The notes beneath the pieces are model-generated. The model was not told the DNA's origin and did not search any database. It saw nothing but the letters and a program-made list of their open reading frames with translations. A DNA stretch of 64,000 nt, taken from Nonlabens spongiae (GTDB taxonomy: Bacteria; Bacteroidota; Bacteroidia; Flavobacteriales; Flavobacteriaceae). The DNA lies in assembly GCF_002117125.1 (NCBI RefSeq), contig NZ_CP019344.1, positions 992,001 to 1,056,000 of the forward strand, in the 5' to 3' direction. A program made the position numbers and the translations under genes. Below are positions 1 to 64,000 of this stretch, one piece after another. Positions within the stretch are counted from its first letter, which is position 1. The number at the start of each line of letters is the position of its first letter.

Positions 1-108
1 ACATACGGGTTATTGACAAAATTCTTGAGATTTCTCTGCTTAACTTTTTATTACCAAATCCTTTTATAAGTTAAAAAATCGTTATTTTACGCGCTTAAAT
101 CCTAAGCG
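1..108. other. Leader region of the first gene, no clear element
   Basis: This is AT-rich sequence upstream of the large secreted protein. I see no upstream gene end, no convincing TAnnTTTG box and no terminator, so the promoter may lie here in a divergent form or to the left of the window. Confidence 0.4.
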
Positions 109-3100
109 ATGAAAAAACTTTATCCCCTATTATTTATCATATTCTTACCGGCTGTAACATTGGCTCAAGGAGAAGCCGCCTGGTGGTTTTTTGGAGAAAA
201 TGCAGTGGCTGATTTTAACGGTGGTGCTCCGATATCTAATCAAACAGGAAGTCTTAATACTTTAGAAGGTTGCTCTTCTATATCTGATTCATGTGGTAAT
301 CTACTTTTCTACAGTGATGGAGAAACCGTTTATGATAGCTCTGGCGGAATTATGCAGGGTGGAACAGGACTTTCTGGTAATCCCAGTGCGGCTCAATCAG
401 GTATCATTGTTCCAGATTTAAGGACTCCTAACCTTTACTACATCTTTACAATCTCAGGAGGAGAACGAGTAAGGTATTCACTAGTCGACATTAATGCAAA
501 CGGTGGATTAGGCGCGGTACTCAGAACAAATATACCTTTATCAAGTTCTACATCTCATGAGAAAGTAACCGCTGTCCTACATGCTGATGGGGATAAGTTT
601 TGGGTGATGACTTACAACAATAATCAATATAGGGCTTACATAGCAGCAGCAGGAGGAATTCAGGCAGGCTCAGAAGTAATTTCAAATATCAATTCTTCAC
701 TTACTGACGCTAGAGGAAGTTTGAAATTTAGTCCAGATGGGACTAAAGTTGCTAATACCTCTGTGGGTGATGGCGCTGTCGTTGCTGATTTTGATAGCTC
801 AACCGGGATAGTATCAAATCAAAGAGTGCTAGATCTAGGAAGGTATTCTAGTGCTTATGGCGTAGAGTTCAGTCCAGAATCCAATGTCCTTTACGTTGAT
901 GCGAATGAAAGTTCTGCTGGTAATACCTGTACAGTCAGTGGTGAGAGAGCGGTCTTAATGTATGACATGACCGTTCCCAATGGAAACAACAATCCTACCA
1001 CCTTATTCACTCAGGCCAGTGAATCTCGTGGAGCATTACAACTAGGTATTGATCAAAAAGTTTATGTGGCTAGATCTTGTCAACCCTTTTTAGGCGCAAT
1101 TAGCAACCCCAATGATATTGGATTGGCTACATATGATGATCAGGCGTTAAGATTGAGAACGCCTTCAGTTAGTCGAGAAGGATTACCTCCTTTCATTACT
1201 TCATTTTTTAATCCAGCATTTTATGTTAATGGAGTGGATCCAACGAACCCAAACTTCAATAACAGTTTAGACATCTGTGAGAATTCAACGGTGACATTTG
1301 AATCCATTAATAGCGATTACTGTACTAATCCTGCTCCCACTTTCTTTTGGGATTTTGGAGATGGTAATACTAGTAATCAGGAAAATCCTACGCACACATA
1401 TACTGCTCCAGGCACTTATACAGTTATATTTTCTGTAACAAATTTCAATTTTACCAAAACAGTAGAAGCAACAATAACTGTAAGAGACACATCATTTATC
1501 GCAAATGCTGTAGGTGATGTTTTTGTATTTGACAGTAATAATGATGGTAGTGAACCCAAAGACCTCTCTGTAAATGAGACTCCTCTTATTCTGGGAAGTC
1601 AGGACCCAAACATCTTTGAAGTCACCTATCACCTTACACAAAATGAAGCAGAAGCCGGTACTGCTGCACAATCGCAGCCACAAACTTTTGCCTTAGGACG
1701 TACTGAAGTGTGGGCTCGTGTGACAAATACTAACTTACCTGCTGATTCCCAATGTTATGCGGTGACTAGCTTTGATGTTATCGTTTCTCCTTTTACTGGA
1801 GCTCAACAACCTGATGACCTCATTATTTGTGATGATAATAATGATGGTTTCAATGAATTTGATTTAACGCAAACAATTAATCAAGTAACTGGTGGTGCAG
1901 GGGCACTTTTCAACGTGACCTTTCATGAAACGGAAACTCAGGCTCAGAATGGAGGAGCACAAATTCCAAACCCTGCTGACTACGATAATCAAGTAGCTTA
2001 TAACGATCGTGTTTACATAAGAATGGAGGATACACAAACTCCTCCACAACCTACTACTACCACTTTTGTTGACCTTATTGTTGCTGACACTCCAGTTGCA
2101 AATGCTGTGATGGATATGAGATACTGTGATACGGATAACGATAATTCAGAACCCGTAGATCTTGATGCTGATTTTACAGGCCAGGTTCTTAACGGTCAGA
2201 CTAATCCAGATTACAGAGTTACTTATCATCTAACACAATTACAAGCTGATGAAGATACGGATGCACTCAACACTCCTTTTGATCTTACTACTACAACCAC
2301 AATTTATGTAAGAATCGATAATGACACCCAGAACATTTGTGCTGACACCTCTCAAAGTTTTACTCTTTTCCTAGATAGAATACCTACTGCAAATACAGTA
2401 GCAGAATATAGGCTGTGCGATGACCTTTCCAATAATGGAGCGGAAAGTTTTGATTTATTCTCTAGAAATGGTGAAGTGCTGGGCAGCAATCAAGCCGCTA
2501 CTGATTTTGATATTGAATATTTTACTTCACAATCAGATGCAGATCTGGGTTCACTGAATGGTGCCATTCCTCTAGCTCAAAACTATAGCAGTGCGGGTCA
2601 AACAGTCTTTGTACGAATTGAAAATGTACTCAATAGAAATTGTTACGATACCACTTCATTTGATCTAATTGTGGATGACAGACCTTTTGCTGTAGCTCCC
2701 ACCACTGATCTTGAACTCTGTGATGACGCAAATGATGGCGTTGAGGCAATAAACCTTTCCAATTATGACACACAGGTTCTAGGAGGACAGACTAATCCAA
2801 ATTTTGATGTCAGCTACCACGCTACACAAGCAGAAGCAGATGCTGGATCCCCAGAGCTTTCTCAGCCATATGATATTGTTCTAGGTAGCAACACGATTTT
2901 TGCAAGAGTTGAAAATTCAGAGAATACAAGTTGTCCAGATACTGTTGAGTTTACGATAAATTTGAGTGCTCAAGCTATAGCTAATTCGGTGAACGATTAT
3001 CGTATCTGTGATTTAAATGGAGATGATGTAGAAATTTTTACTTTGAGCTCCAGAAATCCAGAAATTCTAGGCTCTAATCAAAACGCCAATCAATTTAACA

Positions 3101-4830
3101 TAGAATATTTTGCTGATGAAGCTGATGCTAGGTTGGGGACTTTGGGAGGCGCAACTGCCTTACCTGATAATTATCTAAGTGCCACGACAACCATTTTTGC
3201 TCGTATTGAAAATGTAGATAATCGCAACTGTGCTGCAGATCCTATTGCTATAAATCTATTTGTGGATGAAATACCAGAAATTCAACCTATAGCTACAGTT
3301 CAGGACTGTGACGATGATGGTGTTAAAGATGTAGATCTATCTTCTTATAATTCTCAGATTTTAGCAGATCCTTCTAACCCTGATTTTGATGTGACGTATC
3401 ACGCTAATCAGAATGATGCGAACACGGGTGATAGCCCTCTATCCAGCCCTTATCAAATAACTCCATCAACTCCTACCATTTATGCTAGAGTCTTTAATAT
3501 CAACAACCCACAGGGCTGTGCAGAAACAACTTCATTTAACATCGAGATCAGCCAGCGTCCAGTTGCAAATACTGTACAAGACTATGTAGAGTGCGATGAC
3601 CTTGATAACAATCTTGAAAAAGAAATTGATTTAAGCCAGTTTTATACTGAAATATTAGGTGATCAAAATCCAGCGGATTATGATATCTCTTTTTATGCAT
3701 CTTCTGATGATGCTCAAAATTCAGATGACTCCTTACCAGTATTGTATAACGTAGGGGAAAATGGTAGTCCAGAAACAATCTTTGTCAGAATAGAAGCGGT
3801 AACCTTCAGCGACTGCGCTGCTTTCACCGATTTCGAAATCACAATAACTCCACGACCAGAAGCTTTTCCAGCTCCCGATATGACTTTCTGTGATAATGAG
3901 CCATTTGATCGTTCAGAGTCATTCAATTTGGGGGATCAAGATTCTGCTATTCTATTTGGTCAGGATAATCAATTATTTAATGTGTCGTACCATGCATCAC
4001 AGAGTGACGCAAATACTGGTGCTGATCCATTACCTAAACAAGATTATTTTAACACCAGACCTAATCAGATCATCTATGCTCGTATAGAAAATGCAGCTTA
4101 TCCAGAGTTGTGTCCAGATTTTACTGAGTTCACCCTAACCGTTTTTAACCGCCCTGAAATTAGAGACCAAGGACCAATCGTGATATGTGCTGGAGTTCCA
4201 GAAACAATAGATGCAGGACCAGGTTATGCTTCTTATGAATGGTCTACTGGTGAAACGACCAGAACGATAGATGTCGTTGAGGGTGGTCAATATACGGTTA
4301 CAGTATTTAATGATGATGGTTGTGAAAGTACCGCAACCATAAGAGTACGTGAATCTGATATTGCTACAATTACAGAGGTGATCGTGGAACAATTTGAGGT
4401 GAAAAGAAATAAGATTAAAGTAATTGCAGAAGGACCGGGTAGCTATATCTATTCTCTTGACGATTTTGTGTACCAGAGCGAGCCATTATTTGATGACTTG
4501 AGACCTGGTTTCTATGAAGTCTATGTAAGAGATGAGAACGGTTGTGGAACCGTTTCAGAAGAGGTAGTTATCATAGGTGGGCCAGCATTCTTTACTCCTA
4601 ATCAAGATGGTTACAATGATACCTGGCAGATCATTGCCGGTGAAACGGTCCCAGATGCTCGTGTAAGTATCTTTGATAGATACGGTAAACTCATAACGAG
4701 TATAGCAGCTGGTAGTCAAGGTTGGGATGGAACTTTCAATGGCACTCCCCTACCTTCTACAGATTACTGGTACACTGTAGAACTTGAAGATGGTAGAAGT
4801 TTTAAAGGCCACTTTGCCTTGAAGCGATAA
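109..4830 (+). CDS. Giant T9SS type B cargo protein with PKD domain and nine repeats
   Basis: Secreted or surface-anchored protein of 1573 aa. It has a signal peptide (residues 1-19, ending LAQG) and an N-terminal region of about 360 aa containing GNLLFYSDG, typical of large flavobacterial surface proteins. A PKD domain (about 385-460, FWDFGDGNTS...HTYTAPGTY) follows. Then come nine degenerate repeats of about 100 aa (about 461-1410), with a CDDxNDG-like Asp-rich start, a YHxTQxxA or EYFxxxxDA centre and an IYARVEN-like end. The last 83 residues (about 1491-1573, FFTPNQDGYNDTW...RYGKL...GWDG) are the type B C-terminal sorting domain exported by the type IX system. The Asp-rich motifs suggest calcium binding, which is inference. 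No PorP/SprF-like gene is adjacent, although such partners often accompany type B cargo. The family call is secure; the ligand or function is unknown. Confidence 0.9.
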   Translation: MKKLYPLLFIIFLPAVTLAQGEAAWWFFGENAVADFNGGAPISNQTGSLNTLEGCSSISDSCGNLLFYSDGETVYDSSGGIMQGGTGLSGNPSAAQSGIIVPDLRTPNLYYIFTISGGERVRYSLVDINANGGLGAVLRTNIPLSSSTSHEKVTAVLHADGDKFWVMTYNNNQYRAYIAAAGGIQAGSEVISNINSSLTDARGSLKFSPDGTKVANTSVGDGAVVADFDSSTGIVSNQRVLDLGRYSSAYGVEFSPESNVLYVDANESSAGNTCTVSGERAVLMYDMTVPNGNNNPTTLFTQASESRGALQLGIDQKVYVARSCQPFLGAISNPNDIGLATYDDQALRLRTPSVSREGLPPFITSFFNPAFYVNGVDPTNPNFNNSLDICENSTVTFESINSDYCTNPAPTFFWDFGDGNTSNQENPTHTYTAPGTYTVIFSVTNFNFTKTVEATITVRDTSFIANAVGDVFVFDSNNDGSEPKDLSVNETPLILGSQDPNIFEVTYHLTQNEAEAGTAAQSQPQTFALGRTEVWARVTNTNLPADSQCYAVTSFDVIVSPFTGAQQPDDLIICDDNNDGFNEFDLTQTINQVTGGAGALFNVTFHETETQAQNGGAQIPNPADYDNQVAYNDRVYIRMEDTQTPPQPTTTTFVDLIVADTPVANAVMDMRYCDTDNDNSEPVDLDADFTGQVLNGQTNPDYRVTYHLTQLQADEDTDALNTPFDLTTTTTIYVRIDNDTQNICADTSQSFTLFLDRIPTANTVAEYRLCDDLSNNGAESFDLFSRNGEVLGSNQAATDFDIEYFTSQSDADLGSLNGAIPLAQNYSSAGQTVFVRIENVLNRNCYDTTSFDLIVDDRPFAVAPTTDLELCDDANDGVEAINLSNYDTQVLGGQTNPNFDVSYHATQAEADAGSPELSQPYDIVLGSNTIFARVENSENTSCPDTVEFTINLSAQAIANSVNDYRICDLNGDDVEIFTLSSRNPEILGSNQNANQFNIEYFADEADARLGTLGGATALPDNYLSATTTIFARIENVDNRNCAADPIAINLFVDEIPEIQPIATVQDCDDDGVKDVDLSSYNSQILADPSNPDFDVTYHANQNDANTGDSPLSSPYQITPSTPTIYARVFNINNPQGCAETTSFNIEISQRPVANTVQDYVECDDLDNNLEKEIDLSQFYTEILGDQNPADYDISFYASSDDAQNSDDSLPVLYNVGENGSPETIFVRIEAVTFSDCAAFTDFEITITPRPEAFPAPDMTFCDNEPFDRSESFNLGDQDSAILFGQDNQLFNVSYHASQSDANTGADPLPKQDYFNTRPNQIIYARIENAAYPELCPDFTEFTLTVFNRPEIRDQGPIVICAGVPETIDAGPGYASYEWSTGETTRTIDVVEGGQYTVTVFNDDGCESTATIRVRESDIATITEVIVEQFEVKRNKIKVIAEGPGSYIYSLDDFVYQSEPLFDDLRPGFYEVYVRDENGCGTVSEEVVIIGGPAFFTPNQDGYNDTWQIIAGETVPDARVSIFDRYGKLITSIAAGSQGWDGTFNGTPLPSTDYWYTVELEDGRSFKGHFALKR

Positions 4831-4848
4831 AGTCTTAGCCACGCAAAA

Positions 4849-4887
4849 ACAAAAAAGCTGTTCTGAAATTCAGAACAGCTTTTTTTA
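4849..4887. terminator. Bidirectional rho-independent terminator
   Basis: A perfect 12-bp stem (AGCTGTTCTGAA / TTCAGAACAGCT) with a one-base loop is flanked by an A-run on the left and a T-run on the right. It lies between two convergent genes and can serve both. Confidence 0.9.
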
Positions 4888-4906
4888 TTGGATCTATTTT
4901 GTAGTC

Positions 4907-5305
4907 TCACTTAGCGTTTACCATCCATTGTACTCCGTATTGATCGGTGCAACGCCCGTATTTTGCACCCCAAGACATCTCTTGCCATGGTGTATGAACG
5001 CTACCACTAGCTGATAATTTTTCAAAAGTTGCTTTACCTTCATCATCGCTATTGCAGTCTATACTCATGCACACTTTGTTTCCCTCATTGAGTGGTGTAT
5101 CTGGTGAGGCATCATAAGCCATAAACTCAAACCCCTTTCCAGCGAGCTCGGCGTGTTGCCATTTTTTTCTGTAATCTGCTGGAATATCGATTTTCTGATC
5201 TTCATAGGTTTGAACATTTTTGATCTCCCCACCAAAGATTCCCTTGTAAAAATTAAGCGCCTGTTCACAGTCACCTCTGAATGATAGATAAGATTGAATT
5301 TTCAT
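4907..5305 (-). CDS. PhnB-like VOC (glyoxalase superfamily) protein
   Basis: A 132-aa cytoplasmic protein of the PhnB/3-demethylubiquinone methyltransferase-like branch of the vicinal-oxygen-chelate superfamily. The N-terminus (YLSFRGDCEQALNFYKGIFGGE) carries the usual FYKxxFGGE signature, and the C-terminus has the WGxxYGRCTDQYGVQW motif. Length matches the family (about 130-140 aa). Members are usually annotated as glyoxalase/bleomycin-resistance-like, and the substrate cannot be deduced from sequence. It is a single gene with the shared terminator at its 3' end. Confidence 0.85.
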   Translation of the reverse strand: MKIQSYLSFRGDCEQALNFYKGIFGGEIKNVQTYEDQKIDIPADYRKKWQHAELAGKGFEFMAYDASPDTPLNEGNKVCMSIDCNSDDEGKATFEKLSASGSVHTPWQEMSWGAKYGRCTDQYGVQWMVNAK

Positions 5306-5417
5306 AGTATTTGATTTTTATTCTAAGATACACGCTCTATAAGATTATTTTCTTAAAATAGTGTGTATTGAAACGATGTTAACAGCTATAAGATACTAGT
5401 AATAATGAATAGGGTTA

Positions 5418-5433
5418 CGCTTTCGCGAAAGCG
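5418..5433. repeat. CGCTTTCGCGAAAGCG palindrome, intergenic
   Basis: Exact 16-bp palindrome in the 298-bp gap between the VOC gene and the S41 peptidase gene. The rest of that gap shows no other structure that I can support. Confidence 0.95.
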
Positions 5434-5603
5434 GAATTATCAAAATCCTAATTCTTAAATACAATCATAATATCCTTTATCCAGCTACCGAGCTTAAGTT
5501 TCAGTACGTAGGAAAATGAAAAGTCACAGACCAGTCTAGCCTGCGACCTTTAAAAAAATCTTTGCGATTTATCAAATCAGATAATGATGAATTTTAGCAA
5601 CAT

Positions 5604-6884
5604 TTACTGTGCAACCAGATCATAGTTTCTGGATTTGGATTTGATAAACTCTTGAGTCTGGGTAATCCAGTCTCTTTTTAAATCCAGCTCTATGTCAACA
5701 GATATTCCCCTTTCTTCATACTCTAGCAAGTAAGAATAATCCATATCAGTTTTCATGAAGTAAAACAAACCAGACGCTGATACTGCTGCGTTACCATAAT
5801 TACTGCCGTAAGCACAAGCTCCCCAAGAGTCACGCCCCAAAAGGGTTACGTTATCAAATTTTGTCAAGTAGTCTGCCGTGATCTCTGCGTTGCTGGCTGA
5901 GTTTTTATTAAGAAGTACAAATACCTGATTCTTCTTAGCAAATTTACGGATGAGCTTTTTCCAAGGCTTGGCCACCTTATCTGCTCCTCCAATGTTATTG
6001 CGTAGATCCACGATCAAATTTTCACTGTCTATTTTTCCTTTCACCTCATCGTAAAGCGCTCGAGACTCTGAAACATTATCAGACATTCTAGAAAAACTCC
6101 CAAGTCTCAAGTAACCGGTCTCACTATCAAGCTTTTCATAGCTGAATGTAGCAGCGTCAGAACCAACTTGGTCAAAATGATCAGGAGTTTCTAATTTTTT
6201 GAAGTTTGAGATAAAGAATCGTCCGTTTTCAAAGACTTCATTTCTCAATGCATACCAGACCTTGTGATCTGGATGAGCTAGGATAAGTTGGTAACGATTG
6301 GCTTCAATACGATCAAAGTAAGCATACACCATCCCCTTTTCCCAAACCGGAGACTCTGAGTCTAAAACGATCGCTTGGTAGGAGCCTGCATCTATCTCCG
6401 TAACTGCAACCGTTACTATTTGATTAGAATAAACACCTTGCGCGCTAGATTGATCAACCGCTTGAGCAAATGTTTTTAAAGAATCAATATTTACATCAAG
6501 TCTGGGAAGCGATTTGAAATATAAAGAGGCTTTTAAAAGCTTTAAATTTTCAGGATCTGTAAGCTTCTGACTTTTTTCTATATCAAAACCTTTCATCCTT
6601 AGTGAGGCATGTTCATCTTTTATCTGAGCTGCGAGCTGCGAGATTATTTGTAGACACTCTATAGAGCTTTCGGATCCAGAGATTTCACTTTTCAGGTTAT
6701 GAAACAAATTCTGGTAGGCTAGCTTATCCTTTTTATTAAACTGATCTTTGAATGAGATTAAGTTTTGAGATTCTTGGTAATAAAAATCAAGCTCAGCCTT
6801 GCAATCGCAAGCAACTTTTTGAGCGTTTACTAATGATAGGTTTAAAATGAAAAATAATGCGGTGTAGATGAATGTAGTTCTCAT
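5604..6884 (-). CDS. Exported S41-family (C-terminal processing type) peptidase
   Basis: Serine peptidase-like protein of about 426 aa. The upstream in-frame Met at 6905 is possible, but the Met at 6884 opens directly into a signal peptide (MRTTFIYTALFFILNLSLVNAQ), so I chose it. The C-terminal TSPc-like domain shows LIVDLRNNIGG (about residue 293) and LLNKNSASNAEITAD (about 325), where the SASxAE motif contains the expected nucleophile Ser. No PDZ domain is obvious between the signal peptide and the catalytic region, unlike classic CtpA. It probably acts in the periplasm or is secreted. The family call is good; the substrate is unknown. No terminator is visible downstream. Confidence 0.8.
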   Translation of the reverse strand: MRTTFIYTALFFILNLSLVNAQKVACDCKAELDFYYQESQNLISFKDQFNKKDKLAYQNLFHNLKSEISGSESSIECLQIISQLAAQIKDEHASLRMKGFDIEKSQKLTDPENLKLLKASLYFKSLPRLDVNIDSLKTFAQAVDQSSAQGVYSNQIVTVAVTEIDAGSYQAIVLDSESPVWEKGMVYAYFDRIEANRYQLILAHPDHKVWYALRNEVFENGRFFISNFKKLETPDHFDQVGSDAATFSYEKLDSETGYLRLGSFSRMSDNVSESRALYDEVKGKIDSENLIVDLRNNIGGADKVAKPWKKLIRKFAKKNQVFVLLNKNSASNAEITADYLTKFDNVTLLGRDSWGACAYGSNYGNAAVSASGLFYFMKTDMDYSYLLEYEERGISVDIELDLKRDWITQTQEFIKSKSRNYDLVAQ

Positions 6885-6983
6885 GGGTTTCGTTTTTAAT
6901 GACACCCCAAAAATGAAACTGCACCCTTCATCTCAAAGATTGAAATCTATGAAACGGGAAATTGTATCGATGAAATTGGTTTT

Positions 6984-7020
6984 AAAATAATAAACCCACC
7001 AGCTCAATCCAGCTGATGGG
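6984..7020 (-). terminator. Rho-independent terminator of the enoyl-CoA hydratase gene
   Basis: On the minus strand, CCCATCAGCT pairs imperfectly with AGCTGGTGGG and is followed by the T-rich tract TTTATTATTTT. It sits just downstream of the hydratase stop codon. Confidence 0.7.
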
Positions 7021-7045
7021 CATTTATATTGACAAGTTATAAAAT

Positions 7046-7798
7046 TTATTTAAACCTCTTCAAAGTCTCCTTAGTAAACTCGCTTAATACTAATCTGCCT
7101 GAAATCTTAGCTCTCTCGGCCAGCAACTCATCCCAATTTTCACAACCAGTCCAGAACATTTTCTTCATTTCTTTCATGGCCTCGGGATTGTATTGCGTTA
7201 ATGCTTTCGCGAAAGCGGAAACATGTTCATCCATCGCCTCAGTACTCTCAAAAATCTCTGCAAACAATCCGTTTTGATGCGCCCACTCAGCAGGGTAGAA
7301 TTCATTTGCATTTATGGCGATCTGGCTCATGCCACTCAATCCCAATTTGCGCTCAACTGCCGGCCCCACTACAAACGGCCCAATCCCTATATTGAGCTCA
7401 CTTAGTTTGATGGCTGCAAATTTTGTGGCAAAGCAATAATCTGTTGCACTGGCAACTCCTACTCCACCTCCTACAGTTTTTCCTTGTACGCGACCTATGA
7501 TGAACTTAGGACACTTGCGCATCGCATTGATCACATTTGCAAAACCAGAGAAAAAAACCTCACCGGTTTTCTCGTCATCTATGGCGATCAATTCCTTAAA
7601 ACTTGCACCTGCGCAAAATGTGCGATCCCCACCAGATTTTAGGATAATTACTTTACAACCGTCATCGTTGCCTGCCTTTTTGATCGCATTAGCTAGATCT
7701 GAAAGTACATTTCCTGGCAGGGAATTGTGTGCTGGATGAAAAAACTCTATGGTGGTTACCGCTTCTTGTGTTGTAGATTTTACGTAGGGTGCCGTCAT
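7046..7798 (-). CDS. Enoyl-CoA hydratase/isomerase (crotonase) family protein
   Basis: A 250-aa crotonase-fold protein acting on acyl-CoA thioesters in the cytoplasm. The first oxyanion-hole segment is TFCAGASFKEL (about 60-70) and the second is GKTVGGGVGVASATDYCFA (about 104-122). The catalytic Glu of the second position is present (KLSELNIGIGP), but the Glu that normally follows the GGG motif is Gly/Val here, so a classical two-Glu hydratase mechanism is doubtful. It could be an isomerase-type or methylglutaconyl-CoA hydratase-like member. A palindrome copy encodes SAFAKAL near residue 195. It is monocistronic, with its own terminator. PaaZ lies 7 kb away, but no paa cluster is visible. Confidence 0.85.
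   Translation of the reverse strand: MTAPYVKSTTQEAVTTIEFFHPAHNSLPGNVLSDLANAIKKAGNDDGCKVIILKSGGDRTFCAGASFKELIAIDDEKTGEVFFSGFANVINAMRKCPKFIIGRVQGKTVGGGVGVASATDYCFATKFAAIKLSELNIGIGPFVVGPAVERKLGLSGMSQIAINANEFYPAEWAHQNGLFAEIFESTEAMDEHVSAFAKALTQYNPEAMKEMKKMFWTGCENWDELLAERAKISGRLVLSEFTKETLKRFK
7203..7216. repeat. GCTTTCGCGAAAGC palindrome inside the hydratase gene
   Basis: Exact 14-bp core, read on the minus strand as AFAKA within SAFAKAL of the crotonase-family protein. Confidence 0.95.
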
Positions 7799-7831
7799 TT
7801 ATGTTAGATTTTATTATGCTCTGCAAGAAAC

Positions 7832-7864
7832 AAAAAAGCCCGATCATTTAAAAACGATCGGGCT
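7832..7864 (-). terminator. Rho-independent terminator of the OmpA lipoprotein gene
   Basis: Stem AGCCCGATC / GATCGGGCT with a 10-base AT-rich loop. On the minus strand it is followed by TTTTTTG, directly downstream of the OmpA-family stop codon. Confidence 0.9.
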
Positions 7865-7888
7865 ACTTATAAAGCTAACTTTCTTAAT

Positions 7889-8749
7889 TTACATTTTTGA
7901 CTTTGGCATTGCCTCGCTGCTGTCTAGCATGGCAAAAAATTTATCAAGATTAGGCATAATGATGATCTGAGTTCTTCTGTTCTTTGCACGGTTGTCATTA
8001 GTATCATTTGCAACTATAGGATCATAGCTACCGCGACCGGCAATGATCAACTGCTCAGATGGAATACCAAATTTTTCTTCCAGCCTACGTACAATGGCCG
8101 CACTTCTCTCCGTACTTAGATCCCAGTTATCTTTTACATAACTACCTTCCTTTACGGTACGATCATCAGTATGTCCTACGATCATAACTTCCATGGAAGG
8201 CTCTGTCTTTACCACCTTTGCAATACGTTCAAGAATAGCATCAGCATCTTTACCTACTCGGTAACTACTGTCTTTGAATAACATATCATCGTCCAGCGTC
8301 ATCATAACAACCGTACGATCTACGTTAACATTCATTCCCTCAGCGTCTTCCATACCTCCTACTCTTTGTGAAATGTTATAAGAGATCGCTACATCTAGAG
8401 AATCTTTAAGCGTTTCTGCTCCCGCAAGTCTGGATGCTGGGACATTCTTAAGCGTCTCACGCATCGTTCTCTTGTTCTTTTCAGACATGACCAGGTCACC
8501 ATCTTCTGTGCTGACCATCATACCGTCTTTATCTGACTGTAGTGAAGCGATTTTAGTATTATATCGTTCTACACGCATGTTGATCTCATTCATTTGAGAT
8601 TCCAGTTGCTCCTTCTCCATACGAGTTTTTTGAAGCGTAGAAACCGTGTTATCATACTTGGTTTCTAATTCAGTGTACTTCTTTTTTGATACGCAGCTAC
8701 CGGCTAATAGACCTGCTGCAATCACTATTGACAAAACTTTTGTTTTCAT
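7889..8749 (-). CDS. OmpA-family outer-membrane lipoprotein
   Basis: Lipoprotein of about 286 aa with a C-terminal OmpA-like peptidoglycan-binding domain, likely tethering the outer membrane to the cell wall. The start at 8749 (MKTKVLS) is preferred over the Met four codons upstream because it gives a compact signal peptide with lipobox LAGSC (Cys 19). Residues about 25-75 are a predicted coiled coil rich in Glu, Lys and Gln. The OmpA domain spans about 146-275 and includes VGHTDDRT, the LSTERSAAIVRRL helix and AGRGSYDPI...NRRTQI. Length and order fit the Bacteroidota Pal/OmpA lipoproteins. It is a single gene with a strong terminator. Confidence 0.92.
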   Translation of the reverse strand: MKTKVLSIVIAAGLLAGSCVSKKKYTELETKYDNTVSTLQKTRMEKEQLESQMNEINMRVERYNTKIASLQSDKDGMMVSTEDGDLVMSEKNKRTMRETLKNVPASRLAGAETLKDSLDVAISYNISQRVGGMEDAEGMNVNVDRTVVMMTLDDDMLFKDSSYRVGKDADAILERIAKVVKTEPSMEVMIVGHTDDRTVKEGSYVKDNWDLSTERSAAIVRRLEEKFGIPSEQLIIAGRGSYDPIVANDTNDNRAKNRRTQIIIMPNLDKFFAMLDSSEAMPKSKM

Positions 8750-8761
8750 AATGTTTATCAT

Positions 8762-9122
8762 TTGAGATATAGCAAATCAACGGATATGTTTGGTTCAAGT
8801 ATGCTACAAAAAACGTGTCATTTTGTTAAACGATGTTAAGCTGAGAATGATCGCGTTGAATTTCAATCATATAGAAAGAGTTAAATATTTTACTCCTATT
8901 GTAGCTTTTAGTATTTCCATAAGAAATGAGGTCTTATCATTTACAGAATGTTCTAAGATTCCTAAATATAGTACCTAAAGCTATCAAATAGTAATATCAA
9001 CTTTTTAATGAGCTAACAGACTGAGATAGGTTTGATATTAACTTCTATCCACAAAAAAGCCACGACCTCTTGAGTAAAAAAGATCGTGGCAATTTTTATG
9101 AAAAAATTTCTTACTGAAATTA
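8762..9122. other. Intergenic region without a supported gene
   Basis: The only element I can support here is the terminator at its right edge. A 62-codon open frame on the plus strand at 8790-8978 has no recognisable domain or ribosome binding context and was not accepted. Confidence 0.5.
9053..9092 (-). terminator. Rho-independent terminator of the DUF-type lipoprotein gene
   Basis: On the minus strand, GCCACGATCT pairs with AGGTCGTGGC (one mismatch) and is followed by TTTTTTG. It lies 30 bases beyond the lipoprotein stop codon. Confidence 0.9.
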
Positions 9123-9950
9123 TTATTCAGAAAGTGTGACCGTGCGAGTTACTTGATTAAAAGGTCCTTCAATGGTATTGCCGTCTGCATCTATGAGCTC
9201 TAGCATAATTTTCACCTCACCCATTTCAAGCCCATTGATTACATGTGGGGCCCACTCGGTAATCATAAATTCCTCACCGTTGATGGTTGCTCGTACTTTA
9301 TTACCGTTCTCAGATAGCGTGGTATTCAAAACGAAAAAATCCAATAACAAGTTCTCCGTATCCTTTCCTTTATACTCTCCTTTAGGACGGCTGTAGATTA
9401 AAGTTGGTGCCTCCATATCATACTTAGATTGTTGATCTACGCTATTCCCAACCGTAATTTTTTTGACCACCATTGAGTTGTCGTTTTTGACAGACTCGTG
9501 ATAAGAACGACTCAGGAATGCAACTAGGTGGTGGGTCCCATCTGGTATCGCTTTCGCGAAAGCGGACTCATAATGAGCACTATACGGTTGATTATTCAAA
9601 ATGAAATGAATGTGCTGGCCTTTACCTGAATTTGCCAAACTTTCTGTGTTAGGACTGTCAGTTTGAGCGGTCAACTCATAGTTCTGAACATTGAAATTGA
9701 ATTTAACCTCACCAGAAGGCAATTTAACCGAGGTATCTGGAGCAGTAAGCTCTAGACTGGCTGTTTCATAAGCTGGAGAATCAGTCAGTTTTGACAAAGT
9801 AATGGAACTTGAAGTTTCCTCTTCCATCATTACCTCTTCTTCGGTCATGTCCTTCTCATCTGCTTCATTTGCTTTATCGTTATTCTTACAAGAGAAAAAT
9901 AACAATGAACAAATTGCCATTGTTAATAGACTTTTTGATGTAGTTTTCAT
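9123..9950 (-). CDS. Uncharacterised lipoprotein with acidic linker
   Basis: A 275-aa lipoprotein with an SPII signal ending LLFFSC (Cys 21), then a very acidic low-complexity linker (about 24-48, rich in Glu and Met). The globular part contains GKGQHIHFILNNQPYS and PDGTHHLVAFLSRSYHESVK, which resemble the GxHxHxxxDxxP / GxHxLxA pattern of small secreted beta-sandwich domains (DUF4399-like). A palindrome copy encodes SAFAKAI at about residues 133-138, between those two motifs. The protein is probably exported to the periplasm or outer membrane. I do not recognise a defined function. Confidence 0.75.
   Translation of the reverse strand: MKTTSKSLLTMAICSLLFFSCKNNDKANEADEKDMTEEEVMMEEETSSSITLSKLTDSPAYETASLELTAPDTSVKLPSGEVKFNFNVQNYELTAQTDSPNTESLANSGKGQHIHFILNNQPYSAHYESAFAKAIPDGTHHLVAFLSRSYHESVKNDNSMVVKKITVGNSVDQQSKYDMEAPTLIYSRPKGEYKGKDTENLLLDFFVLNTTLSENGNKVRATINGEEFMITEWAPHVINGLEMGEVKIMLELIDADGNTIEGPFNQVTRTVTLSE
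9549..9564. repeat. CGCTTTCGCGAAAGCG palindrome inside the lipoprotein gene
   Basis: Exact 16-bp copy, read on the minus strand as AFAKA in ESAFAKAI. Confidence 0.95.
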
Positions 9951-9970
9951 AGTAATTTTTTTTGTTGTAT

Positions 9971-9978
9971 CAAAACTA
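9971..9978 (-). promoter_or_regulatory. Candidate -7 box of the lipoprotein gene
   Basis: The minus strand reads TAGTTTTG, matching the Bacteroidota -7 consensus TAnnTTTG, 21 bases before the start codon. No TTG lies at the expected 17-23 base distance upstream, so support is partial. Confidence 0.4.
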
Positions 9979-10052
9979 ATGGTAATCCCAAAGTTGAGAA
10001 AGCGTTTAATAATTTCTTACAATTCTTAAGGCTCAACCCATTCCGAGTGCAA

Positions 10053-10080
10053 TCAAAAAAACCAGCACAAGGCTGGTTTC
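10053..10080 (-). terminator. Rho-independent terminator of folE
   Basis: Stem AAACCAGC / GCTGGTTT with a five-base loop. On the minus strand it is followed by a T-run, downstream of the folE stop. Confidence 0.88.
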
Positions 10081-10127
10081 ACAATTCTCAGAAACAAATA
10101 ATCCCCTATAGATTAAAACTTGATTTC

Positions 10128-10835
10128 TTACGAATTACTAATTAGGTTGTTTAACTGAAAGATTTTCTCATCATTCTTAAATTGACCTCCATAAAAAACG
10201 GTTACCGTTGAAGAGGTATCATCTTTCACCCCTCTTGATGAAACACAAAGGTGTTTTGCATCTATGATAACGGCGACATCTTCTGTTCCCAGTAATTTCT
10301 GTAAGTCCACTCCTATCTGGTTTGTTAATCGCTCTTGAACCTGAGGGCGTTTTGCATAATATTGCACTATACGATTAAGTTTTGATAGCCCGATCACCTT
10401 CCCTGATGATATGTAAGCGACGTGCGCCTTTCCTATTATCGGAACAAAGTGATGCTCACAATTTGAATAGAACGTAATATTCTTTTCAACCAGCATCTGA
10501 TTGTATTGATATTTATTCTCAAAAAGAGCAATTTTAGGTTTGTTTGCTGGGTTAAGTCCCGAGAAAATTTCCTCGACGTACATTTTTGCCACACGTGATG
10601 GAGTACCCTTAAGAGAGTCATCAGTCAGGTCAAGACCTAAAATATCCATGATCTCTGCAAAATGCTCTGCAATTTTCTGTTTCTTTTGTTCGTCAGATAA
10701 TTTAAAAGCATCTACTTTCATGGGAGTTTCAAGACCTGTGAAAAGGTGGTCATCTCCTATTTCTTCATCGCTAAGATTAGAGATTACGTTGTTCTCGTTT
10801 AGATACTCTTCAAGAGCAATTACATTTTCTTTCAT
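10128..10835 (-). CDS. folE: GTP cyclohydrolase I
   Basis: Converts GTP to 7,8-dihydroneopterin triphosphate, the first step of folate (and possibly queuosine) synthesis (EC 3.5.4.16). Zinc and active-site motifs are clear: SNCEHHFVPI (about 125-134) and DAKHLCVSSRGVKDD (about 196-210), with GLSKLNRIVQYYAKRPQVQE in between. An in-frame Met at 10877 would add 14 residues unlike the family (WEWTSTSLE), so I place the start at 10835 (MKENV). The resulting 235 aa is normal for bacterial FolE. It is monocistronic, followed by its own terminator. I could not fix its promoter. Confidence 0.95.
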   Translation of the reverse strand: MKENVIALEEYLNENNVISNLSDEEIGDDHLFTGLETPMKVDAFKLSDEQKKQKIAEHFAEIMDILGLDLTDDSLKGTPSRVAKMYVEEIFSGLNPANKPKIALFENKYQYNQMLVEKNITFYSNCEHHFVPIIGKAHVAYISSGKVIGLSKLNRIVQYYAKRPQVQERLTNQIGVDLQKLLGTEDVAVIIDAKHLCVSSRGVKDDTSSTVTVFYGGQFKNDEKIFQLNNLISNS

Positions 10836-11001
10836 ATGATTTAATTCCAATGAAGTGGAAGTCCACTCCCAGTCCAATTAAATTTTTTTCTAAAAATAGT
10901 TTTTTGTTCAACTTATTTTGTTAAGTATTAAACAAATTACTTTTCCTTAGACGTAATTACATCTTTTTACTTTCTTGCATTGCTCGATTTTCAAAAGAAA
11001 T

Positions 11002-11051
11002 ACTTTAAAATCCAAAACATCATATGATATTTCGGATTTAGCTTTTAAAGT
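11002..11051. other. Imperfect AT-rich inverted repeat
   Basis: ACTTTAAAATCC on the left pairs with GGATTT...TTTTAAAGT on the right, with a small bulge. The loop itself contains the palindrome ATCATATGAT. It lies between the folE 5' side and the TonB receptor 3' end, both read leftwards. It may be a weak terminator or an operator. No good T-run is present. Confidence 0.35.
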
Positions 11052-11078
11052 AGGATTAGAATCTGGATTAATCAGTTT

Positions 11079-13298
11079 TTAGAAAGTCGCACTTACGCGA
11101 GCTCTTAAGAAAAACGGTGTTCCCGGTGTGAAATGAATCTCCTCAACCGGCTGAGCTTCGTTTCTTAGACGGCTTTCAGTGGCAAATTGTGTTTCCTTCC
11201 ACTCTACATCAAATAAATTTTCTACGATAAGACCAAAAGTGTAGTTCTTATAGGTATAATTGATATTTGCATCAGTGACAAAATATCCTTCGGCTACAAT
11301 AGAGTTATCTTCATTTGCAGGTCGATCTCCTAAAAAGCGGTAATTGATACCTCCTGAGAAATTATTGAAGTTTTGAACATTCACACCACCCGTCACTGTA
11401 AAGTCTGGAGCAAGTGGAATCAAATCCTCCCCATCTGGCTCATCGATCGCTCTGGCATATGTATAGGTCGCATCTCCATAAAAGTATAACCAAGGTAAAG
11501 GCTCATACCTAAGACCTAAGTCGACTCCTGTCCTTCTCGTTTTACCACTAGGCTCTACAATCCCAGCATCACCTACATAAACAAATTCTTGCTCTAAGAA
11601 TAAGTACCACAAAGCAGCATTAAAAACGAGCTTATCTGTAACCTTAAAAACAGATCCCAAATCAGCACCATAAGCGGAAGGCAAAATATCCTTGCCCTGA
11701 TTAGCTACTACCACTCTGGTATCATTTGAATGAAAACCTATACCGGTTTTAGCAAAAAGCTGAAGCCGGTCTGTGGGAGTATAAATCAAATTAAGCTTAG
11801 GACTGAAGGTAAATTTATCTTCACTTAAAGTCTCATATTCCTCTACAAGGTTGTCTACATAGTCAAATTTGAAATAGTCCAAACGCAATCCTGAATTCAG
11901 CTTAAAGTCTCCAAATTCAAATTCTGTATTTACGAAACTGTAGAAATTAGTTTCATCTACATCTCCAAATGCGAGACGCTCAAGCAGTTCTTTGCGGTTT
12001 GCGGTGCGGCTCAACTGAATATCGTCTACGTTATCGTAGCGCAATCCTATACCTGCATCATAAGCAAAACCTGTATTCCCATTATAAAATTTATCACTCA
12101 AGACGGTTTGAAAACCGTAAGTATTGCGATCTTCAAATTGTCTAATTTGATCTCCATTAATCGGATCTTCTAGGAAAAAGGTAAAGTTTGAGAATAGCTC
12201 AAAATCATACTGAGAGTAAAACGCCCGTGATGTGAGCTTTTGAGAATCGGTTAGAAAGCGTTCATGTTCAATGAGGACATTGGTCCGGCTGGTCTGTCCG
12301 CCTTCTGTGTCATCTATTGCACCAAATCGTGATATCAAACCTTGATCTACAGCCCTTTGAGGAATTTGTCCTGAAGCATCCCATTTACTGGTAAATCGAA
12401 ATAGCGTCAAGGTAAGCTCTTCGTCCTTTCTTATTTTATAGTTGTATTTTCCTAAAATATTGAATCGGTTGAAGTTCTGTGAAGATTCAAATGGACCATC
12501 TGTTATGTAATAAGAAGTGGCAACATAGGCACTACTCTTTTGCGTATCTAACAATTTGAATTGCCCTACGGTTCGGAAACTGTCAAATCCACCATACTCA
12601 AGCGATACACTGTTCTGATTGATTCTTTTACTAGTTCTGAAACCTACATAACCTGCAGTATTAAAATTACCTTGATTAGTATAATATGGCCCTTTACCAA
12701 ATTCAATCGCTTCTATAGTTTCAGGTATTACAAAGTGCAGATCTGAATAACCTTGACCATGTGCGTGTGATACCTGATTCACTGGAATACCGTCTACATT
12801 GATTGCTACATCAGTACCGTGATCCACGTCGAAGCCTCTCAGGAAAATTTGTTCTGCTTTACCACCGCCGGCGTGCTGACCTATAAAAAGGCCTGGAACT
12901 CTCCTTAAAATCTCTTGTGATGACCGTACCGGATTATTCTGAACATCAATTGCCACAATCTTTTCTAAGGTGTTCAAGTCCTTATTGATCTGGATCTCAG
13001 TTAATGATATGTCTGAACGTATCAGAACAACACTGAGCTGTCCGTTAATATTTTGTGAGTTGACGACTACAGTTTTTGTCTCGTAGCCTATATAGGAAAA
13101 TATAAGTTGATCGCCCGTTTGAATGTCACTGAACGTAAAGCCACCATTTGAATTTGTAGATGTTGCCATTTCAGTTCGAGAATTTTTCACGCTAACATCT
13201 TGAAGCGGGACGCCACCGGCATAGACCACGCCTTCTATATTTTGAGATGAACCTAGTAAAGGTAGAAGTGTAAATAGTAAGTATAAATAATATTTCAT
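11079..13298 (-). CDS. TonB-dependent outer-membrane receptor (probable metal-related)
   Basis: A 739-aa receptor with a signal peptide (1-19, LLGSSQ). A CarboxypepD_reg-like domain follows (about 20-95, IEGVVYAGGVPLQDVSV...SYIGYET), then a plug (about 110-215, with FLRGFDVDHGTDVAINVDG and SHAHGQGYSDLHF) and a beta-barrel ending in Phe (RARVSATF). The plug His cluster (VSHAHGQGYSDLH) and the His-rich small gene immediately upstream suggest metal or metallophore uptake. That substrate is inference from context only. It lies 150 bp downstream of the His-rich gene on the same strand and is probably co-transcribed. Length is typical of the family. Confidence 0.88.
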   Translation of the reverse strand: MKYYLYLLFTLLPLLGSSQNIEGVVYAGGVPLQDVSVKNSRTEMATSTNSNGGFTFSDIQTGDQLIFSYIGYETKTVVVNSQNINGQLSVVLIRSDISLTEIQINKDLNTLEKIVAIDVQNNPVRSSQEILRRVPGLFIGQHAGGGKAEQIFLRGFDVDHGTDVAINVDGIPVNQVSHAHGQGYSDLHFVIPETIEAIEFGKGPYYTNQGNFNTAGYVGFRTSKRINQNSVSLEYGGFDSFRTVGQFKLLDTQKSSAYVATSYYITDGPFESSQNFNRFNILGKYNYKIRKDEELTLTLFRFTSKWDASGQIPQRAVDQGLISRFGAIDDTEGGQTSRTNVLIEHERFLTDSQKLTSRAFYSQYDFELFSNFTFFLEDPINGDQIRQFEDRNTYGFQTVLSDKFYNGNTGFAYDAGIGLRYDNVDDIQLSRTANRKELLERLAFGDVDETNFYSFVNTEFEFGDFKLNSGLRLDYFKFDYVDNLVEEYETLSEDKFTFSPKLNLIYTPTDRLQLFAKTGIGFHSNDTRVVVANQGKDILPSAYGADLGSVFKVTDKLVFNAALWYLFLEQEFVYVGDAGIVEPSGKTRRTGVDLGLRYEPLPWLYFYGDATYTYARAIDEPDGEDLIPLAPDFTVTGGVNVQNFNNFSGGINYRFLGDRPANEDNSIVAEGYFVTDANINYTYKNYTFGLIVENLFDVEWKETQFATESRLRNEAQPVEEIHFTPGTPFFLRARVSATF

Positions 13299-13448
13299 TT
13301 TATAATTGTTGGAATCGATAACTTAGAACTTCGTGCAGATAGTAGTTGCATGAAAGAACTAAACCCATCGATTTGAGTATAAGGGAGAAAATGCCATTCT
13401 TGAGAACCAAGAAGCATTTGAAAAAGCAACTTTTGCAGTCGCTATTGG

Positions 13449-13874
13449 TTAGGCAAGGTGTTTGGGCGGCGGAGCCGGAGTACTCTCAAAGAAAACATTC
13501 CAAGAATCAAAATACCAGAAATGATGTGAATGGTTATAAGAAGGAATAAATAAACTAGGGTACTCTTGAGCTACAAGAACTTTTACGTTCTTGCTTATTT
13601 TAATGATTAATTGAGAATCATCTTCATGATCATTACCATCAAAAAGCTTTTTAATGAACGACAATACACCATGATCGTGTTCACAATTGCTATGAGAAAT
13701 CAGTAATCTCCTTCCCATGCTTGAACCAGTGGAAAAATCATGATTATGCGAGTCGTCTGAAACCGTTAGAGAATGTGACCATACATGCAGACCATCAATT
13801 ACTGAAGTGCTGATAGTTGCCATAAAACAGCACATAGCAAGTAAAATCGTAAAAATCCTCGTTATATTGAGCAA
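13449..13874 (-). CDS. Small exported His-rich protein upstream of TonB receptor
   Basis: A 141-aa protein with an N-terminal hydrophobic segment (about 5-30, likely a signal peptide or single TM). Histidine-rich clusters follow: SHNHD, SNCEHDHG, NDHEDD and NHSHHF. The C-terminal tail is Pro-rich (TPAPPPKHLA). The His/Asp/Cys pattern is that of a metal-binding periplasmic protein, and the gene sits directly upstream of a TonB receptor whose plug also carries a His cluster. Similar short His-rich proteins with a PPP tail precede TonB receptors in other Bacteroidota, to my general knowledge. I infer a metal-sensing or metal-shuttling role; the ion is unknown. Confidence 0.65.
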   Translation of the reverse strand: MLNITRIFTILLAMCCFMATISTSVIDGLHVWSHSLTVSDDSHNHDFSTGSSMGRRLLISHSNCEHDHGVLSFIKKLFDGNDHEDDSQLIIKISKNVKVLVAQEYPSLFIPSYNHSHHFWYFDSWNVFFESTPAPPPKHLA

Positions 13875-13939
13875 CAGTTCAAATTTGTTTTGATTACTTA
13901 TAGGTACGCAAGATAGGCCTCTATGGTTTGACAGATGAT

Positions 13940-14050
13940 TTAAAGTAGTCCAAACTGCTCAAAATGGTGATTCATGTGCTTGCGCTTAATTGAATAGCTC
14001 TCATTTATACTTAAATTCTCAAAATAGCAAAATATGTTGCTTATAGTAAG
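13940..14050 (-). pseudogene. Remnant copy of the PaaZ-fusion 3' end
   Basis: Read on the minus strand, this fragment encodes [20 protein letters not shown] followed by a TAA stop. It aligns with [20 protein letters not shown] at the C-terminus of the PaaZ fusion gene at 14547. The first 37 bases (from 13950) match 14581 onwards with one mismatch, and similarity then decays over about 80 bases. There is no start codon or upstream domain, so it is a truncated duplicate. It ends at FGLL, while the intact gene runs on to [12 protein letters not shown], so the remnant may keep the older stop position. Confidence 0.8.
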
Positions 14051-14188
14051 TAATATAGTTTTTTTACTATCTGCATTTTAAATATTATTTTTAGTAAATT
14101 GATTTTCTAAAATATTTTGATTCAATTGGATATAGGTCGAAATTATGTAAGACAGTATTTCAAATTTGGAATTTTTAATATCATAACT

Positions 14189-14485
14189 ATGAAAGTAATT
14201 AGTAATCAAAATTTTAGCATGTTAGATCTCAGAATAGCAATTGCACTTTTTGCTACAATTTTGTTTTGGGCTTTAACCTACATTCCATATTTAGTACAAG
14301 GATCTTACGTAAGCATAATTTTGCAACTTCTTTGGATACCGGCATTGATATATCCCCTTTTCTCGTTCATCTACTTTTTAGTCCAATGGATTAAGAAGAG
14401 TATGAATTTTAGTGAACCACATCTATATTTCGCTGTGCTATCCTCTAGTACTTATTTTCTAGCTTTCGGCGAGAAGTTATTTTAG
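14189..14485 (+). CDS. Small integral membrane protein of unknown function
   Basis: About 98 aa, starting at the Met at 14189 (MKVISNQNFSMLDLRIA). A longer in-frame start at 14117 would add 24 residues, but this start gives a clean cytoplasmic N-terminus. There are two or three hydrophobic segments (about 17-36, 42-66 and 82-92 by eye). No domain is recognised. The gene is AT-richer than its neighbours. It lies on the opposite strand, between the PaaZ-end remnant (13940-14050) and the intact PaaZ 3' end, which suggests it arrived with or was caught by a local duplication. It could be a real gene or a relic. Confidence 0.5.
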   Translation: MKVISNQNFSMLDLRIAIALFATILFWALTYIPYLVQGSYVSIILQLLWIPALIYPLFSFIYFLVQWIKKSMNFSEPHLYFAVLSSSTYFLAFGEKLF

Positions 14486-14546
14486 CCAATTAAAATGGAT
14501 CTGGTATAGGTTAATATCAATTGAAACTAGATAGGAATTTGTAGAT

Positions 14547-17132
14547 TCAGCTATTAATGTGGCCATTATTTTTAATTAACCCAAACTGCTCAAAATGGTG
14601 ATTCACGTGCTTGCGCTCGAGTAAATACCACTCATATTTATTTAATTCACCAAAAACAGCATTTTTAGTTGTTGCTTTTGGCTTCTTCTTGAAGAAATCC
14701 AGATAGTTTTGTCTTGATTCGAGCAATTTTTTAATCGCGGTATCCACATCAGGATGCTGCAATTCTTCCAGTTCACCGTCTTCTCTCATGAGCGGCATGC
14801 GGTGATTTTGGGGCATTTTATCATAATTCCACAAAGTTGCAGCAGTCTTTTCTAGGTACTTTTCTGGAGTAGCGATTTCAAAGTTTTGAATCTCTCCAGA
14901 TGCAATTCGGTAGCCTTGCTCGAGGTGCTCGATCATGTGTTGCAAGGTCATTTTGCCCCATTTGGGTTTGATATTTTCAGGAGCTTTCCCTTCGGCTCCG
15001 CTCAGGGCACGCGCGAAAGCGGACTTAATTAAATCTTCATCGATCTCGACAAAGGTTTGCTGTTTCTTCTCTACCATCGTTAGTATGGTCGCTACGGCAA
15101 CAAGGGACTCTGCCTCTTCATCTGTCTTGTCATTTTCATAGTCCACAGGTTCTGCATCAAAAACCTCCACATACCATTTCACAATACCCGATGGATGCTC
15201 GCGACCGGACACGTCACGCTCTCTTTTTTCTTTACAAGTTAGTCGCACGTAGATTGTGTCATTGTGGTACAATGGACGTAAGAATCTAATATCTTCCAAA
15301 CCATAATTTGCAGACACCGGTCCCTTGTTAGGATACACAAAAAGTCCAGCAGCAGCACTGATGATAAAGTAACCGTGAGCGGTTCTTTTCTTAAAAATAC
15401 TACCATCAAGACTGGTGATATCAGTATGTGCGTAGAAATGGTCCCAAGTCAGATTTGCAAAATTCTGTATATCGGTATCGGTCAGAGTGCGCTTGTGGGT
15501 TTGCAAACTCATTCCCGGTTTGATATCCTCATAATGATAAGCAAATGGGTGTTTTTCAGCTTCTTTATAGTCGCCATTCGGCTGGTAAATACCTGTCACT
15601 TCAGTTAGAGTCGTAGGACTACCCTGCACGGCACAGCGTTGCATGAAATGTTTGATTCCTCGCAAACCTCCCATTTCCTCTCCTCCACCGGCACGTCCCG
15701 GACCACCGTGAACCAGTAATGGTAAAGGTGAGCCATGACCAGTGGATTGTTTGGCACTGTCTCTATTTAGGACTAAGATACGTCCATGGTGTGAAGCGGC
15801 TTCTATAGTGTACGCTTTCGCGAAAGCGTCATCTCCAGTTACCACACTGCTAACTAACGAGCCTTTACCCATTTGAGCCAACTCGATCGCCTCGTCAATG
15901 CCTTTGTACGGCATGATCGTACTCACCGGACCAAAAGCCTCTATTTCATGAGCACCCAAGTTCTTGAACGGCTCATCCTCCCGCATTAAGATCGGCGAAA
16001 CGAAAGCACCTTTTTGCGCATCGGCCCCAATGACTTCTACCTCATCAAGATTACCGTAAACGATTTGAGCAGTCTGAGCAATTTTATTTATCTGATCTTT
16101 TAAGGTCTCTCGCTGATCTGTATTAATCATAGCACCCATGCGGGTTTCTTTGAGCCTTGGGTCTCCTATAACGGTGCGCTCGAGTTGCTTACCGAGGGCG
16201 ATTTGCACCTCTTCAACAAGGTTCTCCGGCACAATTACCCTACGTATGGCGGTACACTTCTGACCACATTTTACGGTCATTTCCTTGCGAACTTCTTTTA
16301 TAAATAGATCGAATTCTGGTGTACCTGGCACGGCATCATCACCCAGCACACATGCATTCAAGCTATCTGCTTCCATCGTGAATGGGACACTTTCTTGAAG
16401 AAGTCTAGGATGATTTTTGAGTTTACGACCGGTTGCCGCACTACCTGTAAAAGTTACTACGTCTTGAGATTCAACGGTATCCAGAATATTTGTTGTCAAT
16501 CCTGATAATAGCTGTAAACTACCTTCAGGCAAAATACCACTGCTGATAATTTCACGAACAACCGCCTCAGTCAAAAAGGCTGTTTGAGGTGCTGGAAGTA
16601 CTACGGCGGGCATACCTGCCATCCAATTTACCGCACATTTTTCCAACATTCCCCAAACCGGGAAATTAAACGCGTTTATGTGTACAGCCACACCTTTTTT
16701 AGGAACAAGTAAGTGATGTGCCATAAAGCGGCCTCCTCGTGATAGATCAATAGGGTCACCTTCTACCGCATAAGACTGATCTGGAAAAAGCTTTCTCAAG
16801 CTAGCATTTGCAAAAAGATTTCCAAAACCACCCTCGATATCGATCCAGCTATCGACTCTCGTCGCGCCAGTTTTATAAGATATTTCATAAAAATGCTCTT
16901 TCCTTTTTGTGAGATAAAGAGCTAGTTTTTTAATCATATTCCCTCGTTGCTGGAAGGTCATATCTCTCAACACCTTCCCATGGTCACGCCCATATTGCAA
17001 GGTCGTAGCGATATCTAAGCCTGATGTACTAGTTGCACCAATGATTTCACCAGTTACGGCATCAAACATATTTCTGGTTTCAGAGTTATCACCGGTTTGC
17101 CAGTTTCCTTGAATGTAAGAGGGAAGAATCAT
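14547..17132 (-). CDS. paaZ: PaaZ-type bifunctional dehydrogenase/hydratase fused to a DinB/DUF1569-like domain
   Basis: An 861-aa protein with three parts. Residues about 1-510 are an aldehyde dehydrogenase (general-base Glu in FTMEADSLN, about 253; nucleophile Cys in [12 protein letters not shown], about 290). Residues about 535-680 are a MaoC-like hydratase ([17 protein letters not shown]). Together these match PaaZ, which opens oxepin-CoA and oxidises the resulting semialdehyde in phenylacetate breakdown. Residues about 690-861 are an extra domain with [19 protein letters not shown] and [14 protein letters not shown], the helical signature of DinB/DUF1569 proteins. PaaZ is usually about 680 aa, so this is a C-terminal fusion. 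Two genome-repeat pieces lie in the linker (14990-15021), and a palindrome sits in the dehydrogenase (DAFAKAY). No other paa gene is in the window. The 3' end is duplicated at 13940. Confidence 0.85.
14581..14661. repeat. Direct-repeat partner of 13950-14030
   Basis: The 3' end of the PaaZ fusion gene. The outer 37 bases match 13950-13986 with one mismatch. The two copies bracket about 550 bp containing the small membrane-protein gene. Confidence 0.8.
14990..15021. repeat. Repeat-derived segment in the PaaZ interdomain linker
   Basis: CTTCGGCTCCGCTCAGGGCA resembles the intergenic CTTCGACTCCGCTCAG element at 61952. It is followed at once by a half-copy of the palindrome (GCGCGAAAGCGG). Together they encode [14 protein letters not shown] on the minus strand, just before the DinB-like domain. 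Confidence 0.6.
15813..15828. repeat. CGCTTTCGCGAAAGCG palindrome inside paaZ
   Basis: Exact copy, read on the minus strand as AFAKA in [11 protein letters not shown] of the aldehyde dehydrogenase part. Confidence 0.95.
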
Positions 17133-17175
17133 AAGAAATGTAATAGAAGCGTAAAGTTAAGGCAGCTGGAAGGAT

Positions 17176-19512
17176 TTAATCTTTCGTTACGGAAGCTTGT
17201 TGAACGGAATGAATCAAAGTACCATCATCACCCATTCCTTCAATTATGAACCACATGGTATCCTGACCCACATAGGGCATTGTAAACTCAGCTTTGCCAT
17301 TTTCAATCTTCAATTTACCCTGCCAATCTATTACGCCAAGTTTTTTGAAGAAGTTTGAACTGTAATCGAAATAAGTAGGTGTGTAGAATTTTGCTGGCAT
17401 TTCAAAAGTCAATGGAACAATATAATCTGTAAAAAACTTAGAGCTTTTAGAGTAAGGAGATAAGTTTGGATCAAAATAAATTTTAATAATTGGAACTCCA
17501 GATTTCCCAAAAACTGATGTAGATCCCGATAAGTCCAATTCAATGTAATCTATGATAGACATGTCAAATCCCTGCAAATTTTCGCCCGAGATTGGCATTT
17601 GATCATTCAAAACAAATACAGCTTCATTCGGTTGATTATTTGAGTCTGTTAAACGCGCACTTGGATAAAAGAATCTTAATGTTCCATTTGAACGATTAAT
17701 CCTAAAATTCTTATTTCTCAAATACTGTTCAATATTAATATATCTCATTCTATCGGCATCGTTGAAAAACTCGATCCTTCCCCTTGCACTGTTTCTGATC
17801 CTTTGATTTCGGTCTTCGTTTACTTCAGCTTCCACAATCACCGTGCTCAATGTCTCTGTTTCATCAAACAATTCTAATTGCACAGATTTCAATTCATCAG
17901 GTATCTTAAAGCTTAAATTCTCACGGATATTGTCAAAAAAAGGAAATTTAGATGGATTGAATTGCGGATAAATTTTTGCAGGTTTAGATTTTCCCCTTTT
18001 ATTCTGAGCACTCAATTTAAGTGATTCGCCAGTTGTAGGAAAATAACCATTAAATGAAAACTTCTTTTGCTCATTATCAAGGGTTATAATTTTACTGTCT
18101 GTAAATCTTCCTGGTAATAGTAAAAAATCACTTTTGGATTTTGATTTCAAATTGGCAGTGACCATTATTCCGTCCTCCCAATTATATCTTAATGTATCAA
18201 CCGGGCCAAATGTATTATTCCAGTCATGCATAGTCCATCCCTGAGTCAGTAATAAATTATCCAATGCAACTTCTACAGCGCGATCGTTTTTTTCAAAATA
18301 TTGACTGGGGTCTTGAATGTTTCCTTTCAAATAAGTTGACAAGTAAAAATCACTAACAATATGATTCTGTGGTAATGCTTTTGATTGTCCTGGTAACACT
18401 GAAACACTAGAAGATGCTTTTGAAATCCCCTTAAAGTCCAGATTGATATGTAAGCTATCAAGTTGACGGGAAAGGAAAACTTTTGGTTCCTTATTTATAT
18501 TTAATCCTTCCCTTTTAAAATAAAGTCGATCGCCTAAGTGAAGCCCTCTATGTGTGAAATATGAAATTTGATTCATACCCGCAGTCAAACTATCCCTTTT
18601 AATGGCCAGTAAATTTTCGTGATTTTTGAGGCTCACTTTAAATACTTTGATATTTTTATGATCATTGATCGCAACGACAAATTCTTCACCACTCCTATCC
18701 TCGAGAGTTTCGTTGTTTGTTTTTAGGTTGATGTACACTTTAGAATGCGACTCTGCAACAGCTACACTAACTCCTTTATCCTCTATATTGAGTCCCGACT
18801 TTACAACTTCCTGTTCTGATAGCTCAACTAAGAATTTATAATCTGATTCAGCATCTGGTAATAGCATAAAACTACCTATACCGTTATCATCGAGTTGAAA
18901 AACTGATATTTCTTCTCCATTTTTAAAGACTTTTCCACTGGCAGCAATTCCATTTCCATATTGGTCCTTTAAAATCGCTCCCATCTTTACAAATACACCA
19001 TCGACGGCATGTCCACCTTCTGGCAGAATGGATAATGTAAAAGTCCTTTCTTCGCTTTCATAAAGTTCATCCATGTTTACGGAAGGATCTAGAATACGCA
19101 GCGGCTCTTGCGCATATAAAGGTTGGTCAAAATTTCGCATCCAGTTGGTAAACGCCTTTATGGAATAATCTCCAGCTGGAGTTGAACCATTAGTCTCAAA
19201 CACATGAGTAGCTACGCCATTTTCTACCAGTAAAAGTTTTTCATCAACCACCTCATAACTATCGTCTAGAAGCTGGACATAAAGGTTTCTGGTTGCAAGT
19301 GAGGGTTGTTTAGTACGCTGATCTATCACATAGGCCGTATATCCTATATCCTCTCCTTTTACATAAATAGATTTATTCAGGTGGAGATGAATGTTTTCTT
19401 CAGGTATTTGACTTCTTTCATTGAAATTGTTGATCAAGCTGTCCACTTGATTTTGACCCGAACCAAAAACTGGAATCAACAAGATAAATAATAAAACTTG
19501 GTAGGTTTTCAT
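17176..19512 (-). CDS. Exported MG2-domain protein with TonB-plug-like C-terminal region
   Basis: A 778-aa exported protein with a signal peptide (1-19, VFGSGQ). Residues about 35-145 (HLHLNKSIYVKGEDIGYTAYV...ATHVFETNGSTPAGDYSIKAF) match the MG2-type fold of alpha-2-macroglobulin-like proteins. Residues about 555-690 contain a plug-like segment (AVFVLNDQMPISGENLQGFD...GVPIIKIYF). The C-terminus looks like a beta-sandwich with FTMPYVGQDTMW. Flavobacterial genomes carry many proteins of this architecture, of unknown role, possibly linked to outer-membrane assembly or uptake. There is no thioester motif, so it is not a protease-trapping macroglobulin. It lies 43 bases from the PaaZ start on the same strand. 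Confidence 0.75.
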   Translation of the reverse strand: MKTYQVLLFILLIPVFGSGQNQVDSLINNFNERSQIPEENIHLHLNKSIYVKGEDIGYTAYVIDQRTKQPSLATRNLYVQLLDDSYEVVDEKLLLVENGVATHVFETNGSTPAGDYSIKAFTNWMRNFDQPLYAQEPLRILDPSVNMDELYESEERTFTLSILPEGGHAVDGVFVKMGAILKDQYGNGIAASGKVFKNGEEISVFQLDDNGIGSFMLLPDAESDYKFLVELSEQEVVKSGLNIEDKGVSVAVAESHSKVYINLKTNNETLEDRSGEEFVVAINDHKNIKVFKVSLKNHENLLAIKRDSLTAGMNQISYFTHRGLHLGDRLYFKREGLNINKEPKVFLSRQLDSLHINLDFKGISKASSSVSVLPGQSKALPQNHIVSDFYLSTYLKGNIQDPSQYFEKNDRAVEVALDNLLLTQGWTMHDWNNTFGPVDTLRYNWEDGIMVTANLKSKSKSDFLLLPGRFTDSKIITLDNEQKKFSFNGYFPTTGESLKLSAQNKRGKSKPAKIYPQFNPSKFPFFDNIRENLSFKIPDELKSVQLELFDETETLSTVIVEAEVNEDRNQRIRNSARGRIEFFNDADRMRYINIEQYLRNKNFRINRSNGTLRFFYPSARLTDSNNQPNEAVFVLNDQMPISGENLQGFDMSIIDYIELDLSGSTSVFGKSGVPIIKIYFDPNLSPYSKSSKFFTDYIVPLTFEMPAKFYTPTYFDYSSNFFKKLGVIDWQGKLKIENGKAEFTMPYVGQDTMWFIIEGMGDDGTLIHSVQQASVTKD

Positions 19513-19581
19513 GATTGGTATTTTTTTTGAAAAATAAGAGAATTAATTTTTACTTTTTTCCATCACTAATGGTACCGCGAC

Positions 19582-20832
19582 TTACATAAAGTGCCCATCC
19601 AGCATAACCTTAGAAATTTTATTCTCACCAAAGTGATAGGGTATCGCCGCCAGACTTTCAATATCTTCAAATAACAATAGATCCGCTCTTTTGCCTACTT
19701 GAATACTACCGACTTTACTGCCAAGCTTAAGAGCGTGAGCGGCGTTGATGCTTAAGGCGTTTAATGCCTGACTGGGCGTCATTCTCATTTTGATACAAGC
19801 AAGAGCAAACACAAAATTCAAATTACCACTGGGCGTGCTGCCTGGATTATAATCACTGGCTAGTGATACAGCAACATCATTTTCCATCATTTTTTTCATG
19901 GGTGCATAATCCAATCCAAGAAAAAAACTACAGCTAGGCAATGCAGTTGCAATTGTAGGTGAGCTTTTTAAATTACCTAGATCTTCATCTGTCATTACCT
20001 CAAGGTGATCCACACTTACCGCTCCGGCACGCACGGCAGCTTGAACAGCTCCTAAGCTATTGAACTGATTCACATGCAGTTTGGGTTGCAAGCCATACTT
20101 TTTACCAGCCACTATCAAACGTCGCATCTCGTCAACTGTGAAGTAATTTTTTTCGCAAAAAACATCAATAAAGTCGGCGAGTTCTTCCTTGCTTATTCTA
20201 GGGAGCATTTCATTGATTATTAAATCAATATACCCATTTCTATCATTCTTAAATTCAGTTGGGATGGCGTGAGCTGCTAGAAAGGTCGCCTTTATAATCA
20301 TCTTTGCTCCCCCTACAAATTCATGATTTTTTAATCGTTTGATCACACGTAGCATTTTCAATTCACTAGCGACATCCAGTCCATACCCACTTTTTATTTC
20401 TATAGTGGTCGTCCCTGTCTTCAAAACGGTTTCTAGCCGTTTGAGTGAATTTTTAAAAAGCTCATCTTCATCCATGTCACGCAACCTAGAAGCGCTATTG
20501 AGTATACCACCTCCTCGTGCTGCAATTTCCTCATAACTCAATCCATTGATACGATCCTCAAACTCACTTTCCCGAGTTGCAGCAAATACCAGATGTGTAT
20601 GTGAATCTACATAACCCGGTAAGATGATGCTGTTGCTACAGTCTATAACTTCCTCTGCTGGATGTTTGGGGAAATCGTCCATGCTCCCAAAGTCAGCTAT
20701 TCTCCCCTCTTCTATGTATAAAAATGCATTTTTGATACTTGGAACTTCATCCATAGCAGTCCCTCGCAAGGCAGGTGTGTCATTCAATCTTACTTGAAAT
20801 AATTCTTTGATATTAGTGAGTAGAGTAGACAT
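19582..20832 (-). CDS. hutI: Imidazolonepropionase
   Basis: A 416-aa cytoplasmic amidohydrolase (EC 3.5.2.7) that hydrolyses 4-imidazolone-5-propanoate to N-formimino-glutamate, the third step of histidine degradation. The N-terminal metal site is YVDSHTHLVFAATRESEFEDR (about 74-94), and GGGILNSASRLR is the typical substrate loop. Further features are KSGYGLD, the His of FLAAHAIP, KLHVNQF, SVDHLE and SLASDYNPGS. Length matches HutI (about 405-420). No hutH, hutU or hutG is in this window, so the pathway is split or lies elsewhere. I could not identify its promoter with confidence. Confidence 0.95.
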   Translation of the reverse strand: MSTLLTNIKELFQVRLNDTPALRGTAMDEVPSIKNAFLYIEEGRIADFGSMDDFPKHPAEEVIDCSNSIILPGYVDSHTHLVFAATRESEFEDRINGLSYEEIAARGGGILNSASRLRDMDEDELFKNSLKRLETVLKTGTTTIEIKSGYGLDVASELKMLRVIKRLKNHEFVGGAKMIIKATFLAAHAIPTEFKNDRNGYIDLIINEMLPRISKEELADFIDVFCEKNYFTVDEMRRLIVAGKKYGLQPKLHVNQFNSLGAVQAAVRAGAVSVDHLEVMTDEDLGNLKSSPTIATALPSCSFFLGLDYAPMKKMMENDVAVSLASDYNPGSTPSGNLNFVFALACIKMRMTPSQALNALSINAAHALKLGSKVGSIQVGKRADLLLFEDIESLAAIPYHFGENKISKVMLDGHFM

Positions 20833-20959
20833 AAATCAAAATTTCTCTGCAATTTAAGCAATGTAAATGTTGTAATCATAACTCCTCTCTACAACCACTC
20901 GACCTTGCAACTTGTTTTTTGCATAACCTTAAAGTAGGATAGTAAGGTTGTGTTAATCT

Positions 20960-20975
20960 CGCTTTCGCGAAAGCG
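20960..20975. repeat. CGCTTTCGCGAAAGCG palindrome upstream of aldo/keto reductase
   Basis: Exact copy. Here the symmetry extends three bases further on each side (TCT / AGA), making 22 bp. It lies about 38 bases before the reductase start codon, near where a promoter would be expected. Confidence 0.95.
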
Positions 20976-21012
20976 AGAAACTCCTCAAATACCCTACTTT
21001 TAAAACAAAAAC

Positions 21013-21960
21013 ATGAAAAAGTTAAGGTTTAAGAACGGTGATCAGTTAGATGCCATAGGTTTAGGTACCTGGAAATCAGAAAAAGGAGCTGTGGGAGAAG
21101 CCGTCAAAATAGCTTTACATAATAACTACAGACATATTGATTGTGCTGCAACCTATGGAAATGAAGCAGAGATAGGTCAGGCATTTAATGAGGTATTCAG
21201 CAATGGAGAAATTAAGCGTGAAGATGTTTGGATCACCAGTAAATTATGGAATAATGCTCATTTACCTAAGGATGTAGAACCTGCACTGGATCAAACGCTT
21301 AGCGATCTTCAATTAGATTATCTGGATTTATACCTCATTCACTGGCCTGTTGCCTTTAAACCTGAGACTCCTAACCCGAGCGGTCCAGAAGATTATTTGT
21401 CACCTGAGGAAGCTCCTATTATTGACACCTGGAATGAACTTATCCGGTTAAAGAAAGAAGGTAAGATAAAACACATAGGAGTTTCTAATTTTAGCATCGA
21501 GAAGCTTAAAGATCTCATTTCAAAGACAGACGAAACTCCCGAAATGAATCAAGTAGAGTTGCACCCATTGCTTCAGCAAAACGATCTATTTGAATTCTGC
21601 TCTAAAAATGGCATCAATATGACGGCATATTCTCCATTAGGAAGCGGTGATCGCTCTGACGGTATGAAACAAAAAGATGAACCTAATATGTTTGAACTTG
21701 AAACCATCAAGTCCATAGCTCAAAAGCATAATTGTACTGAAGGCCAGGTTCTTATCAACTGGAGTGCTCAACGAGGTACTGCTGTGATTCCTAAATCAAC
21801 AAATGAGGGACGCATAAAAGAAAATATTGCAGCAGCCGCAGTAAACTTTGATGAGCAAGATTTGAAAGACCTTGCGGCTCTCGACAGGCATTATCGCTAT
21901 GTAACGGGTAAATTCTTTGAAGTTCCAGAAAAAGGTTATAAGAACATCTATGATGAATAA
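21013..21960 (+). CDS. Aldo/keto reductase
   Basis: A 315-aa NAD(P)H-dependent reductase of the AKR superfamily, cytoplasmic, reducing aldehydes or ketones. The catalytic tetrad is visible: Asp in RHIDCAATYGNE (about 41), Tyr of the same motif (about 46), Lys in WITSKLW (about 76) and His in YLIHWP (about 110). The cofactor motif near the C-terminus is VIPKSTNEGRIKEN. Length fits the AKR family. The substrate cannot be deduced. It is monocistronic, with a downstream terminator and an upstream palindrome copy. Confidence 0.92.
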   Translation: MKKLRFKNGDQLDAIGLGTWKSEKGAVGEAVKIALHNNYRHIDCAATYGNEAEIGQAFNEVFSNGEIKREDVWITSKLWNNAHLPKDVEPALDQTLSDLQLDYLDLYLIHWPVAFKPETPNPSGPEDYLSPEEAPIIDTWNELIRLKKEGKIKHIGVSNFSIEKLKDLISKTDETPEMNQVELHPLLQQNDLFEFCSKNGINMTAYSPLGSGDRSDGMKQKDEPNMFELETIKSIAQKHNCTEGQVLINWSAQRGTAVIPKSTNEGRIKENIAAAAVNFDEQDLKDLAALDRHYRYVTGKFFEVPEKGYKNIYDE

Positions 21961-21985
21961 CCGAGCCTGAATCTCGCATGAATGC

Positions 21986-22017
21986 TAAAAATACCTAACA
22001 GTGGGTATTTTTTTTTT
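21986..22017 (+). terminator. Terminator after the aldo/keto reductase
   Basis: A weak stem (AATACC / GGGTATT) is followed by a run of ten T residues, 26 bases after the stop codon. Confidence 0.75.
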
Positions 22018-22080
22018 CAAAAACAGAATCATCTTTACACTGGATTTGATGTTAGATCCTTGCATGTTTAGGTGTAGAAT

Positions 22081-22098
22081 CTCTAAAATAATTTAGAG
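22081..22098. other. Short AT-rich inverted repeat
   Basis: CTCTAAA, a four-base spacer, then TTTAGAG. It lies between the two terminators of the convergent genes. Its function is unknown; it may be an old hairpin. Confidence 0.3.
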
Positions 22099-22135
22099 TA
22101 GATAGAAAAGATTTAGGGGACTATTTCTATCGATG

Positions 22136-22163
22136 AAAAAACCGCTCAGCTGAGCGGTTTTTT
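22136..22163. terminator. Symmetric rho-independent terminator of rny
   Basis: A perfect palindrome (CCGCTCAGCTGAGCGG) with A6 on the left and T6 on the right, just beyond the rny stop codon. It can act in both directions. Confidence 0.92.
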
Positions 22164-22177
22164 AATGTGATAATGTA

Positions 22178-23785
22178 TTATTTAGCAATGTTTACCGCCC
22201 GTGTCTCGCGTATGACCGTAACTTTAACCTGCCCTGGATAAGTCATGTCAGTCTGAATCTTTTGCGAGATTTCAAATGAGAGTTGAGCTGCTTTCTCGTC
22301 GTTGATACGCTCACTCTCGACCATTACTCTTAATTCTCTACCAGCTTGAATTGCATAAGCTTTTTCAACCCCTTTAAATCCAAATGCTATATCCTCAAGG
22401 TCTTTAAGTCTTTGTATATAAGAATCCAGAACCTGTCTCCTTGCACCAGGTCGTGCACCACTGATGGCATCACATACCTGGACAACTGGTGAGAGCAATG
22501 AAGTCATCTCGATCTCATCATGGTGCGCTCCTATTGCGTTGCAAACTTCAGGTTTCTCGCCGTGCTTTTCAGCGAGTTTCATACCTAGTATCGCGTGTGG
22601 GGTTTCATCTTCTGTTTCTGGAACTTTTCCTATGTCATGGAGTAATCCGGCTCTTTTTGCTAGTTTAGGATTGATGCCTAATTCTGCTGCCATGGTTCCA
22701 CAAAGCTTAGCCACTTCTCTACTGTGCTGTAATAGATTCTGTCCATAACTTGATCTGTACTTCATGCGGCCCACCATTTTGAGTAGCTCTGGGTGTAGAC
22801 CATGAATTCCAAGATCAATTACCGTGCGTTTACCTACCTCGATGATTTCCTGATCGATTTGTTTACGTGTCTTACGCACGACTTCCTCGATACGTGCTGG
22901 GTGTATACGGCCATCTGTTACTAGTTTGTGTAGTGACAAACGGGCGACCTCTCTTCTAACGGAGTCAAAACAACTCAGGATAATGGCATCTGGAGTGTCA
23001 TCTACTATTATCTCAACTCCTGTTGCCGCCTCAAGAGCGCGAATATTCCGGCCTTCTCTACCGATAATACGGCCCTTAACATCATCACTTTCCAAATTAA
23101 AGACAGAAACACAGTTTTCTACTGCTTCCTCTGTACCTATGCGCTGAATGGTATTTATAATTACTTTACGAGCTTCTTGCTGAGCCGTGAGTTTTGCCTC
23201 TTCGATTGTATTTTGAATAATGCTCATCGCCTCGGTCTTGGCTTGATCTTTCAAGGATTCTACCAGTTGGGCTTTTGCCTCTTCTCCTGATAGACCGCTT
23301 GCTACCTCAAGTTTTTTAACCTGCTCAGCGTGCATTTTTTCTATCTCCTCTTCACGTTTGAAGATGGCGTTGCGCTTCTCTTCAGCTTCCTTGAGCTGGC
23401 TTTCTAATTTTTGGTTGAGCTTTTTATTAGTGGCAAGCTCACTCGTTACTTTGGACTCCTTGTCTTTGGTTCTTCTTTCAGAGTCGGCTACTTTCTTTTC
23501 ACGTGCCATGACCTCTTTCTCGTGTTTAGCTTTGAGATCCATGAATTTTTGCTTGCCACGCTCTAGTTTTTGTTTGCTGATTTGTTCACCTTTTGCAGCA
23601 GCATCTTTTTCAATCTTTTCTGCCTTTTGGGCAGCTTTGTCTGTAAGAGATTGTGCCTCTCTACGAGCATCTGCCACCAGCTGGGATGCTTTTCCCTTTT
23701 CTACGATGCTTTTAGCGATAAAAAAGCCTATTACGAGCCCTAGAATGAGGGCGATGGCAATAAAAATATAATGTTGTACTTCCAT
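22178..23785 (-). CDS. rny: Ribonuclease Y
   Basis: A 535-aa membrane-anchored endoribonuclease that starts mRNA decay. In order: an N-terminal TM helix (about 5-25, [17 protein letters not shown]), a long Lys/Glu/Ala-rich coiled coil (about 30-215), a KH domain (about 225-290, [19 protein letters not shown]) and an HD domain (about 350-445, with [10 protein letters not shown] and GAHHDEIE). All hallmark residues are present and the length is typical. It follows the 6S RNA and zapA on the same strand, and its terminator is the palindrome at 22136. It is probably transcribed from the promoter at 24595-24625 and perhaps partly from read-through of the 6S terminator. Confidence 0.96.
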
Positions 23786-23798
23786 GAATTTATGATAT

Positions 23799-23968
23799 AA
23801 AAAAGCCTGTACAAGTTTGGGTTTTGTATGAACTCCTTAAATAAAGTTTAAGGCTAACTGGCTGATCAAGGATCCGGTTCAAGACCGGCTTGCTTTTACA
23901 ACCACGACTCACCTTTTTTAAAGAATTACGTGTTGAGTTCACCAAAAAATGAAACAAGTACAGGCAGT
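23799..23968 (-). ncRNA. ssrS: 6S RNA (probable)
   Basis: A 205-bp gap between zapA and rny has the shape of 6S RNA when read on the minus strand. The closing stem GCCTGTAC pairs with GTACAGGC about 160 nt apart. An inner stem (TGAACTC / GAGTTCA) follows, then a large AT-rich bubble and an apical hairpin (CCGGT / ACCGG). The 3' side of the closing stem runs into TTTTTTAT, an intrinsic terminator. 6S RNA binds sigma-70-type holoenzyme and is, to my knowledge, found at this zapA-rny spot in Flavobacteriaceae. A covariance-model search would settle the call. Confidence 0.75.
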
Positions 23969-23990
23969 AACTATTTATGTTTAAAGAACG

Positions 23991-24278
23991 TTACGACAGC
24001 TCATCAGATAGAAGCTCGTTAAGCAATTCCAGCTGCTTAGAAGCTTCCTCTACATCTGCATGACTGTCTATGGTAACCTGCTCAGCGCGTGCTGCAAACT
24101 GCAACGCACACATAGCAAGAACATCTTGCTTATCCCTCACCGCATAGCTTTGCTCCAGCTGCTTAACCATCTTCTCGATGCTTTTTGCCGCCTTGCGCAA
24201 CCCTTCTTCCCTCGCGGGATCTATTGTGAGTGGGTACACACGGTCTGCCACAGGTATTTTGACTTTAAGTTTATCCAT
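23991..24278 (-). CDS. zapA: Cell-division protein ZapA
   Basis: About 95 aa. ZapA binds FtsZ and bundles protofilaments at the division site. The start at 24278 (MDKLKVKIPVADRVYPL) is chosen over the upstream Met at 24299 because it gives the family N-terminus and leaves a 4-base gap to the upstream gene. The N-terminal beta hairpin (KLKVKIPVADRVYPLTID) is followed by the helical REEGLRKAAKSIEKMVKQL, the typical ZapA order. It is the second gene of an operon with a coiled-coil gene, then 6S RNA and rny. Confidence 0.9.
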   Translation of the reverse strand: MDKLKVKIPVADRVYPLTIDPAREEGLRKAAKSIEKMVKQLEQSYAVRDKQDVLAMCALQFAARAEQVTIDSHADVEEASKQLELLNELLSDELS

Positions 24279-24282
24279 GGCA

Positions 24283-24570
24283 CTATGTAAGCTGTGCAAT
24301 GCACGCGTCTATTTCTTTGACGAGGGCATTTATTTTGAGCTTGGTTTTTGTTTTATATTCGTCACTACCCAGCATAGCATTTGCAGTTTTCAGCGCTACA
24401 ATTCGTTCTTCACCATCCTTTACACGCCTTAAAAGAAGTTCATTTTCTTCTTTTACTAGCTTGAGCTCCTCTTCTTTTTGCTCTATGGCCTGGGCCAGTT
24501 TACGATTCCTTTCGATCAAATTATTGATCTTGAGACGTATGGAAGCAATTTGAGTGGTTAGAGTAGCCAT
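24283..24570 (-). CDS. Small coiled-coil protein, ZapB-like
   Basis: A 95-aa, almost entirely helical protein with heptads rich in Glu, Lys and Leu (about 10-62, IRLKINNLIERNRKLAQAIE then EEELKLVKEENELLLRR). It precedes zapA by 4 bases and shares its promoter. Its coiled-coil character and position suggest a ZapB-like or division-associated role, but sequence alone does not prove orthology. No signal peptide. Confidence 0.75.
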   Translation of the reverse strand: MATLTTQIASIRLKINNLIERNRKLAQAIEQKEEELKLVKEENELLLRRVKDGEERIVALKTANAMLGSDEYKTKTKLKINALVKEIDACIAQLT

Positions 24571-24594
24571 ATACTGCCAGTTATACTGTAATTA

Positions 24595-24625
24595 CAAATC
24601 TAGGATTACCTAGCGAGATTTCAAA
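24595..24625 (-). promoter_or_regulatory. Promoter of the zapB-like/zapA/6S/rny unit
   Basis: On the minus strand, TTTG (24622-24625), 19 bases, then TAGATTTG (24595-24602). This is a full match to the Bacteroidota -33/-7 consensus with ideal spacing. The start codon at 24570 lies 24 bases beyond the box. Confidence 0.85.
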
Positions 24626-24687
24626 TATTATTGGAACAAACTTTGAACTGGGTTTTGGGTTCACCGCTCTTGCGATATATTTATGCC

Positions 24688-26403
24688 ATGATTAGATCCA
24701 GCTACCTTCTTATAATATTATCATTTTTAAGTTTTCGCTATAGCGAAAGCCAAAACAACATCATCATTGATGATTATTTTATCAACCCGTTAGAAATTGA
24801 CTTAAAGCTAAGTGGAAATTTTGGGGAGTTACGCTCCAATCATTTCCACTCGGGTCTAGATATTAAAACAAATCAAAGAACTGGTGCTCGTGTGGTTGCC
24901 GTTGCAAATGGCTATGTAAGTCGCATCAAAATAGAACGCTATGGGTATGGAAAAGCGCTCTACATTACGCACCCAAATGGTTATACCAGCGTTTATGGCC
25001 ACTTAGAGAAGTTTGCGCCTCGTATTGAGAAATATGTCAAGAATAAACAGTACGTTAAAGAATCTTATGAAATTCAACTTTTTCCAGGAGACCTAGAGTT
25101 GCGCATAGATCAAGGAGAACTCATTGCCTACAGTGGAAACTCAGGAGGCAGCGGTGGACCACACCTCCATTTTGAAATAAGAGATAGTGCAGCGCGTCCC
25201 ATGAATCCCATGATGATGGGCATTGAAATAGCCGATACTAAAAAACCTTTAGTCAGAAATGGAATGGTCTACCCTATCGATCGCAATGCAATCATCAATG
25301 GCGAGAACAAACCCATGCCGGTACGATTAGTACAGCAAAGCGATGGTACTTTCAAAGCTCCATCTTTTAGAGCTCACGGTAATATAGGTATAGGTATCAA
25401 TACAGTGGATCAACAAAATGGCAGCAACAATAAAAATGGCGTTTTTAAAATTTCTACCTATTTAAATGGCAGCAAAAATTTTGAGATTGAATTTGATAAA
25501 TACACTTTCGCCGAATCCAAAAGACTCAATCAACTTATAGACTATGGCTTTTTCAAAAAGAACAAAAGCCGTATCATGAGACTCTATATTCCAGACAACA
25601 GTCCATTGAGTCTCTATCAAAATACAGTCAATGATGGAGTCCTACAACTTGTTCAGCCAGAAATGAACCATCATTTCAAAGCAGAGATCATGGATTTTAA
25701 GGGAAACACTTCTGAGGTTGTCTTTAATATTGAAAATGACTATCCTCCTAATGAACTAGTGGTAGAAGATGAAAGTGATCTAACTTATATTCATAAAGGA
25801 ACTACATTCAGAGAGCAATATGGTAATTTTCACTTGACGATTCCCAGTGGAGCCTTGTACGATGATGAATTACTTGCTATACAACAACATCTGGATACCT
25901 TGAAAGTTCATGAAGATGAGATACCACTTCACAAGAACATTATCATTGAATACAACTTAGATAGCAAGCAAGGCGATAACCTTGACCAATATTTTATAGG
26001 CAGCGTGGCTTCATGGGGTAAAGTATATCCGATCAAAACATCTAGAAAAGGAAACAGATTAAGAGCCAGCAGCAGATATTTTGGAACTTTTGCCGTTTCC
26101 AAGGATACAGATGTGCCTAGCATTACCCCTATCAATTTTAGAGATAAGCAATGGATCTCAAAAAACCAGACTCTTAAAATAAAAATTGATGATGCTACTA
26201 GCGGCGTAGATGGTTATCGTGCGACAGTCAATGGTAAATTCATTCTTATGGAATACGACTACAAAACTGATCTGCTGGTGTACGATTTTGATGACGGTGT
26301 CGTTAATGAAAAAGAAAATCACCTTAAACTAATTGTGACGGACGAGGTAGGAAATAGCAATACCTTTGAAGCCGTTTTTTATCGAAAGCCTCTAAACCCA
26401 TAA
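24688..26403 (+). CDS. M23-family (LytM) metallopeptidase
   Basis: About 571 aa, exported. The start at 24688 (MIRSSYLLIILSFLSFRYSES) gives a signal peptide; the upstream in-frame Met at 24631 would add 19 unrelated residues. The M23 catalytic domain lies near the N-terminus: HFHSGLDI (about 51-58, Zn ligands His and Asp), then ITHPNGYTSVYGH, then GPHLHFEIRD (about 158-167). The remaining about 400 residues are beta-rich with no family I can name. It likely cuts peptidoglycan cross-links or binds wall peptides. A variant of the palindrome (TTTTCGCTATAGCGAAAG) is in the signal-peptide region. The next gene starts 2 bases after its stop. Confidence 0.88.
   Translation: MIRSSYLLIILSFLSFRYSESQNNIIIDDYFINPLEIDLKLSGNFGELRSNHFHSGLDIKTNQRTGARVVAVANGYVSRIKIERYGYGKALYITHPNGYTSVYGHLEKFAPRIEKYVKNKQYVKESYEIQLFPGDLELRIDQGELIAYSGNSGGSGGPHLHFEIRDSAARPMNPMMMGIEIADTKKPLVRNGMVYPIDRNAIINGENKPMPVRLVQQSDGTFKAPSFRAHGNIGIGINTVDQQNGSNNKNGVFKISTYLNGSKNFEIEFDKYTFAESKRLNQLIDYGFFKKNKSRIMRLYIPDNSPLSLYQNTVNDGVLQLVQPEMNHHFKAEIMDFKGNTSEVVFNIENDYPPNELVVEDESDLTYIHKGTTFREQYGNFHLTIPSGALYDDELLAIQQHLDTLKVHEDEIPLHKNIIIEYNLDSKQGDNLDQYFIGSVASWGKVYPIKTSRKGNRLRASSRYFGTFAVSKDTDVPSITPINFRDKQWISKNQTLKIKIDDATSGVDGYRATVNGKFILMEYDYKTDLLVYDFDDGVVNEKENHLKLIVTDEVGNSNTFEAVFYRKPLNP
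24732..24749. repeat. Variant palindrome with CTATAG centre
   Basis: TTTTCGCTATAGCGAAAG is a palindrome with the same TTTCG/CGAAA arms as the repeat family but a different centre. It sits in the signal peptide of the M23 peptidase and is read as FRYSES. Confidence 0.6.
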
Positions 26404-26404
26404 T

Positions 26405-28897
26405 TTGAAACAGCTTCATACTATTCTTCTGCTAATTTTTAGCTCAGGTCTTCTTGCTCAAAACGCAGTCATACAAGGAATTATACTCGATGCAAATCAA
26501 GAACCTATTGAGAACATAAATGTTTCACTCGTCGGATCAGAAAAAGGTACATCAACAGACTCAACTGGCTTCTACCGACTCTTAATTCCAGCTGATACCG
26601 AAGTTGATATCAAGTTTTATTCTTTAACTCACAATACGTATATCCTCAAGAATATTATCGTAGAAGCAGGAGCTCCTTTTGAATTCAATCCCATCTTGGA
26701 GCTAAAAGTGACCGAAATAGAGACAGTGATCATTACTCGAGTTTCTGAGCAAGAATTTGAAGGAGTCACCACTATTGAACCAAAACTTCTCTCTCGCATA
26801 CCTGGCGTCCAGGCTGGAGTTGAAAATTTAATTAAATCACTTCCTGGAGTAAGCAACAATAATGAATTGAGTACTCAGTATAACGTACGTGGCGGAAACT
26901 TTGATGAAAACCTCGTCTACATCAATGAGATCGAAGTTTACCGACCTTTTCTTGTAAGAAGTGGTCAGCAAGAAGGATTGAGTATTTTAAATAGCGATCT
27001 GGTACGCAGTGTAGATTTCAGTGCGGGAGGTTTTCAGGCCCAGTATGGGGATAAATTGAGCTCAGTGCTGGATATTAAATACAGACGTCCTAAATCTTTC
27101 GGAGCAGGAGTTGATGCTAGTTTTTTAGGCGTAAATAGCTATGTCGAAGGTAAAAAAGATGACTTTACAGGAATTCTGGGATTGCGTTATCGCGACAATA
27201 GTCTATTTGTAAGTTCTAGGGAAACTGAGGCTATTGCCGTACCTCGATTCTTTGACGCGCAGACCTATTTGACATATCAATTCAATTCAAGGTTTGAATT
27301 AGGCTTTTTGGGAAACATAGCTATTAATAGTTACGAGTTCCAGCCGCTTAACTCTCAGACTAATTTTGGAACCGTTCAAGATGCCCAGGCTCTTATCATC
27401 AATTATGATGGTCGTGAAGACGATCAGTACGAAACCTATTTCGGTGCTTTAAAAGCCAGTTATGATGTAAATGATGACCTCAATTTGCGATTTATTTCCA
27501 GTATCTACCATACGCAGGAACAGGAGCACTTTGATATTTTGGCACGCTATCGCATCGGTCGGCCTAATACAGATATAGGTGGTGATAATCTGGGAGAAGT
27601 AGATTTTACAACCGCTATTGGCTCTGAACTGGATCATGGGCGCAATGATCTGGATGCATTGATCGTAAATCTACAGCATAGAGGAACAGTAAAGATCGAT
27701 AGTGAAAAGAAAGACAAAGATTTACTGGAATGGGGTGTAAAATTTACCAAAGAAGACATTAGAGATCGAGTCAGGGAATATACTGTCATTGACAGTGCCG
27801 GATTTAGCGTGCGCCCTCCTCTTTCTGAGTTTACAAATCGCGAACCTTATTTTTCATTTGAGGCACCGCTAGAACCATTTCTAAATGTAAGAGCAAACAA
27901 TGATGTCAACACGACTCGTTATCAAGCTTTTCTACAATATAGCAGTCGAGGTTATCTAGGCGATCACGAGATTTTCTGGAATGTAGGAGCTCGTAGTCAT
28001 ACCTGGACCGTGGCTGGAAATGATTTTGAGGACACAACTCAAACTGTAGTCTCAGGAAGATCTCAGGCTGCCATCAAACCCGACTGGCAAAATACTGATA
28101 TGCTCTTCAGACTTTCTGGAGGATTGTATTACCAGCCTCCATTTTATCGTGAATTGAGAAACTTTCAAGGGGAAGTCGTTCCTGATGTCAAGGCTCAGAA
28201 ATCCATCCACATCGTCGCAGGAAACGACTGGAGCTTCAACTGGACGAGCAAAGAGGGCGAGAAACGTCCCTTCAAACTAACAACAGAAGTCTATTATAAG
28301 GACCTGGATGATGTCAACACCTACACGGTAGAAAATGTACGCATACGCTACCGAGCAGATAATGTTTCCCGAGCTTATGCCTATGGAGCTGATGTAAGAT
28401 TGAACGGTGAGTTCATTCAAGGAACTGAAAGCTGGATCAGTTTAGGGTATTTAAAAACCGAAGAAAACATCAATGATCGCGGTTACATCTCCAGACCTAC
28501 AGACCAGCGTCTGAAGGTGGCTTTCTTGTTTCAAGACTATGTTCCGCGCCTGCCGAACTTGAAGGCTTATCTGAATATGGTTTATCAGACAGGCTTGCCG
28601 GGCGGCTCCCCCAGTTATGCAGATCCTTATGATTTTCAATTCCGTCTCAAGGATTACTTCAGGGCAGATCTAGGGATTCAATATGTCTTTGTCGATGATA
28701 AAATTAGACCTCCCGAGGGCAGCTGGTTGGGCAAATTCAGAGAATTATCTCTGGGTGCACAGATTTTCAATATCTTCAATTATGAAAACAACATCAGTAA
28801 TCTTTGGGTAAGAGATGTTGCCAGTGGTTCACAACTGGCCGTTCCCGTAAGATTGACACCACGGGTGTTCAATTTGAGATTGATCGCAAGGATGTAG
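26405..28897 (+). CDS. TonB-dependent receptor with carboxypeptidase-regulatory domain
   Basis: An 830-aa outer-membrane receptor. It starts on TTG: the codon at 26405 opens MKQLHTILLLIFSSGLLAQ, a good signal peptide, and no upstream ATG fits. A CarboxypepD_reg-like domain (about 20-95, IQGIILDANQEPIENINVSLVG) is followed by a plug (about 115-225, with QYNVRGGNFDENLVYINEIEVYRP) and a beta-barrel ending LRLIARM. The plug motif NVRGGNFDENLVY is typical of a flavobacterial subfamily of unknown substrate. It is probably translationally coupled to the M23 gene (2-base gap). No SusD partner follows. Confidence 0.9.
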   Translation: MKQLHTILLLIFSSGLLAQNAVIQGIILDANQEPIENINVSLVGSEKGTSTDSTGFYRLLIPADTEVDIKFYSLTHNTYILKNIIVEAGAPFEFNPILELKVTEIETVIITRVSEQEFEGVTTIEPKLLSRIPGVQAGVENLIKSLPGVSNNNELSTQYNVRGGNFDENLVYINEIEVYRPFLVRSGQQEGLSILNSDLVRSVDFSAGGFQAQYGDKLSSVLDIKYRRPKSFGAGVDASFLGVNSYVEGKKDDFTGILGLRYRDNSLFVSSRETEAIAVPRFFDAQTYLTYQFNSRFELGFLGNIAINSYEFQPLNSQTNFGTVQDAQALIINYDGREDDQYETYFGALKASYDVNDDLNLRFISSIYHTQEQEHFDILARYRIGRPNTDIGGDNLGEVDFTTAIGSELDHGRNDLDALIVNLQHRGTVKIDSEKKDKDLLEWGVKFTKEDIRDRVREYTVIDSAGFSVRPPLSEFTNREPYFSFEAPLEPFLNVRANNDVNTTRYQAFLQYSSRGYLGDHEIFWNVGARSHTWTVAGNDFEDTTQTVVSGRSQAAIKPDWQNTDMLFRLSGGLYYQPPFYRELRNFQGEVVPDVKAQKSIHIVAGNDWSFNWTSKEGEKRPFKLTTEVYYKDLDDVNTYTVENVRIRYRADNVSRAYAYGADVRLNGEFIQGTESWISLGYLKTEENINDRGYISRPTDQRLKVAFLFQDYVPRLPNLKAYLNMVYQTGLPGGSPSYADPYDFQFRLKDYFRADLGIQYVFVDDKIRPPEGSWLGKFRELSLGAQIFNIFNYENNISNLWVRDVASGSQLAVPVRLTPRVFNLRLIARM

Positions 28898-28956
28898 GAG
28901 CGAGATTCTATTACCTTGGGAAGAGCTTCAAGTATAGATGATATTTTGAATTGTCC

Positions 28957-28972
28957 CGCTTTCGCGAAAGCG
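28957..28972. repeat. CGCTTTCGCGAAAGCG palindrome between convergent genes
   Basis: Exact copy, 60 bases past the TonB receptor stop and 9 bases before the stop of the cysteine desulfurase gene. No T-run follows, so it is not a standard terminator. Confidence 0.95.
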
Positions 28973-28980
28973 AGAGCACC

Positions 28981-30147
28981 TTACACAGTAACGGGATTCA
29001 AGCTATCTATATATTCCTTAAGTACATTTACCACGTAGTCTAACTCTTCCTTAGTATTGAAGATCGAAAAACTGAATCTCAGACTGGGCTTGTTGAGATC
29101 CTCATCAGGAAGAATGCTCGTCAGCACGTGCGAACCTTTTTGAGAACCGCTCTGGCAGGCGCTCCCTTTAGAACAAGCAATACCTTTTAAATCCATGGTA
29201 AACAATAACATCGCAGCTTTGTCGGCTGGACAGGGAAGACACACGTTGAGCAATGTGTAGGTACTTTTCACATGATCCCCACAGCTGCCATTGAATTTTA
29301 CACCTGGAATTTTTTCGGACAATTCTGTTTTGAAATAATCTTTCAAATCTAAAACATAGGCACGGTCCTGATCTAGATTCTCATAAGCCATGTTCAGCGC
29401 AAGATCCATGCCTGCGATATTGTGTACGCTTTCAGTTCCAGCGCGGATACCGCGTTCTTGAGAACCTCCCAAAATCAAAGGTTTAAGGCCGGTTCCTTTA
29501 CGTATAAATGCAAACCCCACACCTTTGGGACCATGAAATTTATGGGCACTCACGGCCGTAAAATCTATAGGAAGCTTAGAAAGTTCCATCTCATAATGGC
29601 CTATGGACTGTACGCAATCTGAATGAAATAGAGCGTCGTACTTTTTACAAAGCTCGCCCACAGTCTTTACATCTAGCTTGTTGCCTATCTCATTGTTGAT
29701 ATGCATAAGAGAAACCAGCGTTTTACCGCTTCCACTCTCAAGTAATTCTTCCAGATGTCTCATGTCAACACTCCCACATTCTTTGAGTCTGACGTGATCC
29801 ACTTCTACTCCATATTTTTCCTTGCAATGATCAATAATGTAAAGAACAGCGTGGTGTTCAATAGAAGAACTGATGATGCGCGTAACACCTAGATCTCTCA
29901 CACAACTATGAATGGCTAGATTATCTGCCTCAGTTCCTCCTGAAGTAAAAATGATTTCCGCAGCTGTGACATTAAGGTGTTTAGCAATATTTTTACGAGC
30001 ATTCTCGATGATAGATTTTGCACTGCGGCCGTAGCTGTGCGTGGAACTGGGGTTACCATATTGCTCTTTCATGACTTGGGTCATGTGATCGATGACTTCC
30101 GGTCGCATTTGGGTGGTTGCGGCACTATCTAGATATACTTGTCTCAT
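28981..30147 (-). CDS. Cysteine desulfurase (NifS/IscS type)
   Basis: A 388-aa PLP enzyme that moves sulfur from cysteine for Fe-S cluster or thio-modification pathways (EC 2.8.1.7). The N-terminus is YLDSAATTQMRPEV, and the cofactor Lys is in SAHKFHGPKGVGF (about 201). The active Cys is in GSACQSGSQKGSHVL (about 328). The long insert before the Cys (GIACSKGSACQSG) is of the NifS type. The start codon lies 6 bases after a TACCTTTG box, so the leader must be very short. No iscU or suf genes are adjacent. Confidence 0.93.
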   Translation of the reverse strand: MRQVYLDSAATTQMRPEVIDHMTQVMKEQYGNPSSTHSYGRSAKSIIENARKNIAKHLNVTAAEIIFTSGGTEADNLAIHSCVRDLGVTRIISSSIEHHAVLYIIDHCKEKYGVEVDHVRLKECGSVDMRHLEELLESGSGKTLVSLMHINNEIGNKLDVKTVGELCKKYDALFHSDCVQSIGHYEMELSKLPIDFTAVSAHKFHGPKGVGFAFIRKGTGLKPLILGGSQERGIRAGTESVHNIAGMDLALNMAYENLDQDRAYVLDLKDYFKTELSEKIPGVKFNGSCGDHVKSTYTLLNVCLPCPADKAAMLLFTMDLKGIACSKGSACQSGSQKGSHVLTSILPDEDLNKPSLRFSFSIFNTKEELDYVVNVLKEYIDSLNPVTV

Positions 30148-30152
30148 GAGAG

Positions 30153-30160
30153 CAAAGGTA
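30153..30160 (-). promoter_or_regulatory. Candidate -7 box of the cysteine desulfurase gene
   Basis: The minus strand reads TACCTTTG, a match to TAnnTTTG, only 6 bases before the start codon. This implies a near-leaderless mRNA. No -33 box is seen. Confidence 0.4.
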
Positions 30161-30218
30161 AAATTTTTAGAATTATTTAGTAAAAGGATTGCAAGCGATA
30201 AAACAGTATTTTTGAAGT

Positions 30219-31106
30219 ATGAGAAAGATTTGTTTTTTACTTTTAGCCAGCCTACTAGTTGCCTGTGATGACGGCGATATTATCACGGAAGAATTTGATT
30301 TTGAAAATACGGCGATTAACATACGTGAGCCACTGGATCCTGAAAACTCAGGGAGGGTAATATTTTTCAAGAATAAAACAGATACACGAGAAGCCCTGAT
30401 CCTATCATTTGACATAAATGATGATTTCCTCACTGATGATGGATCAGGAGCGATCGAACTTAGAGGAACAAATATTCTTGAATACCGCAGATTTAATGTC
30501 GCGCCGGAAGATGAGTATTTTCGCCAATTAGTACCTCCAGTTGAGCCGAGAGTTGAAGAAGTTTTTACCGCTACTGCTGGAACAATTAATTTTACTACCA
30601 CCATAATTGAAGATGATAGAGATGGTGTTCCTTTTGAACTAGAGATAAATGGAGATACTGATGGGGATGGTGTACCCAACTATCTTGATCTGGACGATGA
30701 TGGTGACAATGTTCCTACCGCTGATGAAGTTCCCGATTTGAACGAAGATCAAACCGACTTTGTCGAGGTAACTGATACCGATGGCGACAACAAATTGAAT
30801 TATTTAGACGAAGACGATGATGACGATCTTGTTAAAACACGGCAAGAAACACTTGATGGAGATATAAACCCAGCAAACGACCTTCAAGATGGAGTCCCTA
30901 ATTATCTCAACGAGGCTGTAAGCGAGGCCGCCTCGCCGCGTATAGAAGATGATGCCAGAATTCCACACACATTTGTGCGTCGTTACGAAATTACAATTAC
31001 GATAATTGATCTCGTATTATCAAATGGTAGTGAAGAGTTCATATTTGAATCTTTTGACTTTGGCACCTACGCTCAAGAAAACCTGTTGACCATTCAATTT
31101 AACTGA
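30219..31106 (+). CDS. Lipoprotein with thrombospondin type 3-like calcium-binding repeats
   Basis: A 295-aa lipoprotein with SPII lipobox LLVAC (Cys 16). Residues about 143-235 contain calcium-binding DTDGDGVPNYLDLDDDGD-type repeats (three to four Asp-rich turns, with DTDGDNKLNYLDEDDDDD further on), as in TSP3 repeats. The flanking regions look like beta-sandwiches. It is probably surface- or periplasm-located, with a structural role. Its 3' end overlaps the Smr gene tail by 8 bases, tail to tail. Confidence 0.8.
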   Translation: MRKICFLLLASLLVACDDGDIITEEFDFENTAINIREPLDPENSGRVIFFKNKTDTREALILSFDINDDFLTDDGSGAIELRGTNILEYRRFNVAPEDEYFRQLVPPVEPRVEEVFTATAGTINFTTTIIEDDRDGVPFELEINGDTDGDGVPNYLDLDDDGDNVPTADEVPDLNEDQTDFVEVTDTDGDNKLNYLDEDDDDDLVKTRQETLDGDINPANDLQDGVPNYLNEAVSEAASPRIEDDARIPHTFVRRYEITITIIDLVLSNGSEEFIFESFDFGTYAQENLLTIQFN

Positions 31107-31620
31107 ACTTATAAAAAACCACCTCAGTTGCTCCGTAACCAAAACGCTTATAATCAGCATCGTGGTAATTGATACTAGTCTTACCATTTAGGAAATGATG
31201 CAATTCTTTTTTAAGTTTTCCCTTTCCTACTCCGTGTATGAGGATTACTTTTTTAATTCGTTTTGACTCAGCTTCTTCGAGGGCAGATTTGGCTCGATCA
31301 AGTTGCGCGACTACCTTTTCATGATTAGTCATGTTTGAAGTATGGGAAACCACTTCGTGCAAATGTAAATCTACAACCATCTCATCAATATTGGTCAGGC
31401 CTTTTGGACTGCTTGCCGGTTCAGTGGATTGATCTTGTATAGGTGTTTCAAATTCAAAATCGCCTGACAAAATAAGCTGACTCGCCGGTCTGGTATGTTC
31501 AAATCCATGCTCGCAAATGAAGGTTATCTGTTTCGCTTTCGCGAAAGCGAAATTCCCACATAGATCTTCATCGATCACACAAACCAGATCACCTGGTTTG
31601 AGCTGGTCAATCTTGATCAT
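31099..31620 (-). CDS. Smr-domain protein
   Basis: About 173 aa with a C-terminal Smr domain: MVVDLHLHEV (about 80-90) and ILIHGVGKGKLKKEL (about 126-140). Smr domains act on nucleic acids in the MutS2 and Smr families. The N-terminal third (GDLVCVIDEDLCGNF) resembles the beta-barrel of DUF2027-type Smr proteins in Bacteroidota. The start at 31620 (MIKIDQLKPGD) is preferred over the Met at 31662 because it overlaps the preceding small gene by only 14 bases. A palindrome copy encodes FAFAKAKQ near residue 30. Its role may be in repair or translation quality control. Confidence 0.85.
   Translation of the reverse strand: MIKIDQLKPGDLVCVIDEDLCGNFAFAKAKQITFICEHGFEHTRPASQLILSGDFEFETPIQDQSTEPASSPKGLTNIDEMVVDLHLHEVVSHTSNMTNHEKVVAQLDRAKSALEEAESKRIKKVILIHGVGKGKLKKELHHFLNGKTSINYHDADYKRFGYGATEVVFYKFS
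31534..31549. repeat. CGCTTTCGCGAAAGCG palindrome inside the Smr gene
   Basis: Exact copy, read on the minus strand as AFAKA in GNFAFAKAKQ. The flanking bases extend the symmetry (TTT / AAA). Confidence 0.95.
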
Positions 31621-31798
31621 CGAGGTGATCATCTTTATGCTGACTCCAGTACACTGAAGCACGGTAAGCCCCTAACATTAACAAAATAATTCCACCTACC
31701 TGAATTATCACATTTTCATCACCTGAAATCAAGTGGTATGCAAGCATGGAAGATCCTATGATAATCAAGATAGTATTTAGGAACTGAGGGTTTTTCAT
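31607..31798 (-). CDS. Small two-helix membrane protein
   Basis: A 63-aa protein with two hydrophobic stretches (about 8-25 and 30-48) and an acidic-histidine tail (HKDDHLDDQD). It is immediately upstream of the Smr gene and overlaps its start by 14 bases, which supports co-translation. No family recognised. Confidence 0.7.
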   Translation of the reverse strand: MKNPQFLNTILIIIGSSMLAYHLISGDENVIIQVGGIILLMLGAYRASVYWSQHKDDHLDDQD

Positions 31799-31881
31799 GA
31801 GATTTCAATGTAGTTAATCGAAAGTCTTTTGTTTAAGGCAAAATTAGAAGATAATATAAGAGGAAAAAGATTAATATTTTT

Positions 31882-31889
31882 TATTTTTG
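31882..31889 (+). promoter_or_regulatory. Candidate -7 box of the T9SS type A gene
   Basis: TATTTTTG matches TAnnTTTG 22 bases before the proposed start at 31911. No TTG is found at the right spacing. Confidence 0.35.
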
Positions 31890-31910
31890 TTTTTTAAGAG
31901 AAAAAACACT

Positions 31911-33893
31911 ATGAAGAACTTTATTCTTTTGATTACCGCAGTTTTATGTTCGCAAATAGCGGCTGCTCAACTTTATGCGGAAAACAATAGCTATATCTTC
32001 AGCAAGGGATCAGATATTTTTGTACGTGAGAAAGTGAGATTACGCAACGGTAGTTTTCTTTACCTAAGAGGTGAATCGCAGCTCCTTCAAAAAGATGATG
32101 TCGACAATGAAGGCTCAGGCTTACTTTCAGTTTACCAAGAGGGAACCACAAATCAATTTACTTACAACTACTGGTCATCACCGGTAAGTAACGCTGATAC
32201 GGGTCTCGATGGTAATGTAGGTTTCTCAAGAACAGTAATCAAATATCCTATAACTGGAGGAGTAGTTGATGAATTTTCTAGAAACGCTGGTGATCCCGTT
32301 TTTCTCAATGCTCCTAATTATAATGGAATAACGGATGATGGAACTGCATCGATACCGCTCAGAATCGCTGGTTATTGGCTTTGGAATTTTGACAGTAGTG
32401 GTAATGCAGATACTGGATATGCTGGCTGGATCCCGTTTCAAGATGACTCAACCGTGCTTGAGCCAGGTTACGGATTTACTATGAAAGGTACTAGGACTAG
32501 AAATACTGGAAACACTCCTAACAGAAGAACTTTTAATGGGACCGTGGGACAGCGATATGATTTTAGAGGTCGTGCAAATAACGGTACCATTACGATGGGT
32601 GTAGGTAATGATAATGCAACTTTGATAGGTAATCCATACCCAAGTGCCATAGATCTCAAAAGGTTTCTTGAGGTAAATGCTGAGCACCAAGATGGCGGTG
32701 GAAACGATGTATTAATTAATCCTGAAATAAGATATTGGGAATCGGTAGAAGAGACTTCACATTATCTTATTGATTATCTAGGTGGATACGGTGTTTATTC
32801 TCCGCAAGGTTTTGAGGTGGGCAGCAATGACGGCTACGCAACCGAAGGTACCTACATTGAGCCTATTTTTAGGAGAACTGATAATGATGGTAATATATTA
32901 ACATCAACGGCTCAAACTGGTGGTGGATCTACTGATGGTGCTAGAAGATATGCCGCAGTAGGTCAAGGCTTTTTTGTTTGTAGAACAAATACTGCCGTAC
33001 CGGCGACTGAAAACTCTTTTGAAGCCACGCCTACTCCATTTATTACAGACGGTGTCGTGATAGGTACTGATAATGGAAGTAATATTCTAGGTTCTATAAT
33101 TTCTTTTACCAATGAAATGAGACAATGGAGAAAAGAAAATGGTAGTACATCAATTTTTAAAAGAAACCCTGGAGCGACCTCGAGCAACTCTAGCTCTAGT
33201 GGTACGGTTAGCATGACTTTAAACGTGGTGCATCGTGGAGAATATGTGAGACCACTCAAAATGGTTTTCCACCCTAGTACTTCTCAGGACTATGATCATG
33301 CATGGGAAGTTCCTGTCAATAATAGACTAGAAAATGATGCTTATGTTGACATAGAAGGTGGAGAATACATTCTTTCAACACAAAACTTTGATGTTAACAT
33401 GCGTATTCCAATTGGTCTTGAGGTTCAACACGATAATGATCAAGCTAGGCTGGTAGAATTTGAAGTTCCTGAGGAATTGAGACAGAACTTTGATCCAGCA
33501 GAAATATATCTTTACGATGGCCTATCTGGAATTTACCATGATATCAAGAATAGAAATCAATTCATTTTAGTTCAACCGGGTCACTATACTGATCGTTTTG
33601 AAATAACATTTACTGACGCTACCCTTAGCAATCCAGATTATGATTTCTCTGGTGTTGAAATATTTCAAAATAATAACATACAAAAACTTACTGTGCTTAA
33701 TCCAGACATGCTAGATGTTAAAGATATTACTTTATATGACCTTGCAGGTAGAATGGTAATCCGTTTGGATGATTTAGCTACAGAAGCAAGTTACACTTTG
33801 GGTACAGATACTTTTTCTACTGGAATTTATATCGCGAAGGTTACAACTAAGGATGACCTAGAGAAAACTACTAAAGTTAGTATTTCAAACTAA
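31911..33893 (+). CDS. T9SS type A cargo protein
   Basis: About 660 aa, secreted through the type IX system. An upstream in-frame Met at 31887 overlaps the -7 box, so the start is placed at 31911 (MKNFILLITAVLCSQIAAAQ), a good signal peptide. The middle contains conserved segments seen in exported flavobacterial proteins (YWSSPVSNADTG, GYWLWNFDSSG, LIGNPYPSAIDL, VGQGFFVCR). The last about 70 residues are the type A sorting domain (ITLYDLAGRMVIRLDDL, STGIYIAKVTTKDDLEKTTKV). It is probably a surface-exposed adhesin or structural protein; the enzymatic role is unknown. DUF2752 follows 14 bases later. Confidence 0.9.
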   Translation: MKNFILLITAVLCSQIAAAQLYAENNSYIFSKGSDIFVREKVRLRNGSFLYLRGESQLLQKDDVDNEGSGLLSVYQEGTTNQFTYNYWSSPVSNADTGLDGNVGFSRTVIKYPITGGVVDEFSRNAGDPVFLNAPNYNGITDDGTASIPLRIAGYWLWNFDSSGNADTGYAGWIPFQDDSTVLEPGYGFTMKGTRTRNTGNTPNRRTFNGTVGQRYDFRGRANNGTITMGVGNDNATLIGNPYPSAIDLKRFLEVNAEHQDGGGNDVLINPEIRYWESVEETSHYLIDYLGGYGVYSPQGFEVGSNDGYATEGTYIEPIFRRTDNDGNILTSTAQTGGGSTDGARRYAAVGQGFFVCRTNTAVPATENSFEATPTPFITDGVVIGTDNGSNILGSIISFTNEMRQWRKENGSTSIFKRNPGATSSNSSSSGTVSMTLNVVHRGEYVRPLKMVFHPSTSQDYDHAWEVPVNNRLENDAYVDIEGGEYILSTQNFDVNMRIPIGLEVQHDNDQARLVEFEVPEELRQNFDPAEIYLYDGLSGIYHDIKNRNQFILVQPGHYTDRFEITFTDATLSNPDYDFSGVEIFQNNNIQKLTVLNPDMLDVKDITLYDLAGRMVIRLDDLATEASYTLGTDTFSTGIYIAKVTTKDDLEKTTKVSISN

Positions 33894-33907
33894 GTTGACA
33901 TAAGCTT

Positions 33908-34195
33908 ATGAATGAAAGCTGGATGCTTCCTTGCGTCAGCAAAAAAATAACTGGAATGGACTGTCCTGGATGTGGTATCCAGCGGTCCATTTCTTTTTTG
34001 CTTAAAGGTGAACTCGTAGATTCTTTTTTAATGTACCCTGGCCTATTGCCTATTGCAACCTTATTTACTTTTTTGGTTGTAGATTTTTTCTTTACTATCA
34101 AACACTCAGAAAAAATCAAATTATTCTTAACCTTTTTTACTTTAGGGACAGTTGTGGTAAGCTATATTATCAAAATGGTTTTTTTGTATCTCTAG
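33908..34195 (+). CDS. DUF2752 membrane protein
   Basis: A 95-aa protein with the diagnostic motif MDCPGCGIQRSISFLLKG (about 17-34) and two or three TM segments. DUF2752 proteins are short membrane proteins of unknown function with a CPxCG zinc- or metal-like motif. It follows the T9SS gene by 14 bases, so co-transcription is likely. It ends 9 bases from the convergent AraC gene. Confidence 0.85.
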   Translation: MNESWMLPCVSKKITGMDCPGCGIQRSISFLLKGELVDSFLMYPGLLPIATLFTFLVVDFFFTIKHSEKIKLFLTFFTLGTVVVSYIIKMVFLYL

Positions 34196-34204
34196 AGAAT
34201 TGGA

Positions 34205-35083
34205 TCAGTTTCTCTCGCTCATCGCCATTTCAAGCTTTAATTCTTTTCGGTAGGCACTAGCCGTTTTTCCAGTTATTTGTTTGAATACCTTGTTGAAATG
34301 AGAGAAGTTGTTAAAACCTGATTCAAAAGATACATCTGCGATACTGGAATTACTCTCAGAAAGTAATTTAGTTGCATGTACTACACGATATTCATTAACC
34401 ATTTGCGTGAATGTTTTACCTGAAACTTTTTTAAAATAACGGCAAAATGCGGGTACTGTCATATTAACTTCTTCGGCTATAGATTCTAAAGCAATAGGTT
34501 TTTTGAAGTTCCTGTTGATATATTTATACGTATTTTCAATACGCGAATTGTCTTGGACATCAGATTGAAAGGTGAAGCGAGAGGCATTCAATACCGTATA
34601 GTCAGTTGTTATGCTCAACTCATAAAGAATCTCTAGTAATAAATTCAGCCTGTAAAATCCAGCTACGGTAGCCAGCTTATGGATGCGAGCACCCAAAGTA
34701 TTTTTAGTCTCCTTGTGAAAGATGAGACCATTTTTGGCTCGTTCAAACAACATTTGAATGCCGTTCAGCTCTGGTACTTTTGCGATTTCGTTACCTAAAA
34801 ACTCGGGATGAAATTGAACCAAGAGTTCAGATCCATGATTGGGACGGTCAGTAAAGCCTATATGAGGAAGCATGGATCCTATTAATAGCAGCTGACTATT
34901 ATGATAATAGGACATGTGATTCCCCACATGACGTTTACCACTACCGTCATCTACATAAACTAATTCGACCTCTGGATGATAATGCCAAAAAGGCTTCATC
35001 GTTCCTCGTTCCTCTCTTTTGTGTTCAACATAAATCGAGCTACCTATTTCAGGATGAATTTTCTCATATACTGGCTCTTTCAT
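34205..35083 (-). CDS. AraC-family transcriptional regulator
   Basis: A 292-aa cytoplasmic DNA-binding protein. The N-terminal half is cupin-like (FWHYHPEVELVYVDDGSGK, about 27-45, then GSMLPHIGFTD), typical of ligand-sensing AraC regulators. The C-terminal AraC HTH pair covers about 190-285 (IALESIAEEVNMTVPAFCRYFK and ISDVSFESGFNNFSHFNKVFK-like segments). The inducer is unknown. Genes beside it do not point to an obvious target. Confidence 0.92.
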   Translation of the reverse strand: MKEPVYEKIHPEIGSSIYVEHKREERGTMKPFWHYHPEVELVYVDDGSGKRHVGNHMSYYHNSQLLLIGSMLPHIGFTDRPNHGSELLVQFHPEFLGNEIAKVPELNGIQMLFERAKNGLIFHKETKNTLGARIHKLATVAGFYRLNLLLEILYELSITTDYTVLNASRFTFQSDVQDNSRIENTYKYINRNFKKPIALESIAEEVNMTVPAFCRYFKKVSGKTFTQMVNEYRVVHATKLLSESNSSIADVSFESGFNNFSHFNKVFKQITGKTASAYRKELKLEMAMSERN

Positions 35084-35200
35084 AACATGATTTATGTGAT
35101 TTCAAAGATAGTAAAAAAGCTAATTTTCAACCAAATTAACACGAAAACGTTAGAGTAAGGTATTATACAATCAATTTAGCATATAAATTGATCAATTTGC

Positions 35201-35234
35201 TTGTTTTCAACACATGTAAACCAGATTATGTTTG
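35201..35234 (+). promoter_or_regulatory. Promoter of the small secreted-protein gene
   Basis: TTG (35201-35203), 23 bases, then TATGTTTG (35227-35234), which is within the 17-23 base range. The start codon at 35262 is 27 bases downstream. Confidence 0.65.
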
Positions 35235-35261
35235 TATTGTAATATTTTAAAAAACATGATT

Positions 35262-35618
35262 ATGAAAAAGCAAGTTTTAAATTACGTTATCATTCTAATC
35301 GCAACTCTTAGCACATCTTTCAGCGTTGCAAATTCAGGATTACCTTCGTCAGGTATCACTACTATTGAATTTGAAAATGTACACGCTGGTGAAATACTCA
35401 GTATGTACACACAAAGCTATGAGCTCGTATATTCTGAATCGGTAACGGAAAATGGATTGTTCCGCAAAAATTACGATATGAGTCTCCTCCCTGATGGAAA
35501 TTACATAATCGTATTGGAAAAAACTGAAAAGCTAGAGACTCAAACATTTACCATTCAAAACGGTATTGCTGTAAATCTATCTGAAAAATCATCGTTTAAA
35601 AGCCTACAGCTCATTTGA
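35262..35618 (+). CDS. Small secreted beta-rich protein
   Basis: About 118 aa. The start at 35262 (MKKQVLNYVIILIATLSTSFS) gives a signal peptide, and the in-frame Met at 35232 would lie inside the promoter. The mature part is beta-rich, and LPDGNYIIVLEKTEK resembles the turn of DUF3244-like or sorting-domain-like modules. I cannot name a function. It is monocistronic, with a good upstream promoter. Confidence 0.7.
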   Translation: MKKQVLNYVIILIATLSTSFSVANSGLPSSGITTIEFENVHAGEILSMYTQSYELVYSESVTENGLFRKNYDMSLLPDGNYIIVLEKTEKLETQTFTIQNGIAVNLSEKSSFKSLQLI

Positions 35619-35791
35619 TCAACAATAAACTGTATGTGAGTCTGTATACAATACATAATTCTAGTTTAAGTATAAAGTTGTAATTCAACGGTGAGATGAT
35701 ACATAATTCTACCGCACAAGGTAAAGGGTATTTATGAAGTAGTCATGAGATCACACGGTAAGGTGTTCAAATCTAATATCGAGATTTAAAG

Positions 35792-37420
35792 TCAAACTTG
35801 CAGAACTCCCATATTGAACTTTTTCTCTATGGGCGCATGATCTGCAGCCTCAATACCCATGGAAATCCATTTGCGGGTATCACGAGGATCAATGATCGCA
35901 TCAGTCCAAAGACGGCTAGCGGCGTAGTAAGGTGAAACCTGCTCGTCGTAGCGGTCCTTTGTTTTTGTAAATAATTCTTCCTCTTCCTCTTTAGTTAGTT
36001 TTTCACCATTCTTCTCCAGCGAAGCCTTTTCAATTTGCATAAGAACTTTTGCCGCACTGTTGCCAGACATCACCGCGAGTTCTGCACTGGGCCAGGCAAC
36101 AATAAGACGTGGATCGTAAGCCTTACCACACATTGCATAATTACCTGCTCCGTAACTATTACCTACGACCACAGTAAATTTGGGTACCACACTATTGGAA
36201 ACGGCGTTGACCATTTTGGCGCCGTCTTTAATGATTCCGCCATGTTCAGATTTACTACCTACCATAAATCCAGTAACATCTTGAAGAAAGACTAAGGGTA
36301 TCTTTTTCTGATTGCAATTGGCAATAAAACGAGTCGCCTTGTCTGCACTATCGCTGTAGATCACACCGCCAAATTGCATTTCGCCTTTCTTTGTTTTAAC
36401 AATCTTGCGTTGGTTTGCCACAATGCCTACTGCCCAACCATCGATACGCGCATAACCGGTCACAATGGTTTGCCCATAGCCATCTTTATAGGCTTCAAAA
36501 GAATCGACATCAACCAGCCGATCTATGATTTCCATCATGTCATACTGTGCGTTTCTTTCTCTGGGAAGTACTCCAAAGAGTTCTTCGGGATCTTTTGCCG
36601 GCTTTTGAGCGTCTTTCCTGTTGAACCCTGCACTTTCTGCAGCGCCTATTTTATCAAAGATATTCTTGATTGTATCCAAGGCGTCCTTATCATCCTCGGC
36701 TTTATAGTCTGTAACGCCGCTGATTTCGCAATGCGTGGTCGCACCGCCCAGCGTCTCGTTATCGATACTCTCTCCTATCGCAGCTTTAACCAGATAACTA
36801 CCTGCAAGAAAAATACTTCCCGTTTTATTGACGATAAGCGCCTCATCGCTCATAATGGGTAAATAGGCACCTCCTGCTACACAACTACCCATCACGGCAC
36901 TGATCTGCGTGATTCCCATACTACTCATGACCGCATTATTCCTAAAAATGCGACCGAAATGCTCCTTGTCTGGGAAAATTTCATCTTGCATAGGCAGGTA
37001 AACGCCGGCACTATCTACTAGATAAATTATAGGCAGCTTATTTTCAATAGAGATCTCTTGAGCTCTAAGGTTTTTCTTTCCCGTAATGGGAAACCAGGCC
37101 CCAGCTTTTACCGTCGCGTCATTTGCGACTACGATCACCTGCTGACCTTGAACGTAACCTATTTTAACCACTACTCCACCACTGGGACAGCCACCGTGCT
37201 CCTCATACATTCCCAGACCGGCAAACGCCCCTATTTCAATGGATTCAGAATCCTTATCCAGCAAATAATCTATTCGCTCTCGAGCGGTCATCTTTCCCTT
37301 AGCATGATGTTTTTCGATACGTTTTTTACCACCGCCTTCAGCAACTTTTGCAATTTTCTTGCGCAACTCAGACAGCTGTAATTTATTATGATCTTCGTTT
37401 TTATTGAAGTTTAAATCCAT
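35792..37420 (-). CDS. Acyl-CoA carboxylase carboxyltransferase (beta) subunit, MCC-like
   Basis: A 542-aa biotin-dependent carboxyltransferase. The motifs GGCPSGGVVVKIGYVQGQQ, MGSCVAGGAYLPIMSDE and GSYLVKAAIGE resemble methylcrotonoyl-CoA carboxylase beta, a leucine-degradation enzyme, more than propionyl-CoA carboxylase. That assignment is a judgement from sequence pattern. The biotin-carboxylase (alpha) partner is not in the window. It has its own TAnnTTTG-like box (37442). Confidence 0.85.
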   Translation of the reverse strand: MDLNFNKNEDHNKLQLSELRKKIAKVAEGGGKKRIEKHHAKGKMTARERIDYLLDKDSESIEIGAFAGLGMYEEHGGCPSGGVVVKIGYVQGQQVIVVANDATVKAGAWFPITGKKNLRAQEISIENKLPIIYLVDSAGVYLPMQDEIFPDKEHFGRIFRNNAVMSSMGITQISAVMGSCVAGGAYLPIMSDEALIVNKTGSIFLAGSYLVKAAIGESIDNETLGGATTHCEISGVTDYKAEDDKDALDTIKNIFDKIGAAESAGFNRKDAQKPAKDPEELFGVLPRERNAQYDMMEIIDRLVDVDSFEAYKDGYGQTIVTGYARIDGWAVGIVANQRKIVKTKKGEMQFGGVIYSDSADKATRFIANCNQKKIPLVFLQDVTGFMVGSKSEHGGIIKDGAKMVNAVSNSVVPKFTVVVGNSYGAGNYAMCGKAYDPRLIVAWPSAELAVMSGNSAAKVLMQIEKASLEKNGEKLTKEEEEELFTKTKDRYDEQVSPYYAASRLWTDAIIDPRDTRKWISMGIEAADHAPIEKKFNMGVLQV

Positions 37421-37441
37421 TCAAATAGGTTTGTTCGTGTT

Positions 37442-37449
37442 CAAAAATA
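37442..37449 (-). promoter_or_regulatory. Candidate -7 box of the carboxylase gene
   Basis: The minus strand reads TATTTTTG, 21 bases before the start codon. No TTG is seen at the expected distance. Confidence 0.4.
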
Positions 37450-37525
37450 CAACGTTTGCGTGGAAAGATAGCCTAGATAAAGTCCTTAAGTTACTTCAGA
37501 TTTAGAAAGGGATTTTGAAGGTTTC

Positions 37526-37541
37526 CGCTTTCGCGAAAGCG
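37526..37541. repeat. CGCTTTCGCGAAAGCG palindrome upstream of the DEAD-box gene
   Basis: Exact copy in the gap between two divergent genes, about 98 bases before the helicase start codon and 106 bases from the carboxylase start. Confidence 0.95.
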
Positions 37542-37599
37542 GGATAATTCAATCACCATCCATATATAGACGTCCTGTCTAACCACAGCATATAAACCT

Positions 37600-37607
37600 T
37601 ACCTTTG
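37600..37607 (+). promoter_or_regulatory. Candidate -7 box of the DEAD-box helicase gene
   Basis: TACCTTTG matches TAnnTTTG, 16 bases before the start codon at 37624. No -33 TTG at proper spacing, so this is a partial match. Confidence 0.45.
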
Positions 37608-37623
37608 CACCTTATTAAATTAC

Positions 37624-38898
37624 ATGACATTTAAACAATTAGGGCTAGTTGAGCCCATCTTACGTGCCTTGGAAGATCAAGGTTACGAACAACCCACCCC
37701 CATTCAAGAACAAGCAATACCTATATTACTAAGAGGAAAGGATTTACTGGGCTGCGCTCAGACCGGTACTGGAAAAACCGCGGCATTTTCTATCCCGATC
37801 GTGCAAGATTTATATCAAAAACCACATTCCAAGGGTAAAAGAGCCATTAAAACGCTGGTGGTAACTCCTACTCGAGAGCTGGCCATTCAAATAGGCGAAA
37901 ACTTCACCGCATATTCTAAATATACCAAAATCAAAAACACGGTAATTTTTGGTGGTGTGAAGCAAACCAGTCAAGTGTATGCATTGCATCAAGGTGTGGA
38001 TGTTCTCGTGGCAACGCCGGGTAGATTGCTGGATCTGATCAATCAGAAATACATCTCGCTCTCAAACATCGAGCATTTTGTGCTGGACGAAGCAGATCAA
38101 ATGCTGGACATGGGCTTTATACACGATATCAAGAAGCTGTTGAAATTGCTGCCTGCTAAGCGTCAATCCTTGTTTTTTAGTGCAACGATGCCTAAAGCGA
38201 TCGTAGAATTGTCGAATCAGATTTTGGGTAATCCAGAGCGTGTCACGATCGCACCAGAAAAAACTACAGCTGAAAAAGTAGAACAACGCATCTACCACGT
38301 CAACAAAAAAAATAAAACCGACTTACTGATCTCCTTGTTGAACAACGAGCTGGACCAGGCAACTCTTGTTTTTTCAAGAACCAAACACGGTGCTAACAAA
38401 ATTGTTAAACAGCTGGATAAAGCTGGTATCAAAAGTGCGGCGATTCATGGTAACAAATCTCAAGCTGCCAGACAGCGTGCTTTAGGCGCCTTTAAGGAAG
38501 GTAAACTCAAAGCACTCATAGCTACGGATATTGCTGCTCGTGGTATTGACATAGATGAGTTGAGCTACGTGGTGAATTATGATTTGCCCAATGTTCCTGA
38601 GAGTTATGTACACCGCATAGGGCGTACGGGTCGCGCAGGAGCTAGTGGTCTGGCCGTCAGCTTTTGTATGCTGGAGGAACGACCTTATCTCAAAGACATT
38701 GAAAAATTGATCAAAACCTCTATTCCAGTTGTTGAGGATCATGAATTTGAGTTTAAAATGGAAGATGCTGCTGAGCCTAGCCATAAAAAACAGAATAAAA
38801 GACCACGCCCTAAAAACAATAGGAATAGTCAGAAGTCGAATTCTAATCGGAATAATAGGTCCCGTAATAGACGAAGATCCCGTAACAGTCACTCATAA
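37624..38898 (+). CDS. DEAD-box RNA helicase (RhlE-like)
   Basis: A 424-aa ATP-dependent RNA helicase. The N-terminal Q-motif region is [10 protein letters not shown], with Walker A in AQTGTGKT (about 41-48) and the DEAD box in [12 protein letters not shown] (about 152-163). The SAT motif is FFSATMP and the C-terminal motif VI is [11 protein letters not shown] basic, Asn/Arg/Ser-rich tail (about 380-424) is typical of RhlE-like proteins and helps RNA binding. It functions in ribosome assembly or RNA turnover, the exact role unknown. A small gene follows 40 bases downstream. Confidence 0.93.
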
Positions 38899-38938
38899 TT
38901 CTTATGAGCTAGTTCATTGAATATCAAAAAATATAACC

Positions 38939-39409
38939 ATGAAGGTTAGGTTTATCATTTTATTATTTGTGCTAACGAGCGGCGTTTTGTTAGCTCAAGA
39001 CACTGATAAGATTAAAGACTTGGCTCCATTTGTAGGACACTGGATAGGAACTTCTACAGGTTTCAAGGATTCAAAAATTACCAGAAGTGAGCCAGCGTTT
39101 GAGAAAATAGCAATGGGTCTTGATGGCAATATCTTAGAGATTGATCTCTATTCTGAATCTTTAAGGTTGCATACCATTATCTACTACAATGCAGAGGAGG
39201 ACATTTACAAATATAACCCCTTTTATAAAAAGGGCTCGGCCAGTTACCCGGCAAAATTTGAAAACGGGAAGCTAGTGGTAACACCCACGCCTGAAAAGCG
39301 GTTCATCTTTGAAATAATGCGTGATGGTCGTTTCAGAGAGTACGGAGAGCAAAAGAAGAATGGCGTTTGGGAAAAGTATTTTGAAGATATTTTTACTCGA
39401 GTTGACTAA
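38939..39409 (+). CDS. Exported small protein, lipocalin-like fold possible
   Basis: A 156-aa protein with signal peptide MKVRFIILLFVLTSGVLLAQ. The mature part has a THAP4/DUF1579-like lipocalin look (LAPFVGHWIGTSTGFKD near the start, then repeated strands). Function is unknown. It may share the helicase promoter (40-base gap) or have its own. Confidence 0.7.
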   Translation: MKVRFIILLFVLTSGVLLAQDTDKIKDLAPFVGHWIGTSTGFKDSKITRSEPAFEKIAMGLDGNILEIDLYSESLRLHTIIYYNAEEDIYKYNPFYKKGSASYPAKFENGKLVVTPTPEKRFIFEIMRDGRFREYGEQKKNGVWEKYFEDIFTRVD

Positions 39410-39411
39410 CA

Positions 39412-39440
39412 AAAAAAAGGCTGCCAAATGGCAGCCTTTC
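39412..39440. terminator. Terminator shared by convergent genes
   Basis: Stem AAAGGCTGCC / GGCAGCCTTT with a four-base loop. On the minus strand it is followed by a long T-run, so it serves the isocitrate dehydrogenase gene best. Confidence 0.9.
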
Positions 39441-39460
39441 AATATTACAGCAAAGAAGCC

Positions 39461-40894
39461 TTATTGTCCCTGACCTAGCGAGTATCCTCGCTCGCCGTCA
39501 AAGGTGTAAAGGTTTTCTGTTTTTATAACATCTACTCCTGCATCATGCAAACGAGTCAACAAGTCTATGATAGATTGATTAGTTACAGAAGTTCCATCTT
39601 TTGCTTCAAAACGGCATCTCCAGTGATCTGTCCAGAAAGTTTCATCAAATCCATTAGGATAAACTTTCACTCCTCTGTTTGTGATCATTTGAAGTGCGAT
39701 ATCACCATTGCAAGTCTCAAGTAAGCCTCCTAGCTCGTCGGCAGTTTTGTCGGCGCAATCTACAAACGCATCCACTCCTCTAAGTTCTTTTTTAGCTGGT
39801 GCAGGTCGCTCGTACTTTTTGATTTGAATCACATCGTGCTTTGCGCTGTCCTCAGTTACAAAGTGAGTGGGTGTTTTACCCAATCGTTCGATAACTGCAT
39901 CGGCAAATTCCATAGTATTGACTTTGCGCTTGCTTGTTTTCTCATCATAAATGTCAGCGGTATGAATTCCTTCTTCTATGACACAGCTCCATGCATTTTT
40001 GATGGTGGCAGCCTCATGGTGCATTCCTAAATGATTCAACATCATCAATGCACCTCTTAAGATCCCTGAAGGATTGGCTATTTTCTTACCAGCAATATCA
40101 GGAGCAGAGCCATGAATGGCTTCAAACATCGAACATTCCATCCCTATATTTGCTGAACCTGCGAGACCAACAGAACCAGAAATCTCAGCGGTGATATCAG
40201 ATACAATATCTCCATATAGGTTAGGCGTTACCACTACGTCAAACTCTTCTGGATCGTTAGCTAATTTAGCCGTTCCTATATCAATGATCCAGTTGTTTGA
40301 CTCGATATCTGGGTACTCAGCCGCGATCTCATCAAAAACTTTATGGAAAAGACCATCAGTCAATTTCATGATGTTGTCCTTAACCATACAAGTCACTTTT
40401 TTGCGATTGTAGGCGCGGGCATATTCAAATGCGTATCTGATAATTTTTTCAGATCCAGGTCTCGTGATCAACTTCAAACATTGAAAAACTTCTTGAGTTT
40501 GCCTATGTTCAATCCCAGCGTAAAGGTCTTCTTCATTTTCACGCACGATCACTACATCCATATCTGGATGTTTTGTAGCGATGTATGGGTGAAAGCTGTT
40601 ACAAGGTCTCACGTTTGCAAAAAGGCCTAAAGTCTTTCTAAGGGTAACGTTCAAGCTTTTGTAACCTTTACCTCTAGGGGTAGTAATAGGAGCTTTGAGG
40701 AAAATTTTGTTACGCCTGATAGTATCCCAAGCTTCTGATGATATTCCAGTCGTGTTTCCAGAAAGATAGACCTTCTCTCCTATTTCAACTTCTTCATACT
40801 CAAGTGGAACTTTAGCGGCGTTAAGAATCTTAAGAGTGGCATCCATAATTTCTGGACCTATTCCATCTCCTTTTGCGATCGTTACTTTTCTCAT
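39461..40894 (-). CDS. icd: Isocitrate dehydrogenase (NADP-type, long form)
   Basis: A 477-aa dehydrogenase of the TCA cycle (EC 1.1.1.42). The N-terminus is VTIAKGDGIGPEIMDA. The substrate motif is SLNVTLRKTLGLFANVRP and the metal-binding segment is NLYGDIVSDITAEISG. The adenine-binding segment is EAIHGSAPDIAGKKIANPSG. The C-terminal about 130 residues (after HFVTEDSAK) form the extension seen in the long Thermus-type enzymes. NADP use is inferred from family resemblance. It is monocistronic with a strong terminator. Confidence 0.9.
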   Translation of the reverse strand: MRKVTIAKGDGIGPEIMDATLKILNAAKVPLEYEEVEIGEKVYLSGNTTGISSEAWDTIRRNKIFLKAPITTPRGKGYKSLNVTLRKTLGLFANVRPCNSFHPYIATKHPDMDVVIVRENEEDLYAGIEHRQTQEVFQCLKLITRPGSEKIIRYAFEYARAYNRKKVTCMVKDNIMKLTDGLFHKVFDEIAAEYPDIESNNWIIDIGTAKLANDPEEFDVVVTPNLYGDIVSDITAEISGSVGLAGSANIGMECSMFEAIHGSAPDIAGKKIANPSGILRGALMMLNHLGMHHEAATIKNAWSCVIEEGIHTADIYDEKTSKRKVNTMEFADAVIERLGKTPTHFVTEDSAKHDVIQIKKYERPAPAKKELRGVDAFVDCADKTADELGGLLETCNGDIALQMITNRGVKVYPNGFDETFWTDHWRCRFEAKDGTSVTNQSIIDLLTRLHDAGVDVIKTENLYTFDGERGYSLGQGQ

Positions 40895-41106
40895 GTAGTT
40901 TTTTGTATTTCCACAAAGAAACGATTCTCAACCTATAACTTTAAATTTATTAAACTAATGTTTTCCATAAGATCCATTTATAAATCAGCCTTGAACCGCA
41001 ATCGTTTTAGTAATAATGGGGATTACGGGAAGGTGCAGGACAGTTGGTAACTGAAGTGCTGTTCACTGCTTTAGGTAAAAAATAACAGAAATACCGTGGT
41101 TTGATT

Positions 41107-41748
41107 TCAATTTTTCCCGTCTAAAAACGGTACAAACCTGAACTCACCAAAAGTTTTTTTACTGAATTCAGTTTCAGATCTACGGATGAACAGCGTCATA
41201 ATTTGCGGATCTTCACCTATGGGAATCACAAGTCTTCCACCTATCTTGAGCTGTCCTAAAAGAGCTTGAGGTAACTCTGCCGCGCCACAAGTGACTATAA
41301 TTCCGTCAAACGGTGCATGCTCCGGCATCCCTAAATAGCCGTCACCGAAATTAAATCGCGTGGGTCGGTATCCCATTTTACGAAATAACTTTGAGGTCTT
41401 TTTAAACAGCTCGTTTTGTCGTTCAACGGTGTAGACTTTGGCTTTCATTTCAAGCAAGACGGCACATTGATAACCACTTCCAGTACCTATTTCCAGTATT
41501 TTATCACCAGGATTCAAATGGAGTAATTCGCTCTGAAAAGCAACGGTGTAAGGATGCGAGATGGTTTGATCAGCGCCTATGGGAAATGCTTTATTCATGT
41601 AAGCATGCTCCATAAAAGAGCTGTCTAGAAACAAATGTCTCGGGACTTTATTAATCGCCTCCAGCACTGCCTCATCAGTTATTCCCTTTTCTCTCATGAG
41701 TTCCTTGAGAAGCCGGCGTTTACCTTTATGAATGAAATTATCCTCCAT
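41107..41748 (-). CDS. pcm: Protein-L-isoaspartate O-methyltransferase
   Basis: About 213 aa. It repairs isoaspartyl residues with S-adenosylmethionine (EC 2.1.1.77). The start at 41748 (MEDNFIHKGKRRLLKELMREKGI) matches the family N-terminus, whereas the open frame to 41811 adds 21 atypical residues. Motifs are QTISHPYTVAFQ, the SAM-binding EIGTGSGYQCAVL and the FDGIIVTCGA strand. Length is normal for bacterial Pcm. It is divergent from the Gfo/Idh gene at 41876. Confidence 0.93.
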   Translation of the reverse strand: MEDNFIHKGKRRLLKELMREKGITDEAVLEAINKVPRHLFLDSSFMEHAYMNKAFPIGADQTISHPYTVAFQSELLHLNPGDKILEIGTGSGYQCAVLLEMKAKVYTVERQNELFKKTSKLFRKMGYRPTRFNFGDGYLGMPEHAPFDGIIVTCGAAELPQALLGQLKIGGRLVIPIGEDPQIMTLFIRRSETEFSKKTFGEFRFVPFLDGKN

Positions 41749-41875
41749 GAGGTCAAAAATATTGCCTGACTTCTTGATAAAAACGCATTCTCGCATGCTT
41801 TTTCTTAACAAATTACCACCATGCTCGCCTATGACGCATATGATCTATTTGCTATTTTTACGAAAATTGTAGATT

Positions 41876-42844
41876 ATGCTGAAAGCGGGAGTGCTGGGTG
41901 CGGGTCATCTGGGCAGGATCCACCTGAGATTGTTGAACGAGAGCGAGCGTTATGAGCTTGTGGGATTTTATGATGCAGATCCTCAACATGCAAAACAAAT
42001 TGAAAAGGAGTACGGCTATACCTATTTCAGCGATGTAGATAAGCTTATCGCAGCCTGCGACATGATCGATGTGGTCACCCCTACTTCCTACCACCATGAG
42101 AGTGGCGTAAAAGTTCTAGATGCCGGCAAGCACCTATTTATTGAAAAACCCATCACGGTAACTGTAGAGGAGGCGCAGGAATTGATCTCGCTTTCGCGAA
42201 AGCGGAATCTCAAAGGACAAGTAGGACAAGTCGAGCGATTCAATCCAGCTTTTAAAGCCGTAAGTTCCCGCATAGATCAGCCCATGTTCATAGAAACGCA
42301 CCGCCTGGCAGAGTTCAACCCGCGTGGAACGGACGTAAGCGTGGTACTGGATCTCATGATCCACGATATCGATGCGATTCTAAGTGTCGTGGACAGTAAG
42401 GTAAAACATGTGAGTTCCAGCGGAGTCGCCGTAATCTCAAACACGCCAGACATTGCTAACGCTCGTATTGAATTTGAAAACGGCTGTGTGGCAAACTTGA
42501 CCGCGAGTCGCATAAGTCTGAAAAAAATGCGTAAGGCGCGCTTCTTCCAGCGAGATGCCTACATATCAGTTGATTTTCTAACCAAGGCCGTAGAAGTGGT
42601 ACGCATGAAAGATGCACCAGAAGATCGTGGTGATTTTGACATGATTCTTAAAAATGCTGAAGGCGTAGAGAAACAGATCTATTTTGACAATCCTAAGATT
42701 GAAGAAAACAACGCCATTTTAGATGAGCTAGAAACCTTTGCCGATGCGATCGAAAACGACACCGAGCCTGTGGTAAGTCTAGAAGATGGTACAGCAGCAC
42801 TCGATGTTGCCCTACAGATTATCAAAAACTTTAAAGAACTTTAA
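41876..42844 (+). CDS. Gfo/Idh/MocA family oxidoreductase
   Basis: A 322-aa NAD(P)-dependent oxidoreductase. The Rossmann motif is GVLGAGHLGRIHLR (about 5-18), the EKP motif is FIEKPITVTVEEA (about 90-102) and the C-terminal domain is of the Gfo/Idh type. Substrate unknown; sugars or inositol-like molecules are usual for the family. A palindrome copy encodes LSRKRN near residue 107. A 3-hydroxyacyl-CoA dehydrogenase gene follows 34 bases later, probably co-transcribed. Confidence 0.9.
   Translation: MLKAGVLGAGHLGRIHLRLLNESERYELVGFYDADPQHAKQIEKEYGYTYFSDVDKLIAACDMIDVVTPTSYHHESGVKVLDAGKHLFIEKPITVTVEEAQELISLSRKRNLKGQVGQVERFNPAFKAVSSRIDQPMFIETHRLAEFNPRGTDVSVVLDLMIHDIDAILSVVDSKVKHVSSSGVAVISNTPDIANARIEFENGCVANLTASRISLKKMRKARFFQRDAYISVDFLTKAVEVVRMKDAPEDRGDFDMILKNAEGVEKQIYFDNPKIEENNAILDELETFADAIENDTEPVVSLEDGTAALDVALQIIKNFKEL
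42189..42204. repeat. CGCTTTCGCGAAAGCG palindrome inside the Gfo/Idh gene
   Basis: Exact copy, in the phase that reads LSRKR on the plus strand. Confidence 0.95.
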
Positions 42845-42878
42845 TCGCTTTTCAAAGCGTAAAATCCATATAAATTTA

Positions 42879-43766
42879 ATGAAAAACGTAACCGTAATAG
42901 GCGCAGGAACCATGGGTAATGGTATTGCGCATACTTTTGCACAATCAGGATTCAACGTATCACTGGTAGATATTTCACAACCCGCACTTGATAAGGGGCT
43001 TTCTACCATAGCAAAAAATTTAGATCGCATGATCGCCCGTGAGAAAATCACGGAAGCCGACAAAAAATCTACTTTAGATAACATCACCACTTTTACAGAA
43101 CTTGAAGAAGGTGTAAAAAACGCTGAACTTGTGGTAGAAGCAGCAACTGAAAATGTAGATCTAAAAATAAAGATTTTCGGTCAGATGGATGCACTGGCTC
43201 CTCAAGATTGTATTCTAGCGACTAACACCTCATCCATTTCCATTACTCAGATAGCTGCACAAACCACAAGACCTGAGAAGGTAATCGGGATGCACTTTAT
43301 GAATCCTGTACCCATCATGAAACTGGTCGAAATAATTAGAGGTTATTCCACCAGCGATGAAGTGACTAACACGATCATGGAATTGTCTAAAACTCTTGGT
43401 AAAACACCTACTGAGGTGAACGACTATCCTGGTTTTGTGGCTAATCGTATTTTGATGCCTATGATCAATGAAGCGATTGAAACGCTGTACAATGGTGTTG
43501 CGGGAGTACAAGAAATCGACACGGTAATGAAATTAGGTATGGCGCATCCCATGGGACCTCTGCAACTTGCTGACTTTATAGGGCTAGACGTTTGCTTGAG
43601 TATTCTCGAAGTGATGTACGACGGTTTCAAAAACCCAAAATATGCTCCGTGCCCACTATTAGTCAATATGGTAATGGCTGGCAAGCGCGGTGTAAAATCT
43701 GGTGAAGGTTTTTACGACTACTCAGAAAGCCGCAAAGCCGAGCACGTGAGTAAGAGTTTTGCTTAA
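42879..43766 (+). CDS. 3-hydroxyacyl-CoA (3-hydroxybutyryl-CoA) dehydrogenase
   Basis: A 295-aa cytoplasmic NAD(P)-dependent dehydrogenase (EC 1.1.1.157 or 1.1.1.35 type). The start at 42879 (MKNVTVIGAGTMGNGIAH) matches the family, whereas an open frame to 42786 overlaps the previous gene. The Rossmann motif is GAGTMGNGIA, the catalytic His lies in IGMHFMNPVP (about 140) and a C-terminal domain carries GFVANRILMPMINEAI. It acts in butyrate or beta-oxidation type pathways. It is about 35 bases after the Gfo/Idh gene. Confidence 0.92.
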   Translation: MKNVTVIGAGTMGNGIAHTFAQSGFNVSLVDISQPALDKGLSTIAKNLDRMIAREKITEADKKSTLDNITTFTELEEGVKNAELVVEAATENVDLKIKIFGQMDALAPQDCILATNTSSISITQIAAQTTRPEKVIGMHFMNPVPIMKLVEIIRGYSTSDEVTNTIMELSKTLGKTPTEVNDYPGFVANRILMPMINEAIETLYNGVAGVQEIDTVMKLGMAHPMGPLQLADFIGLDVCLSILEVMYDGFKNPKYAPCPLLVNMVMAGKRGVKSGEGFYDYSESRKAEHVSKSFA

Positions 43767-43790
43767 ACTAAATCATCAATCAACCACATC

Positions 43791-44201
43791 ATGTCAAGAC
43801 TATATATTTCTTTACTTATAATACCTATGATCTCGATCTTGGGTTGTCAGGATTTTACACCAAAATCTAAGACACCCAAGGTCGAGTTTGTCAATAAGAC
43901 TGCCTTTGAGAAGAAAGCAAAAGAGATAGTAGCGTTTGAAGATTTAGGTATATCTTATTTGGGAATCGGTCACAAAGTCGACTCATTTGCTTACAAACCA
44001 AATTTCATCCTAAGAAAACCTGAAATCGATTATGATGATTCTTTGCAGGTTCAAGGAGTTTTGGATAAGCTTGAAATTCTTATCGATGCAGAAGTTAAAA
44101 ATCTTTCAGATTTCCAAGGCGTACAGATAACCTTTGAAAAGCAAACGGAAGTTTCTCCAGATTTTATTAAGGAAAAAAATTTGATCTATAATCTTTATTA
44201 G
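43791..44201 (+). CDS. Lipoprotein, first of a tandem paralog pair
   Basis: A 136-aa lipoprotein with SPII lipobox ISILGC (Cys 19). Its EIVAFEDLGISYLGIG segment and C-terminal FQGVQITFEKQ strand match the next gene's VVSFDNLNFGYSIRG and YHGFDIIFTAQ. It lies 24 bases after the dehydrogenase gene, so they are probably in one operon. Function unknown. Confidence 0.75.
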   Translation: MSRLYISLLIIPMISILGCQDFTPKSKTPKVEFVNKTAFEKKAKEIVAFEDLGISYLGIGHKVDSFAYKPNFILRKPEIDYDDSLQVQGVLDKLEILIDAEVKNLSDFQGVQITFEKQTEVSPDFIKEKNLIYNLY

Positions 44202-44633
44202 ATGAAGAACTTCAGAACCAGTTATTTTACAGCTCTTATCCTTCTACTTTTCTCAAGCTGTGAAAGAAACGGAAATACCAATGATGACTCAAAGTATTTC
44301 TTCAATGATCAGAGCTTAGTTGACTATATAGAACGTGAAATCAATCAGGTGGTTTCCTTTGACAATTTAAACTTTGGCTATTCTATCAGAGGCGGTAGGT
44401 TTACTGACAAAGAAGGCGTTACTTGTACTATAGAAAATGCAGAAGTCATACCTGCAACAGATTCCCTCTACCGTATCAAAGCTGACAAAATTGCTAAGAT
44501 CCTTAGAGAACAGACTCCGGTAACGGAACATTACCATGGTTTTGATATTATTTTCACCGCTCAAGACTCGATCAATCCATCGACAAGAATCGAGAGTATC
44601 TTGACATTTAAGTACAATTCGAGATCTAAGTAG
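44202..44633 (+). CDS. Lipoprotein, second of a tandem paralog pair
   Basis: A 143-aa lipoprotein with lipobox LLFSSC (Cys 20). It starts on the base after the previous stop codon and shares its fold and motifs. The two genes are a diverged tandem duplication. No known domain is recognised. Confidence 0.75.
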   Translation: MKNFRTSYFTALILLLFSSCERNGNTNDDSKYFFNDQSLVDYIEREINQVVSFDNLNFGYSIRGGRFTDKEGVTCTIENAEVIPATDSLYRIKADKIAKILREQTPVTEHYHGFDIIFTAQDSINPSTRIESILTFKYNSRSK

Positions 44634-44655
44634 GAATAATGATCAAGATAGTTCT

Positions 44656-45459
44656 CTACAACCCATAATGCTTTTTCAACATCTTCTCATAGCGCTTTTC
44701 TGGAAGTATTTTCTTTAAAACGATGCTGAATTTCTGTAGGAAAGATCCCACCTTATAATGAATACCTGGATTTTTTTCTTTTAAAATTTCAGCGATTTTC
44801 TCGGCAACTTCTTTTGGGTCATTGCCGTCGTCCACGTGCTCGTCGATAAGTTTTAAGGTGTGGGCGTAACCTTTAGCGTAATCTCCATTTTCATTAACGG
44901 GAGCGTGAAATCGTCCAGCGGCAATATTAGTCGCAAAATCGCCAGGAGCCACATTGCTGAAATGAATATTAAGGTGAGCACATTCCATGCGGTAGGCTTC
45001 GGTGGCAATTTCAAGAGCGCCTTTGCTGGCGCTGTAGATCCCGCGATAGGGTAATCCCATATATCCAGCGATGCTGGTAATATTAACCACTCTTCCTGAT
45101 TTGCGTTTGCGCATGTGAGGCAGTACGGCCTGTAAAACCCTGAGTGGTCCGTAAAAATTGGTATTCATCGCGTTTTCCACTTCGCTCAGCGGTGTTTCTT
45201 CCATGGGACCGGTGATGCCTACACCTGCGTTATTAATCAGGACATCGATCTGATTTTCTCTCTCTATGATGTAACCTACCGCCTTATTGATGGAATCCTG
45301 ATCCTGAACGTCCAGTGCAACCATTTGAAATGGCAAACATGATTCGGGTTTGGGATTTCGGCTGGTACCGTAGACGGTGTAGTTTTTTTCTGAGAGATGG
45401 AGCGCGATGGCTTTTCCTATGCCTGAAGATGCTCCTGTAATAAGCACGACTTTTTTCAT
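44656..45459 (-). CDS. Short-chain dehydrogenase/reductase
   Basis: A 267-aa SDR enzyme. The cofactor motif is TGASSGIGKAIA (about 8-19), the NAG motif is LINNAGVGITG (about 83-93) and the catalytic Tyr/Lys lie in YSASKGALE (about 145-153). The C-terminal ~60 residues are basic and include a hydrophobic helix, which could be a membrane or ligand-binding extension. Substrate unknown. It is convergent with the lipoprotein pair and divergent from nothing obvious. Confidence 0.88.
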   Translation of the reverse strand: MKKVVLITGASSGIGKAIALHLSEKNYTVYGTSRNPKPESCLPFQMVALDVQDQDSINKAVGYIIERENQIDVLINNAGVGITGPMEETPLSEVENAMNTNFYGPLRVLQAVLPHMRKRKSGRVVNITSIAGYMGLPYRGIYSASKGALEIATEAYRMECAHLNIHFSNVAPGDFATNIAAGRFHAPVNENGDYAKGYAHTLKLIDEHVDDGNDPKEVAEKIAEILKEKNPGIHYKVGSFLQKFSIVLKKILPEKRYEKMLKKHYGL

Positions 45460-45483
45460 GGATCGCTGATTTTTAAGTAGTTA

Positions 45484-45497
45484 GCTTTCGCGAAAGC
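45484..45497. repeat. GCTTTCGCGAAAGC palindrome between SDR and SRP RNA
   Basis: Exact 14-bp core. It lies 25 bases before the SDR start codon and just past the 3' end of the SRP RNA gene. Confidence 0.95.
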
Positions 45498-45502
45498 GCA
45501 CA

Positions 45503-45604
45503 AAAAAAGGCAAGCTACCTACATCACACCGCTACGACCGCTTACCCTTGCTGCGTTCCCGCCCTGGGGGAGTTCAGCAGGAGCTGGTTGTGTAGGACTT
45601 GCCC
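45503..45604 (-). ncRNA. ffs: SRP RNA (bacterial 4.5S type)
   Basis: Read on the minus strand, the gene has the SRP core GGGCGGGAACGCAGCAAGGG, with GGCAAG at the 5' side pairing with CTTGCC at the 3' side and complementary GTCCTACACAA / GTGTGATGTAG arms. The RNA is the scaffold of the signal-recognition particle, which binds Ffh and targets nascent membrane and exported proteins. A T-run directly follows the 3' end, and a near-perfect promoter sits upstream (45609-45639). Confidence 0.9.
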
Positions 45605-45608
45605 GGTG

Positions 45609-45639
45609 CAAATATAGGCTCTTGTTTAAGCTACGCAAA
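45609..45639 (-). promoter_or_regulatory. Promoter of the SRP RNA gene
   Basis: On the minus strand, TTTG (45636-45639), 19 bases, then TATATTTG (45609-45616), followed a few bases later by the RNA 5' end. Consensus boxes with ideal spacing, as expected for a highly expressed RNA. Confidence 0.85.
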
Positions 45640-45691
45640 GCTTTTAAGGCGTAATTTTTCTACCTATCTTTCGCCCTGTTAATTAAGAACA

Positions 45692-46744
45692 ATGCATTTG
45701 AAAAAAGCCGTCCTACTGCTGGTTCCCGTCTTGATTTTAACGGCCTGCAGAACTGAAGAAGAGCTGTTTACAAAAAATTTTTCTGTGACCGTAGAAAACT
45801 CTAAATCCAGTTGGAAAACGGGTGACGAGATCAAACTTAGTGTCAGTGAGGAAGAAAATATGGATGTGGATAGCGTGATATGGAAGCAAAATGCACGTAG
45901 AATCGAGGGGGCTGATGGTATGACGCTTTCGCGAAAGCTAACAGAAAACGATCCACTGGGCTACCTCACCTACTCTGCTCATATTTATAAGGACGGTCGT
46001 GAGGCAGTAGCGCGTGCTGCGGTAAAAAGATTGAATCCGCAAAAGCCGAAAATCTATAAATACCGTGTTAAGAATACGTATCCTCATGATGTAGCAAGTT
46101 ATACTCAAGGCTTGGAGTTTTATGGTGACTCTTTATATGAGAGTACCGGTCAGTTTAACGAAAGTGACCTACGCATCACAAATGTGGAAACGGGAGAAAC
46201 GATCAAGAAAATAGACCTACCCAGCAGTCAGTTTGCTGAGGGCATGACGATCATGAATGACAAGATTTATCAGCTTACCTGGCAAAGCGAGATCGGTTAC
46301 ATCTATGACCTTGGCCTGAATAAAGTAGGCGAATTTGCTTATAACGAGAGTAAAGAAGGCTGGGGACTGACTAATGATGGGGAGAAACTCTACAAAAGCG
46401 ACGGTTCTGATAAAATATGGATCATAGATCCCGAGACCTTTAAAGAAGAGGGGTACATTCAAGTGGTTTCTAATAAAGAAGTCTACAAAAAAATAAACGA
46501 GCTTGAATTTATAGATGGTAAGATTTACGCAAATGTCTATCAGCAAAATGTGATCTTCATCATTGATCCCAAAACTGGAGGTATTGAAGCTGCGATTGAC
46601 TTGCGTACCTTAAAAGAAGAAATTCCCAACTATAGTAGCAATGACAACGTACTTAACGGTATCGCTTACGATAAGAAAAACGATCGTCTTTTTGTGACGG
46701 GTAAGCGCTGGGAGAAGATGTTTGAGATTGAGGTGTTGAAATAA
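45692..46744 (+). CDS. Glutaminyl-peptide cyclotransferase (glutamine cyclotransferase) lipoprotein
   Basis: A 350-aa lipoprotein with SPII lipobox LILTAC (Cys 19). Residues about 20-110 form a separate beta-rich N-terminal module. From about 120 to 350 the sequence is a beta-propeller glutamine cyclotransferase (YPHDVASYTQGLEFYGDSLYES, FAEGMTI, EGWGLTNDGE, INELEFIDGKIYANVY, NVLNGIAYD). It converts N-terminal Gln into pyroglutamate and protects exported proteins. A palindrome copy (MTLSRKLTE) sits in the N-terminal module. Confidence 0.9.
   Translation: MHLKKAVLLLVPVLILTACRTEEELFTKNFSVTVENSKSSWKTGDEIKLSVSEEENMDVDSVIWKQNARRIEGADGMTLSRKLTENDPLGYLTYSAHIYKDGREAVARAAVKRLNPQKPKIYKYRVKNTYPHDVASYTQGLEFYGDSLYESTGQFNESDLRITNVETGETIKKIDLPSSQFAEGMTIMNDKIYQLTWQSEIGYIYDLGLNKVGEFAYNESKEGWGLTNDGEKLYKSDGSDKIWIIDPETFKEEGYIQVVSNKEVYKKINELEFIDGKIYANVYQQNVIFIIDPKTGGIEAAIDLRTLKEEIPNYSSNDNVLNGIAYDKKNDRLFVTGKRWEKMFEIEVLK
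45924..45939. repeat. Palindrome copy inside the cyclotransferase gene (CGCTTTCGCGAAAGCT)
   Basis: The exact 14-bp core with one flanking mismatch. Read on the plus strand in the LSRK phase. Confidence 0.9.
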
Positions 46745-46763
46745 TGCTTATCGCTTTGAGCTT

Positions 46764-46785
46764 TGCGCGTAGCGCATTTTGATTT
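46764..46785 (+). terminator. Possible terminator after the cyclotransferase gene
   Basis: A short GC-rich hairpin (TGCGC / GCGCA, 3-base loop) followed by a T-rich run, 20 bases past the stop. The stem is short, so support is moderate. Confidence 0.45.
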
Positions 46786-46814
46786 TTCAAGAATAAGCTG
46801 AATCCGAGATTTGC

Positions 46815-47234
46815 ATGAAGGAGAATTCTAAATCTGTTATCGTATTCTTAAGTGCCTTGTCTTTAGCAATTTTAATACCTGTCATTTTTGTCGCATTTAA
46901 CTTTGGTTCTAATTTATGCAGTCAAACTGCGATTCAGGAATTTCACTCTCCTAACCATTTGCATAAAATAGTCCTAAGCCAGATGAATTGCGGAACCACA
47001 ACGGATTTTACAACAGAAATCCATATTTTAGAAAGCGATGAAATTATAGAAAATGAAGAGATACTTTTTCAAGCTTTTTCCGACAATCTAGTAGCTCAAT
47101 TTGAAGGAGTAATAGACATAGAGGTTGAGTGGTTAACTGATGAAAAAATTATTATCAAATTTGACAAAAAAGCTAGAAATTTTGAACTTGATAAGTCTTT
47201 AGACGGTTTTAAAATTAAGTACCAACGATTTTAG
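46815..47234 (+). CDS. Membrane-anchored protein of unknown function (DUF5412-like pattern)
   Basis: A 139-aa protein with a single N-terminal TM segment (about 7-30). The mature part has SPNHLHKIVLSQMNCGTTTDFTT, resembling the SPNGxxK...CGATTxFxT pattern of DUF5412-type proteins. Function unknown. The thioesterase gene follows 34 bases later. Confidence 0.65.
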   Translation: MKENSKSVIVFLSALSLAILIPVIFVAFNFGSNLCSQTAIQEFHSPNHLHKIVLSQMNCGTTTDFTTEIHILESDEIIENEEILFQAFSDNLVAQFEGVIDIEVEWLTDEKIIIKFDKKARNFELDKSLDGFKIKYQRF

Positions 47235-47268
47235 AGACTAAAAACAAACGGCAGATCTATAAAAATTC

Positions 47269-47676
47269 ATGAGTAAAAACGAGCTACCTGTTTTCAAACA
47301 AACTTTTGATGTCCAGCCAGAACACATCGATGACCTAAATCATGTCAACAATGTGATTTATGTGCAATGGGTGAATGATATTGCTGTGGCGCATTGGAAA
47401 GAGGTTGCCACAGAACACTTGTTAGACACCTATAATTGGTTTTTAATCAAGCACACGATTGAATATAAAAGCGCTGCTGTTCTGGGCGACTCGATCCATG
47501 TGAGTACTTATGTAGGTCGAGCAACAAATGTGCGGTACGAGCGTTTTGTAGAAATTAGGAATGCTAAGACTGACGAATTATTAGTCAAAAGCACCTCAGA
47601 CTGGTGTGCGGTAGATCAGAACGGTAAACCGCAACGCATTACTGATGAGTTGAGAAGGGTCTTTGAAGTGGATTAG
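47269..47676 (+). CDS. Acyl-CoA thioesterase (hotdog fold, 4HBT type)
   Basis: A 135-aa hotdog-fold thioesterase. The N-terminal segment HIDDLNHVNNVIYVQW contains the DxxxHVNN active-site motif, and EYKSAAVLGDSIHVST follows. It hydrolyses acyl-CoA thioesters; chain preference unknown. The stop codon TAG lies inside the first unit of a heptameric tandem array (see 47673). Confidence 0.9.
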   Translation: MSKNELPVFKQTFDVQPEHIDDLNHVNNVIYVQWVNDIAVAHWKEVATEHLLDTYNWFLIKHTIEYKSAAVLGDSIHVSTYVGRATNVRYERFVEIRNAKTDELLVKSTSDWCAVDQNGKPQRITDELRRVFEVD

Positions 47677-47762
47677 GAGTTAGGAGTTAGGAGTTAGGAG
47701 TTAGGAGTTAAGAGTTAAGAGTTAAGAGTTAAGAGTTAAGAGTTAAGAGTTAAGAGTTAAGA
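47673..47762. repeat. Heptameric tandem array (TTAGGAG then TTAAGAG)
   Basis: Five units of TTAGGAG are followed by seven of TTAAGAG and a partial unit, in perfect 7-base phase. The thioesterase stop codon is within the first unit. Confidence 0.95.
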
Positions 47763-47824
47763 AAAATCGCGTTTTTCTATTTGATGTCGAAATTCGCCAA
47801 ATAAATTTTAGAGCCTGGCACTTG

Positions 47825-47860
47825 GTCCCGATAGCTATCGGGATTGGAACTTGGAACTTA
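47825..47860. repeat. CCCGATAGCTATCGGG palindrome followed by TTGGAAC heptads
   Basis: A perfect 16-bp palindrome (47828-47843), then ATTGGAACTTGGAACTT, i.e. two TTGGAAC units in tandem. It lies between the thioesterase and the beta-helix lipoprotein. Confidence 0.8.
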
Positions 47861-47888
47861 ATATCAAGCATTAAATGCTTAAGTTATA

Positions 47889-49433
47889 ATGAAGAACTTA
47901 TTTACGGTCGTAGTCATAATTATCGGAGTCATTTTGATCTCCTCATGTCGTAACGACTTTGATTTTGAATCAAGCACAGGGTCTTTGGAGTTTTCTCAAG
48001 ACACGGTTTTTTTAGATACGGTTTTTAGTACAATCGGTAGTAGTACTCGAACTTTTAAAGTGTATAACCGTAGCGATGAAAATATTGTCATACCTACCGT
48101 AGGTCTGCGCGAGGGTATCGATTCTAAATACCGTTTATCAGTCGATGGCGTACCAGGAAAGGTTTTTGAAGATGTGGAATTGTTAGCTCAAGACTCTATG
48201 TTCATTCAAGTAGAAACTACAGTGGACATCACGGAAGTCAGCAACGGATCCGAATTTCTCTATGAAGATCAGATTGATTTTGATAGCGGTTCTAACTTAC
48301 AGACCGTCGAATTAGTAACTCTTATTCAGGATGCTATTTTTCTATTTCCCGAACTAGAAGATGATGGTACAATCGCATGCATTCCTATAGGTACAGATCC
48401 CGAGGGCAATGAGATCTGCATCGAAGGCTTTGTACTCGATCCAAGTGAACTGCACTTTACCAATGAAAAACCCTACGTGATTTATGGTTTTGCCTTCGTT
48501 CCCAATGATCAAGTGATGACCGTGGATGCCGGCGCACGATTACATTTCCATAACAATAGTGGTATTATAGTAACCAATGAAGCCAGTATCCAAATAAACG
48601 GCGCTCTCTCCGCAACGGAGGAAATGGAAAACCAAGTCATTTTTGAAGGCGATCGCCTAGAACCACTTTATAGCGAAGTTGCGGGCCAATGGTCCACAAT
48701 ATGGTTAACTGCTGGGAGTAAGAACAATATTTTCAATTACACGACTATTAAAAACTCCAGCGTGGGTCTTTTAGTAGATAGTTTGAATACAAATTCAAAT
48801 GGCGCCACTGTTCAAATCAATAACAGCCAAATCTTAAACTGTAGTAACAATGGAATACTCGCCACTACAGGGGAAATCGATGCAGAAAACCTAATCATAG
48901 GAAATACAGGACAGTCCTCTTTCGTAGGCCGTTTGGGTGGAAGTTATAATTTCAACAATTGTACGTTTGCTAATTACTGGAACAGCAGCTTTAGACAAGA
49001 TCCTGTTGTTCTTCTTTCAAATGCTATCCCAAATGTCGCAGATCTTAGTGAAGATCTCATTCAAGCCAATTTCACCAATTCCATCATTTATGGGAATCGA
49101 GATATCGAGATTGCTTTATTAGACGATGAAACTTCAGCTTTCAATTTTAGTTTTTCAAATTCACTCCTGAGATTAAACGATCGGTTCAACGAATTGAGCG
49201 ATCTACCAGCTTACGATTTTCAAAATACCAACTTATATAATCAAGTGATCTTTAACCAAGATCCGGCGTTTAAGAATGTGGATTTAAATCAATATCAGAT
49301 CGATAATTCCAGTGCAGCAAATGCTCTAGCTAACCCTTTAACAGCAACGCAGCAAGATATTTCAGGAAATGATCGTAATGCTACCGCACCTGATGCTGGT
49401 GCCTATGAAAGTGAAGATTTGAGCGAGGACTAA
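47889..49433 (+). CDS. Lipoprotein with parallel beta-helix domain
   Basis: A 514-aa lipoprotein with lipobox LISSC (Cys 20). Residues about 25-155 resemble the Ig-like domains of flavobacterial surface proteins (SLEFSQDTVFLDTVFSTIGSS). From about 195 to 480 the sequence has the Asn/Ile-rich strands of a right-handed parallel beta-helix (INNSQILNCSNNGILATTG, NFNNCTFANYW, ANFTNSIIYGN). The C-terminus carries a GAYE motif seen in polysaccharide-binding helices. It is probably a surface carbohydrate-binding or structural protein; no active site is claimed. Confidence 0.8.
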   Translation: MKNLFTVVVIIIGVILISSCRNDFDFESSTGSLEFSQDTVFLDTVFSTIGSSTRTFKVYNRSDENIVIPTVGLREGIDSKYRLSVDGVPGKVFEDVELLAQDSMFIQVETTVDITEVSNGSEFLYEDQIDFDSGSNLQTVELVTLIQDAIFLFPELEDDGTIACIPIGTDPEGNEICIEGFVLDPSELHFTNEKPYVIYGFAFVPNDQVMTVDAGARLHFHNNSGIIVTNEASIQINGALSATEEMENQVIFEGDRLEPLYSEVAGQWSTIWLTAGSKNNIFNYTTIKNSSVGLLVDSLNTNSNGATVQINNSQILNCSNNGILATTGEIDAENLIIGNTGQSSFVGRLGGSYNFNNCTFANYWNSSFRQDPVVLLSNAIPNVADLSEDLIQANFTNSIIYGNRDIEIALLDDETSAFNFSFSNSLLRLNDRFNELSDLPAYDFQNTNLYNQVIFNQDPAFKNVDLNQYQIDNSSAANALANPLTATQQDISGNDRNATAPDAGAYESEDLSED

Positions 49434-49528
49434 TCACATGCGCAACTCAACATCTACTACCCCAGTTCAGCAAAAGGTAAAACTCATTATTTACTGAAAT
49501 AATTAGGGAAACCCTAGATTGAGATTTC

Positions 49529-49536
49529 TATTTTTG
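49529..49536 (+). promoter_or_regulatory. Candidate -7 box of the DUF808 gene
   Basis: TATTTTTG lies 26 bases before the start codon at 49563. An inverted repeat (TAGGG AAA CCCTA) lies 13 bases upstream. No -33 TTG is found at the right spacing. Confidence 0.4.
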
Positions 49537-49562
49537 ATGTCGACTAACAACCCTAGTATTTT

Positions 49563-50435
49563 ATGGCTTCAAGTTTTTTTGCACTTTTTGACGACATTTC
49601 TGTTTTGATGGACGATGTAGCTTCCATGAGTAAGGTGGCTACAAAAAAAACTGCCGGAATCCTAGCCGATGATCTTGCCGTGAATGCAGATAAAGCCTCA
49701 GGATTTGTGTCAAAACGAGAGCTGCCCGTATTGTGGAAAATTGCAAAAGGCTCCTTACTCAATAAAGCCATCATTCTCCCCATAACTTTTTTACTGAGTG
49801 CATTTCTACCCGTGGCGATAATAGTCATTTTAGTAATTGGTGGAATCTATTTGGCATTTGAAGGGGCTGAGAAAATCTGGGAATACCTTTTCAAAAAGAA
49901 AGAGAACAAACAAGAAGTAAAACACGTTAAACTAACTCCTGAAGAGGTTTTAGAGCAAGAGAAAGAAAAAATTAAATCGGCTATTCTAGTAGATTTTATT
50001 TTGTCAGTGGAGATTGTAATCATTGCGCTGGGCACCGTTTTAGAAGAACCGTTGGAAGTGCAAATTGCGGTCACCACGGTTGTTGCTTTGCTAGCGACAG
50101 TGGGCGTTTATGGTATTGTTGCGCTTCTCGTGCGTATGGATGATGCTGGATTGCGACTCATCGCAGCCGCCGATGGTAAGGAAACTTTAGGCAGTAAAAT
50201 AGGTCAGGGAATGGTGTTTGTCTTGCCTTGGATTGTAAAAGGACTGGCTATTTTAGGAACGCTCGCCATGATTCTTGTCGCTGGTGGTATTTTTGTCCAC
50301 AACATTCATTTTTTTGAGGAGATCAATCCTGGGATGCCTTCTATGCTCTGGGAATTTCTAGTGGGTCTGGTTGTGGGATTAATCGCTTTTCTCCTTTTTA
50401 GTTTAGTAATGAAGTTGCTGGGTAAGAAGCATTAA
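49563..50435 (+). CDS. DUF808 (YedI-like) integral membrane protein
   Basis: A 290-aa protein starting MASSFFALFDDISVLMDDVASM, the diagnostic DUF808 N-terminus, with several TM segments (about 70-100, 145-190, 215-245 and 262-285). DUF808 proteins are of unknown function. It is convergent with the next gene; a palindrome copy lies between them. Confidence 0.9.
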   Translation: MASSFFALFDDISVLMDDVASMSKVATKKTAGILADDLAVNADKASGFVSKRELPVLWKIAKGSLLNKAIILPITFLLSAFLPVAIIVILVIGGIYLAFEGAEKIWEYLFKKKENKQEVKHVKLTPEEVLEQEKEKIKSAILVDFILSVEIVIIALGTVLEEPLEVQIAVTTVVALLATVGVYGIVALLVRMDDAGLRLIAAADGKETLGSKIGQGMVFVLPWIVKGLAILGTLAMILVAGGIFVHNIHFFEEINPGMPSMLWEFLVGLVVGLIAFLLFSLVMKLLGKKH

Positions 50436-50470
50436 TACACTCTCAATTTTACTTGTTGTTTTTGTTTTTT

Positions 50471-50486
50471 CGCTTTCGCGAAAGCG
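50471..50486. repeat. CGCTTTCGCGAAAGCG palindrome between convergent genes
   Basis: Exact copy, in the 103-bp gap between the DUF808 and PagL-like gene ends. Confidence 0.95.
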
Positions 50487-50538
50487 AGACAACTACTTTC
50501 CACATTTCAATTAATCTAACGCGAGAGTTTGACCTACC

Positions 50539-51747
50539 TCAAAACGACTTACCAAACGTAAACATGAGCGGCACCGCTACGCCATCATTCTGATTGAAGA
50601 TATTTCCATTAGAATAGTGAATGATCTTGAGTTCAAAATTATAACTATGATCCTTCCCAAAATAGGCTCCTACGCCCATAAAATCTTGGTAGGTAAACTC
50701 TGGACCGGTTTCAAAACCATCAATATTTTCTTTGCTTATGAAAGTAGGACCGATCAGTGAGTAATTGGCGTACATGGCAAATTGCTTTTCTCGCCAAAAG
50801 TAAAAGTCAATCTGCGGATAAATACTCAAAGCAAAAACCCAATCCTTATCCCCACTGCTTTCAAAAGCAGTGGCACTTGCTCCCCAACCCAATGCCAAAA
50901 TCTTGCGCCCTTTATAAACGGTGCGGTGATAATTCAAATGAACAGTGTTACTAGCCTTCACATCTCCATACCAAAAAACAGGCACTCCAAGATTTTCAAA
51001 ATTCCCTACCCTAGACTGGAAGGAGAAAAATTTGTTTGCAAAATACCCTATAAAATCATTGCTGTAACCCAGTTGCACAGTGTTTTTTGGGAAGAACACA
51101 TCACTCGTTTCATGATATTCTTTGGGCACCAATTCTGATAAATTATACTGAAAACCAGCGGTAAACTGACTTATGGATCCTTGACTATCGTTATGCTTGG
51201 GGATGTACATCGCCTGTGCAGTCAAATCCCATCTGTTGTTCAATTTGTATTTCAAGCCGCCTACGGCCATTAAACTGAAATATTCTTCATCTTCAACTCC
51301 CCTATTCTGGCCCAGTAAAAATCCCTTTCTCGTTACGCGTGCCGGACCGGCCTCTGTATATAAGCTCCATTTATCGTTCAGGGCAAATTGCCTACTCAGT
51401 GTTAGAAACCAAGAATTCAAAAAGACACTTTTGGTCAAATTGGTACCGTTGACTTTATCAAATTCAAACCAAATTGCTGGACGCATGACACCGTACTGAA
51501 TCGCCCAGTTCTCATTAAACTTATACCCGAGCATCAGTCGGCCAGAGAAAGGATTTTTTTTGTAGCCACTTGTGGTAAAACCCTCATTCAGAAGACTTTC
51601 ATCGTAGGGATAATTTAAATAGCCCAGATTAACCTGAATGAACGTATTTCCTAGAAAAGGATAATCTTTTTTCTGATCCTCAGAGTCCTGACTGAATACC
51701 AGTAGTGGTACTAAAAAGACAATAAAAATGAAAACGTTTCTATGCAT
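50539..51747 (-). CDS. Outer-membrane protein with PagL-like lipid A deacylase domain
   Basis: A 402-aa protein with signal peptide (LLVFSQ). The N-terminal half (about 25-210) is a beta-barrel-like outer-membrane domain, and the C-terminal half ends in the PagL-type active-site pattern IIHYSNGNIFNQNDGV. PagL removes a 3-O-linked acyl chain from lipid A. The His and Ser of HYS are present, but Ala stands at the position 14 residues on where a Glu is expected from the Pseudomonas enzyme, so activity is uncertain. It is much longer than PagL (about 150-180 aa), so it is a two-part protein. Confidence 0.75.
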   Translation of the reverse strand: MHRNVFIFIVFLVPLLVFSQDSEDQKKDYPFLGNTFIQVNLGYLNYPYDESLLNEGFTTSGYKKNPFSGRLMLGYKFNENWAIQYGVMRPAIWFEFDKVNGTNLTKSVFLNSWFLTLSRQFALNDKWSLYTEAGPARVTRKGFLLGQNRGVEDEEYFSLMAVGGLKYKLNNRWDLTAQAMYIPKHNDSQGSISQFTAGFQYNLSELVPKEYHETSDVFFPKNTVQLGYSNDFIGYFANKFFSFQSRVGNFENLGVPVFWYGDVKASNTVHLNYHRTVYKGRKILALGWGASATAFESSGDKDWVFALSIYPQIDFYFWREKQFAMYANYSLIGPTFISKENIDGFETGPEFTYQDFMGVGAYFGKDHSYNFELKIIHYSNGNIFNQNDGVAVPLMFTFGKSF

Positions 51748-51837
51748 TATCTAACTTATGGCGAGCAAGATAATTAGAAAGCGGGTGTTCCTCCTATTTT
51801 GATTATTTTGCCCGCTTAATATTTTAATTAAGAACCG

Positions 51838-52818
51838 TTGAGCCGATATCATTTAGCAGTAATTGTTTTGTTTTTTTCGCTGTTTACCACGGCACAACCT
51901 GACCTAAATGATGTATTTCATGATTTCTTAATCATTCTGGATCGCTATAATGAACCAGCTGCTGAGGCCAGTACCCAGCAAACAGGTGCCGGTTATTACA
52001 CTACAGCAAAAAGTCTTAAGAAATTTGAGTTTGCGGCCAGTATTGGTATCAGTGGTTTGCCCTTTCCTAATTCTAAACAATTTTTTGATGTACGAGAAGA
52101 CGAGTTTCTGAATTTTACGATCAGGGATGCAGATCGCGCGAGCGTCCCCACCGCGTTGGGAGGTGAGAAACGTGTGTTTTTTGATTTTGAAATCGAGGGT
52201 GACGATTATGAATTTCAGGCATTGCCAGGTTTGGGAACTGATTTTTTTGCATTTCCCTACGTTCAGGGGCAGCTCGGTTTATGGAAAGAAACGGAGTTTA
52301 TTATACGTTATGGACCACAAATCACGATTGAAAGTTCTGATTACGCTTTATACGGCGCAGGTTTAAAGCACAATTTGAGCCAGTATTTTCAAAAAGAAAA
52401 TCGCAAATGGGAAGTAGCCTTTCTGACTAATATCAACTGGAGTGATTTCAATCTCAGGTACAAGCCTCTAGCGCTGGAGCCTGCGAGTGGCGATCCTGCC
52501 ATTGCTGTTTTGGACGGTACACTCATCGATTTTTACTCTTTAAATGCAGGACTCATCGCAAGTCGTGACTGGAATTCATGGACGGTTTCTGGCGGTTTGA
52601 TCTATACAAACAGCTGGATCGATTACCGACTCACGGGCGAGAAAAGTCAGTTTTTAGACATTTTCAACCAGGTTCTCGTCGCATTGAGCGAGCGCAAGAC
52701 CAGCTTCAGGGCAGATCTGGGTGGGGCTTATAATTGGAGCGATTGGACGCTAGCGACGCAAGTGAGTTATTCCCAGTTTTTGAACTTCAACATTCAAGGG
52801 GTTTATCAGATTTTTTGA
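51838..52818 (+). CDS. Outer-membrane beta-barrel protein (DUF6588-like)
   Basis: A 326-aa protein with signal peptide MSRYHLAVIVLFFSLFTTAQ. It starts on TTG at 51838; no ATG gives the signal peptide. The mature part is beta-rich with alternating aromatic residues (IRYGPQITIESSDYALYGAG, LNAGLIASRDW, WSDWTLATQVSYSQF), consistent with an outer-membrane barrel. It resembles DUF6588-like proteins that I know only in general terms. Function unknown. Confidence 0.7.
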   Translation: MSRYHLAVIVLFFSLFTTAQPDLNDVFHDFLIILDRYNEPAAEASTQQTGAGYYTTAKSLKKFEFAASIGISGLPFPNSKQFFDVREDEFLNFTIRDADRASVPTALGGEKRVFFDFEIEGDDYEFQALPGLGTDFFAFPYVQGQLGLWKETEFIIRYGPQITIESSDYALYGAGLKHNLSQYFQKENRKWEVAFLTNINWSDFNLRYKPLALEPASGDPAIAVLDGTLIDFYSLNAGLIASRDWNSWTVSGGLIYTNSWIDYRLTGEKSQFLDIFNQVLVALSERKTSFRADLGGAYNWSDWTLATQVSYSQFLNFNIQGVYQIF

Positions 52819-52879
52819 TTGGTTGAATCATTGAGTTTCTACCGTTGCTTATTTGTTACGAATAGTTCTTAGTGGTTTA

Positions 52880-52895
52880 CGCTTTCGCGAAAGCG
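52880..52895. repeat. CGCTTTCGCGAAAGCG palindrome upstream of rel
   Basis: Exact copy in the 184-bp gap before the rel gene, 107 bases from its start codon. Confidence 0.95.
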
Positions 52896-53002
52896 GAATT
52901 ATAAAATTAATCTTCAAAACTTCATTATTTAAGTCTTTTTGAAGCATTCTAAAGTGCGCTACAAATTGTGCCATAACTTAAAGAGTAGTAACTTTACTTT
53001 TC

Positions 53003-55207
53003 ATGACTGAGGCTGAAATCAAAGAGGAGAACAAGTTAATTGCCAGAGGGTATAAAGACTTACTGGCAGTGAGTTACCAGACACTAACTGACGAGGATAA
53101 GAAACTCATACGTAAGGCGTTTGACATTGCCGTTGAAGCTCATGCGCCCCAAAGAAGAAAAAGTGGCGAGGCTTATATCTTTCACCCCATAGCCGTAGCA
53201 AAAATCGTGGCCAATGAAATAGGTCTGGACGCCACCGCAATCGCCGCCGCCCTACTCCACGACGTCGTCGAGGATACCGAGTACACTCTTGCTGATATTG
53301 AACAAATATTCAACGAGACCATTGCCCGAATCGTAGATGGGCTCACAAAAATTGCCCACCTTAAAAAAGATGCAGACATCTCCTCGCAAGCAGAGAATTT
53401 CAGAAAGATGTTGCTCACGCTTAATGATGACATAAGAGTAATCATTATCAAGATTGCAGACCGTTTGCACAACATGCAAACCATGGACAGCATGCCTGCG
53501 CACAAACAGGTAAAAATCGCCAGTGAGACGCTGTACATTTATGCGCCCATCGCTCACCGTTTGGGACTTTATAATATCAAGGTAGAGCTTGAGGATCTTG
53601 GCCTCAAATACACGGAGCCGGAGGTTTTCAATGACATCCAGCAATCCATTAAAGAAAGTAAAGAGGAACAGAAAGAATACATCGAGAATTTCAAAGCGGT
53701 TCTTGAAGATTCCTTACAGAAAGAAGGATTGCAATACACCATTTCTGGTAGACACAAGTCCGTTTACTCCATACGCAGGAAGATCCTCAAGCAAAACGTG
53801 GATTTTGATGAAGTGTACGACAAGTTTGCCGTACGTATCGTATTTAGGAGCGATCGAGCCAATGAGAAGTTTCTAGCCTGGAAAATCTACAGTATCGTAA
53901 CCGATCACTTTAGGCCTAATCCCATTAGATTGCGCGACTGGATCAGCTCACCCAAAAGTACTGGTTACGAAGCCCTCCATATCACTGTTATGGGGCCCGA
54001 TGGAAAATGGGTAGAAGTACAGATACGCAGTGAGCGCATGCATGAAATCGCAGAAAAAGGTTATGCTGCGCACTATAAGTATAAACAAGACGACAAAAAA
54101 GAAGATGGCCTAGAACAATGGCTGGGCAAGCTACAAGAAGCTCTTGAAAACCCTGATGTCAATGCTGTAGATTTTGTAGAACAATTCAAACTCAACCTTT
54201 ACAGCAAAGAAATCTTTGTATTCACGCCACAAGGAGATCTGAAGTCATTGCCCAAAGGTGCTACTCCACTCGATTTTGCTTTTGCCATCCACACAGAAGT
54301 AGGAATGCATACCAGAGGAGCTCGAGTCAATGGTAAACTCGTGCCACTATCTCACGAACTCAAAAGTGGTGATCAAGTAGACATTATCACTTCAGAAAAT
54401 CAGCGGCCTACTAAGAACTGGCTGGATTATGCGCAAACGGCTAGAGCGCGTTCCAAAATTAAAAGTGCGCTCAAACAAGATCAAAAAGAAATTGCAGAGG
54501 AAGGTAAAGCCGTCCTTGCCCGAAAATTGCGCGCCCAGAAAATCAGTCTTGACGAGAAAAGTGTGAACCAGATGGTGAACTACTTCAAGTTGAAAACCAG
54601 TCATGACCTTTTTTACCGAGTAGGCACAGGAAATATTGATAATAAGGCGATCAAGGATTTTGCGAGCAGTCGCAGCAACGCACTCTACAGCTTCATCAAA
54701 AACAAAATACGTAAGCCAAAGGAAAATCCAGATCTTTACAAAGAAGAGCTGACTCAGAATTATGATGAGTTGGTTTTTGGTAGGGAGATGGTGAAGCTGG
54801 ATTATACGCTATCAAAATGCTGCAATCCGATTCCCGGCGATCCAGTATTTGGATTCACAACTGTAAGTGAGGGAATTAAAGTTCATAAAAACAACTGCCC
54901 AAACGCTATCAGCCTTCAAAGTAAATTTGCCTACCGCATCATCACGGCAAAGTGGATCGATTCCTCACAACAAGAACACAAAGCAGAGCTCAAACTTACA
55001 GGAATTGATAGAATGGGACTTGTTCAAGAAGTTACTCTCCTGATTTCTGAAAGCATGCACGTGAATATTAAGAATATCAATTTTGGGAGTGACGATGGCG
55101 TTTTTAATGGTAAAATCACTGTGGTAGTACCTAATATAGGCATGCTCAATAAACTCATTGAAAAACTGAAAAAGATCAACGGTATCGATAAGGTATCCAG
55201 ACATTAA
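53003..55207 (+). CDS. rel: Bifunctional (p)ppGpp synthetase/hydrolase
   Basis: A 734-aa stringent-response enzyme. It has an HD hydrolase domain (about 50-155, AALLHDVVEDTEYT), a synthetase domain (about 240-355, DKFAVRIVFRSD and EALHITVMGPDGKWVEVQIR), a TGS domain (about 395-455, FTPQGDLKSLPKGATPLDFA) and a C-terminal ACT domain (about 655-734). The HDxxED site is intact, so both activities are likely. It opens an operon with a Fur-family regulator and purA, 6 bases and 0 bases apart, which ties nucleotide-pool signalling to adenine nucleotide synthesis by position. Confidence 0.95.
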   Translation: MTEAEIKEENKLIARGYKDLLAVSYQTLTDEDKKLIRKAFDIAVEAHAPQRRKSGEAYIFHPIAVAKIVANEIGLDATAIAAALLHDVVEDTEYTLADIEQIFNETIARIVDGLTKIAHLKKDADISSQAENFRKMLLTLNDDIRVIIIKIADRLHNMQTMDSMPAHKQVKIASETLYIYAPIAHRLGLYNIKVELEDLGLKYTEPEVFNDIQQSIKESKEEQKEYIENFKAVLEDSLQKEGLQYTISGRHKSVYSIRRKILKQNVDFDEVYDKFAVRIVFRSDRANEKFLAWKIYSIVTDHFRPNPIRLRDWISSPKSTGYEALHITVMGPDGKWVEVQIRSERMHEIAEKGYAAHYKYKQDDKKEDGLEQWLGKLQEALENPDVNAVDFVEQFKLNLYSKEIFVFTPQGDLKSLPKGATPLDFAFAIHTEVGMHTRGARVNGKLVPLSHELKSGDQVDIITSENQRPTKNWLDYAQTARARSKIKSALKQDQKEIAEEGKAVLARKLRAQKISLDEKSVNQMVNYFKLKTSHDLFYRVGTGNIDNKAIKDFASSRSNALYSFIKNKIRKPKENPDLYKEELTQNYDELVFGREMVKLDYTLSKCCNPIPGDPVFGFTTVSEGIKVHKNNCPNAISLQSKFAYRIITAKWIDSSQQEHKAELKLTGIDRMGLVQEVTLLISESMHVNIKNINFGSDDGVFNGKITVVVPNIGMLNKLIEKLKKINGIDKVSRH

Positions 55208-55213
55208 GATATT

Positions 55214-55681
55214 ATGGAACAAATCAAACCCCATCTCGATAAAGAACAACAGATCGTTAAAGATGTTTTTACACAATTCTTAAACGATAACAAGCACCGT
55301 AAAACTCCTGAACGCTATGCCATTCTCAAGGAGATTTATAGCAGTGGTGAACACTTTGACATTGAGTCGCTTTATGGAAAGATGAAAGATCAAAATTATC
55401 GGGTAAGTCGTGCCACGCTTTACAATACTATTGAGTTGCTTATGGAATGTAAATTGGTACGCAAACACCAGTTTGGCGGGAATCAAAGCTACTACGAGCA
55501 ATCCTATTTTGACCGCCAGCATGACCACCTTATACTTACAGATACAAACGAAGTAGTTGAGTTTTGTGACCCACGATTAGAGAATATTAAAAAGACTATA
55601 GAAGAAGTCTTTGATGTGACTATTACCAATCATTCTTTATACTTTTACGGCACTAAAAACATACCAGAAAAAAGCAACTAA
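55214..55681 (+). CDS. Fur-family transcriptional regulator
   Basis: A 155-aa metal-responsive repressor family member. The winged-helix part is [21 protein letters not shown], with [20 protein letters not shown] as the recognition helix region. The metal-binding segment is [19 protein letters not shown]. Whether it senses iron, zinc or peroxide cannot be told. It overlaps purA by one base (TAATG), indicating translational coupling, and follows rel by 6 bases. Confidence 0.92.
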
Positions 55682-56952
55682 TGGCTGTAGATCTACTGCT
55701 CGGACTTCAATGGGGAGACGAGGGAAAAGGAAAGATTGTTGACGTACTCACCTCAAATTACGATATCATAGCGAGATTTCAGGGTGGGCCCAATGCTGGA
55801 CACACACTGGAATTTGACGGGATAAAGCACGTATTGCGAACCATCCCAAGTGGTATTTTTCATGAAGACAGCATAAACATTATCGGTAATGGTGTGGTGA
55901 TCGACCCAGTGGTTTTTGTTCAAGAACTAGATGGATTGGATCAATTTGATATCGATTACAAGAAAAATTTGAAGCTTTCGCGAAAAGCGCACCTCATACT
56001 GCCCACACACAGGCTGCTTGATGCAGCTAGCGAGACCTCAAAAGGAAAAGCTAAGATAGGCTCGACCCTTAAAGGAATAGGTCCTACCTATATGGACAAA
56101 ACCGGTCGTAATGGGATACGCCTAGGTGATCTGGAAATGAAGGGCTGGAAGGACAAGTACAGGGCATTGGCTAACAAGCACGAAGCGCTGATCAGTTTTC
56201 ACGATGTGGATATTCAGTACAATCTTCCTGAACTTGAAGAAGAGTTTTTTGCAGCAGTAGAACGTTTAAAAGAATTAGACTTTATCGATTCTGAAGAATT
56301 TCTACAAAAAGCTCAAAAAAATGGTAAAACCATACTTGCTGAGGGCGCTCAAGGAAGTTTGCTCGACATCGATTTTGGAACTTATCCATTTGTGACGTCA
56401 AGTAACACTACTGCAGCTGGTGCCTGTACTGGTTTGGGAGTTTCTCCACGACAGATCGGTGAGGTTTTTGGAATTTTCAAAGCCTACACCACACGAGTGG
56501 GTAGTGGCCCCTTCCCTACGGAACTTTTTGACGAAGTAGGCGGCAAAATGGCTAAAGTAGGTCATGAATTTGGCGCGGTAACGGGTCGTCCCAGACGTTG
56601 CGGCTGGCTGGATCTCGTTGCTTTGAAATATACCTGTCAGGTAAACGGAGTTTCCCAACTCATGATGATGAAGGGAGACGTGCTTTCAGGATTTGATGAG
56701 TTGAAAGTATGTACTGCCTACAAATACAACGGTGAAGAAATATACCACCTGCCCTACAACATTGAATCGGACAAGTTGGAGCCTGTCTACACCACCTTAC
56801 CATGTTGGAAAGAGGACTTGACCCAAATGCAATCTGCAGATCAGTTTCCAAAAGAGTTGAATAATTACATAGACTTCCTTGAAAAAGAATTGGAAATCCC
56901 GATCAAGGTGGTAAGCGTAGGACCTGATCGTAAGCAGACTATTCACAGATAA
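55681..56952 (+). CDS. purA: Adenylosuccinate synthase
   Basis: A 423-aa enzyme that joins IMP and aspartate using GTP (EC 6.3.4.4). Motifs: QWGDEGKGKIVDVL (about 9-22), GGPNAGHTLEFDG (about 38-50), STLKGIGPTYMDKTGRNGIR and GSGPFPTEL. The Lys/His catalytic residues are within these. A variant palindrome (GCTTTCGCGAAAAGCG) encodes LSRKAH near residue 100. Gene order rel-fur-purA is compatible with a co-regulated unit. Confidence 0.96.
   Translation: MAVDLLLGLQWGDEGKGKIVDVLTSNYDIIARFQGGPNAGHTLEFDGIKHVLRTIPSGIFHEDSINIIGNGVVIDPVVFVQELDGLDQFDIDYKKNLKLSRKAHLILPTHRLLDAASETSKGKAKIGSTLKGIGPTYMDKTGRNGIRLGDLEMKGWKDKYRALANKHEALISFHDVDIQYNLPELEEEFFAAVERLKELDFIDSEEFLQKAQKNGKTILAEGAQGSLLDIDFGTYPFVTSSNTTAAGACTGLGVSPRQIGEVFGIFKAYTTRVGSGPFPTELFDEVGGKMAKVGHEFGAVTGRPRRCGWLDLVALKYTCQVNGVSQLMMMKGDVLSGFDELKVCTAYKYNGEEIYHLPYNIESDKLEPVYTTLPCWKEDLTQMQSADQFPKELNNYIDFLEKELEIPIKVVSVGPDRKQTIHR
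55974..55989. repeat. Variant palindrome copy inside purA (one inserted A)
   Basis: GCTTTCGCGAAAAGCG differs from the family by one extra A in the right arm. The frame reads LSRKAH, so the insertion or its absence in other copies is not frame-critical by itself. Confidence 0.7.
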
Positions 56953-57014
56953 ATGCATCTATCGAATAACAATAATTCTCGCATCCTAAGATTACTAGCA
57001 ATTAATGTGATTGA

Positions 57015-58232
57015 ATGCCCTTAGTAAAACCTTTTAAAGCTACCCGAGCAACCTCAGACAAGGCTGCGCATCTCATATCGCGCACCTATCAAGACTATGA
57101 TAAAAAGGAATTAAAGGCTCAGCTTAAGTACAATCCTTATAGTTTCTTGCAGATTCTAAATCCTGGATACAAATACAATCAGGAGATTTCTGGAGAAGAG
57201 CGTTTTAACCTCGTTCGCAATCGGTTTTTGGAATTTAAGGAGGAGGGATATTTAACGGAAGACGAGAATTCCTGTTTCTACATTTATGAAAACATAGATC
57301 CTCATCATACCTATACTGGGATCATTGCTTCCATGAGCACTGAAGATTATGAGAACAACATAATCAAAAAACATGAAGACACCTTGCATAATAAAGAGGT
57401 GTTGTTCAAAGATTATTTAAAAACCGTTGGTTTCAATGCAGAACCCGTTTTATTGACTTATCCTGACCAGTCAGAAATTGATGACATCATCAACCAAATC
57501 AAAACGACCGAACCGACCTATGATTTTTCTACTACAGATCATAATAGGCACAAAATCTGGTCAGTAAGCGATAATGCTGTAATTTCAGGGTTGCAGGCTC
57601 AATTTGAGCAAATGCCGCATCTTTACATTGCAGACGGACACCACAGATCGGCTAGTTCTGCGCTGCTTGCTGAGGAAATGGGTGCTGAAAAACAGAGCTA
57701 CAATTATTTTATGAGCTTTCTGATTCCCGAGAGTCAGCTCAATATCTACGAGTTCAACAGAGGAATCATAGACCTCAACGGTCTTTCTAAGGAAGAATTT
57801 CTGATTAAGCTCGATCAGTATTTCAGAATACAAAACCGCGGCATGGAGTTGTATCAACCTTCAAAAAAGCACCATTTTTCCATGTATCTGGATGGAGATT
57901 TCTACAGCTTGTATTTGCGCAAAGATCTGATTACCATTGAAACGGCTCTCGACGATCTTGATTCTCAAATGTTATACGACCTGATCTTGAAACCTATTCT
58001 GGGAATTGAAGACCTACGCACTGACGACCGACTCATTTACAGTTACGGGAAGCACGACATGTTGAAAGTCAAAAAGAAAGTGGATCAAGGCCTGTTTGCC
58101 GTAGGCTTCGGTATGTTTCCTGCGACCGTGGAGCAAATTAAGTCCATCGCTGATGCTGATTTGAGAATGCCTCCCAAAAGTACCTTTGTAAGGCCCAAGC
58201 TTCCCAGCGGACTTCTAATCTATGAATTTTAG
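57015..58232 (+). CDS. DUF1015 family protein
   Basis: A 405-aa protein starting MPLVKPFKATRATSDKAA, typical of DUF1015. It has the YNPYSFLQILNPG segment and the HHRSAS motif (LYIADGHHRSASSALLA, about 200-216). Function is unknown in the family; members often sit with serine or PLP-linked genes. It is 2 bases from yggS, so they are an operon. Confidence 0.9.
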   Translation: MPLVKPFKATRATSDKAAHLISRTYQDYDKKELKAQLKYNPYSFLQILNPGYKYNQEISGEERFNLVRNRFLEFKEEGYLTEDENSCFYIYENIDPHHTYTGIIASMSTEDYENNIIKKHEDTLHNKEVLFKDYLKTVGFNAEPVLLTYPDQSEIDDIINQIKTTEPTYDFSTTDHNRHKIWSVSDNAVISGLQAQFEQMPHLYIADGHHRSASSALLAEEMGAEKQSYNYFMSFLIPESQLNIYEFNRGIIDLNGLSKEEFLIKLDQYFRIQNRGMELYQPSKKHHFSMYLDGDFYSLYLRKDLITIETALDDLDSQMLYDLILKPILGIEDLRTDDRLIYSYGKHDMLKVKKKVDQGLFAVGFGMFPATVEQIKSIADADLRMPPKSTFVRPKLPSGLLIYEF

Positions 58233-58234
58233 TT

Positions 58235-58903
58235 ATGAGTGATATAGTAACTTCTTTATCTCGCTTTCGCGAAAGCGTACCTGAAAACGTCACCCTCGTA
58301 GCCGTAAGTAAAACAAAACCCAATGAGGATTTGCAAGAGGCTTATGAGGCTGGACAACGGGATTTTGGAGAAAACAAGATTCAAGAAATGACTCAAAAAT
58401 GGGAAGACCTACCTGATGACATTAGATGGCATATGATAGGTCACACCCAGCGCAATAAGGTAAAATATATGGCGCCTTACGTACATCTCGTGCACGGCGT
58501 GGATTCCCCTCGATTGCTCAAGGAGATTAATAAGCAAGCCAAAAAGAACGAGCGCGTAATCGATTGCCTGCTACAAATTCACATAGCGCGAGAGCAAAGT
58601 AAATTTGGTTTTGATGAAGATGAATTAAAAGAATTCCTCAAATCTGACGCTTTCAAGGATTTACAAAACGTGCGCATTAAAGGTCTTATGGGAATGGCCA
58701 CCTTTACTGATAATAAAGATCAGGTAAGAGAAGAGTTCAGAGGCCTTAAAAACTTCTATGAGACCTTGAAAAAAGACATCATCGAGCCACCTCATGAATT
58801 TGACACGCTCAGTATGGGAATGACTGGCGACTACAAAATTGCCATAGAAGAAGGTTCAAATATGATCAGGATAGGAAGCGCGATTTTTGGCGCAAGGAAT
58901 TAA
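58235..58903 (+). CDS. yggS: PLP homeostasis protein (YggS/PROSC family)
   Basis: A 222-aa PLP-binding protein that keeps pyridoxal phosphate balanced. The PLP Lys is in TLVAVSKTKPNE (about 24-35), followed by FGENKIQEM and RWHMIGHTQRNK. A palindrome copy at the N-terminus reads SRFRESVPEN (about 8-17). Length is normal. It ends one base before the convergent gene. Confidence 0.93.
   Translation: MSDIVTSLSRFRESVPENVTLVAVSKTKPNEDLQEAYEAGQRDFGENKIQEMTQKWEDLPDDIRWHMIGHTQRNKVKYMAPYVHLVHGVDSPRLLKEINKQAKKNERVIDCLLQIHIAREQSKFGFDEDELKEFLKSDAFKDLQNVRIKGLMGMATFTDNKDQVREEFRGLKNFYETLKKDIIEPPHEFDTLSMGMTGDYKIAIEEGSNMIRIGSAIFGARN
58262..58277. repeat. CGCTTTCGCGAAAGCG palindrome inside yggS
   Basis: Exact copy in the phase that reads FRES on the plus strand, near the N-terminus and before the catalytic Lys. 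Confidence 0.95.
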
Positions 58904-59566
58904 TTATCTGATCGCGCTGCTGACGTTATAATCAGCAAATTTCTTCATGTAGTATTTAACCGAGGATCCGTATGCATCTCTGCTGGACAACCTACCGTTA
59001 CTATTGAAAAAACGCTTGACGCCGCCAGGACCTGAAAGGTGGGCAGCAGCGAGAATTCCGCTTTCGGTCACCTTTATACCTCCTACCACCTTTCCATCAT
59101 ATTTCTCAATGTAAGATTTGAGATAATCGTGGTTGTAGTTCAAGTACTGATTAAAAACTCTTTCTTGAACACTAGGTGTATTAAGGAATAGAGAAGTGTT
59201 ATAGACACCAAAATGCCTCAAAGTCACCGACCCGAACTGGTATTTTCCCAAATAGCCTAAGCTGTTCACCTGCTGGTAGCGACCCAGCGATTCCTTTCTG
59301 GCGAGAGCTTCCTTAAAAGCTATGTAACCTTTTGAAGGAATAAGGGGTGCCGAGTGATTGTAAAACTGGAAAGATGATGGATCGTAATCATCGCCCGCGT
59401 CATCAACATTAAAAAGCGGTCCTGAAAAATCAGGCTCAAAATCGTCTGCAAAAACCTTTGATTTGCCGAAGTTCTCAGATGAGTCTATTGACACATTTGA
59501 CATTCCAAGGATGGAAAGACCTATCACGACAGGATAGATGAAGAAGATACTTAGTTGTGATCTCAT
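58904..59566 (-). CDS. Exported muramidase-like or transglycosylase-like protein
   Basis: A 220-aa protein with an N-terminal hydrophobic segment (about 5-25). The domain from about 78 to 215 has ALARKESLGRYQQVNSLGYLGK, a Glu-containing helix followed by YQFGSVTLRHFGVYN, and ILAAAHLSGPGGVKRFF, the pattern of lysozyme-like transglycosylases. The Glu of RKESLGRY is a plausible catalytic acid. It likely cleaves peptidoglycan in the periplasm. It is preceded by a full consensus promoter and ends directly against the yggS stop. Confidence 0.75.
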   Translation of the reverse strand: MRSQLSIFFIYPVVIGLSILGMSNVSIDSSENFGKSKVFADDFEPDFSGPLFNVDDAGDDYDPSSFQFYNHSAPLIPSKGYIAFKEALARKESLGRYQQVNSLGYLGKYQFGSVTLRHFGVYNTSLFLNTPSVQERVFNQYLNYNHDYLKSYIEKYDGKVVGGIKVTESGILAAAHLSGPGGVKRFFNSNGRLSSRDAYGSSVKYYMKKFADYNVSSAIR

Positions 59567-59612
59567 AAGTGTTTTTTTCGAAAGCTGCTGTCACCCTTTC
59601 TAAAAAGCCGCG

Positions 59613-59641
59613 CAAAGATACTTCTACATTCTAATCGCAAA
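59613..59641 (-). promoter_or_regulatory. Promoter of the muramidase-like gene
   Basis: On the minus strand, TTTG (59638-59641), 17 bases, then TATCTTTG (59613-59620). Both boxes match the consensus; the leader is about 40-45 bases. Confidence 0.75.
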
Positions 59642-60019
59642 ACAGTTTAATGTTAAATAACGTTATCTAAGACTAAACACTCAAATTTATGTGCTTGTAA
59701 TCACTTGATTAACAATATGTTTGAGCACTATGATAGAATCAATCTAAAAAGAGGGAGATAGTTAATATTATCATAATTTTGGCTTTATTTTAGTCTTAAA
59801 GTAATCCATAATAGTCTGAATAACAAGTTAATGAAAACGTTGTAGTGTCAGATTTTTGAATTCGGGCAGTTCGACTTGAGAATTTGAGATGGAGTTACAG
59901 GGTGATGAGATGGTTTTTACGCTTTCGCGAAAGCGTATTAATGAACTATCTCTACTTATACTATAAGCAAGAAACTTTTGTATGAAATCAATCCTATCTA
60001 TAGCGCCCTGTTTCACCTT
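59642..60019. other. Intergenic region with one palindrome, no gene
   Basis: The divergent gap between the muramidase-like and M42 genes totals 498 bases. Apart from the promoter at 59613-59641, the palindrome at 59920 and the -7 box at 60020, I see no gene. A 68-codon minus frame at 59828-60034 crosses the -7 box and lacks a domain. Confidence 0.5.
59920..59935. repeat. CGCTTTCGCGAAAGCG palindrome, intergenic
   Basis: Exact copy, 129 bases before the M42 peptidase start codon. Confidence 0.95.
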
Positions 60020-60027
60020 TACTTTTG
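60020..60027 (+). promoter_or_regulatory. Candidate -7 box of the M42 peptidase gene
   Basis: TACTTTTG matches TAnnTTTG, 37 bases before the start codon. No TTG at the expected distance. Confidence 0.45.
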
Positions 60028-60064
60028 ATCCCAATTAGTATCTTCACGCTTTAATTGAAGAACT

Positions 60065-61174
60065 ATGGCAGGCGAAAGCTTATTGAACGACAAATCACTC
60101 GAATTTTTAGAAAAGTATCTAAACACTTCCTCCCCTACCGGTTATGAATGGAACGGTCAGAAGGTGTGGATGGATTATTTAAAACCTTACGTGGACACAT
60201 TTATCACAGATAACTACGGTACCGCGGTAGGCGTTATCAATCCAGATGCAAAATTCAAGGTGGTCATAGAAGGACATGCTGATGAAATCTCGTGGTACGT
60301 GAATTATATTACCGATGATGGATTGATCTACGTGGTGCGTAACGGTGGCTCTGATCACCAGATTGCTCCCTCTAAGAAAGTAAATATCCACACTAAAAAC
60401 GGAATTGTAACTGGAGTTTTTGGCTGGCCAGCAATCCATACCCGCGACAAATCTGATGAGAAATCTCCTAAATTGGATAATATTTTTATCGATGTGGGCG
60501 CAGAAGATAAAGCAGGTGTTGAAGCGCTAGGAGTTCATGTAGGTTGTGTGATCACTTACCCAGACGAATTCTTCGTATTGAATGAAAATAAATTTGTCTG
60601 CCGTGCGCTAGACAACCGCATGGGAGGCTTTATGATCGCAGAAGTTGCGAGACTCCTGAAAGAAAATGGTAAGGAATTGGATTTTGGACTGTACGTGACT
60701 AACAGCGTCCAGGAAGAAATAGGATTGCGCGGTGCAGAAATGATAACCCAAACCATCAAACCTAATGTCGCTATCGTGACTGATGTGACCCACGACACGA
60801 CGACTCCTATGATCGATAAAAAGAAAGAAGGAGATGCTGCTATAGGAAAAGGACCCGTGGTCGCTTATGCCCCAGCAGTTCAGAATAGACTGCGCAATTT
60901 AATTCTTGACACGGCAGAGGAAAAAGAAATTCCATTTCAGAGAAGAGCCACTTCCAGATCTACTGGAACCGATACCGATGCATTTGCCTACTCAAATGGT
61001 GGCGTACCGAGTGCTTTGATTTCGTTACCATTAAGATATATGCACACCACAGTTGAGATGGTTCATCGCGATGACGTGGAAAACGTCATACGCATGATAT
61101 ATGAGTCTTTGCTCAAAATCAATAATGATCACAACTTCTCTTATTTTGAGGGGGATCAGGATCGGTTGATTTAA
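60065..61174 (+). CDS. M42-family metallopeptidase
   Basis: A 369-aa cytoplasmic aminopeptidase of the M42 (glutamyl aminopeptidase/FrvX) family, usually forming large dodecamers with two metal ions. Metal and catalytic motifs: EGHADEISWYVNYI (about 61-74), CRALDNRMGGFM (about 179-190), VQEEIGLRGAEM (about 218-229) and VTDVTHD (about 238-244). The C-terminal SRSTGTDTDAFAYSNGGVPS and RYMHTTVEMVHRDD carry the last ligand His. Substrate not known. It is followed by a terminator. Confidence 0.93.
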   Translation: MAGESLLNDKSLEFLEKYLNTSSPTGYEWNGQKVWMDYLKPYVDTFITDNYGTAVGVINPDAKFKVVIEGHADEISWYVNYITDDGLIYVVRNGGSDHQIAPSKKVNIHTKNGIVTGVFGWPAIHTRDKSDEKSPKLDNIFIDVGAEDKAGVEALGVHVGCVITYPDEFFVLNENKFVCRALDNRMGGFMIAEVARLLKENGKELDFGLYVTNSVQEEIGLRGAEMITQTIKPNVAIVTDVTHDTTTPMIDKKKEGDAAIGKGPVVAYAPAVQNRLRNLILDTAEEKEIPFQRRATSRSTGTDTDAFAYSNGGVPSALISLPLRYMHTTVEMVHRDDVENVIRMIYESLLKINNDHNFSYFEGDQDRLI

Positions 61175-61191
61175 TTAGTTTACTAATCTTA

Positions 61192-61237
61192 CGGCCTCTA
61201 CATTGATTTAAAAAATTGACATAGAGGTCTTTTTTTA
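61192..61237 (+). terminator. Terminator after the M42 gene
   Basis: CCTCTA pairs with TAGAGG across a 20-base loop and is followed by a run of seven T residues. It is 20 bases past the stop, yet only 8 bases before the next gene start, so that gene needs its own transcription start or read-through. Confidence 0.6.
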
Positions 61238-61244
61238 GTTTGTT

Positions 61245-61937
61245 TTGAAAATAGATGATCGCATTCTTTATGAGGACAACCATCTTATCGCAGTTAATAA
61301 ACTCTCAGGAGAGTTAACACAAGGCGATAAGACTGGTGATACTACATTGCCTGATCTCGTTAAAGATTACATTGCTCGTAAATACAATAAACCAGGAGCT
61401 GTTTATTTGGGTGTGATTCACAGATTAGATCGACCTACCAGCGGTACGGTGATTTTTGCACGTACTTCAAAAGCTCTTCCACGCATGAATAAGCTCTTCA
61501 ATCAGCGAGAGACTGATAAAACCTATTGGACGATTGTTGAGGGAAAACCCGCTCAAAAACAAGCCCGATTAGAACATTACTTGGTCCGTAACCCCAAGCA
61601 AAACAAAAGCTACTCACACGATCACGAAGTGCCTCATTCAAAGAAAGCAATTCTTACTTATCAAACCCTGCTGGAGCTAGATCACTATACGCTTCTGGAA
61701 ATCCATTTAGAAACAGGCAGACATCATCAGATCAGAAGCCAACTCCATAAAATAGGATGTTCCATCAAAGGGGATTTGAAATACGGCGCAAAGCGAAGTA
61801 ACAAAGATGGCAGCATACATCTGCACTCCAGATCGTTGAGCTTTATCCATCCCGTCAAAAAAGAACCCGTTCACATCATTGCACCACCTAATCAACAGGA
61901 TAGCTTGTGGCGGACTGTTTCGGAAAATCGAAAATAG
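61245..61937 (+). CDS. RluA-family pseudouridine synthase
   Basis: A 230-aa RNA-modifying enzyme. It starts on TTG at 61245 (MKIDDRILYEDNHLIAVNK); no ATG in frame gives a full domain. The catalytic Asp is in GVIHRLDRPTSG (about 56-67), and GRHHQIRSQLHKIG and HLHSRSLSFIHP follow. The RNA target (rRNA or tRNA) is unknown. It immediately follows the M42 terminator. Confidence 0.9.
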   Translation: MKIDDRILYEDNHLIAVNKLSGELTQGDKTGDTTLPDLVKDYIARKYNKPGAVYLGVIHRLDRPTSGTVIFARTSKALPRMNKLFNQRETDKTYWTIVEGKPAQKQARLEHYLVRNPKQNKSYSHDHEVPHSKKAILTYQTLLELDHYTLLEIHLETGRHHQIRSQLHKIGCSIKGDLKYGAKRSNKDGSIHLHSRSLSFIHPVKKEPVHIIAPPNQQDSLWRTVSENRK

Positions 61938-61951
61938 TAAGCGGGCCGGCT

Positions 61952-61967
61952 CTTCGACTCCGCTCAG
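61952..61967. repeat. CTTCGACTCCGCTCAG element
   Basis: This element is nearly complementary to GCTGAGTCTGTCGAAGC at 62166-62182, so the two could pair across about 200 bases. A related sequence occurs in the paaZ linker at 14990. Confidence 0.7.
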
Positions 61968-62203
61968 ACTAACAATTGAGAACAGAAAGCCTCCTCCGAG
62001 GGGGTTGGGGGTGTTTAATTCCCCTATTTAAAATCGAGATCGAAAAGCCAATTCCCCTACCCTAAAGGGTGTGGCTTTTCCAATTACATTTTTATTTCGA
62101 ATTAGTGGAAACTCTGCCCTTCAGGGTTAGGGAAAAGGCTTCGGTAAAAAGATTTATGATGTCATGCTGAGTCTGTCGAAGCATATCTTAAATTACCTTA
62201 AAA
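61968..62203. other. Repeat-rich intergenic region
   Basis: No gene is supported. It contains CCTC...GAGG and CCCT...AGGG mini-inverted repeats and the possible terminator at 62042-62081. Confidence 0.5.
62042..62081. terminator. Possible hairpin terminator
   Basis: GAAAAGCCA pairs with TGGCTTTTC, with an inner CCCT/AGGG stem. It lies about 100 bases past the RluA-family stop. The T-run is only partial. Confidence 0.45.
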
Positions 62204-62516
62204 TGGTGGCTGAGGCTCTCGAAGTCCGGAATTCAAAATCCGAATCAAACTGCAAACTGACCACTTTAAGCGCCCTTCGAGTACTATGCCCTCAGGGCTC
62301 GGCTTTTAATAGTATAACCGAGGGCTGAGGCTCTCGAAGCCCGAAATACGAATTCCAACTGCAACTGACTACTGCCACTCTAAGCGCCCTTCCATCGCTA
62401 CATCCTCATGGCTCGGAATCTGAAATTTAAATGAGGACTGAGGCTCTCGAAGCCCGAAAATGCGAGTTTCAGCGACAACCGCCTACTGCCTAATGCCTAT
62501 AGCTTACTGCCTACTA
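62204..62516. repeat. Three tandem hairpin repeats of about 114 bp (BIME-like)
   Basis: CTGAGGCTCTCGAAG occurs at 62210, 62325 and 62438 (spacing 115 and 113). Each unit also has AACTGC-type and TAAGCGCCCTTC-type segments. Inverted pairs are seen inside units, for example CCTCAGGGCTCGG (62290) with CCGAGGGCTGAGG (62318). The third unit ends in the heptads at 62482. Confidence 0.85.
62482..62516. repeat. Heptameric array overlapping the SulP stop codon
   Basis: Five 7-base units (CCTACTG, CCTAATG, CCTATAG, CTTACTG, CCTACTA). Read on the minus strand, the first unit starts with the TAG stop of the SulP gene, like the array at 47673. Confidence 0.8.
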
Positions 62517-64000
62517 AACCTCCGCATCCATCAAATCGGTAGCGATGTGGTAGCGAGGATCCTCTACACTGGTCTCAATAATGGTTTCAAACTCGGGATT
62601 GCGGCGCATGAGCAGCTCCTTACATTCCGGACTTAGATGGGTCAATTTGATCTGTTTCCCTTGATCGAGGTATTTATTGGCCACATTTCTTAAAGCTTCG
62701 ATTCCGCTATGGTCTTGTACCCTACTTTCCATAAAATCGATCTCGATCTTTTCTGGATCTTCCTTGGGATCGAACTTGGCGTTAAAATCTGTTACTGACC
62801 CAAAGAATAATGGTCCCCAAATTTCATAGACTTTGGTTCCATCTTCCTTGATCTTTTTTCGTGCGCGGATGCGTTTTGCATTCTGCCATGCAAAAACTAA
62901 CGCACTCATAATCACCCCTACGATTACCGCAATAGCGAGATCCTTCCAAACCGTAATCGCACTTACCGCGATAAGAACGAGAAGATCTGCCAGCGGAATT
63001 TTATTGATAATCCTGAAACTACTCCAAGCAAAAGTTCCGATCACGACCATAAACATGACTCCTACAAGCGCTGCGATGGGAATTTGTTCAATAATCGGTG
63101 CTCCAAATAAGATAAACATCAATAATGCAACGGCAGCAACCACGCCAGAAAGCCTTCCTCGACCACCTGAATTTACATTGATGATGGACTGACCGATCAT
63201 GGCACAGCCTCCCATTCCACCGAAGAGCCCATTCACAATATTTGCCGATCCTTGCGCGACGCATTCACGGTTACCACTACCTCTAGTTTCCGTTAACTCA
63301 TCTACAAGATTTAAGGTCATCAATGATTCCACAAGACCTACAGCGGCAAGTGATAAAGCTGTAACCAGAACAAGCCCCCAGTTTCCAGCCATGGTATCAA
63401 ACAGCGTAAAAATTTGAAATTGGAATTCTGGTAAAGATCCTTGAAGACCTGAACCACCACCGTCTCTAATAAAACTACCTACGGTTGCAACGTCGACTTT
63501 GAACAGAATAGTAATAGCTGCAACTACTACAATTCCCGTAAGAGCCGCTGGGACTGCTTTTGTCAACTTGGGTAAAAAATACATTATGGCCATGGTAAGC
63601 GCAACCAGTCCCAGCATGATATAAAGTGGTGTGCCTTCTAACCATGTTTTGGCATCGCCTTCACCAGTCGTGAAGAAATCAAGCTGCGCGAGAAAAATCA
63701 CGATCGCCAGACCGTTTACAAATCCCATCATCACGGGATGCGGAATCAATCTTACAAACTTCCCAAGCTTGAAAACTCCTGCCGAGATCTGTATAGCACC
63801 AACGATTAGCAGAGTGATAAAAAGCCACTGCAGTCCCAGATTTTCCATGGGCTGGGCGAGTTCCATTCCTACCTCATTTCCTTTATTGATCAGGTTGATC
63901 ATTACTACGGCCATAGCTCCCGTTGCACCAGAAATCATTCCCGGTCGTCCACCAAATAATGAAGTAATTAATCCCATCATAAAGGCTCCGTAAAGTCCTA
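62514..64000 (-). CDS. SulP-family inorganic anion transporter (5' part beyond window)
   Basis: Membrane transporter of the SulP/SLC26 family, likely for sulfate, bicarbonate or a related anion. The frame stays open to the window edge: before the Met at 63980 it reads GLYGAF, matching the family's GLYGAF segment, so the true start lies outside. Several TM helices, SGATGAMAVV and NIVNGLFGGMGGCAMIGQS follow, and the C-terminal STAS domain (about last 130 residues, FMESRVQDHSGIEALRNVANKY) ends HIATDLMDAEV. The stop codon is within a heptameric array. Confidence 0.92.
   Translation of the reverse strand, partial: GLYGAFMMGLITSLFGGRPGMISGATGAMAVVMINLINKGNEVGMELAQPMENLGLQWLFITLLIVGAIQISAGVFKLGKFVRLIPHPVMMGFVNGLAIVIFLAQLDFFTTGEGDAKTWLEGTPLYIMLGLVALTMAIMYFLPKLTKAVPAALTGIVVVAAITILFKVDVATVGSFIRDGGGSGLQGSLPEFQFQIFTLFDTMAGNWGLVLVTALSLAAVGLVESLMTLNLVDELTETRGSGNRECVAQGSANIVNGLFGGMGGCAMIGQSIINVNSGGRGRLSGVVAAVALLMFILFGAPIIEQIPIAALVGVMFMVVIGTFAWSSFRIINKIPLADLLVLIAVSAITVWKDLAIAVIVGVIMSALVFAWQNAKRIRARKKIKEDGTKVYEIWGPLFFGSVTDFNAKFDPKEDPEKIEIDFMESRVQDHSGIEALRNVANKYLDQGKQIKLTHLSPECKELLMRRNPEFETIIETSVEDPRYHIATDLMDAEV

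Follow-up and report, generated by a model that had tools for sequence, protein, structure and literature searches.

A regularly spaced exact palindrome in Nonlabens genomes is a candidate DNA self-recognition signal

Why should a long palindrome recur, exact to the letter, along the chromosome of a flavobacterium? In the window, by which we mean the whole 64-kb stretch of Nonlabens spongiae DNA analyzed here, GCTTTCGCGAAAGC occurs in 15 exact copies, compared with 0 copies across 100 dinucleotide shuffles of the same sequence. Its core is a perfect 14-bp palindrome. A sequence-only reading had listed the starts of these copies, every one of which we reproduce, together with degenerate copies, of which that at 55974 stands (55974..55988, GCTTTCGCGAAAAGC, with one additional A) and that at 15009 does not (>2 mismatches). 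The only near copies of GCTTTCGCGAAAGC with ≤2 mismatches in the window are at 24737 and 55974, and none of its copies there has exactly one mismatch. The observation of an iterated palindrome is confirmed, and the interpretation first offered for it is, as a whole, partly supported.

Copies in the window lie both between and within genes. By our own rough gene calls, with gene identities taken from Pfam matches, 8/15 are noncoding, in line with the earlier count of eight intergenic copies. Those at 5419..5432 and 52881..52894 separate co-directional genes; those at 20961..20974, 37527..37540, 45484..45497, and 59921..59934 lie between divergent genes; and those at 28958..28971 and 50472..50485 lie between convergent genes, where two copies had indeed been placed before. 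Other copies fall within an enoyl-CoA hydratase-like gene (7203..7216), a gene without a Pfam match (9550..9563), an aldehyde dehydrogenase/MaoC gene (15814..15827), a Smr-domain gene (31535..31548), a GFO/IDH/MocA oxidoreductase gene (42190..42203), a glutamine cyclotransferase gene (45925..45938), and an alanine racemase N-domain gene (58263..58276).

The palindrome is abundant genome-wide and predominantly exact. The whole Nonlabens genome holds 779 copies of GCTTTCGCGAAAGC, or 1 per 4.4 kb, and 0 copies of a reversed-pattern control. An 864-kb genome sample, whose counts were reproduced by a second script, contains 202 copies, far above the 0.0007–0.004 expected under Markov models of orders 2–5, and in 167/202 of these the palindrome extends to 16 bp (CGC...GCG). 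Copies are all-or-none, with 202 exact against 19 one-mismatch copies in the 864 kb. Exact copies also exceed one-mismatch copies in a second Nonlabens, G410 (40 vs. 7), in a genome placed beside Dokdonia, G206 (20 vs. 5), and in G190, whose consensus is looser (64 vs. 22). Both the strong overrepresentation and the excess of exact copies resemble the DNA uptake signals USS and DUS, in which perfect copies outnumber singly mismatched ones, a feature called an oddity in PMC1626085.

Spacing along the chromosome is more regular than expected. Spacing was taken from the first 100 copies listed of the 779 and from 41 sampled stretches. Among those 100 copies, gaps <1.5 kb number 2/99 vs. 29.7 expected; in a set of pooled gaps, 20/161 are short vs. 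56 in a coding-weighted null. Short gaps are likewise scarce in G190 (2/41 vs. 9.7 expected) and number 2/30 in G410, given as an observed count without a null. The earlier description of unclustered copies at intervals of about 4 kb holds for the spacing but missed this degree of regularity, as it also missed the flank pattern and the conservation between species described below. USS and DUS are also spaced more regularly than random (PMC1626085), a further likeness. Copies are present in 41/41 sampled chromosome parts, at 1–10 per 20 kb; a 20-kb and a 13-kb IS-bearing gap in the chromosome are free of the motif, and a search of two motif-free stretches for RNA families found none. Two Nonlabens phages, 71 kb together, hold 0 copies. 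Among viral contigs, at least 120 stretches carry the motif, and most of the 80 listed are single-copy.

Copies are enriched in intergenic DNA without being confined there. With coding fraction and gene positions in the 864-kb sample set by a home-made gene finder, 90/202 copies (5 of them at stretch ends) lie outside called genes, which make up 81% of the sample, and 112/202 lie inside. Copies between convergent genes number 14/202, and no intergenic class is clearly favored. This noncoding preference, with many copies nonetheless in genes, is another point of resemblance to USS and DUS.

High copy number is restricted to part of the Flavobacteriaceae, as comparison with related genera shows. 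All 23 Nonlabens genomes searched carry 288–857 copies, and outside Nonlabens the palindrome is abundant in two other genera, represented by G206 (857 copies) and G190 (408 copies). Other genomes of the family (397 in all) have ≤19 copies each, with 16–19 in G051, G076, and G287.

Many sites keep their place between species while others turn over. In 27 orthologous comparisons spanning 7/15 window sites, the other 8 being without coverage, 13/27 orthologous places are exact vs. 163/8744 control 14-mers. Among the congeners covered, the copy at 45925 is exact in 3/3, that at 58263 in 3/4, that at 20961 in 1/1, and that at 15814 in 4/5 with one mismatch in 1/5; the copy at 42190 is exact in 2/5, with one mismatch in 2/5 and two in 1/5, and aligns ungapped in G190. 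Conversely, the copy at 7203 is missing in 5/5 and that at 45484 in 4/4, and at place 27154 there is a length change, with the motif present in 4 congeners and missing in the window. The comparison with G410, in a 200-kb sample, yielded one usable site. In none of the 27 comparisons did we see a clean empty site as long as the motif, but 7/27 aligned segments have small gaps and 8/15 sites are uncovered. Stability of many sites between species is a trait shared with USS and DUS; those arise by point mutation rather than by insertion, and the palindrome may do so too.

Judged from genomes, it is an even call whether the palindrome serves for recognition on duplex DNA in the manner of a DNA uptake (self-recognition) signal; a self-recognition signal serving natural transformation is the most likely role. 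Selection would keep the palindrome at hundreds of individual places, such that most several-kb fragments from this clade would contain it once or more, and copy-bearing fragments would be preferred by a receptor of the transformation machinery. The putative reader would be an uptake receptor, located at the surface or in the periplasm and binding with two-fold symmetry; biased uptake together with recombination would both spread the copies and maintain them. The sequence-only reading had compared the palindrome with uptake sequences, and most genomic hallmarks fit: exactness, regular spacing, noncoding preference, and AT-rich flanks. Also in favor of uptake are the many sites kept at orthologous places, the lack of copies in the two phages and the two chromosome gaps, the restriction of high counts to a few genera, and homologues of a Riemerella transformation locus (below); the turnover at 7203 and 45484 and the looser G190 consensus count against it. 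On each side of the core, in mirror image, A is enriched at +3/+4 and from +10 to +13 (864-kb sample), with a similar pattern in G410 and a weak one in G190; USS too have AT-rich flanks, but on one side (PMC1626085), whereas those of the palindrome are mirrored. Other features also set it apart. USS and DUS are described as nonpalindromic (PMC1939737; for USS also PMC12616744) and have a density close to 1 per kb (PMC1626085), whereas this element is a perfect palindrome with a longer core (14–16 bp) in a Bacteroidota host and, at 1 per 4.4 kb, is four times rarer; its uptake role and receptor are, by comparison, putative. Campylobacter jejuni is described as also distinguishing self DNA at uptake, but there the mark is methylation, whereas here it would be the sequence itself, and among four methyltransferase families we found none common to all carriers tested.

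Symmetry counts against uptake, since a two-fold symmetric site is at least as good a fit for a homodimer inside the cell. It is possible, if on present evidence doubtful, that the palindrome is instead a site of chromosome architecture, at which such a homodimer, bound about every 4 kb, organizes, tethers, or compacts the nucleoid. Consistent with this are the two-fold symmetry, the independence of the two flanks, which act like separate half-sites, the regular spacing, the presence of copies in every sampled chromosome part, and the lack of a clear preference among intergenic classes. The parS, Noc, SlmA, and matS sites of chromosome-organizing proteins are palindromic or near-palindromic as well, but they number in the tens, whereas the palindrome recurs hundreds of times throughout the chromosome as sampled. 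From even spacing, Karlin and co-workers are reported to have proposed roles in replication, repair, or compaction for USS (PMC1939737). On the other hand, an all-or-none consensus is, by the account in PMC1626085, unusual at intracellular regulatory protein sites, and no candidate protein emerged from the gene families and loci compared.

Other explanations fare less well. A Chi-like site that halts or redirects a recombination nuclease, the palindrome acting from both sides, would match the similar density of Escherichia coli Chi (44 sites in 200 kb), yet is improbable. Chi sites are short and asymmetric, whereas the palindrome is long (14–16 bp), symmetric, and regularly spaced; E. coli Chi is random in the same 200-kb sample (CV 1.04; 15 short gaps vs. 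12.7 expected), and a duplex palindrome with distant A-tract flanks would hardly resemble a sequence recognized on unwound DNA. The earlier comparison with HIP1 of cyanobacteria (GCGATCGC) and its alternate HIPs is weakened: the likeness of a dispersed, highly iterated palindrome stands, but the Nonlabens palindrome is longer and rarer, and a methyltransferase common to all carriers tested was not found among four families. PF00145 and PF01555 each lack a match in 4/8 carriers, PF02086 occurs only in 2/10, and PF02384 comes closest, in 9/10, all but G190. HIP sequences are reported to accompany methyltransferases (PMC4390886), and mismatches at end positions 1 or 14 are frequent among one-mismatch copies (7/19; 10/22 in G190), as they are for HIP1 in the same source. 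Outside the motif, TCGCGA is at expectation (141 observed vs. 141.8), and we judge it very unlikely that an orphan DNA methyltransferase makes or keeps the palindrome, for example through methyl-directed mismatch repair. Least credible, with barely any probability left to them, are a role as hairpin or terminator and an origin as a REP or MITE, a short transposable repeat copied across the genome. The palindrome can fold, and some copies do lie between convergent genes, but RNA-fold z-scores vary from −0.8 to −4.4 over the 6 sites tested (−4.4 at 28958). Left and right flanks show no co-variation (|z| <2 at 12/12 positions, with complementarity equal to that of shuffles), so that the hairpin is not the thing selected, and 0 copies extend the palindrome by >4 bp per side where shuffles predict about 5/202. 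The absence of co-variation and the 112 copies within genes uphold the earlier statement that a simple terminator does not explain the motif. Derivation from one mobile element is likewise opposed by flanks that share little sequence beyond ~25 bp and by the lack of a clean motif-length insertion in the orthologues covered.

If the palindrome is an uptake signal, the transformation machinery is where a reader might be sought. DUF5689 occurs in a protein that Riemerella anatipestifer uses for transformation (PMC8459023); we found the domain in 8/8 carriers and 15/17 noncarriers, and its gene adjoins barrel and nuclease genes in 8/8 carriers inspected. Family scores are 136–177 bits in carriers, lower than in most noncarriers (152–222 bits). 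We considered this locus as the source of specificity by comparing 8 carriers with 8 noncarriers, the latter chosen among those with a DUF5689 match, and rejected it: the locus is present in both groups, with 1 diagnostic column per protein over 3 proteins. Because it is common in motif-free genera and shows no carrier-typical residues, the locus leaves specificity unexplained. Riemerella columbina favors its own DNA, although PMC7965970 does not present an established signal for it. Among the titles listed by literature searches for Nonlabens and Dokdonia, none reports competence, so experimental competence in these genera is unsupported.

What the palindrome would mean depends on which role it has. 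With middling confidence, we propose that it is either a sequence-based uptake signal, the first in Bacteroidota and the first with a palindromic sequence, duplex-read symmetrically by a putative receptor that would serve a transformation machinery combining a DUF5689 surface protein with an outer-membrane barrel, or a chromosome-wide system of sites at ~4 kb for which we know of no described counterpart. PMC1626085 (2006) and PMC12616744 (2025) name only two families with sequence-based uptake signals, Pasteurellaceae (USS) and Neisseriaceae (DUS). A true uptake signal here would be an independent, palindromic case in Bacteroidota, pointing to convergent evolution of DNA self-recognition, and would offer a handle on the receptor of a machinery for which little is known about the surface step. 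A nucleoid site would provide a bacterial chromosome with a spacing system of unusual regularity. In both cases, the palindrome may trace gene flow, as metal-efflux genes in another genus carry copies.

Those copies belong to L177, the one annotated cluster from a noncarrier genus. We considered whether clusters in noncarrier genera mark an element with its own reader, and rejected this on the evidence of L177; the genes in it are for metal efflux and copper oxidase, and its copies are therefore more simply read as the stamp of past residence in a carrier. We also scanned 70 loci (4.7–22 kb) of noncarrier genera for other palindromes and found no 12- or 14-base palindrome ≥3 times, in a scan sensitive to motifs no rarer than ~1 per 7 kb. 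The same scan turned up one locus with 3 copies of an AT-rich 10-mer, as well as a few nonpalindromic 12-mers that were repeated.

The palindrome GCTTTCGCGAAAGC very probably marks a selected, clade-specific system of sites read on duplex DNA. All 15 exact copies that the sequence-only reading had placed in the window are present and in position (0 in 100 shuffles), while a degenerate copy that it reported at 15009 has no match even when two mismatches are allowed. Up to two mismatches, the window holds just two further copies, and none with exactly one. The suggested genome-wide excess is also found, with 779 copies in 3.39 Mb (0 for a reversed control) and, in an 864-kb sample comprising the window and 40 other stretches of the same genome, 202 exact copies versus <0.004 expected under a Markov model. 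This sample contains 19 one-mismatch and 11 two-mismatch copies, and the palindrome extends to the 16-mer CGCTTTCGCGAAAGCG in 167/202 exact copies.

By RelA/SpoT-type protein the nearest named genomes are Nonlabens, and the motif occurs in 9/9 Nonlabens loci fetched and in a Dokdonia metagenome contig (2 copies in 16 kb), whereas all 70 remaining loci in this set of 80 lack it. Every genus member searched, including the window's genome, has 288–857 copies (23/23). In a draw of 397 family genomes from a larger group, at least 408 copies occur in 6 (four of the window's genus, G206 beside Dokdonia, and G190 from another genus), 74 have 1–19 and 317 have none; among 395 sampled phylum genomes, the maximum apart from the window's own is 6 copies, and outside the family it is 1 copy per genome. 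On a tree of the RelA/SpoT-type protein, the motif label is a single change (support 94), with G206 and the Dokdonia contig joined at full support and G190 joining at support 86; given one change on a tree whose root is arbitrary, a single origin of the motif is possible. G190 has a lower density (64 copies in 460 kb, L439–L458 and L186–L188), proportionally more one-mismatch copies (22 vs. 64 exact) and weakly marked flanks, a picture that would fit decay of the system or a laxer form of it in that lineage.

Motif spacing is far more even than chance. The dispersal at about 4 kb without clustering described from the window extends to the chromosome: over the first 100 chromosome places the mean gap is 4.2 kb, 2/99 gaps are shorter than 1.5 kb (29.7 expected), and the coefficient of variation (CV) is 0.42 leaving out two gaps >10 kb. 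Pooled over the 41 stretches, 20/161 gaps are below 1.5 kb, versus a mean of 56 and a minimum of 39 in 2000 trials of a null model that retains the intergenic preference of copies. Short gaps are likewise scarce in G190 (2/41, with 9.7 expected under a uniform null; P = 0.0014) and in a contig of genus member G397 (6/93 vs. 26.2 expected), whose long gaps raise CV to 0.92; the window by itself has few gaps and so gives a weak signal (1 short gap vs. 4.5 expected). Chi, our yardstick, is in contrast randomly spaced over a 200-kb E. coli K-12 sample (CV 1.04). With genes called by a home-made gene finder (coverage 81% of the sample), 112/202 copies lie in genes and 90/202 outside (5 at stretch ends). 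Intergenic copies number 55 in 90 kb between co-directional genes, 16 in 22 kb between divergent and 14 in 26 kb between convergent genes, and one frame, encoding Ala-Phe-Ala-Lys, is favoured among in-gene copies (70/112).

Copies persist between congeners and also turn over. Alignments with up to five congeners were usable at 7/15 window sites, or 27 of 75 possible site-genome pairs, of which 13/27 are exact and 3/27 have one mismatch; as a control, 163/8744 other 14-mers are identical in those same alignments. Sites 7203 and 45484 are missing from all congeners covered, four congeners have a copy at 27154 where the window has none, and no window site is shared with G206 or G190 where those genomes aligned. 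There is no clean case of motif-length insertion; as 7/27 aligned segments contain small gaps and the alignments cover 7/15 sites, an origin of copies by substitution is no more than likely.

Flanks show a preference mirrored on both sides, reading outwards, with a G followed by A at +3/+4 and an A-tract from +10 to +13 (tables cover −26 to −1 on the left, and both sides for 117 copies); G is scarce in the flanks of the own-genome sample. A second Nonlabens, G410, is similar (at most 40 sites), and G190 shares the preference weakly. Over the 12 positions compared, a copy's two flanks vary independently of each other (202 copies), and palindromy never runs >4 bp past the core (0/202, with ~5 expected from shuffled flanks), which argues against selection for a hairpin and speaks for two half-sites that would be read separately on duplex DNA. 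Long hairpins at motif copies may be selected against.

The motif is unlikely to be explained by terminators, hairpins or copies of a single mobile repeat, given the lack of clean insertion and of flank co-variation and the number of copies in genes; the sequence-only reading had already doubted a simple terminator. Its comparison with HIP1, one of the cyanobacterial iterated palindromes (HIP), fared less well. The data give no support to a methylation system of the HIP type, as none of four methyltransferase families is common to all carriers tested (genomes with hundreds of copies): PF00145 and PF01555 each lack a match in 4/8 carriers, PF02086 matches in 2/10 and PF02384 in 9/10, G190 being without a match. 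Outside the motif, TCGCGA is neutral in frequency, neither depleted nor enriched.

The other comparison made in the sequence-only reading, with uptake sequences, is borne out for most genomic hallmarks. Hallmarks in the available part of PMC1626085, a paper on Pasteurellaceae, are perfect copies outnumbering singly mismatched ones, spacing of greater regularity than chance gives, a bias to non-coding DNA despite many copies in genes, occurrence in further members of the genus, stability between species, point-mutation origin and, for the uptake signal sequences (USS) of Pasteurellaceae, AT-rich flanks. The motif shares these, point-mutation origin being likely for its copies and the others observed, and orientation is inapplicable to a palindrome. 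However, USS and the DNA uptake sequences (DUS) of Neisseriaceae are, in the parts available, not palindromes (PMC1939737; for USS, PMC12616744), and their density, close to one per kb (PMC1626085), is about fourfold that of the motif. We therefore liken the motif's predicted mode of action to that of an uptake signal but class the motif as neither USS nor DUS. That its role is DNA uptake has, in our assessment, about an even chance; a putative role in chromosome architecture is the rival and seems rather improbable. The 14-mer and its inner 12-mer are absent from the published papers searched (coverage that leaves out preprints and most subscription journals), the inner 10-mer appears in ten, of which not one is relevant judging by title and abstract start, and matches listed for Nonlabens, Dokdonia, palindromes and uptake sequences include no report of this motif.

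Machinery for uptake is plausible in carriers. The available text of PMC7965970 describes two naturally competent Riemerella species, both placed by its authors in Flavobacteriaceae, and R. columbina as favouring its own DNA, with no signal established for this; in R. anatipestifer, a DUF5689 protein and an outer-membrane barrel are encoded among the genes for transformation (PMC8459023, in part). DUF5689 occurs in 8/8 carriers and 15/17 non-carriers, and its gene stands together with barrel and nuclease genes in 8 carriers, which makes predicted uptake machinery there plausible. The same locus is present in 8 selected non-carriers, with no carrier-marking residues between the two sets, and so leaves motif specificity unaccounted for. 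DUF5689 family scores (L347–L369) are 136–177 bits in carriers, below most non-carriers (152–222 bits), which may be phylogeny alone.

Some genera that lack the genome-wide motif nevertheless hold exact copies in small clusters, several of which are flanked by homologous sequence: L177 (genome G078), L174–L176 (G337), L178–L179 (G087), L180 (G201), L181 (G101) and L182–L183 (G012). A copy pair 933 bp apart recurs in at least four family genomes among the matches listed and in one of the phylum sample. The L177 copies are surrounded by genes for metal efflux (AcrB-type pump, HlyD, P-type ATPases, multicopper oxidase), a setting that points to gene flow from the motif clade outwards.

Two Nonlabens phages (L271 and L272) have 0 copies in 71 kb, where host density predicts ~16. 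Among the motif-poor chromosome stretches annotated, one of 20 kb without any copy carries three transposase genes, and another of 14 kb, which contains a 13-kb motif gap, carries one. In the window's genome, a large Cas9 gene (L335:11961–16574; 1537 aa, with RuvC III, HNH and bridge-helix domains) has motif-poor surroundings (1 copy in 20 kb). The second contig, L171 (13,959 bases, 2 copies), contains a tyrosine-recombinase-like ORF at 5917–6768 adjoined by small unrelated ORFs, by eye an integron-reminiscent ORF list. GGCC is avoided in both phages together (0 vs. 69.9 expected) and in the host sample (909 vs. 1337), and the phages likewise avoid CCGG (4 vs. 70.8) and CGCG (19 vs. 88.4), which suggests a trace of restriction.
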